Source: Crossaster papposus
Lineage: Eukaryota; Echinodermata; Asteroidea; Velatida; Solasteridae
DNA length: 64,000 bases
Direction: 5' to 3'
Assembly (NCBI GenBank): GCA_037893245.1
Contig: JBAIAA010000746.1
Location: 620,001-684,000, forward strand
Below, in pieces: positions 1 to 64,000 of the stretch. The position numbers and the translations under genes were made by a program. Position 1 is the first letter of the stretch. Each line of letters starts with the position of its first letter. The notes below the pieces were generated by a model that saw only the letters and a program-made list of their open reading frames with translations, was not told the DNA's origin and ran no database searches.

Positions 1-337
1 CAAAACCCACACACCTTGCGAGTTATAACCGATTCCTTACCATGGAATCACCTACCTGCAACTGACGAGTGTCATAACAGTAAAGACACGAAAGCATTGC
101 TATTGCTAACACAAGATAATTTGCGATTACAATTCTCCCCTCGCACCCCAAATAAAATCACATTTGATTTATCTTATACCAACTACGGTCATCTAGTCTT
201 TCGTGTTCGCCCACTATATTTATTTCGGACATAACGGGCCTAGACTAATTCGTGCTTAATTAAGCCATACAAGTCACAGAGAGAGAAATGTCACTGGATG
301 GGAAAGCGCCATCATTCTCTTAACCAGTCAAGTACAG

Positions 338-1214
338 AGCAGCATGGAATCGATGGGAGGCCTGGGCCAATTCAAAGACTGGCGTGAAAGCCTTACCAGC
401 AGAACCCTATCACCTCTCCCTCTACATCGCACACCTGGCAACATCTTCCGGAGCTAAAACAGCAGCCGACTCCATGGCAGCAGCTGTCAAATGGGCACAT
501 GATCTAGCCGGTCTGACGTCACCAACACAAGATCCTATGTTTAAAACTGCTCTCCAAGGTTACAACCGCACCCATGCCTCGCCTGCTATCAGAAAAGAAC
601 CAATCACTACTGACATGTTGATGAAATTAGTTGAGCATCACGGCCAGACGACTGCAACATTGGCAGACCTACGCATTTTATTTATTTGTTTCATAAGTTA
701 TGCTGGTTTTCTCAGATTTGATGAAGTGAAATCCCTTAGGCGTAAAGACTGCAGTTTCAATAACGATAGTCTTGTACTCCACCTATTAAAATATAAGACG
801 GACCAGTTTAGGCAAGGCAATTATATCACAATCGCCAAAACGTCAAAAATTACTTGCCCTGTAACCATCGCTCAAAGATACTTCGGCGCTTTGGGTGACC
901 CAGTCGATTCAGATATGCCTCTCGTACGAAGGTTTACAACATCAAAAAAAGGGCTCATCCCTACCACACACGGTCTTAGTTACACCAGAACACGAGAAAT
1001 AGTTCTCGAGGCCATTAAACCATTTGTTCCCGACGTATCCAAGTTTGGGCTTCACAGCCTTAGGTCAGGCGGCGCATCTGCTGCTAGCAACGCACAAGTT
1101 CCTCTCGCACTGATATCGAGTCATGGTCGATGGAAAACGGAAAAGGCCCGTAATGCGTACATAAAACACGACCATGAAACCATTCTTCTCCCCTCGAAGT
1201 CACTCGGCATATAA
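338..1214 (+). CDS. Tyrosine recombinase (XerD-like, eukaryotic transposon type), 3' exon
   Basis: This open frame encodes a phage-integrase-type tyrosine recombinase, which cuts and joins DNA through a covalent phosphotyrosine. The catalytic set is visible: Arg in GFLRFDEV, then HSLRSGGAS (His-x-x-Arg), then HGRW, then the nucleophile Tyr in ARNAYI near the C-terminus. The frame is open upstream only to a TAA at 321-323. Codons with the usual N-terminal sense (a WNRWEAW motif) begin just after an AG-rich stretch at 333-342, so this is probably the last exon and a 3' splice site lies there. No ATG fits the start, and GTG at 384 is not a credible eukaryotic start. Such genes belong to DIRS/Ngaro or Crypton elements or their domesticated relatives, and I cannot choose between them. 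It is unrelated in sequence to the DIRS recombinase at 59270-60193. Confidence 0.8.
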
Positions 1215-1496
1215 TCTTTTTATGGCTTTCCTAACCACAACAAAATTTAAGCTAACGGCTTTTTGTGAGCGAAATTTAATTCGCACTGTTAAATGGAATT
1301 GTACAGTAGGTCACAAGACCAGCTTGTAGTACATGTGTGTACGTGTATAATAAACATGAGCGAATTCGACTGCTCGACCATTCCAGATTGTTCACCAAAC
1401 TGTTTTTGCATGTTCTCTTTTATTACTATGTACCATTGTATTTATTAACATGAGGTAGATATAGAAAAGAAATTAATTTTCTGACGGAGGAACGGA
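1215..1496. other. AT-rich non-coding stretch
   Basis: Apart from the poly(A) hexamer I see no gene or element here. Near 1497 the sequence changes abruptly into the 3'-truncated LINE, so the boundary is a rearrangement or insertion breakpoint. Confidence 0.5.
1349..1354 (+). terminator. Candidate poly(A) signal AATAAA
   Basis: An AATAAA hexamer lies about 135 bases after the recombinase stop codon. Position and strand suit the 3' end of that transcript. A hexamer alone is weak evidence in AT-rich DNA. Confidence 0.35.
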
Positions 1497-1838
1497 GGAA
1501 GAAAGGGAGTTAACAATGTTAGGTAGAAGTTTACGATAATTAGAAGAGACAACATCCACTCTACAAATATCAGTAATACGAATAAGATTATCTTGTCTTG
1601 TAGTGAAATAAAAAAAACGAAGGAGAACTTAAATTATCCGGAAGCAAATTATTAATATAATCAAGGTAATAACGGCAATTTGGACATTAAAAATCTCTTC
1701 CAGCTTTAAAAGTTTCTATTTGAAACAAAGAGGAGTTGTATGTGCATTGTACTGAACATGACACGCATTACGAATACATTTGTTTTGGAGAGTAATAAGT
1801 CTTTTGTACAAAGAGGGGTACACCTTTATCATGCCGCC

Positions 1839-2348
1839 TCAAGCTAAGAGGCCATAGTTTAAATATGGATTAACTAAACTCTTATAAATGGCCAAACTGT
1901 CTTTAACTCTCAAAGTATTCTTAGTTCTGTTAATAATATAATTACGTTTAAAAACTGTATTACATACAAGGTTAATTTGCTCCTTCCAGAGCATATTCTT
2001 ATCAGTAATAAGGCCAAGAAAAGTACAGGAGGAGACCTTTTTAATAGTAACATTTTCTAAGCAAAGTGATACATCAGGTAAAAACCTTTCTCTCTGCTGC
2101 AAAGAATAACAGATATAGTGAGTTTTATCAGGTTGAATTTTCAACTTATTGGCTCTAAACCAATCTTGCAGTACTCTCAATTCATCAATCACAGTATTAG
2201 CCAGTACCTGCAAATTCTGTCCTGAGGCAACAAGTGTTGTATCATCAGCAAAAAGAACCGGTTTTAACAAGGGGGAACACATGGGCATATCATTAACGTA
2301 AACCAAAAACAATAATGGCCCAAGAGTTGACCCTGGGGTATTCCACAA
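1839..2348 (-). pseudogene. LINE reverse transcriptase, palm and thumb part
   Basis: The frame contains GSTLGPLLFLVYVNDM followed by the catalytic FADDTTL box (the two metal-binding aspartates of RT motif C), then a thumb region with LQDWFRANKLKIQPDKTHY and TFLGLITD. It continues the protein begun at 2475-3083 in a different frame. Copy 2 holds the same region with extra bases between the two parts, so the shift is a deletion in this copy. Confidence 0.82.
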
Positions 2349-2474
2349 GTGATATACTGCTTACGATCATTTAAAGAACTTGTAAACCAGCCAAGTGCAA
2401 TTCCACGAATTCCGTAATAATACATTTACGTAATAGAATGTGATAATTGACAGTATCAAAAGATTTTTTAAAAT

Positions 2475-3083
2475 CTAAAAACCAGCAAAAGAAATATCGG
2501 ACGGTACTTTGTAAACAGAATCATACAGATTATTGTAAAAATCTAAAACGGCATGAACAGTGGATCTACCTGCACAAAATCCGTATTGATTATGAGAAAG
2601 TAAGTTTGTGGAATCGAGAAAAAACAATATTCGACTGTGCATAAGTTTTTCCAGAACTTTGGAGCAGGTATTAATTAGTGAGATAGGCCGGTAATTGCCT
2701 GGATCCTGGGAATTACCTTTTTCAAAAACAGGAACAACTTTAGCTAATTTGTACAAGTTAGGAAAAGTACCTTGTTCAATGGAAGTATTAAAAATATTCG
2801 ATAATGGAGCAGAAATTATGTCAATAATTTCCTTTAAAAGGGAATTACTAACTTCATCTGATCCAGAACTATTTTTGTTTTGAAACTTAGTGACGATTTT
2901 TATAATTTCCCCTGGATCAGTAGGGGTAAAAAGAAATGAGTTAGGGGAAGAAGTTGCTAAGGTTAACCTTGCATTTTTATTAAAATTTGCTAAAATGTAA
3001 CTTAAGTTAAAACATTTCAAATAAATATAATTCGGCGGGGGGAGGACTATTAAACACAACACAACAAAACGTTTTAGTAACAT
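2475..3083 (-). pseudogene. LINE reverse transcriptase, N-terminal part
   Basis: The frame carries the fingers of a non-LTR reverse transcriptase: a KNSSGSDEVSNSLLKE region, then GNYRPISLINTCSKVLEK, then QYGFCAGRST with Ala in the following helix. These blocks match RT motifs 0 to 2a of the CR1/Jockey group. The frame ends before the palm motif where a KAFDTV-type block is expected, so it is a broken gene. No endonuclease domain is visible upstream, so the copy is probably also 5' truncated. Confidence 0.8.
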
Positions 3084-3215
3084 GTGCGCTTGGATTCCTC
3101 AGTATCGGTTTGACTGTTCTTCTTGGTAGCTCCTAAAAAAATAAAAAATTAAACAAATTAACAAAACCAAGAAAAAGCAAATACGGTCTGAAAGACGTAT
3201 GCAATTTGAAGACAA

Positions 3216-3859
3216 TTTCGAAAGGATACAGCCCAAAAGGTTGTATTTATAAAAACAAATATAAATAAGAACAACATCAAGTTATTTACTTTATGAACAT
3301 TATGATTTTTTCGAACTTTAAATAATATTAGTACCTACACCGATGAAAATGTTTTAAGTACTGTCCATGTAAAGTGATATTTTATGAACAACGATATTTA
3401 ACGTAAATGTACATAGATATATTTATGTATGAGGGGTTGTAAGCCTGCGCCCCTGCCATCATTAAAGAAATGTATAATGTAAATGACATGTACATGTATA
3501 CAGTTCGAAATGTAGTGTTCTATTAAATGACTAACTTCCTCCCAAAAGGTGTCCATCCAACAGAGGTATTACCTTTTGGTGGTTTGTTTTATTGGGAAAA
3601 TATACGTTATTAAATGCAATTCTGCCAAAACAAATAATGTGGCTTTCAGTGTCATCATGAGTTGTAGAAACACAATGAATTATTAAGCCATCTTCATTTA
3701 TGATCATTAGCATCAATCTTTATTTCTTTCTTTAAAGCATGCTGGTTCTCTATGACAGCTAGTACATACATTTTTTCCCGAAAAATATGGATACTATTAA
3801 ACACTGTTACAACATAAATAAGGGCTATTATGAGTATAATTCTTGTTTGTTCTCTTAAA
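3216..3859. other. Duplicated non-coding block, copy 1
   Basis: This AT-rich stretch is repeated at about 24690-25311 with high identity. It carries no convincing open frame. It ends at the TTAA into which the next element inserted. Confidence 0.7.
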
Positions 3860-4112
3860 GATGGACTACAACGAAAACTCACACATTAAATTTATTATCG
3901 GACCTTGTTTATGTTGTGTCCAGGTAACACTTTATTGTAACGGTCATGTTTTTCTCTAAATAATTTTGTTGCAATTTGACCGAAAAAATGAGACCTCGAT
4001 TCTTCGATTTTGAAATTTCCCGCCCTGTACTGGTTCCCGGCAAAGATCCACTGAAAACCACAATGAAATCCACGATATAGTACCAGCGGACTTGTAAACC
4101 AGCGAAAAGTGA

Positions 4113-4236
4113 TGACGTACTACCCATGAGCAACCGAGAATAAACAAAAGACGCCATGTTATTTCGCATTGCATTGTACACGGTAAAAATGCACGCACAC
4201 GATCGACCCGAGTAAATCGTCATGGGTAGTACGTCA
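4113..4236. repeat. Inner element bounded by an inverted 17-mer
   Basis: The segment is bounded by TGACGTACTACCCATGA and its reverse complement. The same pair bounds a different interior at 49208-49467 in element B. The two members thus share their outer sequence but differ in what lies between these inverted 17-mers. Confidence 0.7.
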
Positions 4237-4266
4237 CACACAAAGTATGAATTATTCATGAGTTAA

Positions 4267-5770
4267 TATGAAGCAGAATCAGTGTCAAAAAGATCGGACG
4301 TGTTTTTACAACTCGGATGCTTTCCTAATTCGGTTGTATTCCTAATTCGGATGCTTTTTGCAAAATCCGATGCTTTTTTAATTCGGATAAATTCGTAATT
4401 CGGATGCTTTTTGTAAACTCGGATGCTTTTTTAATTCGGGTGCTTTTTTAATTCGGATGCTTTTCTAGTAGCTCGGATAATTTTTATAAACTCGGATGCT
4501 TTTTTAATTTGGATGCTTCTCTAGTTTGAATGCTTTTTGTAAACTCGGATGCTTTTTGCAAACCGAACATATTCGCAAATCGGATGTTTTTCCAATCTGG
4601 CACTAGGGTGGCCCTGAAAGGACATCACACATCGCAGATTCTGCAATATCGCGCATTCTGCGCGAATTTGAACGATGACAAACATGTTATCGCATATATC
4701 TAAGCATATATCTGAGATGTGGAAGATTTTATTGTAGATTTCTGCACAGATTTATGTGATGGTGAATATTTTCTGGGCATATTTTTGAAAAGTCGCATAT
4801 TTTTATTTTAGATTTCAAGTTCTGCGCAGATTTCTTAGTACGCAAAGTTGTGCGATGTCGCACGGATGGGCACTACATGTACATTTTCATTGCACATTTA
4901 ATTCTGCGCAGCTAGCTATGTCGCACTCACGTACACCAGATTTATATGCAGATTTATGTTCACATTTCTGCCGCGATGTCAGCACATACGACGTTTTAAA
5001 AGTTGAACCACGATTTTGAAAGTTGAAGTACATGTACGACGTTTTGAAAGTTGAACCACGACGTTTGAAAGTTGAACCACGACGTTTGCCTGTCCGTTTT
5101 ATAACACATGTAGGTGCATGCCCATCCGTGCGACATCGCACAAATTTGCGTACTAAGAAATCTGCGCAGAACTTGAAATCTAAAATAAAAATATGCGACT
5201 TTTCAAAAATCTGCCCAGAAAATATTCACCATCACATAAATCTGTGCAGAAATCTACAATAAAATCTTCCACATCTCAGATATATGCTTAGATATATGCG
5301 ATAACATGTTTGTCATCGTTCAAATTCGCGCAGAATGCGTGATATTGCAGAATCTGCGATGTGTGATGTCCTTTCAGGGCCACCCTAGTGCCGGATTGGG
5401 AAAGCATCCGATTTGCGAATATGTTCGGTTTGCAAAAAGCATCCGAGTTTACAAAAAACATTCAAACTAGAAAAGCATCCGAATTAAAAAAGCATCCGAG
5501 TTTATAAAAAGCATCCGAGCTAGAAAAGCATTCGAATTAAAAAAGTATTCGAGATTACAAAAATTATCCGAACTAGAAAAGCATCCGAAAGGCATCCGAA
5601 TTAAAAAAGCATCCGAGTTTACAAAAAGCATCCAAATTACGAATTCATCCGAATTAAAAAAGCATCGGATTTTGCAAAAAGCATCCGAATTAGGAATACA
5701 TCCGAATTAGGAAAGCATCCGAGTTGTAAAAGCACGTCCGATCTTTTTGACACTGATTCTGCTTCATAAG
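4267..5770. mobile_element. Foldback element with TCGGATGC word arrays
   Basis: Two inverted arms of roughly 600-650 bases (4267-4872 and 5119-5768) flank a centre of about 250 bases. The outer part of each arm is an array of a degenerate word of about 18-20 bases built on TCGGATGCTTTTT; the inner part is unique but still inverted. The flanks read TTAA on the left (4263-4266) and CTAA on the right (5771-5774), and element B lacks the insert at this point, so the foldback probably also targeted TTAA. The central 4985-5090 region has a short repeated GTTGAACCACGACG word. Confidence 0.85.
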
Positions 5771-5957
5771 CTAAGGGCTTTTGCTGAAACTGAGTTTTTC
5801 TGGGTCGTAGAACGCCGATCAATTTTTTATTTTTTTTGCATGAAGGAACAAGTTTTATTGAATACTAATGATATATTAGTACGGTAATCATTATACATTT
5901 CTCGAACAAAAACAGCAACACAGCCGTTATCATTATTCCGTTGTAGTCCATCTTTAA

Positions 5958-6846
5958 TACAATGTCTATTTAAAAAAGGGATTTTTGTTTAATGTGTTGC
6001 TATTGCCTAAAACACGTTGTTTTGAACGTAGTTTTTCACTGCACATCAATATATAAATTAGGTCCTATCTTTCAGTGCACTTACTTGCATGTCAAGTTGT
6101 TGATTTAGGCTTTGCCTGAAAATACACCCCTGCATCATGGAGGAAGGAACATAAAGCAAAAAAACATTATTTTATTCAGTTTCCACTTTAACCCTAACTC
6201 CCTAGGGTGTGTGCAAAATCATATTGATTTTAAAAAGGTTAGGGGTAAAGATATGCTTTTCACTAAAATTGAAAAGCTTTTGTTTTGGCGATATAATACT
6301 TTCAACACACAGTGTGGTGGTTTTTAATGCAATATTTCTATGCATTTCTATTTCAGATCACTGGATTCCCATCCTGGTTCAACCTGAAACCATTGCCCGC
6401 GGAATAACTAAGGCCGGACATATACCCCTTTAATGGACCATGACTTCAACATACTTTAAGATATATAAATTTATAATTTGTAGTATTATTGGTTTTCTAT
6501 TTTGAAGATCTTTCCAATGACATCTACCAAGTTTGTTATATTTGGACCAAAACATAAAAAACTACTTAAATTTATTTTACATTCCGTTGGCGCGGCCTGT
6601 TTGATAATAGGAACCATTCAATTTTGATACGCGTACGGGATACTGATGCGGCTCGAAAAGGTCGCCTATTAAATTAACGTTTTGCGTTGTTATTTCATCA
6701 GGTACACTATCGGCAATTTACATCTCATTTTAATCTCTTGTAGGATAGAGTGACAGGAAGTCACTATCTGATGCAGTCCTTGTCACCTCTCTAGCTGTAT
6801 CTAGTGAAAACTGAATCCTCTCCACAGCCAAGCTTGCGGTTTTCTC
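5958..6846. other. Duplicated non-coding block next to truncated TRIM 1
   Basis: The sequence is repeated at about 25311-26375, apart from an insert near 25784-25912 in the second copy. From about 6749 upward it is homologous, on the minus strand, to the end of the TRIM coiled-coil coding region. Below that point it is unrelated, so 6749 marks the break that removed the NHL part. Confidence 0.65.
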
Positions 6847-7731
6847 TCATTCTTCCAGTCTCTTCTCACGATCCGCCTGGATGCGTTCCATGTCGTCAAT
6901 GATGCGATTTTCCTGAGCTGTTACCTCTGCTCGTATTTTAGCTGCTCTGTCTTGCACTTCTGTCTTGACTTTCTGAATTGTGAGATTTAAATCTTCTTTC
7001 ATTCTTAAGACGTTTTCTCGTGATTCCTGGATTGCCTTCATTGAGTTTTCAAGTGGAGACATCAGTTCAGCCAACGATTGCTTGTAAGTCGATGCTGCCT
7101 CGTCTATCTCAATGTACGAGTGTTCTGGCATACGGTGGTTTACGACAGTACAGTCTCGGCAGATGAGTATTTCACACGTGGTACAAAAGCACCTTGCTGC
7201 TTCGCCCGCATGGATCGGACATTTCGGATGTTGTTTCTGATGTTTTTTTGTCAGTGCAACCTTCCCCTCACAAATATCCTTCAATGGAGTGACCTTGTGG
7301 TTTGACATTGCTTCAAATCGAAGATGCATTTTGCTACAGGCTGAGCACACATTCTGGTCGCAGTCCAGACATCGATGCGTTGCCTCGTTTCCCCCCTCAC
7401 AAATATCACAGAAAAGACCAGCATCACCCAAGCCCACTACCTTATCCTGAGGTTCAATCTTCTCAACCAGACCGATTAGATGAAAGTTGGTTTTCAGACC
7501 CTGCACCCCCGCCTCTGGAAGTTTCGTCTCCTGTTGACACACGGGGCAAGGAATCTCCGTACAGCCCTGGTGCTTCGTGCTGCAGTATTTCAGCAGACAT
7601 TGCTCGCAGAAACTATGCAGGCATTCTAATATCTTTGGCTGTTGATATCGCTCCTGGCAAATGCAGCACTCAAGTAGATGTCTGCTGATCGTCTCTACTA
7701 GAGCTGAACTTACTGCAGGTCCAGTCGCCAT
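6847..7731 (-). pseudogene. Truncated TRIM 1: RING, two B-boxes, partial coiled coil
   Basis: The ATG-initiated frame of 294 codons starts with MATGPAVSSALVETI, as in the other copies. The C3HC4 RING ligands (CCIC, CLHSFC, EQC, CPVC) and both B-boxes are present. The frame stops at a TGA where the full copies have a Cys codon (LEEC then EKTAS). Readable TRIM sequence continues to about 6749 and then breaks. No NHL exon lies below it before the LINE. The third copy (26376-27260) has the same stop and break, so the truncation predates their duplication. The open frame has survived, so a short RING/B-box protein is possible, but pseudogene is the safer label. One change, RCFC for RFFC, falls in B-box 2. 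Confidence 0.8.
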
Positions 7732-8600
7732 TTTGTTTTGTCTGTGAAAAAGAAGAAATGTGTTTAGTTTATTTGATTAATAGGGATCAAAAGCCAGAGC
7801 TCTAGATGTACGTAAATTTGAAAGAAGGGCAAAATCACACTCTTACTTAAACCGCACATCCTCTTCAAACTGTCATCCCTTTCATTTTAGTTTTGTTTAT
7901 ACATTGCTATTTGGCGAAATTATTTGAGCACAATCGGTGTGTTACTGTAGATGCAGGGGAGGCCATAATTGCGACAAGTTGTACGCTTCATCACAAAATG
8001 TGCAGATATGAAATAAACTAGCAGCTTCATACCGGGTACTGTCAAAAGTATTCAATATGAATGAATTTAATACTTAGTTAGTAAAGTGCCGTCCAGATAA
8101 TTATGTACAATGACAATAAGCACTTGTTATTTTTTTATTTTTTTAGCATTGCCATTGTGCCTGCATTGTCATTGACAATGACATTGATTTATATGAAAAA
8201 AACAGCGTCAGGCTGCAACATATTCTTTCCCATAAATGTTTCCCTATTGACTGATAATAATAATATCTTTGCTCACATTTTTTAAGTTTCCGGTTTGGAT
8301 GGTATAACACCGTTAAAGTTTCTGCCGATGCGAGTTGAAATTAAGCAAGCCTTGCACTTTCACTAGTTTCAGCAATCAGCATGGAGGAATAAGAAGGAGG
8401 TTTCAGTAACTATTTTCATCAAAGCAGTACAACAAGTCGAAATGGAAGCCAACATGAAGTGCGCCCCCAATAGACGACACGCCCAGCGTTCTGACTCTGG
8501 CCGTTGTTTAAACCCCAGTTAGGATCCATCGAGCTTCATCACCATTGACGAATTACTGCATGAACGGAGACGAAGCTGGGGCTTGGAAAACGGCTCACAT
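7732..8600. promoter_or_regulatory. Upstream region of truncated TRIM 1
   Basis: On the minus strand a pyrimidine tract and AG lie about 10-11 bases before the ATG (CTTTTTCACAG then ACAAAACAAA), which suggests that a 5' untranslated exon is spliced here. A block near 8440-8530 recurs upstream of all five TRIM copies (19730-19815, 27870-27955, 39655-39735, 54475-54555) and is the best candidate for the promoter or first exon. I see no coding sequence. Confidence 0.5.
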
Positions 8601-8717
8601 TATGACCTCTACACGGACGGATCATGCATTGCTCATTCACGCTTTAAATCGGCACGAACGAGAAGTGCAACATGGCGGACCCACGACGTCACTCTGTGAG
8701 CCAATGAAATGTCCAGG

Positions 8718-9152
8718 GGTGCGTTCCACTCCAGCAAACGTTGCCAACGTTAGCCAACGTTAGCGTTGTTCGCGTGAGTGGAACGCAATGTGCGCCAATT
8801 ATGTTGGCCAACGTTAGCGAAAACGGCGAACAACATTCCGAGCTGTTCGCTGTTGGCCAGTGACGTATTTTAATGATGGCGAAGCGGTTAGCAGACGGCA
8901 GGGTTCTTTTCACGGTTTTTATTTACGTTTTATACTTTTCGTTATAAACGGTGGATTGTTTTGAGCATTCACAGGGATCTTTTAAAGACAAATAATGAGT
9001 TTGACAAAAAGCAGCGAACCAAACGATGTCACTTTCACTGGGCGCCGCCATTTTGAAAACGTATTTTTTAAAATATCGTTCCACTTCAACTAACGCCAAC
9101 TCAAAACGTTGGCGAACGTTCGCGCAAACAGTTCGCGTAAGTGGAACGCACC
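8718..9152. mobile_element. MITE 1 at a CCWGG site
   Basis: A 435-bp insert has inverted ends GGTGCGTTCCACT. CCAGG lies on its left (8713-8717) and CCTGG on its right (9153-9157). The paralogous copy 2 has an uninterrupted CCAGG (reverse-complement view of the sequence near 28392). The interior is rich in AACGTTAGC and AACGTTGGC words. No coding capacity. Confidence 0.82.
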
Positions 9153-9357
9153 CCTGGTGTAGAGGTCAGTGGGTACGGTACATATGACATAATGTTTATA
9201 AATAACAAATGTACAGAGTAAATCACTGACCTCTACACCTGGACATTTTATTGGCTCACAAAAGTGACGTCTTGGGTCCGCCATGTTGCACTTCTCGTTC
9301 GCGCCAACTTCAGTTCAAGCGTAAGCACGGCAGAATATGGGCAATGATCCGTCCAGG

Positions 9358-9597
9358 GGCCAATTTCACGGAGCTGCTAAGCAAAAAAAATTTGCTTAGC
9401 ATGAAAATTTGTCCTTGGTAAAAACAAGGTTACAAACCAAATTTTTACGTGATCTTTATTGTTTTTGATTGATAATCAGCTGTTTTTTTGCCTAGCATGA
9501 ATAACACGTAGAATTTTGGCTGATAACTTGTTTTTAATGAGCAAGACTTTTATGTGCTAAGCAAATATTTGTGCTTAGCAGCTCCGTGAAATTGGCC
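9358..9597. mobile_element. MITE 2 at a CCWGG site
   Basis: A 240-bp insert has long inverted ends starting GGCCAATTTCACGGAGCTGC and a perfect 5-bp target duplication CCAGG (9353-9357 and 9598-9602). The empty site is seen at about 28507 and 40366, where GTCCAGGTGT is continuous. It is AT-rich inside and non-coding. Confidence 0.88.
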
Positions 9598-9615
9598 CCA
9601 GGTGTAGAGGTCAGT

Positions 9616-9870
9616 GGGTGGGATGGGATGGGGTATGGGATAGGGGATAGGATGGGGGATGGAATGAAGAGAAGATGTGATTGGGTATATGATGGGATGG
9701 GATGGGATGGGGGATGGAAAGGGATGGGGTGGAGTGGGGTGGAATGGGAGATGGGATGGGATAAGGGATGAAAATGGATCAGATGGGGATGGGATGGAAT
9801 GTTGGATGGGGATGGAATAGGATGGGGTGAGATGGGAGTGGGATAGGTGGGGATTGTGAGTTCATGCGTT
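9616..9870. repeat. GGATG-type G-rich tandem repeat
   Basis: Irregular repeats of GGGAT/GGATG follow the palindromic MITE. The same tract occurs at 19935-20040, 28526-28575, 40383-41055 and 54675-54990. Open frames across it are artefacts of low complexity. Confidence 0.85.
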
Positions 9871-10600
9871 TAGAGATATATTATTATGGGGGTACGTGGA
9901 CATGGGGTGAGTATGGGCCTGGTGGACACGAACATCCGCTGTGGGGACATAATCTATGTGTAGGTGAACTAAGATAACCTATTATAAACCAAACAGATTA
10001 CAAGACTCATTTTTATCTTTATTTTGGGCCCCGCATGGTCACAACGACTTTTTTTACAGCTGCTTTAATAAATGCAGGAGTGGGCCGAGACGAGATTGTA
10101 TTCATTTAAAAAACAAAACAGTTTCCACTTACCTTATAATTACTGTGTTCGCCTATACTAGTCGTGCAACAATATACACATACAGAATAAACATTGGGAC
10201 GATGGCCTCGGGAAATAGGTCCCCCTTCTGGTCACTGACAGTCCCTCGGGGGAATAGACGTGCTCTAGTGACCTTATTGCCAGTCTATATATGTGTTTTT
10301 TTGACACCTCGGTCCAAAATATGAAATAATCGTGATCCTCCAGACGCAAACCTCGATCTTGAGGGCGCTGTAACCAGTCCATTTTTTTAGTCTATTGTCC
10401 GCTTCGGGAACTATTTCCCACAAATTCACGGTGGCGCATGCATTAGTGACCGAATCATGCAGTCCATATATGTGTTTTATGACACACATCGGTCCAAAAT
10501 ATGAAATAATCGTGATGAAATTGTTGGGTTGATTCTAGAACAAATTTCAATTGTTGGTTTGTTTTTCAACATTCGTAACTATAGTTCTGTATATTCTTAT
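9871..10600. other. Duplicated non-coding block
   Basis: Shared with about 28576-29020 (partly) and 41056-41940. It contains two diverged repeats of a segment with GGTCCAAAATATGAAATAA (about 10310 and 10493). No gene is visible. Confidence 0.55.
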
Positions 10601-11992
10601 GCCCCACTTTCACTTAAGCTACGAATATCCCGAATCGTGCCGAATCGGACAATGCCGAAATTCGTGGCGATTCGGCAAAAAATGTAAAGTTTTGTGGAGA
10701 TTCGGGAGGAGGTACGAAGCTGATACGACTTAATTACGAAAGATTCATACGATAATTCGTGGCTAATCGAATAAGGATGTACGTACGATCGACTCACTTA
10801 TGAATATGCCGAATTTATGTACGAATCCACTACGACCTCGACGATTAAGTTACGACTACTACGACTTATCTACGAATAGTTTACGATAATCGGCATTGTT
10901 CGTGGCATTTCGGGCATATGCTATAGGGTCACGAAAGGATTGGTAGTTGATTCGTACTACATTTGGGACAGTTGTGCCTATTTCGGGATGTTTTCGGCGT
11001 GGGTCAACGAATTTGAGGGAGACACGAATGGACAAGAATAGCCCAGAATGCGAAATAGTCGAATACGAAGCTGTTACGGTCGATAAGAAAGGGTTACGAA
11101 GCTGTTACGATACATCTACGAAACTGAAATTCGTGAACCCTCCCACGAAAGTTTTTGCCAAACAAACACTTTCGTGGCGGCTCGACGAACTCACGCGAAC
11201 TGTACGAATGATTAGGAATCCACTAAGAATCATTTAAGAACTGCAAGAAACCTTTGAGAAATATCTACGAACCAGACAAATTTCCGATTCGTGACGATTC
11301 GGGATATTCGTAACAGTTCATAATCATGCCGAACCATTACGAATGTAACAAAGAACTGTACGAATATTATAAGAATAACTTTTACGAATACTCCAAGATT
11401 TTGTTAAGAATAAATAAGAATAATATAAGAAATTAGCAAGTATGCATCAGAATAATGACGAATTATCCAGATTTTCCTAGGAATTAAATACGAATAACCA
11501 AGAATCGAGCAGAATTTAATACGAATTGATCCAGAATAGCCTAGAAGTAAGTGAATAAACAAGAACTGCCAAATAATTGCTGTAAATATCTACTCTGCTC
11601 GGCAAACTGGAACTGACTGACGATGAGCTCTTGTCTGGATCGTTGTTGTATATATCTTGATCGTCTGGATTCGGCGTCGTTCTTATGGTTCTTGCTGGTT
11701 AAGATTGAAATCGGCTTAGCTCGGGATTGTTCGGGATGTTCGCATTACATTCGGCTTATTCGGTCTTGGCTCTTATTAAATTCGTAATGAAATTGGCATA
11801 ATCGTAGGCCATTCTGGAGTTATCCCCATATTATTCGTGGAAGGTCGTAGGAAAGTCGTAGGGGTATCATAGGGGCACCGTGTTGGCATCTTGCCGGTGT
11901 CGTGGCTGTACCGTGCCTGGTCAATTCGTGGCACGTTCTTGTCGTTTGATCACGACATTCGCCTTCAAATTTGTCAAAGTGGAAAAGGGGCT
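10601..11992. mobile_element. CGAA/TTCG word-array element, copy 1
   Basis: The stretch is an array of a degenerate word in both orientations; I counted more than 30 CGAA or TTCG occurrences between 10620 and 11220. Weak inverted ends may be GCCCCACTTTCACTT on the left and AAGTGGAAAAGGGGC on the right. Copies lie at 29022-29691 plus 32364-32990 and at 41941-43060. Open frames in it (for example 10947-11237) are not conserved and I do not regard them as genes. Its class is unknown. Confidence 0.55.
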
Positions 11993-12381
11993 TAAACCTG
12001 CGACTACAGACAAACACCTTTACAACAAGGTCCTTTGGGACTTTACAATTACCTTCTTATAACAGATACCTTAACCCTGTATTATCAGTACTTGGATCCT
12101 CATTGAGTAATAGCCCCTATCTTCAATTTACCACCCAAAGCCTTACTTTGGCATTAACAGTATGATGTCAGCATAAATATTAAGAAAGGCGTATGGGTCA
12201 AAGCATTTCGATAACTGATTTTTTTTTTAATTGGCATACAAAACACAGCTGAAAGGGTCACTTTTACAATATACTCAAAAGCAAAAAACAACAACTACAA
12301 GTCCATAAAACGTGACAAGTTAAAACGGTCAACTAAGGTAAAAAAGACACATCGGTAAAAAGTTGCTAGGCAATGTTTCCG
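11993..12381. other. Non-coding spacer
   Basis: Lies between the two word-array elements and is partly repeated near 33000-33510. No gene seen. Confidence 0.5.
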
Positions 12382-13234
12382 TCACACCAAACTCGTTTTC
12401 AAAATGTCCTGCCCCGTCCTAACAAAAATTGTAAAACGGGCTGTGCTTGGGGTAGAACGTGTAATTTTGTGGCCAAATAATGTCATAAATACGATGCTAC
12501 TTCGTTCAGAAACAGTCCTCAATATGTCTATCTCGTCTTTAACCCGTCCGCAGTAGTTGGTATCCAGTTCAGATTATTTCCCGTTCACAGTCGTGCGGAC
12601 AACGCTTCAAAGCAGTCCAAGCCCGTCCGTAGTCAGTTTAAACCCCTTCTGAACTTGTTCTACCTCGTTCCTAATACGTCCTAATCCTAACCCATGCTAA
12701 CTATTTCTTAACAATAGGCCTACCACTTCATTCCCAGACAGTTCACCTCGTTCTCGCCACGTCCTCATCTCGTCCCTAGTGCGTTCTGAACGTAATTGCA
12801 ATCGCGTCCTGGCCCGACGGCTAGAAATACCCAGCGCGTTTTTGCCAGTCCTCATTTGCGTTTGCCGCTTCAACCTGTGCAGATCAACACTTGGAAGATT
12901 TCCGACATCGAAATTTACGAGCATCATGCCTCCAAAGAGGAGTGGATCGGAAGACGGGCCGTGAGAAAGCAACCAGTACTACTACCTGTAGATCCCGAAG
13001 CCCCGTCCAGTAGGATCGAAGTACGAAGTACGTCCATCTTGTCACTCCGTCTAATTGCAGAACGGGATGGCCACCAGAAAATATTCAGTAGACTTAAAGT
13101 TCTGGAGCCCCCTTTACGTCTGAGACCGTCCATGAAGTTCGTAAACAGTTGCTACTACGTCCACTCCGTTCACACACAGTTTGAGCCCGTTCAGCAACAT
13201 TTTCAAGAACGTAGTGTGAACTAGTTTGGTGTGA
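12382..13234. mobile_element. CGTCC/CGTTC word-array element, copy 1
   Basis: Inverted ends are TCACACCAAACT(C/A)GTT. The interior repeats CGTCC and CGTTC words at short spacing, mostly in one orientation. A shorter copy with the same ends is at 33511-34032, and only the right part remains near 43065-43311. No transposase is encoded. The target duplication is unclear because no empty site is present in the window. Confidence 0.65.
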
Positions 13235-13408
13235 TGGGGGCATAAGAACCTACAAATGATATGAATCATGCAATTTTTTTACCGAATGAAATGAAGCTCT
13301 TTTTATTCACAATACATTCATATCCTATACTTCTTCATATAAATGTACAAACACGTGTGCTTTTGTATATAGTGCGCGTGCTTTCATATTCAAGGTCAAT
13401 AGAAAATG
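13235..13408. other. Duplicated 3' block, beginning
   Basis: Shared with 34033-34225, 43312-43405 and 47191-47290. It contains the TA at which the CACTA-like element inserted in the third copy; here the site is empty (13322-13333). Confidence 0.7.
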
Positions 13409-13755
13409 TCAGATTTTTCAAAAGCCACACCCACAACTAATTTCTCATTAAAATGGTGTCAAATGTTTGCAAGGCATTGGTCTACAAGTTCAAACTAGTT
13501 AGCACCCAAAACACATGCAACAATGATCGCTGGAAAATGCGTACTGCTTAAAATCAGGGAAACCTCTACAGGGGCGTGGTCTGTTAATTTAAAAGCCACG
13601 CCCACAACAAATTTCTCGTTAAAATAGTGTCAAGGCATAGGTCTAAAAGTTCAAACTGGTTTAAACCCAAAACACATGCACTGATAATTGCTGGAAATTG
13701 CATGTACTTACAATCAGGAAACCCCTAAAATGGGTGTGGCTTGTTAATTTAAAAG
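13409..13755. repeat. Two-copy tandem repeat of about 170 bases
   Basis: Two diverged units each carry AAAGCCAC(A/G)CCCACAAC, GTGTCAAATG, AAGTTCAAACT and GGAAAC. The same pair is at about 34217-34575 and 47285-47645, so the internal duplication is older than the array. Confidence 0.75.
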
Positions 13756-15013
13756 AAATAGTATAAACATCATTCATTATTATTTAAAAACATTGTGGAC
13801 ATTTTCTCAGATTATACTCGCCGTGAGGAATAAAAAATCAGTAATTGGTGTTCATGTTTGCGTGAATATACAGCGGTTTTCACTTCCCCCCCCCCCTTTT
13901 CCCAAAAAATAGCCATAGAAAATGACAAACCCCTAAACGAAATTTGGAATTTAGATCGCTTTTTGGTCTTAGAAAACACCTGAGCCAATTTTGGGATATT
14001 AGAACCACTACTAATATTGAAATTGAAATCAGTGGAAGTAGCTGGTGTCATATGAAAATCACACTCCTATGAAAATCGAACCCTTTTTCATATTATTGGT
14101 TAAACCCTCTCACGTGACAGGTTACACTCCTATATCTCCACTTAAGCATGTGCAATACTACCAATGAGTCCGGATTTCATGGGGTCTGAAATTCACGCTA
14201 CATCAGTCTACTTAAGGCTAGTAAAGTCATTAGCGGTGACGTTTGTTGCCTACACAATTATGTCTTCGAGTTTTTAGACAGGGTAGTGTATGCTTGCTAG
14301 TCCCACTAGTATGCCCCCGGTATACTGCGATATACCGGGGGCACACTAGTGGGAATATATGCTTACATGCGTGGTTTTTTTTCTTTATTTATTCGCGATT
14401 GGAACATAGTAGAACAAAAACAGTGGTCCCAAAACAAAGACACAGTCTACCAAATTATATTATATAACGCCAAGATGGCTTAAAAAAAATATAGGTCAAC
14501 TCGACAAGGTTAATCGTTATATTGATAGGTCATCACACCAGCAGTTAACCATCAACCTTAAATTCTAAAAAAAACTAATAGTAATATTCACACATGCACC
14601 GAATTTAGTCATTGACTTATGTACGTTTCTCCAAATTAATTCTCATCTTTATAATGTTAACGTTTCTTACAAATTATACTTCCTTCATGTAAAAAAGAAA
14701 TATGTAAATGTAAAATAGTGAAAGTTGCCACCAAAATGGCTCTTTTACAAGAGTGAGTTAATTCACGTTTTTGAGTGGTTTGTTTTCCACTGTTAGAGCA
14801 ACTCTGAAATTCGCATTTTTGGATTGGATTTTTGTATTAAATATGTTGACAAGATATTTACAAGCTGGTAATAATCTGACGCCGTATTTCAAGCTAACAC
14901 TTGTTTTATTGGTATTTGTGACTTTTATTCGATTGTCAAACAAAGCTCTTCATGTTTGTTTGTGTGTTTTTTCCATCAACGATAAAATCGGCATGTTTGC
15001 TCGCAATGTCGCA
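13756..15013. other. 3' flank of full TRIM 2
   Basis: This block is repeated downstream of all three NHL exons. Minus-strand AATAAA signals appear as TTTATT at 14905-14910 and 14924-14929, about 85-110 bases after the stop codon, and are kept in the other two copies. A small frame starting MTPATSTDF recurs but is not well preserved. Confidence 0.6.
14301..14354. mobile_element. 54-bp hairpin insert
   Basis: A 24-bp stem with one mismatch (14301-14324 against 14331-14354) and a 6-base loop is absent from the paralogous sites near 35155 and 49868. TATGCTTG and TATGCTTA lie on either side (14289-14296 and 14358-14365), consistent with an 8-bp target duplication. It looks like a minimal MITE. 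Confidence 0.65.
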
Positions 15014-15639
15014 TCACACCTGGTGATACATCTTGACTGAGTAGTGGTCAGCCACTGCCAGCTGCCCATCTGATGTGAATGTGATTCCATTGGGATAGAG
15101 CAGACCCTGTGCAATGCACTTGAGAAATCCACCTTGAGAGTCATAGTGGTGGATATGACCTGTGTCATCACCATTAATATTAAGCATTGCAACATAGATA
15201 CCTGAGCAATCAGTGTACACACCGGTGCAGTACTCTACTGGTTGACCATTGATGGTGGGTTTGATGGTGCGTCGTGTAGTACCATTGCCATCAGCAACAT
15301 TTACTGTCTGTGACCATGAACTAATGACAATTCTATCAATGCTGTCTACAGCCAGAAAGCAAGGTTTAACCTTGACTGGTATGGTACGTAGGAGCTCACC
15401 ATCAGTGGGGCTGTGTTCAGTCAACACCAGCCTCTTGACATCACCTACTACGATGGTACCATCATTCTTGACAGCTACACTCCGGAGGTCAACTGCGGTC
15501 TTACCGACCTCACTCAGTGGCACCGTTAGGAACTCGTAGGCCAACGTGTTGTTGCTGTTGAACACCTTTACATGGGATGCGCCTACCTCGACAACCACCA
15601 AACGATTGTTGGTGCGTGTAGCTGCGATGCCGCATGGAC
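15014..15639 (-). CDS. Full TRIM 2, exon 2: NHL beta-propeller
   Basis: This exon completes the gene whose exon 1 is at 16614-17910. The 3' splice site TCCTACAG lies just before 15639, and the first two bases complete a Cys codon begun by the last base of exon 1 (phase 1). The protein shows repeated propeller strands such as GIAATRTNNRLVVV, GVYTDCSGIYVAM and NGITFTSDGQLAVADH, ending SVKMYHQV. NHL propellers of TRIM proteins bind RNA or protein targets; the target here is unknown. The minus-strand ATG at 15652 is intronic and not a start. The joined protein has 640 residues. Confidence 0.88.
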
Positions 15640-16613
15640 CTGTAGGAGTCATGATGTCAAAACAAACGAACGTATGCAGTTATTGCACAATCCTTTCAAC
15701 ACAGACATTCTTGAAAGAGTGAAAACTGCAATATTAAAAGAAACGTCTGTCAAAGAATACATTGTCAAGGTTTGGTATACACGCTTGAAAAATCACCGCA
15801 TATTATATTTTATTTTGCATGATCTTGTTATATATGTTTTTATGCCCGAGATTGTGGGGCCTAATATGCTTCACTGTAATTTATTTTACTGTGTGAATAA
15901 TGGGCGAGATAAAAAGAAAAAAGAAAAAGGTCTTCCATGCTAACGAGTGATAAACATACACTGAAAACTGTGTTTAGCGAGTAAACAATTTTCTAAACAC
16001 TTTCTTGCTCTCAGTTTGTAAACGTGTTTACATACTGAACATGTTTAGCACGAGGATGGATAGTGTTTAGTCATTGAACATTGATGTCTAGGAATTGGAC
16101 ATGGGTGTTTAGCTGCTAAACATGTTTACTAACCATGTTAACTATAAGCAAAAAAGTCTGTTTACTCGGTAAACACGGCTTTTGGAGTGTAAACCCCTGT
16201 ATACCGATGTTTACGCAAAAATATTTCTTTCAACAAATTCACAGCATTTCTGGGGTTTTTCTTTGTAACTATCAGATGGTGTTTTTTTTTTTAGACTTCC
16301 CATCTATTGCAAAGAGCTTCAGAAATAAAGTAAATCAAATTACTGAGGTCAAATTTCTAATTTGGGTCTGTCCACCTTTATTTTGAAATTTGGTTTTTAT
16401 TGAATATACATTGCGGTTGAAAAACATTCCCACACCGTGAATAATATTCAATAGATCATTATTTTGCTTGAACTTTACAGTTTCAATGGAGTTTTATTTA
16501 CTTTTGTTTAACCTTATTTGGTTAAAAATTTAAATACAGATAATATTAGTGAAGAGCAAGGCAAATTGTTTGAGTGCATATATTTTCGCAGATGGCAGGT
16601 AATTTCAACTTAC
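15640..16613 (-). other. Intron of full TRIM 2, with CACTG-type MITE
   Basis: The intron starts GTAAGT and ends CAG on the minus strand. It contains a GTTTA/TAAAC word array at about 15959-16215 starting CACTGAAAACTG. The corresponding introns begin theirs with CACTGCAAAAA at about 36634 and 51352. The CACTG start and word array suggest a CACTA-like MITE, but I cannot find a matching right end. Confidence 0.55.
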
Positions 16614-17910
16614 ATCCTTGCATCGGGATCGTGCTTATCTGGTTGCCATCGATGCTGCAGATCACAACTCGTTCGTTGGCATGGTCAGTCACTGCAATCT
16701 CATCAGGGTGACGAGCAGCAATGCCCAAAGCCCCATCAAACTCTCCTGGACCGCTTCCCTGTCTACCAAACTCACCACACAGCTCCCACTTGCCTTCCAT
16801 CACTACCACCTCACCCAGACTGATGCCACCAACCCCCTCACTCTGCTTGAACTTCAGAAATGCCAGCCTGTCATCAACTCTAGGAATAGCCTGACTAGCC
16901 AACAGTTTCAAGTCTTTGCTGATTGTAGGATAGAGTGACAGGAAGTCACTATCCGATGCAGTCCTTGTCACCTCTCTAGCCGTATCTAGTGAAAACTTGA
17001 ACCTCTCCACAGCCAAACTCGCGGTTTTCTCACATTCTTCCAACTTCTGCTCACGATCCGTTTGGATGTGTTTGATGTCGTCAAGTATGCAATTTTCTTG
17101 GGCCGTGATCTCTGCTCTTATCTTAGCTGCTTTGTCTCGCACTTCTGTCTTGACCTTCTGAATTGTGAGATTTAAATCTTTTTTCAGTCTTAAGACTTTT
17201 CCCCGTGATTCCTGGATTGCCTTTATTGAGTTTTCAAGTGGAGAAAACAGAACAGCTAATGATTGCTTGTACGCCGATAAAGCCAGATTTCTGTCAATGT
17301 ACGCGTGTTCTGGCTTACAGTGGTCAACGACGGTACAATCTCGACAGATCAACACTTCACATGTCGTACAAAAGAACCGTGCTGCTTCGCCCTCGTGGAT
17401 CAGACATTTTGAATGTTTTGAATGTTTCTTTGTCAGTGTAACCTTCCCCTCACAAATGTCCTTCAGTGGAGTCACCTTGTGGTTTGAAGAGTTAGCAAAT
17501 CGAAGATGCATTTTGCTACAGGCTGAGCACATATTCTGGTCGCAGTCCAGACATCGATGAGTTGCCTCGTTTCCCCCCTCACAAATATCACAGGAAAGAC
17601 CAGCATCACCCAAGCCCACCACCTTCTCCTGAAGTTCAATCTCATCAACCAGACCGATTAGATGAAAGTTGGTTTTCAGACCCTGCACCCCCGCCTCTGG
17701 AAGTTTCGTCTCCTGTCGACACACGGGGCAAGGAATCTCTGTACAGCCCTGGTGCTTCGAGCTGCAGTATTTCAGCAGACATTGTTCGCAGAAGTTGTGC
17801 AGGCATTCTAGTATCTTAGGCCGTTTGTATCTCTCCTGGCAAATGCAGCACTCCAGATGATGTCTGCTGATCAGCGCTAGAGCTGAACTTACTGCAGGTC
17901 CAGTCGCCAT
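16614..17910 (-). CDS. Full TRIM 2, exon 1: RING, B-boxes, coiled coil, start of NHL
   Basis: The exon encodes 432 codons plus one base and begins at an ATG in the context ACAAAACAAAATGGCG, preceded by a likely 3' splice site. The RING is near residues 20-63 (C3HC4, with CCIC and CPVC ends) and should give E3 ubiquitin ligase activity. B-box 1 (CDIC to NHKV) and B-box 2 (CLIHEGEA to CKPEH) follow. A long helix rich in Lys, Glu and Gln spans roughly residues 210-370, then WELCGEFGRQGSGPGEF opens the first NHL blade. The donor GTAAGT directly follows 16614. Open reading beyond the donor to 16546 is intronic. Architecture is that of TRIM2/3/32/71-like proteins, but orthology is not implied. Confidence 0.9.
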
Positions 17911-18138
17911 TTTGTTTTGTCTGAAAAAAAGAAGAATGTGTTCATGTATTTAATAATAGGGATCAACAGTCAGAGCTCTAGATGTACGTGGATTTGAAAG
18001 AAGGGCAAAATCACACCCTTACCAATCACTTTCATTTTATCTGCGATTGGTTTTTACATTGCTATTTGCCAATCCAATCTGTTAATGAGAAGGCTGATAA
18101 TTTTAGAGGTAACCTAATTACATCCTTGACACCGACAG
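17911..18138. promoter_or_regulatory. 5' side of full TRIM 2
   Basis: A pyrimidine-rich tract ending CAG lies about 10 bases before the ATG on the minus strand, the probable 3' end of a 5' untranslated intron. No coding sequence. Confidence 0.5.
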
Positions 18139-18927
18139 TAGGTATGTGAAATAGCGGCTCAAAGAGGGCACCCTATTTCGTCCCTTTCAGCGCGCGCGGG
18201 CTCTGAATCAGTCTGGCAACGATGCCTTCAGATCATCGCGTATTGTTAGAGTATGTTAGGGGTGTGTGAAACTACATGTAGACTTGCATCGATAAACTAA
18301 CGATGTATTGCTGTGTAAGCCAATGGTACGTTGATTCTGTGCGACGTTTGGAACTTTGGAAAACCATAATCTGAAAAATGTGCTCGTGATTTTCATCGAT
18401 ATTTCACTCGAAGGTAGGATAGCTTAAGAATAAAAGTCTATATTTATACAATCACAAAAATGTTGTGTGCTCCGCAAAAAAAAAATGGTAGCCGCGACCA
18501 TGCCGCGACCGTGCGAGTGAAAATTGCCAGAAGGCCATTTTTAGTGGAATGTCGCCCTGTTCTTGTAATTAAAATAATTAATTAGTGGTCATAATTATTT
18601 TATTTTATTATAAGAACTGCAGGTCCAAATGTGTTTTTGCTGCTTAATCATCACAAGAAATTTCAACTGAATACTCCAAGTAATAAAAAAGTTATGAAAT
18701 GATTACACACAAAAAAGTAAAAACCTCAGTTTGGGTCACAATCTTTTCTTATAATATACGCGACATTTAGAAAGGCATATTTAATTAGTAAAAACAATCA
18801 TAACTTCATTAATACTCATCTGACTGAGCTGATTTATGCATCATTTTATTGCATTTTACAAGCTCTTTCAAAAGAATACTACTTTATTTCCATTGCTCAA
18901 ATTAAAAAATTTCATTTCACATACCTA
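18139..18927. mobile_element. 789-bp element with TAGGTATGTGAAAT ends
   Basis: Perfect 14-base inverted ends are flanked by CCGACAG at 18132-18138 and 18928-18934, a 7-bp (or 8-bp with the preceding A) target duplication. The paralogous sequence near 53818-53835 lacks the insert. No transposase is visible. The duplication length would suit hAT, P or Dada-like superfamilies, which I cannot separate. Confidence 0.85.
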
Positions 18928-20040
18928 CCGACAGCCATGCAAATTGTTACCAAAATATTCAGTAAACTGAATTCCATACATAATATTCAGGGAATTTAAG
19001 ATGTGGTTCGAGGTCATGTATCATGCATCTTTGACCATTGATTTTCTCCGCTGGTGTTCTAGTCCATAGCAGGCATCAATGGGAAGACAGTCTAGATATA
19101 AAATCATCGTTTGGCGAAATTATTTGAGCACAATCGATGTACTGTTACGCAGCAGTACCGACAAGCTACATCATCACACAAGTCAATGTGCAGATATGCA
19201 ATAAACCATGGAATAATAATCAGAAATATACGCTTGATTCGGGTTGGTTCTAGCGTGATTATTTTTCATGTACGAAGCACTTTTTTCACCCGATCCGGAA
19301 TTGGTTGAACCGATCCGCAACTAGGAAACTTTGGTGTCGGTATATTTGACGTCGTATTTTCAAATTAAAAAGAGCATAAATATCGAAACAAACACTGTAG
19401 TTTCTCCATTACTTAAGGTAAACTACTAAACCTATTTCATTCGAATTTCGAGGATTAGACTTGCTGAAAACAGCCTGAATTGTTTTTGCGATCCGGAACT
19501 AGGAAAACGTCTGTACATCATCCTGCATTCACAGCGATTATGAAAAAAACAGCGTCAAGCTGCAACATTCTTTGCCATTTTTCAATTGATCGATATGTTT
19601 ACTCACATTTTTGTCAGTTTTCAGTTTGGATGCTAGTTAAAATAAGCAAACCTTTCACTCGGTTATTTTTCTCTATTGCGGTAATTAACTCGGAAGTACA
19701 ACAAGTACAACTAAAGTCGACATATAGAATGCAACATGAATAGCGCCCCCAAGCAAGATATACGACACGCCCAGCGTTCTAACTATGATCGTTTCCCAAA
19801 CCCTAGCTCTAACTTAGGATCATATCGGGCTTCGTCGCGTCCCAGCACCATTGACGAATTACTGCATGACGAAGCCAGATCAGAGACGAAGCTGGGGCTT
19901 GGACAACGGCTCACAGATACCGGATCCAATGATCACTGTAGGAGATGGGTAGGAGAGGGGATTGGGGACTGGTGGATGGGGAGGGGACGGGGAGAGGATA
20001 GAAGTGGGATGGATGGAATGGGCTGTGGGATGGATGGGAC
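18928..20040. other. Upstream block of full TRIM 2
   Basis: Homologous to about 53830-54990. It includes the conserved block near 19730-19815 and a G-rich GGATG/GGGGA tract at 19935-20040. I see no gene. Confidence 0.6.
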
Positions 20041-20300
20041 TATCTTAAGAAATATCTTACTCATTTAAAAGTAAATAATGATTCTAGGAATCCAGCAAAA
20101 TGATTGCGCTAGATATCCTGTAATTCTTCTGAAAAATATAATTTTATAAAGAAAAATTCGGGATCGCCAGACGGCGATCGCGAAAAAGCAAAAATAACAT
20201 AAGAATAACTGCTTGACGCAGGTTAAAAACAAACGCTGTTGTTCGTGCTTTTCTCGGCATCAATGACTGCAAAACTTCAGACAGGTCAGTTAAACGGTAT
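20041..20300. repeat. Repeat with GCGATCGCC dyad, inverted relative to 30733-31170
   Basis: The stretch includes a dyad GATCGCC-AGAC-GGCGATC and words shared, in opposite orientation, with the sequence around 30870-31170 (for example TTTTCTCGGCATC against GATGCCGAGAAAA). It is probably a dispersed MITE; its ends are not defined. Confidence 0.55.
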
Positions 20301-20587
20301 TTAACGTAAATGTACAAGGCTAAAGTTTAATAATGCCCCCATAGTTAATAATGCCACAAATCGTACAGATTCGCCTTGGATGCCCCATGTGAACCACAAT
20401 TTGGGAGGGGGGGGGGGGGGGGGGGGGGTAAAGATGGGGGGGGGGGGGGGAATGCGTACTAAAACAAAAACAAAATTACCAAAATTGAGGTCCACGTTTT
20501 TCCGGGGTAAATAATGTTATTTTGATGTAGAGATAGCGGGACTGGCACAAGGCACGTCACGGTCAACGTCAACGTTTCTAAAACCTT
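20301..20587. repeat. Spacer with long G homopolymer tracts
   Basis: Two runs of G lie at about 20401-20450 with a short AAAGAT spacer. The paralogous position at 55271-55574 carries a different GC-rich array (the 16-mer). The G tracts could form quadruplexes. No gene. Confidence 0.7.
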
Positions 20588-20858
20588 ATTGTTTGTTTGT
20601 TTGTTTGTTTGTTTGTTTGGTTTATTTTCATCCGTACATTAAACTAACGACATAACAACAATTATAATATGTTAACAAATAATGTACAAATGGGGGTAAC
20701 ATCCAGAGGATGTATGACCCTCCTGTAGTGGAGTAGTACCCAGACTGCTATTGGTTCATTGTATTAACTTTGAAAAATAATAATACAAGATAATATAATT
20801 TCCCTTGGTCAGCAATGAATAAGAAAATAAAGGTGTTTTTTAAAAGATAAATGAGATA

Positions 20859-21167
20859 TTAGTGTCCTGCTGCATTAGAACATGAATGACATGATAAATT
20901 AGTGCAAAGAAAACTGTTATACTTGTCCAGATAAAACTCTTTAAGATGGCTAAGGAAAAGTTTCCTAGATACACTGTTCAATTTATTTCTCAGGCTGTCA
21001 GGAAGGGAGTTAACCATTTTATGTAGAAGTTTACGATAATTGGAAGAGACAACATCCACTCTACAAATATCAGTAATACGAATAAGATTATCTTGTCTTG
21101 TAGTGAATGGGTGAAAATCCCGATTTAAAGGAAAAAACGAAGGAGAACTTAAATTATCCGGGAGCAA
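20859..21167 (-). pseudogene. LINE copy 2 C-terminal fragment
   Basis: About 100 codons with the TTRQDNLIRI and YRKLLHKMVNSLP segments typical of the tail after the thumb of CR1/Jockey-like RTs. It follows the palm fragment in the right order on the minus strand. The function of this tail is not known to me. Confidence 0.6.
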
Positions 21168-21682
21168 ATTATTAATATAATCAAGGTAATAATGGCAATT
21201 TGGACATTCAATATATCTTCCAGCTTCAAAAGTTTATATTTGAAACAAAGAGGAATAGTATGTGCATTGTACTGAACATGACACGCATTACGAATACATT
21301 TTTTTGGAGAGTAATAAGTCTTTTGTACAAAGAGGGGTACACGTTTATCATGCCACCTCAAGCTAAGAGGCCATAATTTAAATAGGGATGAACTAAACTC
21401 TTATAAATGGCCAAACTGTCTTTAACTCTCAAAGTATTCTTAGTTCTGTTAATAATATAATTACTTTTAGAAACTTTATATAGGCCTACAAGGTTAATTT
21501 GCTCCTTTCAGAGCATATTCTTATCAGTAATAAGGCCAAGAAAAGTACAGGAGGAGACCTTTTTAATAGTAACATTTTCTAAGCAAAGTGAGACATCAGG
21601 TAAAAACCTTTTCCCTCTGCTGCAAAGAATAACAGATAAAGTGAGTTTTATTAGGATGAATTTTCAACTTATTGGCTCTAAA

Positions 21683-21907
21683 CTAATCTTGCAGTACTCT
21701 CAATTCATCATTCACAGTATTAGCCAGTACCTGCAAATTCTGTCCTGAGGCAACAAGTGTTGTATCATCAGCAAAAAGAACCGGTTTTAACAAGGGGCAA
21801 CACATATCATTAACGTAAATCAAAAACAATAATGGCCCAAGAGTTGACCTCTGGGGTATTCCACAAGTAATATTACAAATATTAGATTTGACATCATCTA
21901 GAATCAC
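21683..21907 (-). pseudogene. LINE copy 2 reverse transcriptase, palm fragment
   Basis: It contains GIPQRSTLGPLLFLIYVNDM and the FADDTTL catalytic box. A stop replaces the Trp codon after VLQD. Confidence 0.78.
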
Positions 21908-22249
21908 ATACTGCTTACGATCATTTAAATAACCTGTAAACCAGTCAAGTGCAATTATACGAATTCCGTAATAATAAATTTTTCGTAATAGAATGTGAGG
22001 ATTGACAGTATCAAAAGCTTTTTTAATATCTAAAAAAACAGCAAAAGAAATATCGGACGGTACTTTGTTAACAGAGTCAGACAGATTATTGTAAAAATCT
22101 AAAACGGCATGAACAGTGGATCTACCTGTACGAAATCCGTAATGTTTATGGCATCGATAATTTTTTTTCGACTGTGCATAAGTTTTTCTAGAACTTTGGA
22201 GCAGGTATTAATTAGTGAGATAGGTCGGTAATTGCCTGGATCCTGGGTA

Positions 22250-22627
22250 TTACCTTTTTTCAAAAACAGGAACAACTTTAGCTAATTTGTACAAGTTAGG
22301 AAAAGTACCTTGTTCAATGGAAGTATTAAAAATATTCGATAATGGAGCAGAAATTATGTCAATAATTTCCTTTAAAAGGGAATTACTAACTTCATCTGAT
22401 CCAGAACTATTTTTGTTTTGAAACTTAGTGACGATTTTTATAATTTTCCCTGGATCAGTAGGGGTAAAAAGAAATGAGTTAGGGGAAGAAGTTGCTAAGG
22501 TTAACCTTGCATTTTTATTAAAATTTGCTAAAATGTAACTTAAGTTAAAGCATTTCAAATAAATATAATTTGGCGGGGGAAGGACTATTAAACACAACAC
22601 AACAAAACGTCTTAGTAACATGTGCAC
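22250..22627 (-). pseudogene. LINE copy 2 reverse transcriptase, N-terminal fragment
   Basis: The frame carries SSGSDEVSNSLLKE and FPNLYKLAKVVPVF blocks, nearly identical to copy 1, then stops after a one-base change in a T run near 22255. The finger motifs continue in another frame down to about 22010. Confidence 0.75.
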
Positions 22628-22745
22628 TTGGATTCCTCAGTAGCGGTTTGACTGTTCTTCTTGGTAGCTCCTAAAAAATAAAAAAATTAAACAAATTAAC
22701 AGAACAAAGAAAAAGCAAATACGGTCTGAAAGACTTATGCAATTT

Positions 22746-24680
22746 GAAGACTTGTGCAGCATTTTAGCTTTCAATGTTTTCAGTCACGAAATGTCCCAAA
22801 TGTAGGTCAACAAGGACTTTAATATAAAAACAGTCAGCATAATTAAAAATTACTGACCGAAGTTGCAATCCACAAAGATGGTTGTCTCTTCCTTATTCTT
22901 ATTTACAATAATGTTTTACACCCGAGCAAACTTGAAATTGACCAAATGATGCCAAAATATAGCCGTTTGTTGCAGGGAAATATAATTAATTAATAGGTTG
23001 ACTCACAGATCAACACTCACAAAAATCCAGACAGCCGTGTACAATTTGAAGTAATCTAAACCATGTCGAAAAACTTTACAAGTGGAAAATTGGGCATAAG
23101 ATTTGAATACAAATGAACTTACCAGTTAAACAGAATGTATAATGAACTACTTTTATTATACAAAAAGTTAGGCTGAATTATTGTTCCCTTACAGGCATGC
23201 AACTTGTTCTCGGATCCGCTGATTTCCTTGTTTTTTAACTTTCCATAAATGCCATTACAAATTGAAAAATACTCATGATCATAATAATATTTGTCCAGGT
23301 AAAATTATTGCTGCGTGTGCGTTAAGCTAATACATGTAATATTTGTGTGGAGAGTTTAAGGTAGTGGATAAATATCTGTATTATTGTTTATTATTGTTTT
23401 TTGTTATATCTGTTTGGTTTAGGGAAGTGGAGTCTTCTTGCCACAGTCGATACAACAAGTCCGATTATAAACGTTTGACACGCGATCTCATGTGGCTAGA
23501 AAAGTTATTGTGGCTAGGAAGTTTTAAACGTCTAGTTTAAAACTGAGTGGAATCTAGTCACCGATAATGACATAAGCAGAATCAGCGACCAGGGCCCTAC
23601 CCAGTTTTAGACCAGACATTTTAATACTGCCCAATAAACTATTTTTTCCATTTAAACTTACCTGTTTTGTCAGCACCTTAGTTTTAGTATTAGTAGAACA
23701 GATTGAAACGTCCATGATACAGCATGTTCTCAGTTCCAGTCAACATAGCCCGCAGTAGTAAACACTCAATGAAATATTTTTTAGAATTTTCTGATGTTTA
23801 AATTACGTTGTTTCTTACCTCTTCAACATGACATAAATTTGATAAAAATAACCCAGTCTTTTGACACTTTCTTTCTGTTTTTGTTTTTGTTTTGAATTTC
23901 ATTACTGAAACGAGAGGACAAAAAAAAACATTTCCATTTTCACAAAACCTTTATGCTTTAAAAAATTGTTTTGCTTGGGTGACTCTAATTTACTGTACTT
24001 TGTAAATTTAGAAAATTAAGAACAAAAACAAAAACATTAAATGCATGTTTACATTTGTACACAATTAATTGAAGTGAGAACAGAATATTCACAAATTCTG
24101 TAAAAACATGATTTTCTCCATTTGTCCAATCCCTATGCAAGAAAGCGTCATTTTCATTGGTCATCCCATTTAATAAATGGCAGCATTTCAAGGCGAAGGT
24201 TAACTGTTGGGTGAAACTTTATTGCACAATAAATGTGTAACATTTCAGACTACATTTTACATTTTTTTAACAGATTAAGGAACCTAACTGTCTTCCAGAA
24301 AAATGCAAATTTCCCAGGGGGGGGGGACGTATTTCTTTTGACCTGTTTATTATGACACGTGCCTTATGCATAATCCTATACACATCCAAGGTTAACACCA
24401 TAGCAAATTACATTTTAGTTAAGTTTTGACCAGTTTTGAACAAATTGAAATTTTGGCCAAATGTTCATATGCAAGGTGACTTAATTTTGTTTGAGTTACA
24501 TATTCGCATGGGATAAATGCGAGCATGGTGTACACGAGCGCCCTGGCACGAGTAGACATAAATTAAAAACTGTTCTTTTTTATTAATTAAGCCAGAAAAT
24601 CTTCTCTTGAAGGTAAACACAAAACTTTTAACAGGTCAGTGTAATTATATTTGCTATAAAAAACCACCAAAATCTATAAA
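22746..24680. other. AT-rich segment absent from the first array unit
   Basis: Copy 1 of the array joins LINE and the following block directly, while here about 1.9 kb intervenes. It has no recognisable gene, terminal repeats or target duplication. It may be ancestral sequence deleted from the first unit. Confidence 0.5.
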
Positions 24681-26375
24681 TTTCGGAAGAATACAGCTCA
24701 AAAAGTTGTATTTATAAAAACAAATATGATTAAGAACAACATCAAGTTATTTACTTTATGAACACTATGATTTTTTCGAACTTTGATTAATATTAGTATC
24801 TACACCGATGAAAATGTTTTAAGTACTGTCCATGTAAAGTAATATTTTATGAACAACGATATTTAACGTAAATGTACATAGATATATTTATGTACGAGGG
24901 ATTGTAAGCCTGCACCCCTACATCAAAGAAATGTACAATGTAAATGACATGTACATGTATACAGTTCGAAATGTAGTGTTCTATTAAATGACTAACTTCC
25001 TCCCAAAAGGTGTCCATCCAACAGAGGTATTACCTTTTGGTGGTTTGTTTTATTGGGAAAATATACGTTATTCTGCCAAAAGAAATAATGCGGCTTTCAG
25101 TGTCATCATGGGTTGTAGAAACACAATGAATTATTAAGCCATCTTCATTTATGATCATTAGCATCAATCTTTATTTCTTTCTTCAAAGCATGCTGGCTCT
25201 CTATGGCAGCTAGTACATACATTTTTTTCTGAATAATTTGGATACTATTAAACACTGTTAAAATAGATAAATAAGGACCATTATGAGTATAATTCTTGTT
25301 TGTTCTCTTAATACAATGTTTATTAAAAAATTTTTTTTTTAATGTGTTGCTATTGCCTAAAACACGATGTTTTGAACGTAGTTTTGTTCACTGCACATCA
25401 ATATATAAATTAGGTCCTATCTTTCAGTGCACTTACTTGCATGTCAAGTTGTTGATTTTTATTATGCTTTGCCTGAAAATACACCTCTGCATAAAGAAAA
25501 AAAAACATTAATTCATTCAGTTTCCACTGGAACCTGCATATTAGATAAATTTTGTTTATCAGCAAAAACTTCCATACTTTAACCCCAACTCCCTAGGGTG
25601 TGTTGATTTTAACAGATTTGGAAGGGTTAGGCTTAGGGGTAAATATTATGCTTTCCACAACAATTCAAAAGCTTTTGTTTTGGCGATATAATACTTTCAA
25701 CACACAGTGTGGTGGTTTTTAATGCAATATTTCTATGCATTTCTATTTCAGATCACTGGATTCCCCTACTGGTTCAACCCGAAATATAACGAAAGGATTA
25801 TTATAAAGAGGACCTACATGTAATAATACTAATTTAAGGGAATAGGATCCCATTAAACACCCTTCCTCTAATATTTTGAGCTGCTTTTAATTTGTTATTT
25901 TTAGTAATACTCTGCACCATGCCTGCAGAATAACTAAGGCCGGACATATACCCCTTTAATGGACCATGACTTCAACATACTATATATAAATTTATAATTC
26001 GACAATTGGTAGTATCATTGGTTTTCTATTTTGAAGATTTTTTCAACGACATCTACCAAGTTTGTTATATTTGGACCAAGACATAGAAAACTACTTAAAT
26101 TTATTTTACATTCCGTTGGCGCAGCCTGTTTGATGATAGGAACCATTCAATTTTGATACGCGTACGGGATACTGATGCGGCTCAAATAAGTAGCCCATTA
26201 GATTCACGTTTTGTGTTGTTATTTCATCAGGTACACTATCGGCAATTTACATCTCATTTTAATCTCTTGTAGGATAGAGTGACAGGAAGTCACTATTTAA
26301 TGCAGTCCTTGTCACCTCTTTAGCTGTATCTAGTGAAAACTGAATCCTCTCCACAGCCAAGCTTGCGGTTTTCTT
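24681..26375. other. Duplicated non-coding block, copy 2, with empty TTAA site
   Basis: Homologous to 3225-3859 plus 5958-6846. The TTAA at 25308-25311 is the unoccupied counterpart of element A. An insert of about 130 bases near 25784-25912 has no clear ends. Confidence 0.7.
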
Positions 26376-27260
26376 TCATTCTTCCAGTTTCTTCTCACGA
26401 TTTGCTTGGATGCGTTTCATGTCGTCAATGTTACGATTTTCCTGAGCCGTTACCTCTGCTCTTATCTTAGCTGCTCTGTCTTGCACTTCTCTCTTGACCT
26501 TCTGAATTGTGAGATTTAAATCTTCTTTCATTCTTAAGACTTTTTTTCGTGATTCCTGGATTGCCTTCATTGAGTTTTCAAGTGGAGACATCAGTTCAGA
26601 CAACGATTGCTTGTAAGTAGATGCTGCCTCGTCTATCTCAATGTACGAGTGTTCTGGTATACGGTGGTTTATGACAGTACAGTCTTGGCAGATGAGTATT
26701 TCACACGTGGTACAAAAGAACCTTACTGCCTCGCCCGCATGGATCGGACATTTCTGATGTTGTTTCTGATGTTTCTTTGTCAGTGTAACCTTCCCCTCAA
26801 GAATGTCCTTCAGTGGAGTCACCTTGTGGTTTGACATTGCTTCAAATCGAAGATGTATTTTGCTACAGGCTGAGCACACATTCTGGTCGCAGTCCAGACA
26901 TCGATGCGTTGCCTTGTTTCCCCTCTCACAAATATCACAGGAAAGACCAGCATCACCCAAGCCCACTACCTTCTCCTGAGGGTCAATCTTCTCAACCAGA
27001 CCGATTAGATGAAAGTTGGTTTTCAGACCCGGCACCCCCGCCTCTGGAAGTTTTGTCTCCTGTTGACACACGGGGCAAGGAATCTCCGTACAGCCCTGGT
27101 GCTTCGTGCTGCAGTATTTCAGCAGACATTGCTCGCAGAAACTATGCAGGCATTCTAGTATCTTTGGCTGTTGATATTGCTCCTGGCAAATGCAGCACTC
27201 AAGTAGATGTCTGCTGATTGTCTCTACTAGAGCTGAACTTACTGCAGGTCCAGTCGCCAT
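26376..27260 (-). pseudogene. Truncated TRIM 3: RING, two B-boxes, partial coiled coil
   Basis: The frame has 294 codons, no frameshift relative to truncated TRIM 1, and the same Cys-to-TGA change at the end of the coiled coil. RING and B-box zinc ligands are intact. Substitutions relative to copy 1 are scattered (for example ERGNKAT for EGGNEAT, CQDC for CRDC). Homology to full TRIMs ends near 26268, the same place as in copy 1. No NHL exon lies below it. It may be translated as a short RING/B-box protein, but nothing in the sequence proves that. Confidence 0.8.
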
Positions 27261-27958
27261 TTCGTTTTGTCTGTGAAAAAGAATTAGAATGTGTTTAGAT
27301 TATTTGATTAATAGAGATCAAAAGCCAGAGCTATAGATATATTTTAGTTTTGTTTATATATTGCTATTTGGCGAAATTATTTGAGCACCATCGGTGTGTT
27401 ACTGTAGATGCAGGGGCGGCCATAATTGCGACAAGTTGTACGGGGCCATGCAGCTTCATCACAAAATATGCAGATATGCAATAAATTAACTAGTACTAGT
27501 ATAAACCACAGCTCCATACCGGGTACTGTCAAAAGTATTAAATATTAATATGTTAAATACTTAGTAAAGTGCCGTCCAGATAATTATGTACAATGACAAT
27601 AAGCACTTGTTATTTTTTCAGCATTTTGGCATTGTACCTGCATTGTCATTGATTACATACATGTATGACATTGAATTGATATGAAAAAAACAGCGTCAGA
27701 CGGCAACATATTATTTTCCATTTCCCTATTGACTGATAACAATATTTTTGCTCACATTTTTTAAGTTTCTGGTTTGGATGGTAACACCGTTAAAGTTTCT
27801 GCCGATGTGAGTGGAAATAAGCAAACCTGGCACTTAGTTTCAGTCACTATTTTCACTAACACGGAAGTCGAAATGGAATGCAACATGAAGAGCGCCCCCA
27901 ATAGACGACACGCCCAGCGTTCTGACTCTGGCCGTTTTTTAAACACCAGTTAGGATCC
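27261..27958. promoter_or_regulatory. Upstream block of truncated TRIM 3
   Basis: A 3' splice-like tract precedes the ATG on the minus strand, and the conserved block near 27870-27955 is present. Otherwise non-coding. Confidence 0.5.
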
Positions 27959-28150
27959 TTCCAATCGTTCTCGACAACGACCTGAAGACAGTGGGCAAGC
28001 GCCTACAGAACATCGCCAACTTGGAGCAGCTACGGCTACTGGCAAAGGACGAGTGGAGGATGCTGACGAGGAAAATCGTCGAAACGGCAGAAGCGAAACT
28101 GACATAATTTTTATGACAGCAACGCGAAAACTGCTTCACACACACACACA
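27959..28150 (+). mobile_element. 5'-truncated LINE tail with 12-bp target duplication
   Basis: A 192-bp insert ends in an AC microsatellite and is flanked by CAGTTAGGATCC at 27947-27958 and 28151-28162. It reads on the plus strand as the last 48 codons of a LINE protein (segments DLKTVGKRLQNIANLEQL and DEWRMLTRKIVETAEAKL, then TAA at 28105-28107). The other upstream blocks lack it and have the uninterrupted CAGTTAGGAT. The clade is not certain. Confidence 0.85.
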
Positions 28151-28264
28151 CAGTTAGGATCCACTGAGCTGCATGAACGGATTGGAGACGAAGCTGGGGC
28201 TTGGAAAACAGCTCACATTTCCCCTATGGAGTCCCCATATCGGGTTGGGAAATATTGGGGAATG

Positions 28265-28525
28265 GGGTGGGATCACTGACCTATACACGTGGACGGATCA
28301 TTGCTCATTCACGCTTGAAGTCGGCGCGAACATTTGTTACATTTGTTATTTATAAACATTACGTCATACGTACCGTACCCACTGACCTCTACACCTGGAC
28401 ATTTCATTGGCTCACAGAGTGCGTCGTGGGCCCACCATGTTGCTCTTCTCGTTCGTGCCGACCTCAGTTCAAGCGTTAGCACGGCAGAATATGGGCAATG
28501 ATCCGTCCAGGTGTGGAGGTCAGTG
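28265..28525. mobile_element. Composite palindromic MITE, copy 2
   Basis: Inverted ends CACTGACCT...GGTCAGTG are each about 60 bases long. The central CACCTGGACATT is uninterrupted, which gives the empty site for the MITEs in copies 1 and 3. A G-rich GGATG tract follows to about 28575. Confidence 0.72.
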
Positions 28526-28575
28526 GGTGGGAAGGGATGGGATAGGGGATGGGATGGGATGGGGGATGGGGTGGG

Positions 28576-29021
28576 GTATAATATGAAATGATTGTGATCC
28601 GTTCCAGATTTGACGCAAACCTCGATCTTGAGGGCGCTGTAACCAGTCAATTTTTTAAAAGTCTATTGCCCGCTTTGGAAACTATTTCCCACAAATTCAC
28701 GGTGGCGAAAATCGCATGTATTAGCCTATATTAGTTATAACCCCACGTGACCGTGTTTCAGCCAGCCAGAATACAGAACTAGCAAGAGGTGTGGTATATA
28801 AATAAATATACACTCATAGGTCCGAGGGGGGATAGACGTGCTCTAGTGACCGAATCATGCCAGTCCATTATACTAACGGGAGTCGACTGTATGTGTTTTA
28901 CGACACACATAGGTCCAAAATATGAAATAATTGTGATGAAATTGTTAGGGTGATTCTGGAACAAATTTCAATTGTGGGTTTGTTCTTCAACATTCGTAAC
29001 TATAGTTCTGTATATTCTAAG
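28576..29021. other. Duplicated non-coding block
   Basis: Corresponds to about 10295-10600 and 41525-41940. No gene visible. Confidence 0.5.
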
Positions 29022-29691
29022 ACCCCGCGTTCACTTAAGCTACAAATATCCCGAATCGTGCCGAATCGGACATTGCCAAAATTCGTGGCGATTCGGCAAA
29101 AAATGAAAATGTTTGGTGGAGATTCGGGAGGAGGTACGAAGCTGTTACGACTTAATTACGAAAGAATTACGATAATTCGTGGCTAGTCGGTTTGAAAAAT
29201 ATGCCGAATGTCAAGAATGGGTTATAAAAAAAGGAAGATTTCAAAGAATCATGCAAGATTGGTACGAATAAGGTACAACTCACTTACGATTATGGCGAAT
29301 TCATATACGAATCCACAACGACCTCGACGAATAAATTTCAATAATCGGCATTGTTCGTGGCATTTCGGCATATGCTTGGGCCACGAAAAGATTGGTACTT
29401 GATTCGTACTACATTTGGGACATTCGTGCCTGTTTCGGGATGTTTTTTGCGTGGGTCCACCAATTTGAGGGAAACACGAATGGCCAAGAATAGCCCAGAA
29501 ATGCGAAATAGTCGGCGATTACGAAGCTGTTACGGTCGATAAGAAAGAGTTACGAAGGCGCTGTCACGATACATCTACGAAATTGAAATTCGTGAACCCT
29601 CCCACGAAAGATTTTGCCAAACAAGAACTTTCGTGGCGGCTCAACAAACTCACGCGAATTGTAAAAAATGATTAGGAATCCAGTAGGAATC
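29022..29691. mobile_element. CGAA/TTCG word-array element, copy 2 (left part)
   Basis: Homologous to 10601-11235. It is interrupted by the 29696-32363 insertion and resumes at 32364, running to about 32990. The far right end found in copy 1 is missing here. Confidence 0.6.
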
Positions 29692-30107
29692 ATTTCGTCA
29701 CCGACACCACGAACTGACACCCAGTGGTCGCCGTTAGGCCTACAGAAAAACAATTCGGAGAAAAACGCTTTTAAAGGTTTGACACGAGTTTACTCAGTCA
29801 ACAAATCCGTCTACTTGAGGGGTTTTGGTATCATTAAACGTAACAATTCGTTAACTGCTAAAACACAATTTTTATATTGTGAAAATAATGGTTAGTTAAT
29901 TAATAATTAATTGATTAAGACGGGTGTCAGTTCGTGAAAACAAAAACTGTCGCGTTTTCGGAGAGTGAGCGCATACAATCCATTGAGTGAGTGCCAGTTC
30001 GTGAAAACGAAAATTGACGCGCACACAGTGCTTGGGTGCCGCCGTGTTGACAACATCGAGTTCTATTTATTTCGTAGACAAACGTGATACGTATACACGA
30101 CGTAATA

Positions 30108-32029
30108 GGGCGATTGCAAAACTATTACGGACGGGTACGTAAATGACCTACAGAACTACGTATCCTCCCAAAATCACTGTAATGAATAATTATTGGCTAT
30201 CGGTAGCGTATCCGAGTATGCAATTGGTCGGTGATGGTTTCGCTTTTTACAAGTAGGAGCGCTTGGCAATTACCATAATAATGAGAGGCACACGTAATTA
30301 CTGACAAAAGAAATAAAGATAGAGAGGTCCCCAAGTCTCGCTAGCTCCCTGAAAATTTCCATAATAATACTCTTGTGATAGTGTATAGAAGGATAACTTC
30401 ATCATTGTTATCCCTGGAAATGGTTTTCACCGCGTCTATTCCTTTTAATCTTTTACAAGCCAGATGTGATTGAGTATCGCCAATATACCCAGCACGATAT
30501 GTGGCAGAGGGGTACCCCCTCTTATCTCTATACTTTATACGCACTCAACACTGTTGTAACCTAACCCATCCCCCTTGAAACCTAAAAGGAATTCCTGAGA
30601 TTCCGGGAACACAATGGTCAACACAAAAGAGGGGGGGGGGGGGGGTTTCTCTGCCACATATCGCGCTTCATATGATCGCCAAGTACAGTTGAAGGTAGGA
30701 ATAGGATACACCATTGGTAATTGCTTTAATTATCAGGAATAGGTAGATTTAGGGGGTTGTATTTTATAGTAAATACCATTTAACCGACCTGTCCGAAGTT
30801 TTACAAACAATGGATGCCGAGAAAAGCACGAAAAACAGCGTTTGTTTTCAACCGGCGTCGAGCAGTTATTCTTATGTTATCAGGAATAGGTAGATTTAGG
30901 GGGTTGTATTTTATAGTAAATACCATTTAACTGACCTAGCTGTCCGAAGTTTTACAACCATGGATGCCGAGAAAAGCACGAAAAACAGCGTTTGTTTTCA
31001 ACCGGCGTCGAGCAGTTATTTTTATGTTATTTGTGTTTTTTCGCGATCGCCGTCTGGCGATCGCGAAATTTTCTTCATAAAATTTAATTGTTCAGAATAA
31101 TTATAAGATATCTAGCGCAATCATTTTGCTGGATGCCTAGAATCATTATTTACTTTCAGATGAGTAAGATATTTCTTAATAATTCGGTATTATTTTGTTT
31201 CGATATCTGCAAATGGTGTATACTACCTTTAACTTTGACTGTATCGCCACGATGGCAGACAGAGCAGTTGCAAGGGGTCGCTTTGTAATGAATGACCAAG
31301 AGAAGAGAGTAACTCGTAGAGGATGGCTGGTACACAGAAATAACTATGTCCGCTTGTTGGCTTATGTTAGGGAGCACATACCACAGCACCTGCAGCACAT
31401 TATGTGACCCAGCACGAGTAAATGAGACACTTTGAGGCAAAAATGAAAATTGAGATTTTGATTTCATCGTTTAAAGCTAAACAAGCTTTAAATGTGCTCC
31501 CTAACATAAGCCAACAAGCGGACATAGTTATTTCTGTGTACCAGCCATCCTCTATGAATTACTCTCTTCTCTTGGTCATTCATTACAAAGCGACCCCTTG
31601 CAACTGCTCTGCATGTCTGCCATCGTGGCGATACAGTCAAAGTTTACTGTACTTGGCGATACTCAATCACATCTGGCTTGTAAAAGATTAAAAGGAATAG
31701 ACGCGGTGAAAACCATTTCCAGGGATAACAATGATGAAGTTATCCTTCCATACACTATCACAAGAGTATTATTATAGAAATTTTCAGAGAGCTAGCGAGA
31801 CTTGGGGACCTCTCTATCTTTATTTCTTTTGTCGGGTAATTACGTGTGCCTCTCATTACTATGGTAATTGCCAAGCGCTCCTACTTGTAAAAAGCGAAAC
31901 CATCACCGACCAATTGCATACTCGGATACGCTACCGATAGCCAATAATTATTCATTACAGTGATTTTGGGAGGATACGTAGTTCTGTAGGTCATTTACGT
32001 ATCCGTCCGTAATAGTTTTGCAATCGCCC
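30108..32029. mobile_element. Nested palindromic element with TA target
   Basis: Inverted arms of several hundred bases start GGGCGATTGCAAAACTATTA and are flanked by TA (30106-30107, 32030-32031). The left arm holds a tandem duplication of about 150 bases (30733-30880 and 30884-31030) and a G run near 30630. Near the centre a small open frame lies in both orientations. Another copy of one arm is at about 63252-63780. TA duplications suit Tc1/mariner-like and some other superfamilies; no transposase is present. Confidence 0.78.
31252..31407 (+). CDS. Small open frame in the palindromic element
   Basis: An ATG opens 51 codons starting MADRAVARGRFVMNDQEK and containing RRGWLVH and VRLLAYVRE. 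A diverged, frameshifted inverted copy lies at about 31493-31640, and a related frame of 46 codons lies at 63640-63780. The start of the frame is preserved better than its end, so it could be the first exon of a gene caught by the element. I do not recognise the family. Basic residues are frequent. Confidence 0.35.
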   Translation: MADRAVARGRFVMNDQEKRVTRRGWLVHRNNYVRLLAYVREHIPQHLQHIM

Positions 32030-32363
32030 TAGTACAACATTGCCCTGGGTACGTTGTATAGACAGTGCCAGTTCGTGAAATCTTTTTTTCACAGCGCGCC
32101 CCCGCAATTTCGTTTTCACGAACTGACACTGAGTGCAGTGTCACTTCGTGGAACCGAAAAACGACAGAATGGACTAATTTCTGCAAAACTCCCCAATACA
32201 AATTAGCAAATTAACATGATTTAGGAAAAAACAACTTCGCCATGTTATACTTCATGGCACAAAATGATATATTCAGCAATAACTTTTTTTTCTTCGAATT
32301 TCGTGAATTTGTTGTACACATGTGATGCAGAGGGTTCCAGTTCGTGGTGTCACGTCGGTGACG

Positions 32364-33510
32364 ATTTAAGAACTGCAAGAAACCTTTGAGAAATATCTAC
32401 GAACCAGACGAATTTCCGATTCGGGACTATTCGGGAATTCGTAACAGTTCATAATCATGCCGAACCATTACGAATGTAACAAGAACTGTACGAATATTAT
32501 AAGAATAACTTTTTGAAGAATAATATAACAATTTAGCAAGTATGAATCAGAATAATGACGAATTATCCAAATTTTCCTAGGAATTAAATATGAATAACCA
32601 AGAATCAAGCAGAATTTAATACGAATTGATCCAGAAGTAACTGAATAAACCAAAACTGCCAAATAATTGATGTGAATATCTACTCTGCTCGGCAAACTGG
32701 AAGGAACTGACTGACGATGAGCTCTTCTCTAGATCGTTGTATATATCTGGATCGTCTGGATTCGGCGTCGTTCTTATGAATCTTGCGGTTAAGATTGAAA
32801 TCGGCCTAGCTCGGGATTGTTCGGGATTTTCGCATTACATTCGGCTTATTCGGTCTTGGCTCTTACTAAATTCGTAATGGCATAATCCTAACCCATTCTG
32901 GAGGTATCCCCATATTATTCGTCGTAGCAAATTTGTAGGGGTATCATAAATAGGGGCACCGCCGTGTTGGCATCTTGCCGGTGTCGTGCCTGTACATGTA
33001 CTTGGATCCTCATTGAGTAATACTGTAGCCACTATCTTCAATTTACCGCCCAAAGCCTTATTTTGGCATTACAAATAGTGTCGCTTACAAGATTTCAATA
33101 GATTTTTAAAACATTTTACATTAATGATTACAAAAATTGTAATTCTTGAGTAGTAATTTTTAATAATGTTGAAATTCAATGTTTTTAATATAAAGTTTAA
33201 ATGTATTTTTATGTTTTGAGCACGAGAACCAGGACAATTTCTTTTGTGTACGACTGTATATAAATAGCAATAAACCAATATTAATAATAATTTCAGCATA
33301 AATATTAAGAAATGCGTATGGGTCAAAGCATTTCGATTACTTAATTTGTTTTGTTTTATTTGGCATACAAAAAACAATGATCAACAGCAACATCTGAAAG
33401 GGTCACTTCTTATACTTAAAAGCAAACAAAACAAATACAAGTCCATAAAAAGTTTAAACGATCAAGGTAAAAAAGACAGACCGGTAAAAGGTTGCTGGGT
33501 AATGCGTCCG
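32364..33510. other. Rest of word-array element copy 2 and spacer
   Basis: To about 32990 this is CGAA/TTCG array. From 33073 to 33292 there is AT-rich sequence absent from copy 1, with no clear ends. No gene. Confidence 0.5.
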
Positions 33511-34032
33511 TCACACCAAACTAGTTCTCAAAACGTCCTGCCCCGTCCTAACTGAAATCGTAAATCGGGCTGTGCTTGAGGTGGCACGTGTAATTTTGGT
33601 CAAATAATGTCATAAATACGATGCTACATCGTTCAGAAACAATCCTCAATATGTCCATCTTGTCTTTAACCCGTGCGCAGTGGTTGGTATCCAGTTAAGA
33701 TCGGAACAACGTTTCCAAGCAGTCCAAACCAGTTCCTAATACGTCCTTCGTTCACAGACAGTTCACCTCGTTCTCGCCACGTCCTCATCTCGTCCCTAGT
33801 GCGTTCTGAACGTAATTGCAATCGCGTCCTGGCCCGACGGCTATAAATACCCAGCGCGTTTTGCAGAACGGGATGGCCGCCAGAAAATGTCGAGTACACT
33901 CAAAGTTCTGGAGCACCCTTTCCGTCTGATGAGACCGTCCATGAAGTTCGTAAACAGTTGCTACTACGTTCGCACACAGTTTGAGCCCGTTCGGTAACAT
34001 TGTCAAGAACGTAGTGAACTAGTTTGGTGTGA
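33511..34032. mobile_element. CGTCC/CGTTC word-array element, copy 2
   Basis: It has the same TCACACCAAACTAGTT ends as copy 1 but is about 330 bases shorter, through internal deletion. Confidence 0.65.
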
Positions 34033-35774
34033 TGGGGGCATAAGAACCTACAAATTATATGAATCATGCAATTATTTTACCCAATGAAATGAAGCTCTTT
34101 TTTATTCACAATACATTCATATCCTATACTTCTTCATATAAATGTACAAACACGTGTGCTTTTGTATACATTGCGCGTGCTTTCATATTCAAGGTCAATA
34201 GAAAATGTCAGATTTTTCAAAAGCCACACCCACAACTAATTTCTCATTAAAATGGTGTCAAAATGTTTGCAAGGCATTGGTCTACAAGTTCAAACTAGTT
34301 TGCACTCAAAACACATGCAACAATAATCGCTGGAAAATGCGTACTGCTTAGAATCAGGGAAACCCCTACAGGGGCTTGGTCTGTTAATTTAAAAGCCACG
34401 CCCACTACAAATTTCTCGTTAAAATGGTGTCAAATGTTTGCAAGGCATAGGTATAAAAGTTCAAACTGGTTTAAACCCAAAACACGTGCACTGATAATCG
34501 CTGAAAAATGCGTACTACATGTACATGTACTTACAATCAGGAAACCCCTAAAAGGGGTGTGGCTTGTTAATTTAAAAGAGATAGTATATACATAAAACAT
34601 GATTAATTATCATTTAAAAACATTGTGGACATTTTCTCAGATTTAACTCGCCGTGAGGAATAAAAAATCAGTAATTGGTGTTCATGTTTGCGTAAATATA
34701 CAGCAGTTTTCAATTTTTTTCCCTTTTCCCCCCAAATAGCCATAGAAAATGACAAAAACCCTAAAAGAAATTGTTGAAACATATAAATCAGTGAAATGGA
34801 ACCACCAAGCATTCCAAAACTGTTTTCAGATCGCTTATCGGTCTTAGAAAACACCTGAGCCGATTTTTGGACATAAGAACCACTACTAATATTGAAATTG
34901 AAATCAGTGGAGGTAGCCGGTGTCATATGAAAATCAGACTCCTGTGAAAATCGAACCCTTTTTCTTATTATTGGTTAAACCCTCTCAGGTGACAGGTTAC
35001 ACTTAAGCATGCGCAATACTACCAATGAGTACGGATTTCATGGGGTCTGAAATTCATGCAACACCTGTCTACTTAAGGCTAGTAAAGTCATTAGCGGTGA
35101 GGTTTTTTGTCTGCACAATTATGTCTTTGAGTTTTTAGAGTGGGTAGTATGCTTGCATGCGTGTTGTTTTCTTTATTTATTCGCAATTGGAACATAGCAG
35201 AACAAAAACTGTGGTCCCAAACCAAAGACGCAGTCTACCAAATTATTAATTATATTATATAACGCCAAGATGGCTTTAAAAAAAATATAGGTCAACTCGA
35301 CAAGGTTTAGGTCATCAACCTTAAATTCTAAAGAAACTAATTGTAATATTCACACACGCACCAAATTTAGTCATTGATTTATGTACGTTTCTCAAAATTA
35401 ATTTTCATCTTCATAATGTTAACGTCCCTTACCAATTATATTTCCTTCGTGTAAAAAAGAAATATGTAAATGTCAAATAGTGAAAGTTGCCACCAAAATG
35501 GCTCTTTTACAAGAGTGAGTTAATTCACGCTTTTCGAGTGGTTTGTTTCCCACTCTGTTAGAGCGACTCTGAAATTTTCATTTTTGGATTGGATTATTTT
35601 TTTTATCAAAATATGTTGATAAGATATTAAAATAATCTTACGCCGTATTTCAAGATATCACTTGTTTTATTGGTATTTGTGACTTTTATTCGATTGTCGA
35701 ACGAAGCTCTACATGTTTGTTTGTGTGTTTTTTCCATCGACGATAAAATTGGCATGTTTGCTTGCAATGTCGCA
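34033..35774. other. 3' flank of full TRIM 4
   Basis: It contains the two-copy tandem repeat (34217-34575), an empty TTAA site at 35003-35006 and minus-strand AATAAA signals near 35665-35690. The TTAA lies where element B sits in the next unit. No gene. Confidence 0.65.
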
Positions 35775-36394
35775 TCACACCTGGTGATACATCTTGACTG
35801 AGAGCCAGTCAGCCACTGCCAGCTGCCCATCTGATGTGAATGTGATTCCTTGGGGATAGTAAAGACCTCGTGCAATGCACTTGAGAAAGCCACCTTGAGA
35901 GTCATAGTGGTGGATATGACCCGTGTTATCACCATTATACATCGCCACATAGATACCTGAGCTATCAATGTACACACCGCGGCAGCACTTTACTGGTTGA
36001 TCATTGATGGTGGGTTTGATGGTGCGCCGTGTAGTACCATTGCCATCAGCAACATTTACTGTCTGTGACCGTGAACTAATGACAATTCTATCATTGCTGT
36101 CTACACCCAGATAGTAAGGTTCAACTTTGACTGGTATGGTACGTAGGAGCTCACCATCAGTGGGGCTGTGTTCAGTCAACACCAGCCTCTTGACATCACC
36201 TACTACGATGGTACCATCATTCTTGACAGCTACACTCCAGTGGGCAACTGCAGTCTTACCGTCCTCACTCGGTGGCACCGTTAGGAACTCGTAGGCCAGC
36301 GTGTTGTCGCTGTTAAATACCTTCACATGGAATGCGTTTGGGTCAACAACCACCAAACGATTGTTGGTGCGTGTAGCTGCGATGCCGTATGGAC
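35775..36394 (-). CDS. Full TRIM 4, exon 2: NHL beta-propeller
   Basis: The exon begins after CCTACAG and completes a Cys codon (phase 1), so it joins exon 1 at 37684-38986 to give a 640-residue protein. Propeller strands are aligned with those of the other genes. The loop residues differ: VVVDPNAFHVKVF, AVAHWSVAV, YYLGVDSND, KCCRGVYIDS and VADWLSVKMY. It ends at the same YHQV position. The acidic and aromatic changes lie in the connecting loops rather than in the strands. Confidence 0.88.
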
Positions 36395-37683
36395 CTGTAG
36401 GAGTCATGATGTCAAAACAAACAAACGTATGCAGTTATTGCACAATCCTCTCAACACAGACATTCTTGAAAGAGTGAAAACTGCAGTAGAAAAAATGTCT
36501 GTCACAGAATACATTGTCAAGGTTTGGTATACACGCTTCAGAAAATAACGCATCTTATAATTCACCTGGCATAATTTGTTATGTTTGGTGTTTATCTATT
36601 CTGTGTGGACAATATAAATAAAAAATACACTGCAAAAACTGTGTGTAGCGAGTAAACAATTTTCTAAACACTTTCTTGCTCTCACAGTTTCTAAACGTGT
36701 TTAGCACAAGGATGGATACATGTTTAGCATGAGGATAAATAGTGTTTAGTCATTGAACATTGATGTTTAGGAATTGGACACGAGTGTTTAGCTGCTAAAC
36801 ATGTTAGCAAACAAAATGTGTAAACCTGAGTATACCGATGTTTACGCGAAAATATGTCTTTAATCAAATCCACAGTATTAATGTTTTTTCTTTGTGACTA
36901 TCAGATGTATTTTTCTTGGACTTTCCATCTTTTGCAAAGAGCTTCAGGAATAAAGCAAATCAAATTACAAGGTCAAATGTCCATTTTTAGTTTTTCCACT
37001 TTTGAAATTTTGTTTTCATGAAACATACATTGAGGTTGAAAAAGATTCCTATGCCATGAGTACCAACTTATTCAGTAGATCATTATTTTGTTTCAAATTT
37101 ACAGTTTCAAAGGAGTTTGATTTACTTTTTTTTATCTTAATTAAAAACAAATAATAATACAGAGAATATTAGTGAAGAGCGAAGGCAAATTGTGACCCAC
37201 TCCACAATAATGGGTTTTACAATGTATGTCACAAAACAGTGAAATTGAGTTATATACATGGTTAGAAAGCCCACAGTGTAAGCTTTCATTTGGTATATAA
37301 TAGAGCTCCATAGCCGTTCTAGATATATGACATGTTTACATACTGATTACTTTCTTGGAGTTCAAATTCCACAACTACGAAAACAGGCTTTGAAAAAGCC
37401 GGCTTTATTGTAGTACAACAGAACGATGCACATAAAATTGTATTTTTGTTCTACTTTATTCTTCGAAATCAACATTTCTGTGAATGAAACCTGAAACTGT
37501 AGGTATTAAAGATGTCATTCATGACAAAAAATGTAAATCACATTTTGATGAAATGTTTACCCTCTCAACTTTGAGTAGGCCATTACATGATAATGCACAG
37601 CGCGACTTAATACCCTTTATTGCAGAGCCGGTCACAATTGTTCAAGTGCATAATTTCACAGGTGGCATGTAATTTTAACTTAC
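36395..37683 (-). other. Intron of full TRIM 4
   Basis: GT-AG intron. It carries the CACTGCAAAAA word-array MITE (about 36634-36850) and a second insert at 37192-37635. Confidence 0.6.
37192..37635. mobile_element. 444-bp intronic insert with GTGACC ends
   Basis: Imperfect inverted ends (GTGACCCACTC and GAGCCGGTCAC) are flanked by AATT. The introns of the other two genes read GCAAATTGTTT without interruption. Non-coding. Confidence 0.7.
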
Positions 37684-38986
37684 ATTCTTGCAACGGGATT
37701 GTGCTTTTCTGGTTGCCATCGATGCTGCAGATCACAACTCGTTGGTTGCCATAGTCAGTCACTGCAATCTCATCAGGTTGACAAGCAGCAATGTCCCAAG
37801 CCCCACGGAACTCTCCTGGACCGCTTCTCTGTCTACCAAACTCACCACACAGCTCCCACTTGCCTTCCGTCACTACCACCTCACCCAGATTGATGTCACC
37901 AACACCCTCACTCTGCTTAAACTTCAGAAATGCCAGCCTGTCATCAACTCTAGGAATAGCCTGACCAGCCAACAGTTTCAAGTCTTTGCTGATTGTAGGA
38001 TAGAGTGACAGGAAGTCACTATCTGATGCAGTCCTTGTCACCTCTCTAGCCGTATCTAGTGAAAACTTAAACCTCTCCACAGCCAAGCTCGCAGTTTTCT
38101 CACATTCTTCCAGCTTCTGCTCACCATCCGTTTGGATGTTTTTGATTTTGTCAAGGATGCGATTTTCCTGAGCCGTTACCTCTGCTCGTATCTTGGCTGC
38201 TCTGTCTTGCACTTTTATCTTGACCTTCTGAATTGCGAGATTTAAATCTTCTTTCATTCTTAAGACTTTTTCTCGAGATTCCTTGATTGCCTTTATTGAG
38301 TTTTCAAGTGGAGACATCAGTTCAGCCAACGATTGCTTGTAAGTCGATGCTGCTTCGTCTCTCTCAATGTACGAGTGTTCTGGCATACGGTGGTTTACGA
38401 CAGTACAGTCTCGGCAGATGAGTATTTCACATGTGGTACAAAAGAACCTTGCTGCTTCGCCCGCATGGATCAGACATTTTGGATGTTGTTTCAGATGTTT
38501 CTTTGTAAGTGTAACCTTCCCCTCACGAATGTCCTTCAGTGGAGTTACCTTGTGGTTTGAAGAGGAAGCAAATCGAAGATGTGTTTTGCTACAGGCTGAG
38601 CACACATTCTGGTCGCAGTCCAGACATCGATGAGTTGCCTCGTTTCCCCCCTCACAAATATCACAGGAAAGACCAACATCACCCAAGCCAACTACCTTCT
38701 CCTGAGGTTCAATCTTCTCAACCAGACCGATTGGATGAAAGTTGGTTTTCAGACCCAGTACCCCCGCCTCTGGAAGTTTCGTCTCCTGTTGACACACGGG
38801 GCAAGGAATCTCCGTACAGCCCTGGTGCTTCGTGTTGCAGTATTTCAGCAGACATTGCTCGCAGAAACTATGCAGGCAGTCTAGTATCTTTGGCTGTTGA
38901 TATTGCTCCTGGCAAATGCAGCACTCAAGTAGATGTCTGCTGATCGTCTCTACTAGAGCTGAACTTACTGCAGGTCCAGTCGCCAT
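37684..38986 (-). CDS. Full TRIM 4, exon 1: RING, B-boxes, coiled coil, start of NHL
   Basis: The exon has 434 codons plus one base. RING ligands are Cys22/25, Cys37, His39, Cys42/45 and Cys62/65. B-box 1 spans about Cys108-His145, B-box 2 about Cys171-His204, and the coiled coil about 210-370. The NHL start is KWELCGEFGRQRSGPGEF. The first loops read FRGAWDIAACQ and VTDYGNQR, which differ from the other two genes. The donor GTAAGT directly follows position 37684. The N-terminal half is closest to truncated TRIMs 1 and 3, which points to duplication of a shared ancestor or gene conversion. Confidence 0.9.
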
Positions 38987-39867
38987 TTTGTTTTGTCTGT
39001 GAAAAAGAATCAGAATGTGTTTAGATTATTTGATTAATAGAGATCAAAAGCCAGAGCTATAGTACGTGATTTTGAAAGAAGGGCAAAATCACACTCTTAC
39101 TAAAACCGCACATCCTCTTCAAACTGTCATCCCTTTCATTTTAGTTTTGTTTATATAATGCTATTTGGCGCAATTATGTGAACACAATCGGTGTGTTACT
39201 GTAGATGCAGGGAGGCCAGTCTGAATGTGCAGATATGCAATAAACTAGTACTAGTAATAACCACAGCTTTATACCGGGTACTGTCAAAAGTATTCAATAT
39301 GAATGAATTTAATACTTAGTTAAGTGCCGTCCAGATAATTATGTATAATGACAATAAGCACTTGTTATTTTTTCAGCATTTTGGCATTGTGCCTGCATGC
39401 TGCATTGTCATTGACATTATATGACAATGACATTGATTTCTATGAAAAAAACAGCGTCACTTGCAGGCGGCAACATATTCTTTCCCATTTCCCTATTGAC
39501 TGATAATAATATTATTTGCTCACATTTTTTAAGTTTCCGGTTTGGATGGTAACACCGTTAAAGTTTCCGCCGATGCGAGTTGAAATAAGAAAACCTTGCA
39601 CTTTCAGTCACTTTTTTCATCGAAGCAGTATCACGGAAGTACAACTCGGAATGGAATGCAACATGAAGAGCGCCCCCAATAGACGACACGCCCAGCGTTC
39701 TGACTCTGGCCGTTTTTTAAACCCCAGTTAGGATTCACTGAGCTTCGAGCTTCATCACCATTGACGAATTACTGCATGAACGGATTGGAGACGAAGCTGG
39801 GGCTTGGAAAACGGCTCACATTTCCTCTATATCCCCATATCGGGTTGGGAAATGATGGGGAATGGGG
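38987..39867. promoter_or_regulatory. Upstream block of full TRIM 4
   Basis: It has the same 3' splice-like tract before the ATG and the conserved block near 39655-39735. No coding sequence. Confidence 0.5.
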
Positions 39868-40381
39868 TGGGATCACTGACCTCTACACGTGGACGGATCA
39901 TTGCTCATTCACGCTTGAAGTCGGCGCGAACATTTGTTACATTTGTTATTTATAAACATTACGTCATTCCTTACCGTACCCACTGACCTCTACACCTGGG
40001 CCCAATTTCTTGGCTCTGTTAACCGCAGAAATCCTCGCTTACGGTCACCATTTTCCGCTAACCGCGATAGCAGAAAAATTATGTGCTCACCCCGTAAGCA
40101 CAGAATCCTTAGTTACGGGTTGTACGCATGCTCAGAGACCAAAATTCCTCGCTAACGCGTGAAATACGTTTACCGTAAGCACCGAATTTTCTGCTATAGT
40201 AAGCAGGGATTTTTCGCTAACGGTAAGCAGAGCCAAGAAATTGGGCCCAGGACATTTCATTGGCTCACAGAGTGACGTCGTGGGCCCGCCATGTTGCTCT
40301 TCTCGTTCGCGCCGACTTCAGTTCAAGCGTTAGCACGGCAGAATATCATGGGCAATGATCCGTCCAGGTGTAGAGGTCAGT
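39868..40381. mobile_element. Composite palindromic MITE, copy 3
   Basis: Same ends as copies 1 and 2. MITE 3 (40000-40246) interrupts its central CACCTGG. Confidence 0.7.
40000..40246. mobile_element. MITE 3 at a CCWGG site
   Basis: A 247-bp insert has perfect inverted ends starting GCCCAATTTCTTGGCTCTG. CCTGG lies on its left (39995-39999) and CCAGG on its right (40247-40251). The empty site is in copy 2 near 28392. The interior repeats short GTAAGC and GCTAACC words. Its ends resemble those of MITE 2 (CCAATTTC). Confidence 0.85.
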
Positions 40382-40382
40382 G

Positions 40383-40850
40383 GATGGGATAGGGGATGGG
40401 ATAGGGGATGGGATAGGGGATGGGATAGGGGATGGGATAGGGGATGGGATAGGGGATGGGATAGGGGATGGGATAGGGGATGGGATAGGGGATGGGATAG
40501 GGGATGGGATAGGGGATGGGATAGGGGATGGGATAGGGGATGGGATAGGGGATGGGATAGGGGATGGGATAGGGGATGGGATAGGGGATGGGATAGGGGA
40601 TGGGATAGGGGATGGGATAGGGGATGGGATAGGGGATGGGATAGGGGATGGGATAGGGGATGGGATAGGGGATGGGATAGGGGATGGGATAGGGGATGGG
40701 ATAGGGGATGGGATAGGGGATGGGATAGGGGATGGGATAGGGGATGGGATAGGGGATGGGATAGGGGATGGGATAGGGGATGGGATAGGGGATGGGATAG
40801 GGGATGGGATAGGGGATGGGATAGGGGATGGGATAGGGGATGGGATAGGG
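40383..40850. repeat. Perfect 12-bp minisatellite, 39 copies
   Basis: GATGGGATAGGG repeats 39 times without an interruption, then passes into about nine GATGG units and an irregular G-rich tract to about 41055. The strand has runs of three and four G at even spacing. The paralogous tracts are short and irregular, so the array expanded recently. Open frames across it (RGWD and GDGI repeats) are spurious. Confidence 0.95.
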
Positions 40851-41055
40851 GATGGGATGGGATGGGATGGGATGGGATGGGATGGGATGGGATGGGGTGT
40901 GGTATATAATGGGATGGGATGGCGGGATGGGGGATATGGAAAGGGATGAGGTGGGGTGGGATGGAATGGGGGATATGGGATGGGATAAGGGATGAAATGG
41001 GATCGGATTGGGGATGGGGATGGACTAGACGGGGTGAGATGGGAGTGGGATAGGT

Positions 41056-43405
41056 GGGGATTGTGAGTTCATGCGTTTAGCGATATTATTATGGGGGTAC
41101 GTGGGTATGGGGTGAGTATGGGGCTGGTGGACACGAACATCCGCTGGGGGGGACATAATCTATGTGTAGGTGAACTAAGATAACCAACCAAACAGATTAC
41201 AAGACTCATTTTTATCTTTATTTTGGGCCCCGCATGGTCATAATGACTTTTATTACAGCTGCTTTAATAATTACAGGAGTGGGCCGAGACGAGATTGTAT
41301 TTATAAAAAAAACCACAAATTTTCACCAACCACAATTACCGTGTTCGCTTTTTAATATACTAGTCGTGCAACAATATACACGTACGTACAGAACAAAGAT
41401 ATTGGGACGATGGCCTCGGCCTCAGGAAATAGGTCTCCCTTCTGGTCACTGACAGTCCCTCGGGGGAATAGACGTGCTCTAGTGACCTTATTGCCAGTCC
41501 ATTATGTGTTTTATGACACACCTCGGTCCAAAATATGAAATAACGGTGATCCGATCCAGACGCAAACCTCGTTCTTGAGGGCGCTGTAACCAGTCAATTT
41601 TTTTAAAAGTCTATTGCCCGCTTCGGGAACTATTTCCCACAAATTCACGGTGGCGCAAATCGCATGCATTAGCCTATATTAGTTAACCCCACGTGACCTT
41701 GTTTCAGCCAGCCAGAATACAGAACTAGAAAGGGGTGTGTTATAATATACACTCACAGGCCCGTGGGGGATATACGTGCTCTAGTGACCGAATCATGCAG
41801 TCCATTATATGTGTTTTATGACACACATCGGTCCAAAATAGGAAATAATCGTGATGAACTTGTTGGGTTGATTCTGGAACAAATTTCAATTGTTGGTTTG
41901 TTCTTCAACATTCGTAACTATAGTTCTGTATATTCTTATGCCCCGCTTTCACTTAAGCTACGAATATCCCGAATCGTGCCGAATCGGACATTGCCGAAAT
42001 TCGTGGCGATTCGGCAACAAATGTAAAGTTTTGTGGAGATTTGGGAGGAGGTACGAAGCTGATACGACTTAATTAAGAAAGATTTATACGATAATTCGTG
42101 GCTAATCGAATAAGGTACGACTCACTTACGAATATGCCGAATTCATGTACGAATCCACAACGACCTCGACGATTAAGTTACGACTACTACGACTTATCTA
42201 CGAATAGTTTACGATAATCGGCATTGTTCGTGGCATTTCGGCATATGCTTGGGTCACGAAAGGATTGTTGGTAGTTAATTGATTCGTACTACATTTGGGA
42301 CAGTTGTGCCTATTTCGGGATGTTTTCGGCGTGGGTCAACGAATTTGAGGGAGACACGAATGGACAAGAATAGCCCATAATGCCAAATAGTCGAATACGA
42401 AGCTGTTACGGTCGATAAGAAAGGGTTACGAAGCTGTTACGATTCATCTACGAAATTGACATTCGTTAACCCTCCCACGAAAGTTTTTGTCAAACAAAAA
42501 CTTTCGTGGCGGCTCGACGAACTCACGCGAACTGTACGAATGATTATGAATCCACTATAAGAATCATTTAAGAACTGCAAGAAACCTTTAAGAATTATTT
42601 ACGAACCAGACAAATTTCCGATTCGGGACGATTCGGGATATTCGTAACAGTTCATAATCATGCCGAACCATTACGAATGTAACAAGAACTGTACGAATAT
42701 TATAAGAATAACTTTTACGAATATACTCCAAGATCCTGTTAAGAATAATAAGAATAATATAAGAATTTAGCAAGTTTGAATCAGAATAATGACGAAGTAT
42801 CCAGATTTTTCTAGGAATTAAATATGAATAACCAAGTATCAAGCAGAATTTAATACGAATTGATCCAGAATAGGCTAGAAGTAACTGAATAAACCAGAAC
42901 TGTCAAATATTGATTTGATTATCTACTCTGCTCGGCAAACTGGAACTGACTGACGATGAGCTCTTGTCTGGATCGTTGTATATATCTTGATCGTCTGGAT
43001 TCGGCGTCGTTCTGATGATTCTTGCTTGTTAAGATTGAAATCGGCTTAGCTCGGGATTGTGGTAGTAGTAGTAGGATCGAAGTAGGGCAAATCCGTTTGT
43101 AGTACGTCCATCTTGTTTTAGGTACGTTGTCACTCCGTCTAATTGCAGAACGGGATGGCCGCCAGAAAATGTTGAGTAGACTCAAAGTTCTGGAGCACCC
43201 TTTCCGCCTGAGACCGTCCATGAAGTTCGTAAACAGTTGCTACTCCGTTCGCACACAGTTTGAGCCCGTTCGGCAACATTGTCAAGAACGTAGTGAACTA
43301 GTTTGGTGTGATGGGGGCATAAGAACCTACAAATGATATGAATCATGCAATTATTTTACCCAATGAAATGAAGCTCTTTTTTATTCACAATACATTCATA
43401 TCCTA
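41056..43405. other. Non-coding block, copy 3, with word-array element
   Basis: From about 41941 to 43060 it is CGAA/TTCG array. A deletion joins this to the right part of the CGTCC element (about 43065-43311). The CACTA-like element follows in the next TA. No gene. Confidence 0.6.
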
Positions 43406-44663
43406 CACTGTAAAATAATACTGTGAAAATTGCAGTATCTTACTGTATTTCACCACAGTAGTTTACTGTAAATGGATTTCACAGTAATGTACTGTTTCAT
43501 TTACTGTATTATTTACATTATCCCTGCTGTAATTAGCATTCACAGTAAAATACTGTTTAACAGCCAGTCATCGCAGTAGTTAACTGTATGTATACAGCGC
43601 TGCCGTAAATGATCTGTTTTACAGTAACATACTGCATTATAAAATAATGCAGTATGTTACTGTAAAACATCGTTTACGGCATCATACAGTTAACCACTGT
43701 AATTACTGGCTGTAAAACAGTATTTTACTATGAATTTTAATTACAGCAGAGATACTGTAAATAAACCAGTAAATGAAACATTAAATTACTGTATAATCAG
43801 TTTACATTAAATTGCTGTCGTTTAATATTGCGAAAATTGCAGTATATTACTGTATTTTACCTAAGTAGTTTACTGTAAATTAATTGTACAGTAATCTACT
43901 GTTTTATTTACTGTTTTATTTACAATCTTTCTGCTGTATTTAACATTCACAGTAAAATAATGTTGACGCCAGTCATTACAGTAGTTAACTGTAGTGTACA
44001 GTGATACCGTTAACGATCTGTTTTACAGTAACATACTGCATTATAAAATAGTGCAGTATGTTACTGTAAAAAATCGTTTACGGCACCATAGAGTTAACGT
44101 TAACAGTAATTACTGGCTTTAAAACAGTATTTTACTGTGAATGTTAATTACAGCAGAGATACTGTAAATAAAATAGTAAATAAAACAGTAAATTATTGTA
44201 CAATCCGTTTACATTAAACTGCTGTGGCAAAATACAGTAAGATCCTGGTTAATGTTTTGTTGAGTGTATTACTGTATACACGGGCAATAAAAGTGTGTGA
44301 ATGTACATGTAATTCAAGGAGCTATTTACGATTGCAAATAAGCGGGCTTTGGCCAAAGATATTTCCCACGTGATATGATGAAGCCTAGGCCTAGCCTAGG
44401 CCTACAACACTAAATAACACCAAATCTAGTTTAGCCAAGCCCAAGCCGTTTACAATAATTATGGTGGTGTTGAAATATTCCACCCCATACAGGCCTGGCT
44501 TATGAATGATGGATTACTTATTTGTTTTTGTTTTTTGTATCAGTCGCACACTTCTTCAACATATCCTCTGCATATGAATCAATTAAATTCTTGTCATGAA
44601 GATCAAGAATTTGGAAAATATGTTCACTTTATTTCCATTATTTAAATTATGTGTTGTTAAAAG

Positions 44664-44832
44664 GTGAAACATTGCTGGAAGCAAGCCGCTTCATGCTTGT
44701 GATTGACCGATGTGTGGTGAATGACAGCTTCACAAACTTCATGAAGGCTTTGGCAGAGATGTTCGCAGCATTCTACGTGTGCAACATCATGTACCCCCAC
44801 GATGGAGCACAAACACTGGAGTATATTGAGAG
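44664..44832 (+). CDS. Gene fragment in the CACTA-like element, exon A
   Basis: The frame reads ETLLEASRFMLVIDRCVV, then a FMKALAEMFAAFYVCNIMYP helix region and TLEYIER. It has an acceptor AAAAG before 44664 and a GC donor (AG then GCAAGT) after 44832, the usual consensus of GC-AG introns. The wording resembles the C-terminal part of multi-copy SAMD3-like uncharacterised proteins of fish and invertebrates, from memory. Upstream exons are missing, so it is a fragment of the gene. Confidence 0.6.
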
Positions 44833-45392
44833 GCAAGTTTGTTTCATTCTATTTGTAGGCAGAGCTGCAGTGATGAGGGAGGGGACGAAATAAAAAAGTA
44901 TTTAAACCTAGAGCCTATAGTTTAACTGCAAATGCAGTTTGAAGACTTGCCGAGCTAGCTGTGTTGTTTGTCAGGTTGTTCTAAAAGTAATTATAAACCC
45001 CCATGTGACCCCCTTGACTCATATTCAAGCCCCTCAGAGCAATTAAGATATAAATTAATCATAAGATACATTTGCGTCGACGTGATGTAAATCGATATCA
45101 AGCTTTGCCTTTGCTTCACCGATGTGACGTGTTACCTCCAGAGTGAATGATGGAGCACATGTGCAGTTTACTACTAAATATAGTGTGACTGTATGAAATA
45201 CTATTTCGAATGCCTATACATGCTACATGGCCGGCCTCCAGCGGCTAGTATCCCAAATCAAAACCAGTGATGTTATGGCCCACATTTGACACCAGTTCAA
45301 ATGGCTATTTCACTGCTTGTCGTTTGCTGCATTACCCTATGTTGTCTTACCATAATCCAAATTAATGTTGTGTTATGTCCCCCCACCCCCAG

Positions 45393-45522
45393 GGTATTCG
45401 CATGCATCAACTCGGATGGGACCAAGGCGGAGAAAGGAAGGGGGAGAAAAGTCACACCGGTACCACCAAAGCTACTGACACTCTCTAATGCAGTGGCCCA
45501 CTTCCATATGATGAACAGATAA
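45393..45522 (+). CDS. Gene fragment in the CACTA-like element, exon B (C-terminus)
   Basis: The acceptor is a C-rich tract ending CAG just before 45393. One base completes the Arg codon split by the intron (phase 2), and the frame continues VFACINSDGTKAEKGRGRK to a TAA at 45520-45522. Frame, phase and meaning agree with exon A, which makes the exon pair convincing. The tail is basic. Confidence 0.6.
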
Positions 45523-45542
45523 ATATCCTTGACAATTGATTA

Positions 45543-45619
45543 CAATTGTTGACTGCTGTGATGTTGAGTCCCATGGGGTGTTAAAATATCAAGTCCCACA
45601 TCACAGCAGTCAACAATTG
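45543..45619. repeat. 22-bp perfect hairpin with 33-base loop
   Basis: CAATTGTTGACTGCTGTGAT (first 20 bases of the arm, 45543-45564) is exactly complementary to 45598-45619. It lies just after exon B of the gene fragment. The size is like a small-RNA precursor or a tiny inverted repeat. Confidence 0.7.
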
Positions 45620-47190
45620 CTTTGTTATACCTCTGTCTTGAATTCTTAGTAATATTTTCTTCACCGGAAATCTCCAATTTCATCGCAACGATGATAATCT
45701 GTTGCTGCACAGAAAGTTGTACGACGTGAACGTACAGCCAGTCGGGTGAGGGGGACCAGTCATGTGAAAATACAGTATTCAAGACAGAGGTATTATTGCA
45801 GAGATGCCAACCTTTACTATTTTTAAATCATTAAGAAGTACTACTGAACATTTCAGCTGTTCATAGTGCTATTTAAAATTACTGTAATTACTCTTTGCAT
45901 TTACTTTTGTCCTATGTATTTACATTGGAAGTACTATTTGAGGAAGGAATCATTACTCCTTTGTGATCCTGAAGAAATTTGCATCTCTGCAATTGGTGAT
46001 GTATCTGAAGTTTTCAGCTGTGAATTGTTGATAACACCAGGCAAAAAAATACATGTAGTAAAGTACAATATTGGTTGTCAGGGGTCAGAAGTTATTTCCC
46101 CTTCCCCAACCCTCTTTATCTGGCATTTTTACAATGGCTGCAGCCATTTGTTTCTATTATATATATTTTGTTTGTAAAAAATAATACAAAACAAGCCAAA
46201 AGGGGGACCCATATGCCCCACCCCACCCACCCCCGGATCCAACTCTGTACACTTATTGCTTCAAAGGAGAAGCAGCAACTAGTGATTAAATCTACATGTA
46301 TTGTCTACTATAATGTTTGTTGGAGTTTCATATTAAAAATAGAAACAATCATCAGAAAATACTTTGTGTGTGTGTGTTTTTACATTATTTTATGTTTTAA
46401 TGCAGTGTACTTTATACATTTTAGAGCAACGAACTGACACTGGTGCTAATTATAATCATTGGTAACTTGCTGTTTTTGTTCTACAGAAATAGAATTTAAA
46501 ACTTCCACATAAAATCAGGTGTTTTTCTATTTTATTAACACTACTTCAAATTGTACGTATCACAGAATAATACAATAAATTCATTCACAGTAAATTGCCT
46601 GGTGGCAGTAAAAGTACAGTAAAATACTTTTTTTACGGTAATAAACGGGGTCAAACAAATTACCGTGAATATAACGGTCAACTACTGTTGTATCATTTAC
46701 AGTACCTTGGTCGATGGACTGTAAATTGCACAGTATATTACTGTTGACTTAATTACAGTAACCTACTGGAAGTGGACAACAGTAAATTACGTTTACTACA
46801 TCTCACTACTGTAATTTAATTAACAGTAATAAAAAGGATACTGTAATTTAATAAACAGTACGAAAAAAGATACTGTAATTTAATTAACAGTAATAAAAAA
46901 GATACTGTATTTTAATAAACAGTAAGAAAAGAGATACTGTAATTTATTTAACAGTAATAAAAAAGATACTGTATTTTTTTTTTACAGTACATTACTGGTG
47001 GCCATGCTGCCAGTAACTTACTGTAATTTTTACAGTATATTACTGTTTACATAATTACAGTAACTTACGTTTATTTTACACTAAACGATTAACAGTAGTA
47101 ACACGGATACTGTATTTGTTTACAGTATATTACTGGCGGCCGTGCTGCCAGTAAATTACTGTAACATTTTACAGTAAAAATTTTACAGTG

Positions 47191-47783
47191 TATACTTCTT
47201 CATATAAATGTACAAACACGTGTCCTTTTCTATACAGTGCGCGTGCTTTCATATTCAAGGTCAATACAAAATGTAAGATTTTTCAAAAGCCATACCCACA
47301 ACTAATTTTTCATTAAAATGGTGTCAAATGTTTGCAAGGCATTGGTCTACAAGTTTAAACTAGTTTGCACCAAAAACACATGCAACAATAATCGCTAGAA
47401 AATACGTACTGCTTAGAATCAGGGAAACCCCTACAGGGGCGTGGTTTGTTAATTTAAAAGCCACGCCCACAACAAATGTCTAGTTAAAATGGTGTCAAAT
47501 GTTTGCAAGGCATAGGTCTAAAAGTTCAAACTGGTTTGAACCCAAAACACATGCACTAATAATTGCTGGAAAATGCGTACTACATGTACATGTACTTACA
47601 ATCAGGAAACCCCTAAAAAAGGGGTGGGTTGTTAATTTAAAAGAGGTAGTATATAAAACATTATTAATATCATTTAAAAACGTGAAAATTTTCTCAGATT
47701 TAACTCACCGTGAGGAATTAAAAATCAGTAATTGGTGTTCATGTTTGCATGAATATACAGCGGTTTTCACCTTTTTTTCCCCC
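47191..47783. other. 3' block, copy 3, first part
   Basis: Carries the two-copy tandem repeat at 47285-47645 and runs up to the CCCCC at which the LTR is inserted. No gene. Confidence 0.6.
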
Positions 47784-48702
47784 TGTTGCCGACAGAATAT
47801 TATTTTATTCATGCGAGTGCAGTGACCCGCTTTTTTCTCTGTCAACAGAGGGCGCTGTTTGAGTTGCCGCTATTTTCTAACATTTACATGTTACATGTAC
47901 ATGTTGACACGCCACGTTTTGTTACGAAATTGTTCCATTTTAAAGCTCAAAATTTAGCCTTTATCTGCGACAAACCCTTGGTCAGCTCAGCAAAGTGAGT
48001 GATTATTGTTTGTTTAGATTTGTATACTGCATATTAGTAGTAGTTTTAGAGTGATTTGAAGCCATAAATCGTGGATTTTCTGAGTGAAAGTTTGCTTGTA
48101 ATAAGTTGTAAGCCACATATTAACGTTTACATGTATATGCACAGTATGCCATTATCATTGTAACTTGCTCAAGATCTTTACGTGCTCGGGCTGTTGAGTT
48201 ATTGTTAAGAATTTATTAGTCTTGCATAAGTATACATGTAGTTTGATATGATTAGTGTGACATTAGGTACATGTCAGTGCATGTATTTAGAAGTTTTATA
48301 TTTTCCTTTATATTTAGTCTAACCACCAAAGCGACACCAAGTGATACCACCAAAGTGACACAAGATAAGAGACACCATTGCGACACGCCATTGTGAATTC
48401 ACCACTAGAATTCACCACCAGTTTTGACACCATAATTGCCACCTAACTTTACCACAACTTTTCGTCACACTACTCGGTAATCGTCACCCCTACTCTGTCA
48501 ATTAACCTATCGTCAATATCGTCAAGTCATCTGTCAAGTATCACAGTCGGAACTCTGTCATCAAATTCTTTAAGTCACATCATTCAGATTGTTTGTTTAT
48601 ACGTTTCATTAAATAACATTTCTACACGTTCATTGGTGCGTCTCATACGCTGAGTTTTTTATTGATAACACAAAGCGACGATCTGTAGCATTACAGGCTA
48701 CA
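47784..48702. mobile_element. Solo LTR, 919 bp
   Basis: The insert starts TGTTGCC and ends GGCTACA, an imperfect inverted pair of TG...CA type. CCCCC is duplicated on both sides (47779-47783, 48703-48707). The paralogous sites near 13885 and 34720 run uninterrupted through the C-rich tract. There is no internal region, so it is probably the product of recombination between two LTRs. The element family cannot be told from the LTR alone. Confidence 0.72.
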
Positions 48703-48707
48703 CCCCC

Positions 48708-48999
48708 TTTTCCCCCAGAAATAGCCATAGAAAATGACAAAACCCCTAAGAAATTTTGGAAACATATAAATCAGTGAAATGGAACCACCAAGCATTCCAA
48801 AACTGTTTTCAGATCGCTTCTCGGTTTTAGAAAACACCTGAGCCGATTTTTGGACATAAGAACCACTACTAATATTGAAATTAAAATCAGTGGAAGTAGC
48901 CGGTGTCATTAAAATAAGACTCCTATGAAAATCGGACCCTTTTTCCTATTATTGGTTAAACCCTCTCACGTGATAGGTCACGCTCCTAATTATCTCCAC
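48708..48999. other. 3' block, copy 3, second part
   Basis: Resumes homology with about 13895-14141 and 34725-35002. Non-coding. Confidence 0.6.
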
Positions 49000-49003
49000 T
49001 TAA

Positions 49004-49721
49004 AGATGGACTACAACGGAATAATGATAAAGGCTGTGTTGCTGTTTTTTGTTCGAGAATTGTATAATGATTACTAATATATCATTAGTATTCAATAAAT
49101 CTTGTTCCTTCATGCAAAAAACAACAAAAATGATCGGCGTTCTACGACCCAGAAAAACTCAGTTTCAGCAAAAGCCCTTAACTCATGAATAATTCATACT
49201 TTGTGTGTGACGTACTACCCATGAAAACGCATACATATGGTGGCCCTGAAGGGATTCCGCAGATCGCGAATATTGACTTCAAATTTGACGTCAATATTCG
49301 CGACTTTTGGGGAAAGTCGTGAATATCGACGTCAAATTTGACGTCAATATTCGCGACTTTTTTGGAAAGTCGTGAACTAATATTGACGTCAAATTTGACG
49401 TCGATATTCGCGATCTGCGGAGTCCCTTCAGGGCCACCATGTATGCGTTTTCATGGGTAGTACGTCATCACTTTTCGCTGGTTTACAAGTCCGCTGGTAC
49501 TATATCGTGGATTTCATTGTGGTTTTCAGTGGATCTTTGCCGGGAACCAGTACAGGGCGGGAAATTTTAAAATCAAAGAATCGAGGTCTAATTTTGTCGG
49601 TCAAATTGCAACAAAATTATTTAGAGAAAAACATGACCGTAACAATAAAGTGTTACCTGAACACAACATAAACAAGGTCCGATAATAAATTTAATGTGTG
49701 AGTTTTCGTTGTAGTCCATCT
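49004..49721. mobile_element. TTAA-target element B
   Basis: Same AGATGGACTACAACG ends as element A but inverted, flanked by TTAA (49000-49003, 49722-49725). Empty sites are at 14142-14145 and 35003-35006. Its core at 49208-49467 is a palindrome with ends TGACGTACTACCCATGA, then GGTGGCCCTGAAGGGA, enclosing GACGTCAAATTTGACGTC-type repeats. It lacks the large foldback found in element A. Confidence 0.9.
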
Positions 49722-49725
49722 TTAA

Positions 49726-50468
49726 GCATGCGCAATACTACCAATGAGTCCGGATTTCATGGGGTCTGAAATTCACGCTACATCAGTCTACTTAAGGCTA
49801 GTAAAGTCATCAGTGGTGAGGTTTGTTGCCTACACAATTATGTCTTAGAGATTTTAGACAGGGCAGTATATGCTTGCATGCGTGTTTTGTTTTCTTTATT
49901 TATTCGCGATTGGAACATAGCAGAACAAAACAGTGGTCCCAAAACAAAGACGCAGTCTACCAAATTATATTATATAACGCCAAGATGGCTTTAAAAAAAT
50001 ATAGGTCAACTCGACAAGGTTAATCGTTGTATTAGGTAATCACACCGGCAGTTAACTATCAACCTTAAATTCTAAAGAAACTAATAGTAATATTCACACT
50101 CGCACCAAACGTCTCTTACAAATTATACTTCCTTCACGTAAAAAAGAAATATGTAAATGTCAAATAGTGAAAGTTGCCACCAAAATGGCTCTTTTACAAG
50201 AGTGAGTTTAATTCACGCTTTTCCAGTGGTTTGTTTCCCACTCTGTTAGAGCGACTCTGAAATGTTCATTTTTGGATTGGATTCTTCTTTATCAAATATG
50301 CAAATAAGATATTTACAAGCTGGTAATAATCTTACGCCGTATTTCAAGTTATCACTTGTTTTATTGGTATTTGTGACTTTTTATTCGATTGTCGAACGAA
50401 GTTCTACATGTTTGTTTGTGTTTTTTTTCCATCAACGATAAATTGGAATGTTTGCTTGCAATGTCGCA
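49726..50468. other. 3' flank of full TRIM 5
   Basis: Homologous to 14145-15013. Minus-strand AATAAA signals lie near 50358-50385. No gene. Confidence 0.6.
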
Positions 50469-51091
50469 TCACACCTGGTGATACATCTTGACTGAGAAGT
50501 AGTCAGCCACTGCCAGCTGCCCATCCGATGTGAATGTGATTCCTTGGGGATAGTACAAACCCTGTGCAATGCACTTAAGAAATCCACCTTGAGAGTCATA
50601 GTGGTGGATATGACCTGTGTCATCATAATCATTATGCATTGCAACATAGATACCTGACCTATCAGTGTACACACCGGTGCAGTACCGTACTGGTTGACCA
50701 TTGATGGTGGGTTTGATGATGCGCTGTGTAGTACCATTGCCATCAGCAACATTTACTGTCTGTGGCCATGAACTAATGACAATTTTATCATTGATGTCCA
50801 CAGCCAGATAGTGAGGTTTAACCTCGACTGGTATGGTACGTAGGAGCTGACCATCAGTGGGGCTGTGTTCAGTCAACACCAGCCTCTGGACATCACCTAC
50901 TAAGATGGTACCATTATTCTTGACAGCTACACCCTGGAGGTCAACTGCGGTCTTACCGTCCTCACTCGGTGGCACCGTTAGGAACTCGTAGGCCAGCGTG
51001 TTGTCGCTGTTGAACACCTTCACATGGGATGCGCCATCCTGGACGACCACCAAACGATTGTTGGTGCGTGTAGCTGCGATGCCGCGTGGAC
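50469..51091 (-). CDS. Full TRIM 5, exon 2: NHL beta-propeller
   Basis: It begins after CCTACAG with the phase-1 Cys codon and joins exon 1 at 51945-53241 for a protein of 639 residues. Loops read VVVQDGASHVKVF, AVDLQGVAV, HYLAVDIND, RYCTGVYTDR and VADYFSVKMY, a third version of each variable loop. The open frame continues past the splice site to 51221 (with an ATG at 51107) because the intron is open there; those codons are not part of the protein. Confidence 0.88.
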
Positions 51092-51944
51092 CTGTAGGAG
51101 TCATGATGTCAAAACAAACAAACAAACGTATGTAGTTATTGAACAATCTTTTCAACACAGACATTCTTGAAAGAGTGAAAACTGCAGTAAAAGAACTGTC
51201 TGTCAAAAAATACATTGTCAAGGTTTGGTATACACGCTTCAGAAATCAACGCGTCTTATAATTCACCTGGCATAATCTGTTATGTTTGGTGTTTATTTAT
51301 GCATCAGATTGTGGGACATTTTCTGTGTGGATAATATAAATAAAAAATACACTGCAAAAAATGTGTTTAGCAAGTAAACAATTTTCCAAACACTTTCTTG
51401 CTCTCAGTTTGTAAACGTGTTTAGCATGAATATGAATAGTGTTTATTCATTGAACATTGATGTTTAGAAATTGGACACGGGTGTTTAGCTGCTAAATATG
51501 TTGTTAGCAACAAAAATGTTTAAACCTGCGTATATCGATGTTTTATACATATGCGAAAATATTTCTTTAATCAAATTCACAGTATTAATGTTTTTTCTCT
51601 GTAACTATCAGATGTTTTTTTTCTTAGACTTTTGATCTTTTGCAAAGAGCTTCAGGAATAAAGCAAATCGAATTACTGAGGTCAAATATTCATTTTTAGT
51701 TTGTCCCCTTTCGAAATTTTGTTTTCATGAAACAAACATTGAGGTTGAAAAACGTTCCTATGCCATGAATACCAACTATTTAATAGATCATTATTCTGTT
51801 TCAAATTTACAGTTTCAATGGAGTTTTATTTACTTATTTTTAAAACGTATTTGTGAACAATTTAAATACAGAGAATATTAGTGAAGAGCGAAAGCAAATT
51901 GTTTAAGTGCATAATTTCGCAGATGGCAGGTAATTTCAACTTAC
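51092..51944 (-). other. Intron of full TRIM 5
   Basis: GT-AG intron with the CACTGCAAAAA word-array MITE at about 51352-51545. It lacks the 444-bp insert of TRIM 4. Confidence 0.6.
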
Positions 51945-53241
51945 ATCCTTGCATCGGGATTGTGCTTTTCTGGTTGCCATCGATGCTGCAGATCACAACT
52001 CGGTGGTTGTAGCAATCAGTCACTGCAATCTCATCAGGGTGACGAGCAGCAATGTCCCAAGCCACATCAAACTCTCCTGGACCGCTTCCCTGTCTACCAA
52101 ACTCACCACACAGCTCCCACTTGCCTTCCGTCACTACCACCTCACCCAGACTGATGTCACCAACACCCTCACTCTGCTTGAACTTCAGAAATACCAGCCT
52201 GTCGTCAACTCTAGGAATAGCCTGACCAGCCAACAGTTTCAAGTCTTTGCTGATTGTAGGATAGAGTGACAGGAAGTCACTATCTGATGCAGTCCTTGTC
52301 ACCTCTCTAGCCGTATCTAGTGAAAACTGAAACCTCTCCACAGCCAAGCTTGCAGTTTTCTCACATTCTTCCAGTTTTTTTTCATGATTCGTTTGGATGT
52401 TTTTGATTTCGCCAAGGATGCGATTTTCTTGGGCCGTGATCTCATCTCGTATCTTAGCTGCTCTGTCTCGCACTTCTGTCTTGACCTTCTGAATTCGGAG
52501 ATTTAAATGTCCTTTCAGTCTTAAGACGTTTTCTCGTGATTCCTGGATTGCCTTCATTAAGTTTTCAAGTGGAGACATCAATTCAGCCAACGATTGCTTG
52601 TAAGTCGATGCTGCTTCATCTTCCTCAATGTACAAGTGTTCTGGTTTGCAGTGGTTTACGACAGTACAGTCTCGGCAGATGAGTATTTCACACGTGGTAC
52701 AAAAGAACCTTGCTGCTTCGCCCTCGTGGATCGGACATTGTGGATGCTGTTTCAAATGTTTCTTTGTCAGTGTAACCTTCCCCTCACGAATATCCTTTAG
52801 TGAAGTCACCTTGTGAGTAGAAGAGTTAGCAAATCGAAGATGCATTTTGCTACAGGCTGAGCACACATTCTGGTCGCAGTCCAGACATCGATGCGTTGCC
52901 TCGTTTTCCCCCTCACAAATATCACAGGAAAGACCAGCATCACCCAAGCCCACTACCTTCTCTTGAAGTTCAATCTCCTCAACTAGACCGATTAGATGAA
53001 AGTTGGTTTTCAGACCCTGCACCCCCACCTCTGGAAGTTTCGTCTCCTGTCGACACACGGGGCAAGGAATCTCCGTACAGCCCTGGTGCTTCGTGCTGTA
53101 GTATTTCAGCAGACATTGTTCGCAGAAGTTGTGCAGGCATTCTAGTATCTTAGGCCGTGTGTATCTCTCCTGGCAAATGCAGCACTCAAGATGTCTGCCG
53201 ATTGTCTCTAGAGCTGAACTTACTGCAGGTCCAGTCGCCAT
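51945..53241 (-). CDS. Full TRIM 5, exon 1: RING, B-boxes, coiled coil, start of NHL
   Basis: The exon has 432 codons plus one base. RING (CCIC, CLHNFC, CPVC), B-box 1 (CDICEGENEAT) and B-box 2 (CPIHEGEA to EHLYIEED) are intact. The coiled coil is of the same length as in the others. The NHL start is WELCGEFGRQGSGPGEF with loops FDVAWDIAAR and VTDCYNHR. The N-terminus is two to three residues shorter than in TRIM 4 (SALETIGRHLE). Together with TRIM 2 it forms a subgroup that has CRQE in the RING. Confidence 0.9.
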
Positions 53242-53295
53242 TTTGTTTTGTCTGAGAAAAAGAAGAAGAATGTGTTCATGTATGTATGTATGTGT

Positions 53296-53612
53296 TCAGC
53301 CCATCATCTCCATCGATGGAAAATGAAAGACAGCCCTGCATGTGACTGCGGGAACCCAGACCAGACAGTGCAGCATGTGGTAAATGACTGCCTTCTCCGA
53401 TGTTCCCCTGATAGTTTTGAGGGGATCCATCCGACAACAGATGCTGCTCTGACCTGGCTGAGAAACTTAGACTTGAATTTATAGAATGTGCATATATGTC
53501 ATACGAAACAAACAATGTATTTATTAACCCTAACTCCCTCACCATTGTTATTGAACAATACAATTCCTCCAAAATCCTCCAACTTCCTTTGTTGTGTAGG
53601 GAGTTAGGGTTA
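53296..53612 (+). mobile_element. LINE 3' fragment with zinc-knuckle C-terminus
   Basis: The plus-strand frame to a TAG at 53482-53484 reads HRWKMKDSPACDCGNPDQ, then HVVNDC and ALTWLRNLDLNL, the C-x-C...H...C tail known from several LINE proteins. The following bases contain TTAACCCTAACTCCC and its complement (about 53525-53539 and 53602-53616). The upstream block of TRIM 2 lacks the insert. No clear target duplication. Confidence 0.65.
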
Positions 53613-55270
53613 ATAGGGATCGACAGAGAGCTCTAGATGTACGTGAATTTGAAAGAAGGGGAAAATCACACTCTTACCGAAACTGCACATTCTCTTCAAA
53701 CTGCACTGTCATCACTTTCATTTTATATGTGATTTGTTTTTACATTGCTATTTGCCAATCCAATCTGTTAATGAGAAGGCTGATAATTTTAGAAATAACT
53801 TAATTACATCCCATCTTGACACCAACAGCCATGCAAGTTGTTACAAAAATATTAAACTGAATTCTATACATAATATTCAGGGAATTAAGATGTGGTTCGA
53901 GGTCATGTATCATGCATCTTTGACCTTTGATTTTCTCCACTGGTGTTATAGTCCACAGCGGGCATCAATGGGAAGACAGTCTAGATATACAATTATTGTT
54001 TGGCGAAAATTAATTGAGCACGTGTGTTACTCAAGATGCAGTAGCGACAAGCTACATCACAAAATGTGCAGATATGCAATAAACCATGGAGAAATAAGGA
54101 ATACATCTACACACTGGCAAAAGTATTAAAGATTATACTTAGTAAAGTGCTGTCCAGATGTACAATTAAAATAAGCGCTTGTTAATGTTATGTTTTGAGC
54201 ATTTGGCATTGTACATGTCATGATCATGGAGGAATAAGAAGGAATTCCTCCATGATGTCATGTAGCTGCATGGTCATCGATTATGAAAAAAAACAGCGTC
54301 AAGCTGCAACATATTCTTTGCCATTTTTCAATTGATCGATATGCTTACTCACATTTTTAAAAAGTTGTCAGTTTGGATGCGAGTTAAAATAAGCAAATCC
54401 TTTCAGTTTCACTCAGTTGTCCTCGACTAAGCGGTAACGCGAAGTACTACAACAAGTACAATAAAGTCGACATGAAATGCAACATGAATAGCGCCCCCAA
54501 GAAACGACACGCCCAGCGTTCTAACTCTGGTCGTTTTCCAAACCCCAGCTCTAACTTAGGATCTATCGGGCTTCTTCCCAGCACCATTGACGAATTACTG
54601 CATGACGAAGCCAGAACGTAGACGAAGCTGGGGCTTGGACAACGGCTCACATATTCCGGATCCAATGATCACTAGACTGTAGGAGATGGGTAGGAGAGGG
54701 GATGGGGTACTGGCGGATGGGGAGGGGATGGGAAGAGGATAGAGGTGGGATGAATGGAATGTGGGATGGATGGGACGGGGGATGGAATGGATTTGGGGTG
54801 GAATGGAATGGCGATGGGATGCGGGGATGAAATGGGGGTGGGATGGGGGATGAAATGGGGGTGGGATGGGTTCAGATGAGGGATGGAATGAGAGATGGGA
54901 TGTGGAATGTGATGGAATGGGATGGTGTTTGGATGGGGGATGGGATTGAATGGAAAGGGGGATGGGATGGAATGGTGGTGGCATGGAATGCCTGCATATT
55001 CATTACAATACAGCACTGTATTAGCATCGATTGTAAAATCAATGTAATATTCGTGCATTTCGAATATTTCCACTTCAGTCTTCTTAATTCTGATTTGGTT
55101 GTTTCAAGATGTCTTTTCAAGAACGTTATTGTTATATGCCTTATAACTTGTGCATGTTTACATTTAATGGAATTTAAATTGCCACAAATCGTACAGATTC
55201 GCCTTTGATGCCCCAGAGTATCTGCTTTTTAATTGATCAAATTAAATGTGAACATGTGAACCACAATTTT
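53613..55270. promoter_or_regulatory. Upstream block of full TRIM 5
   Basis: Homologous to 17950-20400 without the 789-bp insert. It includes the conserved block near 54475-54555 and a G-rich GGATG tract at 54675-54990. No coding sequence is credible; long frames across the G-rich tract are low-complexity artefacts. Confidence 0.55.
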
Positions 55271-55574
55271 GGCCCGCGTACGGGCTGGCCCGCGTACGGG
55301 CTGGCCCGCGTACGGGCTGGCCCGCGTACGGGCTGGCCCGCGTACGGGCTGGCCCGCGTACGGGCTGGCCCGCGTACGGGCTGGCCCGCGTACGGGCTGG
55401 CCCGCGTACGGGCTGGCCCGCGTACGGGCTGGCCCGCGTACGGGCTGGCCCGCGTACGGGCTGGCCCGCGTACGGGCTGGCCCGCGTACGGGCTGGCCCG
55501 CGTACGGGCTGGCCCGCGTACGGGCTGGCCCGCGTACGGGCTGGCCCGCGTACGGGCTGGCCCGCGTACGGGCT
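55271..55574. repeat. Perfect 16-bp minisatellite, 19 copies
   Basis: GGCCCGCGTACGGGCT is repeated exactly 19 times (304 bases). Each unit has three CpG and a nearly palindromic centre. Because 16 is not a multiple of three and no stop occurs, frames stay open on both strands; these are not genes. The paralogous position near 20401 holds G homopolymers instead. Confidence 0.95.
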
Positions 55575-55640
55575 GGCCTGAGTTATCTGGTAAAACGCGC
55601 AACGTCAACGTCAAACGTCACGTCGACGTTTTTAAATCCT

Positions 55641-55808
55641 AATTATATTTCGCTAATTACGGAGACTCACTCAGATTGTATTATGTCTCATGATAACGCA
55701 GTCAGTCCACCCTTTGAAGTAATGGTATGACCCTATACAAATTCAAATCTTTAGTCAGTAGCCCAGGTACCGGTCGATGTACCAAGACTCCACCATGTAA
55801 CCTTGTCT
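55641..55808. repeat. DIRS left inverted terminal repeat
   Basis: From about 55665 the sequence (GAGACTCACTCAGATTG onward) is the reverse complement of 60412-60572. The outermost 24 bases are unique to the left edge and are matched only by the internal complementary region. Confidence 0.88.
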
Positions 55809-55883
55809 TTGTTTCTTGTGGCGCAGTCGGATAAAGTCGTGTTTTTTCGATTTCTCCACGCGTTAAACATTTTCAACAATAAT

Positions 55884-57329
55884 ATGGATCGTAAAAGTAA
55901 TCGCCTACGTTCGACGTCGTCAACTGCGTCGGCCACGGTGTCTCGACCACCGGACAATGATGAGTCGATGAATATTCTTGCTAAGGCAACTAAGGAAATT
56001 CTTCCTGACCGGGAGGATGACGGCATGGCATTTCCCGCAGGTCCGGCCTCGCCACGGGTCGTTCCTACGGCTAAAGGCAGCTCGCAGGTGTCTACCTCGC
56101 CATGGGTGGCACCTAATATCGAGCGTGGAACCGGGCCGCCATACCCGGTACCACTTTTACCGCCAAGCCAGGGCAGTACTTCTGGGCCGCCACACCCAGC
56201 TGTACAATACGCCCAACCTGCCTTTCAACCCTACATCGGCCGACAAGCTCCCACGGCTCAACCGCCATTCAATCCATTTGGATGGAATGTGCCTTTGTAT
56301 GCAGCTCAAGGACCCGGCATGCAGCAGACAGGGGGTGCTCAGCCAACCATGACACCAACAATGGCTCCACCGTACGGCATGCTTCCTTACGGTATGTCTG
56401 TTCCTTGGATGATGCCCATGCAGCAACAAGATTTGCCAGCTCCTGCAGCTCATCAGGTTCGTAATCAGGACAATATCGAGACGAATATTGAATCGCCTGA
56501 GGCTGAAGTCGTCAGTGGTGAGGATGATTTTACTTCCACGATTTCTACGCCTTCCTCTGCATCAGTGGGCACCAAGGATACTTTTCGTAACCCTCACCGC
56601 AATGATTCAGGCACGCCATTATCTGCTAAAGTTCTCGACTGGTGGAAAGAACTCAGAACTAACAAACTTTCACCTGAAGACCTGAAGGAGGAACTTCAGT
56701 CGCTATTTGTTTCTACGGAACAGACCGGCCATTTTGACCCTCCGGAGCTGCCAGCTGGGATCAAGAAGGTATTTAAACAAGCTAATTCATCCCTTGTTTC
56801 TGGTGATGATCGTTTGAAGTCGGCTCACGGGCATGCTTTAAAGTCAGCCTTGCCACTCCTTCATTTGTTTGATGCTATGGTGGATGCCGAGTGCCCTGAC
56901 ACCGTGAGTAAAGATCTCGTTGTTGAGCACCTGACTTCAGCATTAATCTTGCTGGGATCTGCATCTCAAAGTTTTGCAACAGCACGTCAACATCTTTTTG
57001 ATGACATTGTGGATAAGCGCTTTGAGGTTCTTCGTAAGAATTCACCATCTATGAATAAACTGTTTGGATCTTCAATTATGAAAGACATTGAAGAAACTGA
57101 GAAGGCTAACAAGATAGCAGCGAAGGTAACTAAAGGTTTTTCCTCCACCCTGAAGGAGAAACGCTTCACTCCATATCGTCGTTTCGCCACGGCACGATCA
57201 CATACCAGAGGTCGTCGTGGTGGCCCCAGCCGTAATTCCTTTCGCACCTTCAGACGTAATGTGCAACCGTTCAAAGAGAATGAAGGCAAAAAACAGCGGA
57301 GTGTTCGGTCATTCGACCAGCAGAGTTAA
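55884..57329 (+). CDS. DIRS ORF1, gag-like protein
   Basis: The first ATG gives a 481-residue protein; open sequence above it starts only at a TTG. The N-terminal half is rich in Pro, Gln, Ser and Thr (a PPYPVPLLPPSQGSTSGPP region and a run of Met/Gln). The middle has a helical segment with LDWWKELRTNKLSPEDLKEE and the C-terminus is Arg-rich (HTRGRRGGPSRNSF). No zinc knuckle is seen. In DIRS elements the ORF in this position is taken as the structural protein of the particle, by analogy with gag. The frame is intact. Confidence 0.78.
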   Translation: MDRKSNRLRSTSSTASATVSRPPDNDESMNILAKATKEILPDREDDGMAFPAGPASPRVVPTAKGSSQVSTSPWVAPNIERGTGPPYPVPLLPPSQGSTSGPPHPAVQYAQPAFQPYIGRQAPTAQPPFNPFGWNVPLYAAQGPGMQQTGGAQPTMTPTMAPPYGMLPYGMSVPWMMPMQQQDLPAPAAHQVRNQDNIETNIESPEAEVVSGEDDFTSTISTPSSASVGTKDTFRNPHRNDSGTPLSAKVLDWWKELRTNKLSPEDLKEELQSLFVSTEQTGHFDPPELPAGIKKVFKQANSSLVSGDDRLKSAHGHALKSALPLLHLFDAMVDAECPDTVSKDLVVEHLTSALILLGSASQSFATARQHLFDDIVDKRFEVLRKNSPSMNKLFGSSIMKDIEETEKANKIAAKVTKGFSSTLKEKRFTPYRRFATARSHTRGRRGGPSRNSFRTFRRNVQPFKENEGKKQRSVRSFDQQS

Positions 57330-57344
57330 ACAAACTAGTCATCG

Positions 57345-59275
57345 ATTTGTTGCACCATCGTCCGCAAGCAGGACGCCTTCAGTATTTCATTCATCATTGG
57401 ATTTCCATAACCAAGGACCCATGGGTATTAGAAACCATCCCGGCAAGGTTATCATCTCGAGCTTCAACAAACACCGGTACAGTATCATGTTCCAGTGACA
57501 ATAATAATTCAAAGCGACACCCACAAATCGGCACTTTCTGCAGCAGTTCAGACAATGCTAGAGAAAGGGGCAATCTCCAGAGTAGAACATATGACAGATC
57601 AGTTCATCTCATCAGTGTTCCTCATTCCCAAGAAAACTGGGGATATCAGGCCAATTTTCAATTTGCGCCCCCTAAACAAGTTTATTCGGTATCATCACTT
57701 CAAGATGGAAGGTCTCACCAGTGTAAAAAACCTGTTACAACCGAACGATTTCTTGGTTTCAATAGATCTCAAGGACGCTTATTTTTCAGTTCCGATACAT
57801 CCGCCTCATCGAAAATTTCTCCGGTTCATTTGGCTAGAGCAAGTTTACCAATTTACATGCCTGCCATTCGGCCTGTCCAGCTCTCCACGGACATTCACAA
57901 AGTTTTTAAAGCCTGTGGCGGCCTTTCTTCGCCAGGAAGGGATCCGTTGTGTGTTTTACCTGGACGATATCCTAGTGTTAGGAGCCACACACAAGGAATG
58001 CAGAAGCAACGTTCAACAAACATTACTGCTTTTGCAAGATCTGGGATTTGTGGTAAATTTCGCCAAGTCTCAACTAGAGCCGACAAGAGAACTCGTTTAT
58101 TTGGGATTTATCATAAACACCATGAACATGACACTGTCACTGACAAGGGAAAAGTTGGAGAAGATCGTGTCTCACTTTCGACAGGTTCGACAGTCCAACA
58201 ACCTGACGGTTCGCGACATGGCGAGTCTAATCGGCCGAATGTCGGCAACTATTCAAGCGGTCCTGCCTTCTCCTCTGTTTTATCGTTGCCTACAAAACGA
58301 CCAGAACTGTGCTCTGCAAAGAGGCAAGTCCTACGAGTCACCAGTAACTCTGTCGAAGGACTCGAAAGAGGAACTTCAATGGTGGATAGCCTCCATACAG
58401 GCCTGGAATGGTCACCAACTTGTTCAAGACAACCCCAATCTTCATCTCTATACAGATGCATCGTTGATGGATGGGGTGCTCATCTCGACGGGACTCGAAC
58501 GGGAGGCCGTTGACACAACAAGAACAGTCCAATCCCATCAATTATTTGGAACTGCTTGCAGTATGGTATGCGCTCAAGTCACTTCTAACCAGTCACACGA
58601 ACAAGCACATTCGCGTTATAACAGACAGCACTTCAACAGTGGCTTACATCTCCCACAAAGGTTGGAACACACAGCCAACAGTTGTCACGACTGGCGGTGC
58701 AAATTTGGGTCTGGTGTCTGCAACGGGGTTTGATAATTTCAGCAGAACACCTTCCGGGGTCGCAACATGTCATAGCGGACAGTATGTCTAGGATGTTCAA
58801 CGACAGATCCGAGTGGTTTCTTCTTCCGCAAATTTTCGAGAAGATCATGGACAGGTTTGCATTCCAGCCAGAAGTCGACCTGTTTGCAACCAGGTTGAAT
58901 ACCCAACTTCAGAGATTCGTGTCGTGGAACCCAGACCCATGGGCTTGGGCCGTGGATGCGTTGCTAATGACCTGGACCGACATACAGGGCTACGCGTTTC
59001 CTCCATTTGCACTCTTGGACAGATGCCTCCAGAAAGTGAGCAGAGACAAAGCAGATTTGGTTTTGATCGCTCCCGTATGGAAGACGCAACCATGGTATCC
59101 ACTACTGCTGCAGCTGACGGTTTGCAACCCTCTCCTTCTCCCGCAGCGTTCAGATCTTCTTCGACTACCACACAACCTCGAACACCATCCACTCGCACAC
59201 AAGATGCAGCTAGCCGCGTGGAGGTTGTCCGGCAAACCATGGCAACGGAAGGAGTTCCACCGAATTTGTCAGACA
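57345..59275 (+). pseudogene. DIRS reverse transcriptase - RNase H - DIRS-specific domain
   Basis: Reverse transcriptase blocks are all present: FLIPKKTGDIRPIFNLRPLN, SIDLKDAYFSVPI, LPFGLSSSPRTFTK and the catalytic FYLDDILVLG. RNase H follows, with LYTDAS, YLELLAVWYALK and ITDSTSTVAYI. Next is the region with EVDLFATRLNTQ, SWNPDPWAWAVDAL and LIAPVWKTQPW, which in DIRS elements lies before the recombinase and has been compared with Dam-like methyltransferases. The frame shifts near 57440, twice around 58465-58505 and near 58665. The longest intact frame is 57495-58733. Confidence 0.88.
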
Positions 59276-60193
59276 CCATATTGTCATCCTGGAGACAGAA
59301 CACTCACAAACAGTTTGAATCTTCATGGAGACGCTGATATAGCTGGTGTTCTAAATGGAAAATTGATCCAATTCAGGCCACTGTAGCAAATGTTCTAACC
59401 TTCTTACAGGAACTGTTGGAAGATGGTCTTCAGTACAGAACACTTAATGTTTATAGATCGGCTATTTCATCTGCACATCGTTTTGTTGAGGGAAAACCCA
59501 TTGGTCAGCACCATCTAGTCACCAGATTTTTCAAAGCAGTCTTTAATTTACGACCACCTAGACCAAGATACAACTCAACTTGGGATGTTTTAAAATATTT
59601 TAATAGTCTTCCGGACAACCGACGTTTAAGCATTAAGCAGCTTTCACTCAAACTGGCTATGTTAATAGCCCTTGTGACAGCAGGTAGATGTTCGTCTTTA
59701 ATAGCCTTGGACATCTCCTCCTTTAGAAGAGAGCAAAATGGCAATTGTGTGTTCTGCCTAAAACAGTTAACCAAGTGTGCCTCGGCCCGGAATCCTTACA
59801 GAGAGGTGACTCTACATAAATACTCTGTGAACAGAAAGTTATGTGTTGTTAGAACTTTAGATGAATACCTGGATCGTACTAGTTCTCTTCGGAGCTTCGA
59901 GAGTACTAATATCACACAGCTATTCATCTCCTATGGGAAACCACATCACCCAGGGGTGTCATCAACAATTGCGCGCTGGTTGAAAACCACCATGGCTGAA
60001 GTTGGTATCGACACTGCATGCTTCAAGGCGCACTCTACTAGAAGTGCATCTTCTTCAGCGGCGAAGCGAGCAGGTGTTGCTATGAGTGACATTTTGAAGA
60101 CAGCAGATTGGTTCATCAAGGACGTTTGCAGCATTTTACTGCAGAAATCCTGAAAAGGCAGATTATAACCAAGGGGTGCTGGCATCGGCTTAG
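59276..60193 (+). pseudogene. DIRS tyrosine recombinase
   Basis: The region opens with ILSSWRQNTHKQFESSWRR and a TGA near 59335 where Trp would be expected, then FLQELLEDGLQYRTLNVYRS. The first catalytic Arg is in TAGRCSSL, box II is HSTRSA, and ADW follows. An extra base in the TGGTTCATC near 60108 moves the nucleophile (FAAFY in the shifted frame) out of frame, so the annotated frame 59416-60153 loses the catalytic Tyr. The shifted frame runs to a TAG near 60193. Confidence 0.85.
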
Positions 60194-60207
60194 ATGGGCT
60201 TTAAAGT

Positions 60208-60322
60208 CTACAATCTGAGTGAGTCTATCCGTAATTAGCGAAATATAATTCCCTAATTATGTAAAGGTTACTTACCTGCAATATAATTAGAATTATATGA
60301 GATAATGGAGGAGAGACTCAGT
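60208..60322. repeat. DIRS internal complementary region
   Basis: The first part (60210-60250) is complementary to the left outer edge, and the second (60247-60322) to the right outer edge, meeting at AATT. This is the junction that the termini form in the circular DNA intermediate, so it gives the element borders without an empty site. Confidence 0.88.
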
Positions 60323-60411
60323 CTCCCTCCCTTAGTGTTTCTTTTGTTTTTAACAGAATGATCCCTCCCAAGTATCAATCTAAGCCGTAACCAACAGCGA
60401 ACTAAGCTTCA

Positions 60412-60637
60412 AAAAGACAAGGTTACATGGTGGTCTTTGGTGGAGTCTTGGTACATCGACCGGTACCTGGGCTACTGACTAAAGATTTGAATTTGTATAG
60501 GGTCATACCATTACTTCAAAGGGTGGACTGACTGCGTTATCATGAGACATAATACAATCTGAGTGAGTCTCTCCTCCATTATCTCATATAATTCTAATTA
60601 TATTGCAGGTAAGTAACCTTTACATAATTAGGGAATT
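60412..60637. repeat. DIRS right inverted terminal repeat
   Basis: Reverse complement of the left repeat to about 60572, with an extra AAAGACCACC-type 10-base segment near 60430, then a unique outer edge of about 65 bases ending GGGAATT. Confidence 0.88.
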
Positions 60638-60640
60638 GTA

Positions 60641-60885
60641 AGGGGTTACCCTTGCATTTTTATTAAAATTTGCTGAAATGTAACTTAAAGCATTTCAAAT
60701 AAAAATAATTCGGCGGGGGAAGGACTAATAAACACAACACAACAAAACGTCTTAGTAACATGTGGGCTTGGATTCCTCAGTATCGGTTTGACTGTTCTTC
60801 TTGGTGGCTCCTAATAAATAAAAAATAAAACAAATTAACAAAACCAAGAAAAGGCAAATACGGTCTGAAAGACGTATGCAATGAA
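60641..60885 (-). mobile_element. LINE copy 3, short 5'-side remnant
   Basis: Matches 2960-3210 and 22498-22740. The rest of the LINE is missing between this remnant and the left flank of the DIRS element, so DIRS arrival or a linked deletion removed it. Confidence 0.75.
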
Positions 60886-63250
60886 GACGCATGCACGTAC
60901 TCGAATTTTCACGTAAGTAGAAAAAGTACTTGGTTGGTGGTGGTTAATGGCACTTCTGGCAATCTTAGTGCCCTTTGTGTCAGTTACTGTAGTCTTGCTA
61001 TCCAGTTGAGAACTACGTTGGTTTTTTTCGTTGTTTTTTTCTTTCTTCTTTCTTCTTTTTGTTTGTTTGTTTTAATTATTGTTTTGGTTATATTTAGATC
61101 GAAGACTTTGCTTGAGCTCCAGAGTTAGAATGGGAAGAAAAGAAAAAACAAAATATCAAAACAACCTGCTACTAGGAGTTAGCTATCCAATGATGTCTTG
61201 AGGGGAAATGACTATAGGAAAATATTAGAGAAAAGAAAATACATGCGACTCAAAAATCTTGTATGTGAACTGTAAAAGCAAAACATGCAAAGAAAGCAGC
61301 GATGAGACCAGTGTAAGCAAGGGATATGTATGTAGGATGAGACAAGAAAATATGATATGATTTGTATTTGTGGGTGTGGATGTGAACATAATTATAAGGA
61401 AATGTACATGGTCAGTTGGTGGTGTTGGTGAATGAGAGAATTAGGTTAAATGTCACTATTAGTTTCTTTAATGAAATTTGATGTATGAAGGATGCTGTGT
61501 TTTGAGTTTAACAAATTTGGTCAGAATTAAATTTAAGTGATTTTTAGCTGTTTCGGTTTTTCACCGAAACAGCTCTTGTAATCGTTAAAGTTTTTTTTTT
61601 TCTTTTTTTTTTACTCCTTTTTCAGACTTTTCTTCATAGGATTTGTACACGTTTGTTCAGACAGGTCACTTAGGTACTTTGGTAAATCCGATCGACTTGA
61701 GACTTGGCATACATTTGGACAACCACACAAGGACGGTCCTAGAAGAAATTCGCCGCGATTACGTCACTCAAGGTCACGTGACTTCGCGTTAAAGGTGAAA
61801 TTTCCCCCAAGTTTTTATTCCGCACTCAATCGCAATCATTCGGCTTGATTCGGTCTGATTCGGCTACTAATTCATACCTATAGTTCTTGATTATTATTGT
61901 TCTTAAGTTATTATTCTTAAGTTATACTAAATCATATACAAACAGCGAATAGGGGCTAATTTATCCTGATGCCATCAATAATTTTTATTCGGGATAGATC
62001 GGGGGATTCAGGGCAATCATTCAGGAATGATGTCGACTGCAATCGGTGACGTTTTGGGTAGTACGAATCCCCTTCGTCAGACTTAAAAACGATAACAAAA
62101 TAACCGAAAAAGAACATTATACTCGGACGACAATTGATTGAACCAATAGAGAGCCAATGTATGCATTTATGCCACAGCTATTTTGTATTCAGTCACCAAT
62201 GTAAATGTTGTGCTGGATACCAAATAAACGGGCAAACCAGACACAATGAACAAACAAGTGGGGCACACCAGACCCCCAATATGGGTACTCAGACCCAACC
62301 ACTGCTAGGTTCCCAGACCTAACCATAGACATAACCACTGCTAGGTTCCCAGACCCAGCATCCCAATAATATCAACAGCAAAATCACAGCATTACAACCG
62401 ATGTAACACTCGGTCAACTTGGCTTGATCATAGCCTCATGAAACTTGCGAGCGCTATGTCAAGTGTGTAAAGTTAATTACCTAATTGAAACAGGAGATTT
62501 ACTTTATTACAAAATATAATGCCAAAAAGAGTTGTAAAGGCTGACTGATCCGGTGAAAAAACCGCAATCCCCCAAGCTATCGGGCTAAATCCCTTTTGTT
62601 TGTTTGTTTGTTTTTTGTTTGTTTTTTAACTCAACCGTATTAATTACAGCACAACGGTGTGGGTTACACTTGCACTATGCTATGCCCACGAACATAAGTG
62701 ACATAACATAATTGTAAAAGGGGGTACCACCCTACCCGCCTGCCTGATAGTTACTAGATATTAATTATGCCAAGTCATCACCTCATGAAACATGCGAGCG
62801 CCATGACTGCCTTATAGATCACGAGAACTGACATTTGTAACAATGCCTTTTATTACCTGACAAAAAGCAGGTAGAGTAGAATAACAAATATGATTCTAAG
62901 GTGGAATGTCTGGGGTGGAGGAGGGGCAAATATTGTACAGAGTGTAAAAATTCAACGCCTCCGGTCGATCGCTGTGACAAAGTGACACGTACGGGCGTAA
63001 ACAAACTTTGAGCACGTACGTACGTCGCATGCATGTGAAGGCTTCCTATTGGTCGGAAGTTTCATATTTGCATATTAAAATTTACATATCAATTTCATTA
63101 CCTTGTTTGGTCATAAGCTGATGACAGCCTTGTCTTGCCCTGTGTTTGCACTTTCAGCAAAAGAACACGCGTATCTGACCCACGGTGTCGTGAATGAAAG
63201 GTACGCGCTACATACATTATTACATGTACATGACAACGTATTGTTTTACT
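60886..63250. other. Non-coding region without recognised gene
   Basis: It contains a pyrimidine-rich tract near 61022-61080, a hairpin at 61546-61574, ATTCGG words near 61840-61865, a two-copy AACCACTGCTAGGTTCCCAG repeat (62297 and 62333), a 25-base direct repeat CCTCATGAAAC(T/A)TGCGAGCG (62434 and 62781) and a TTTG-rich run near 62598. No open frame is convincing. Confidence 0.5.
61546..61574. repeat. 12-bp perfect hairpin
   Basis: AGCTGTTTCGGT and ACCGAAACAGCT are separated by five bases and followed by a T-rich tract. It could mark the end of a dispersed repeat. Confidence 0.6.
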
Positions 63251-63251
63251 A

Positions 63252-63780
63252 GGTCGATTGCAAAACTATTACGGACGGATACGTAAATGACCTACAGAAC
63301 TACGTATCCTCCCAAAATCACTGTAATGAATAATTATTAGCTATCGGTAGCGTATCCGAGTATGCAATTGGCCAGTGATGGTCCAGCCTTTGACAAGTAG
63401 GAGCGCTTGGCAATTACCATAATGAGACAAAAGAAAAAAATAAAGATAGAGAGGCCCCCAACTCTCGCTAGCCACCTGGAAATTTCCATAATAATACCCT
63501 TGTGATAGTGTACGGTAGGATAGCTTCATCATTGTTATCACTGGAAATGGTTTTCACCGCGTCTATTCCTTTTAATCTTTTACAAGCCAGATGTGATTGA
63601 GTATCGCCAAGTACAGTAAGCTTTGAGTGTATCGCCACGATGGCAGACAGAGCAGTTGCAAGGGGTCGCTTTGTAATGAGTGACCAAGAAAAGAGAGTAA
63701 TTCGTAGAGGATGGCTGGTACACATCCGTTTGTTGGCTTATGTTAGGGACAGACTTTGTTATCCTCAACGCGGTGCTTAG
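63252..63780. mobile_element. Single arm of the GGGCGATTGC palindromic element
   Basis: Starts (TA)GGTCGATTGCAAAAC and matches the left arm at 30108-30490, then the small-ORF region. The opposite arm is not found in the window, so this is either a solo arm or an element cut by rearrangement. Confidence 0.75.
63640..63780 (+). CDS. Small open frame in the solo arm
   Basis: 46 codons starting MADRAVARGRFVMSDQEK with RRGWLVH, related to 31252-31407; it ends in a different sequence after LLAYVRD. Preservation of the start in three places is suggestive, but the function is unknown. Confidence 0.3.
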   Translation: MADRAVARGRFVMSDQEKRVIRRGWLVHIRLLAYVRDRLCYPQRGA

Positions 63781-64000
63781 ACCACAGGGCACGGCTGCAA
63801 AATGTGCTCAGAAATCAATTTCCTTGGCGCACCTCTTGAATCTAAGTGGAATCACTGCAGTCTGTTAGTTGGGATCATGTGGATCACGAAAAACCAAAAT
63901 CCCAATAAAATGTTCACCAGTTAATTAAATATTTGCATTTTAATCACCTGTGTATAACGGGCGCCCTCTATTGACCAGGATTGGAAATGGGAAAAGATTG
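63781..64000. other. Window end, nothing recognised
   Basis: No gene, repeat or element is apparent to me in the last 220 bases. Confidence 0.5.

What the first reader, a model, noticed from the sequence alone, without database searches (positions are those of the whole stretch)
15014..51091. Paralogue differences cluster in the loops of the NHL propeller
In the three exon-2 copies the strands are nearly identical, while the same short positions differ in all three: VVVEVGAS/VVVDPNAF/VVVQDGAS, DLRS/AHWS/DLQG, CFLAVDSI/YYLGVDSN/HYLAVDIN, EYCTGVYTDC/KCCRGVYIDS/RYCTGVYTDR and ADHY/ADWL/ADYF. They recur at blade-like spacing, so they may lie on one face of the propeller, where NHL proteins bind targets. 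This looks like diversification of a recognition surface with a constant ubiquitin-ligase module.
Basis: partly seen in the sequence, partly recalled or inferred. Interest (0 to 1): 0.8.

Follow-up and report, generated by a model that had tools for sequence, protein, structure and literature searches.

The report
Hypervariable binding face of TRIM-NHL genes
A probable echinoderm genome holds several hundred near-identical copies of a ubiquitin-ligase-type gene whose propeller domain differs between copies mostly at the residues lining one face, which looks like a large inherited set of intracellular recognition proteins.

Summary
The window carries three open two-exon RING/B-box/B-box/NHL genes from a family with 433 exon-2 and 385 exon-1 tag matches in one genome, whose mitochondrial COX1 fits the echinoderm code. 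In 71 distinct exon-2 copies, 25 of 205 codons show dN>dS (P>0.95) and 23 lie on one side of the propeller (DA/BC loops and adjoining strand ends). The zebrafish LIN41 residues reported to touch RNA fall on five positions per blade; at those positions here (22 exon-2 codons) piN/piS is 2.86, against 0.53 for the other 183, and they hold 18 of the 25 positive sites (p=1e-16). Per-blade trees give the same 18 of 22. RING and B-boxes have 0.23-0.31. Linkage between sites is nearly absent, so variants are reassorted. Best reading: diversifying selection on a substrate-recognition face joined to a conserved E3 module, like fish B30.2 TRIMs and fungal HNWD propellers but on an NHL propeller. Ligand, expression, activity and immune role are inferred; an unknown share of copies is incomplete.

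The parts
16614..17910 (-). Copy A exon 1: RING, two B-boxes, presumed coiled coil, NHL closing strand and blade 1; ends GGAT|GTAAGT (phase 1)
   Evidence: ORF; Pfam zf-C3HC4, zf-B_box, ANCHR-like_BBOX above cut-off; splice junction gives an open 640-aa protein
15014..15639 (-). Copy A exon 2: NHL blades 2-6
   Evidence: Pfam NHL; Foldseek best hits TRIM3/TRIM2 NHL
37684..38986 (-). Copy B exon 1
35775..36394 (-). Copy B exon 2
51945..53241 (-). Copy C exon 1
50469..51091 (-). Copy C exon 2
16732..16737 (-). Copy A DA loop into blade 1, variable residues 392-393 (DG), aligned with LIN41 Cys563/Arg564
16672..16683 (-). Copy A blade 1 BC loop 410-413 (HANE), variable at 410, 411, 413; 410/411 aligned with LIN41 Arg581/Ser582
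15632..15634 (-). Copy A blade 2 variable residue 4 (x of PxG)
15581..15589 (-). Copy A blade 2 BC loop 19-21 (EVG); only residue 20 passes P>0.95
15482..15490 (-). Copy A DA loop into blade 3, residues 52-54 (DLR)
15434..15439 (-). Copy A blade 3 BC loop 69-70 (VK)
15359..15367 (-). Copy A DA loop into blade 4, residues 93-95 (KPC)
15314..15316 (-). Copy A blade 4 BC loop residue 110 (W)
15224..15235 (-). Copy A DA loop into blade 5, residues 137-140 (EYCT)
15164..15184 (-). Copy A blade 5 BC loop 154-160, variable in sequence and length
15089..15100 (-). Copy A DA loop into blade 6, residues 182-185
15041..15046 (-). Copy A blade 6 BC loop 200-201 (HY)
6739..7758 (-). Truncated exon-1-only copy with an in-frame stop; exon 2 search finds only the three copies above in the window
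26268..27296 (-). Second truncated exon-1-only copy with an in-frame stop, match ending at the same codon

Best explanation
The loci belong to a greatly expanded, probably echinoderm, family of RBCC-NHL (TRIM-type) genes. A conserved RING/B-box/coiled-coil module is joined to a six-bladed NHL propeller. Shown by sequence: in every blade the same few positions at one end of the propeller (the DA loop around PxG, and the one or two residues after strand B) are hypervariable among copies under diversifying selection, the scaffold is under purifying selection, and sequence exchange between copies reassorts the variants. Inferred: the face recognises targets, each copy has its own specificity, and the RING end ubiquitinates what is bound. 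The most likely driver is a host-pathogen arms race, making this a germline-encoded repertoire of intracellular recognition and effector proteins.
For: Three open 640/640/639-aa proteins across a shared splice junction. 433 exon-2 and 385 exon-1 tag matches against 0 for the reversed patterns. Omega by structural class, boundaries from DSSP on an AF2 model: BC loops 4.50, DA loops 1.81, top strand halves 1.01, AB turns 0.87, CD turns 0.67, bottom strand halves 0.50. Tree-free piN/piS: BC 2.31, DA 1.35, top strand halves 0.85, AB 0.68, CD 0.38, bottom strand halves 0.38. 25 of 205 codons with P(dN>dS)>0.95, 23 on the top side; again 23 of 25 with separate trees per blade. LIN41 RNA-contact registers: 2.86 (codon bootstrap 2.06-4.51) against 0.53 (0.40-0.73); 18 of 22 positive against 7 of 183; sliding the register by one residue drops piN from 4.10 to 1.86 times the exon piS. 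Blade 1, in the other exon, agrees (2.19 at 5 register codons, 0.84 at the other 55; 14 copies). RBCC domains 0.23-0.45. Mean r2 between sites 0.09 at 1-2 bases and 0.026-0.036 beyond 30 bases (permuted 0.017); at 22 variable residues chosen by eye, 63 distinct strings in 71 copies, a median of 15 of 22 differing per pair against 16 of the other 183.
Against: No expression, binding or enzymatic data; one genome. Copies were taken from the 150 best matches to copy A (68 of the other 147), so distant copies are not sampled. Of 20 loci fetched with about 4 kb upstream, 11 have an open full-length exon 1, 1 has a stop, 2 are split, 1 partial and 5 show none at E 1e-20, so the number of intact genes is well below the tag counts or exon 1 lies further off. 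The propeller model has 3 sequences and 5 of 6 blades (best model pLDDT 74, the other four 48.8-57.8), and its PDB matches have TM 0.48-0.56 with rmsd 9.7-11.4 A for the 21 NHL hits. Selection statistics are my own implementation, not HyPhy or PAML; the single-tree likelihoods are inflated by recombination (2dlnL 1353, against 580 with per-blade trees). In the 14 closest pairs top-loop dN/dS is 0.96. Seven of 25 positive sites lie outside the register, two of them on the other side (124, 169). The immune role rests on analogy.
Confidence: 0.75

Rival explanations
1. The top loops are simply exposed and unconstrained: duplicated genes drift neutrally there while strands are held by folding.
For: Loops of propellers are exposed; some copies are broken or incomplete; top-loop dN/dS is 0.96 in the 14 closest pairs.
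Against: Drift alone does not push piN/piS above 1: the register has 2.86 (2.06-4.51) while the also exposed AB and CD turns have 0.68 and 0.38. Residues between hypervariable ones are fixed (N412 and R414 in all 14 full exon-1 copies).
Confidence: 0.07
2. A mutational mechanism, such as targeted or CpG-driven hypermutation, creates the variation at these codons without selection for function.
For: Most variable codons change at positions 1 and 2 with the third base nearly fixed (e.g. NNC at residue 138); some sites swap R, Q and W (CGG, CAG, TGG) as CpG decay would, e.g. residues 54 and 124.
Against: Synonymous diversity in the register codons is 0.1245 against 0.0834 elsewhere while nonsynonymous diversity is 8 times higher, and the constant third base differs between sites (C, T, G or A), so no single sequence target is seen. 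The pattern follows blade position across six blades and two exons.
Confidence: 0.06
3. The face binds RNA, as in LIN41 and Brat: copies diverged to recognise different viral, transposon or host transcripts, with or without ubiquitination.
For: The hypervariable positions are the ones that contact RNA in zebrafish LIN41.
Against: Of the 14 LIN41 contact residues listed in the paper 8 are Arg/Lys and 1 Asp, whereas here the 22 exon-2 positions have a median net charge of +1 (range -4 to +7) and are enriched in Tyr, Trp, His and Cys as well as Arg and Lys, closer to a general protein-binding face.
Confidence: 0.25
4. Diversification serves recognition within the species (allorecognition, gametes) or host-protein turnover rather than pathogens.
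For: Large copy number and reassortment also fit self-recognition systems; nothing here identifies the target.
Against: Nothing against it in the sequence; virus-driven TRIM diversification is the better precedent (PMC3137616 passages).
Confidence: 0.15

Closest known systems
Fish multigene TRIM subsets (finTRIM, btr, hltr/trim35) with B30.2 domains
   Same: Large duplicated RBCC families; variable loops of the C-terminal domain under positive selection, tested despite recombination (PMC3137616, abstract and passages seen; finTRIM paper PMC2657112 seen only as a search listing)
   Different: B30.2 beta-sandwich in vertebrates; here a six-bladed NHL propeller, probably in an echinoderm, with sites repeating once per blade
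Fungal HNWD / het-e family of NLRs
   Same: Beta-propeller with four positions per repeat under diversifying selection mapping to the interaction surface, repeats exchanged by concerted evolution (PMC4986451 passages)
   Different: WD40 repeats on NACHT proteins with various N-terminal domains; exchange among repeats within and between genes; no RING or B-box
DrLIN41/TRIM71, Brat, TRIM2/3 NHL domains
   Same: Same fold; the same per-blade positions form the RNA-binding upper surface of LIN41 (PMC5908797 section 8 part 1 and passages); [quoted passage not shown]
   Different: Conserved developmental genes (recalled), LIN41 with a filamin domain; here hundreds of matches in one genome, no filamin domain found, face not strongly basic
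TRIM32 / Drosophila Thin
   Same: RBCC-NHL without filamin (recalled); Thin NHL is the best sequence match of the copy C NHL among solved structures (E 9.9e-21)
   Different: Single-copy and muscle-related (recalled)
Sea urchin TRIM genes
   Same: [quoted passage not shown] purpuratus, several upregulated in phagocytes after UVB (PMC13043383 passages)
   Different: The term NHL does not occur in that paper's main text; no diversified face described in the passages seen

Membership tests
TRIM (RBCC) proteins | RING finger at the N-terminus | tested here: met
   Pfam zf-C3HC4 at 26.3-29.9 bits, cut-off 21, in 3 of 3 window copies
TRIM (RBCC) proteins | B-box zinc fingers | tested here: met
   zf-B_box 42.1-48.6 bits (cut-off 24.1) and ANCHR-like_BBOX 32.2-39.3 (cut-off 27) in 3 of 3
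TRIM (RBCC) proteins | Coiled coil | tested here: inconclusive
   Only sub-threshold coiled-coil models (Cortex-I_coil 13.8-19.4 bits, cut-off 60) at about residues 205-296
TRIM-NHL | NHL beta-propeller after the coiled coil | tested here: met
   NHL 32.9-36.7 bits (cut-off 20) in exon 2 of 3 of 3 copies; Foldseek hits 1-21 are all NHL domains
LIN41/TRIM71 and TRIM2/3 subclass | Filamin domain between coiled coil and NHL (for TRIM2/3 recalled) | tested here: not met
   No filamin model in the Pfam scan of 3 exon-1 proteins at E<=0.1
TRIM E3 ligases | Ubiquitin ligase activity | not testable with these tools
   Inferred from the RING match only
Fish B30.2 TRIM expansions (finTRIM and relatives) | B30.2 (PRY/SPRY) domain | tested here: not met
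   None in the Pfam scan of 6 exon translations at E<=0.1
Fungal HNWD NLRs | NACHT domain with WD40 repeats | tested here: not met
   Neither in the Pfam scan of 6 exon translations at E<=0.1
Immune recognition repertoire (functional class) | Induced by or binding to microbes | not testable with these tools
   No expression or binding data

The most novel reading that the evidence does not exclude
The genome encodes a combinatorial, antibody-like repertoire built on one propeller: up to some 400 E3-type genes share a frame, and about thirty residues around the propeller mouth are reassorted between genes by sequence exchange, so that an invertebrate without rearranging receptors holds hundreds of cytosolic binders, each coupled directly to target ubiquitination. 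Because the variable positions are the RNA-contact positions of LIN41, part of the repertoire could read RNA instead of protein.
Probability: 0.4. Interest if true: 0.92.

Novelty: new variant of a known kind. Interest (0 to 1): 0.82.

Why it matters
Diversified TRIM effectors are documented for the B30.2 domain; this shows selection hitting the same few positions of every blade of an NHL propeller. It names the residues to test, offers a very large natural mutant series (hundreds of homologous propellers differing mainly at one face) for learning how NHL domains choose RNA or protein targets, and adds a candidate intracellular receptor family to echinoderm immunity.

Tried and rejected
Relaxed constraint, hypermutation and CpG decay were considered and set aside for the reasons under rivals. 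A single tree for the copies was found unsafe (all four combinations in 82-94% of site pairs), so tree-free piN/piS and per-blade trees were added. A mobile-element origin of dispersed copies was looked at: the C59 and C877 copies share two blocks of 5141 and 3012 bases at 99.65 and 99.73% identity, and a segment downstream of the gene has 44 matches (40 of 1462 candidates scored). I saw no transposase-like ORF by eye in the 9-kb stretch (no family search was run on it), so this is left open. NCBIfam gave only matches far below cut-off. Rfam found nothing in the window at gathering threshold.

Limits of the register test: the registers were read from LIN41 contacts in a paper after I had seen where the variation lay, by hand counting along the printed alignments, and blades 2 and 5 needed a one-residue shift for a longer or shorter AB turn (blade 2 from a HMMER alignment, blade 5 by eye). 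The loop classes take their boundaries from DSSP on the model, but were also written down after the entropy table had been seen. Residue 155 (register of blade 5) was lost because it is gapped in most copies; 16 of 221 alignment columns were dropped. Rows dropped: 22 identical repeats among 93 exon-2 hits; 9 of 71 as near-identical (<=1%) in the tree-free and per-blade tests, whereas searches used all 71. For exon 1 I picked 17 hits by hand: 1 dropped for a stop, 14 full length, 2 first pieces of split copies kept and left out; the two truncated window copies and partial matches in other loci were not used.

Paper searches: (open-licence PubMed Central only). None of the listed titles and abstract openings reports an NHL-TRIM expansion with a diversified propeller face. 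A recent sea cucumber genome paper (PMC13228809) has no occurrence of tripartite, NHL or ubiquitin in its main text. This is not proof that no report exists.
Full report
What is there. On the minus strand the window holds three complete two-exon genes (A, B, C) and two truncated exon-1 copies. Exon 1 encodes a RING finger, two B-boxes, a presumed coiled coil and NHL blade 1; exon 2 encodes blades 2-6. The donor AT|GTAAGT and the acceptor CTCCTACAG are shared, and joining them gives open proteins of 640, 640 and 639 residues. The part of each exon-2 open frame upstream of the acceptor is intron.

Which organism. The window is part of a 1.02-Gb assembly in 1841 contigs. The COX1 on contig C1841 gives the residues I recall as conserved in animals when read with the echinoderm code (AAA=Asn, ATA=Ile, AGA=Ser, TGA=Trp), and Lys or Met at several of those places with the general invertebrate code. 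That the animal is an echinoderm is inferred from this; the class is not settled.

How big the family is. A search with exon 2 of copy A filled its cap: 150 matches scored of 1095 candidates, 83-100% identical, 148 of 150 without an internal stop. A 30-base tag from exon 2 has 433 matches with up to 3 mismatches, a tag from exon 1 has 385; the reversed controls have 0. Of the 100 exon-2 tag places listed, 44 lie on contig C96, all on its + strand, from 28,100 to 1,423,334. Some matches may be two haplotypes of one locus, and not all are whole genes: of 20 loci fetched with about 4 kb upstream, 11 have an open full-length exon 1, 1 has a stop, 2 are split, 1 is partial and 5 show none at E 1e-20.

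Sequence set. I collected 71 distinct exon-2 copies (3 from the window, 68 others). The 68 are from the 147 other best matches to copy A, so diversity is if anything understated. For exon 1, 16 rows were usable, 14 of them full length.

Where the differences are. An AlphaFold2 model of exon 2 (3 window sequences; pLDDT 74, pTM 0.71) gives the strands of five blades; its 21 best Foldseek hits are NHL domains of TRIM3, TRIM2, TRIM71/LIN41, Brat, Thin and Mei-P26, though with TM 0.48-0.56 because the propeller is incomplete. With loops assigned from that model, omega by class is BC 4.50, DA 1.81, AB 0.87, CD 0.67, strand halves near the top 1.01 and near the bottom 0.50. DA and BC loops lie on one side of a propeller, AB and CD turns on the other (standard propeller topology). 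Per codon, 25 of 205 have posterior P(dN>dS)>0.95: 9 BC, 9 DA, 5 top strand ends, 1 bottom strand (124) and 1 CD turn (169).

Is it robust to recombination? Linkage disequilibrium is nearly absent (mean r2 0.09 at 1-2 bases, 0.026-0.036 beyond 30 bases, 0.017 when permuted) and 82-94% of site pairs show all four combinations, so one tree does not describe the copies. Tree-free diversity gives the same picture: piN/piS BC 2.31, DA 1.35, top strand halves 0.85, AB 0.68, CD 0.38, bottom strand halves 0.38; 40 half-samples of the copies give 1.51-1.94 for top loops against 0.40-0.66 for bottom loops. Separate trees for each blade again give 25 positive codons, 23 on the top side, and reject omega<=1 (2dlnL 580; 1353 with one tree). 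Among 35 disjoint nearest pairs, dN/dS is 1.49 in top loops, 0.68 in top strand halves and 0.45 in the rest; among the 14 closest pairs it is 0.96, 0.58 and 0.55. This last result is the least favourable: the youngest pairs do not show dN/dS above 1.

Link to a known binding face. The LIN41 paper (PMC5908797, section 8 part 1 and passages) lists zebrafish LIN41 residues that touch RNA. Placed by hand on the chain sequence printed, all 14 fall on five positions per blade: four, three and one residues before the G of PxG, and the first and second residue after the conserved D that ends strand B. The same positions in exon 2 here are 22 testable codons. Their piN/piS is 2.86 (codon bootstrap 2.06-4.51), against 0.53 (0.40-0.73) for the other 183. 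They hold 18 of the 25 positive sites (Fisher p=1e-16), with one tree and with per-blade trees. Sliding the register by one residue either way cuts piN from 4.10 to 1.86 times the exon-wide piS. Blade 1, in the other exon, agrees: 2.19 at its five register codons against 0.84 at the other 55 (14 copies), with LIN41 Cys563, Arg564, Arg581 and Ser582 aligning to residues 392, 393, 410 and 411. The caveats on how the register was set are in Tried and rejected.

The rest of the protein. piN/piS is 0.23 for the RING, 0.31 and 0.29 for the B-boxes, 0.45 for coiled coil and linker, 1.14 for blade 1. So the ligase half is conserved by selection. Unexpectedly its synonymous diversity (0.18-0.31) is well above that of the NHL part (0.084-0.087), as if the propeller frame were homogenised more recently.

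How it most likely works. Shown: scaffold constancy, hypervariability confined mostly to one face, diversifying selection, reassortment. Inferred from named families: the face binds targets (LIN41, Brat) and the RING transfers ubiquitin (TRIM family). The residue make-up at the register (Tyr 13.8%, Arg 8.2%, Lys 7.7%, His 6.0%, Cys 6.0%, Trp 4.5%, against 3.2, 3.8, 3.8, 3.3, 1.3 and 0.0% elsewhere; net charge median +1, range -4 to +7) suits varied protein ligands better than one common RNA mode, but RNA cannot be excluded. A defence role is the most likely driver by precedent with fish B30.2 TRIMs (PMC3137616, passages); fungal HNWD propellers show the same design of a few selected positions per blade plus exchange between copies (PMC4986451, passages).

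Novelty. Ten paper searches (listed under Tried and rejected) brought up diversified TRIM expansions with B30.2 domains in fish (PMC3137616, PMC2657112) and 140 annotated TRIM genes in the sea urchin (PMC13043383, passages), but no title or abstract opening reporting an NHL propeller diversified in this way. Most subscription papers are outside that library. I rate it a new variant of a known kind.

Noticed in passing
window 55755-60153 (+) and 324-1214 (+): Adjacent ORFs that look like a gag-like protein, a reverse transcriptase/RNase H and a tyrosine recombinase, i.e. a DIRS-like retroelement at the edge of the cluster, and a second recombinase-like ORF at 324-1214 (ORFs). Names are from memory of motifs; no family search was run.
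   Followed up: no
window 1839-3098 (-) and 21683-22207 (-): Fragments of a reverse transcriptase between the gene copies (ORFs); one 300-base stretch is 99% identical between 2718-3017 and 22256-22555. Type named from memory, probably non-LTR.
   Followed up: no
window 6739-7758 and 26268-27296: Two exon-1 copies whose matches end at the same codon, both with stops and sharing 93% identity just beyond (6461-6760 and 25990-26289), so a truncated unit was itself duplicated.
   Followed up: partly
G000 C59, C343, C877, C123, C399, C644 (L102, L103): Dispersed, closely similar copies; the C59 and C877 loci share two blocks (5141 and 3012 bases) at 99.65 and 99.73%, and a segment downstream of the gene has 44 matches at 75-100%. 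Possibly a mobile or segmentally duplicated unit carrying the gene.
   Followed up: partly
exon 1 versus exon 2 (window and fetched copies): Synonymous diversity is 2 to 3.7 times lower in the NHL part than in the RBCC part, suggesting the propeller is homogenised by gene conversion more strongly or more recently.
   Followed up: partly
window 40382-40896 and 55270-55578: Nearly perfect tandem arrays: 12-base unit x 43.6 (99%) and 16-base unit x 19.3 (100%); long ORFs overlap them and are probably spurious.
   Followed up: no
exon-2 residue 124: A positively selected site in strand D away from the face, swapping R (CGG), Q (CAG) and occasionally W (TGG); may reflect CpG mutation rather than selection.
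   Followed up: no
G000 contig C8:5208663-5210009 and 2872001-2873343: COX1-family matches with no in-frame stops under the standard code on a contig of over 5 Mb, unlike the mitochondrial one on C1841 (13 TGA); perhaps a bacterial symbiont or contaminant contig.
   Followed up: no
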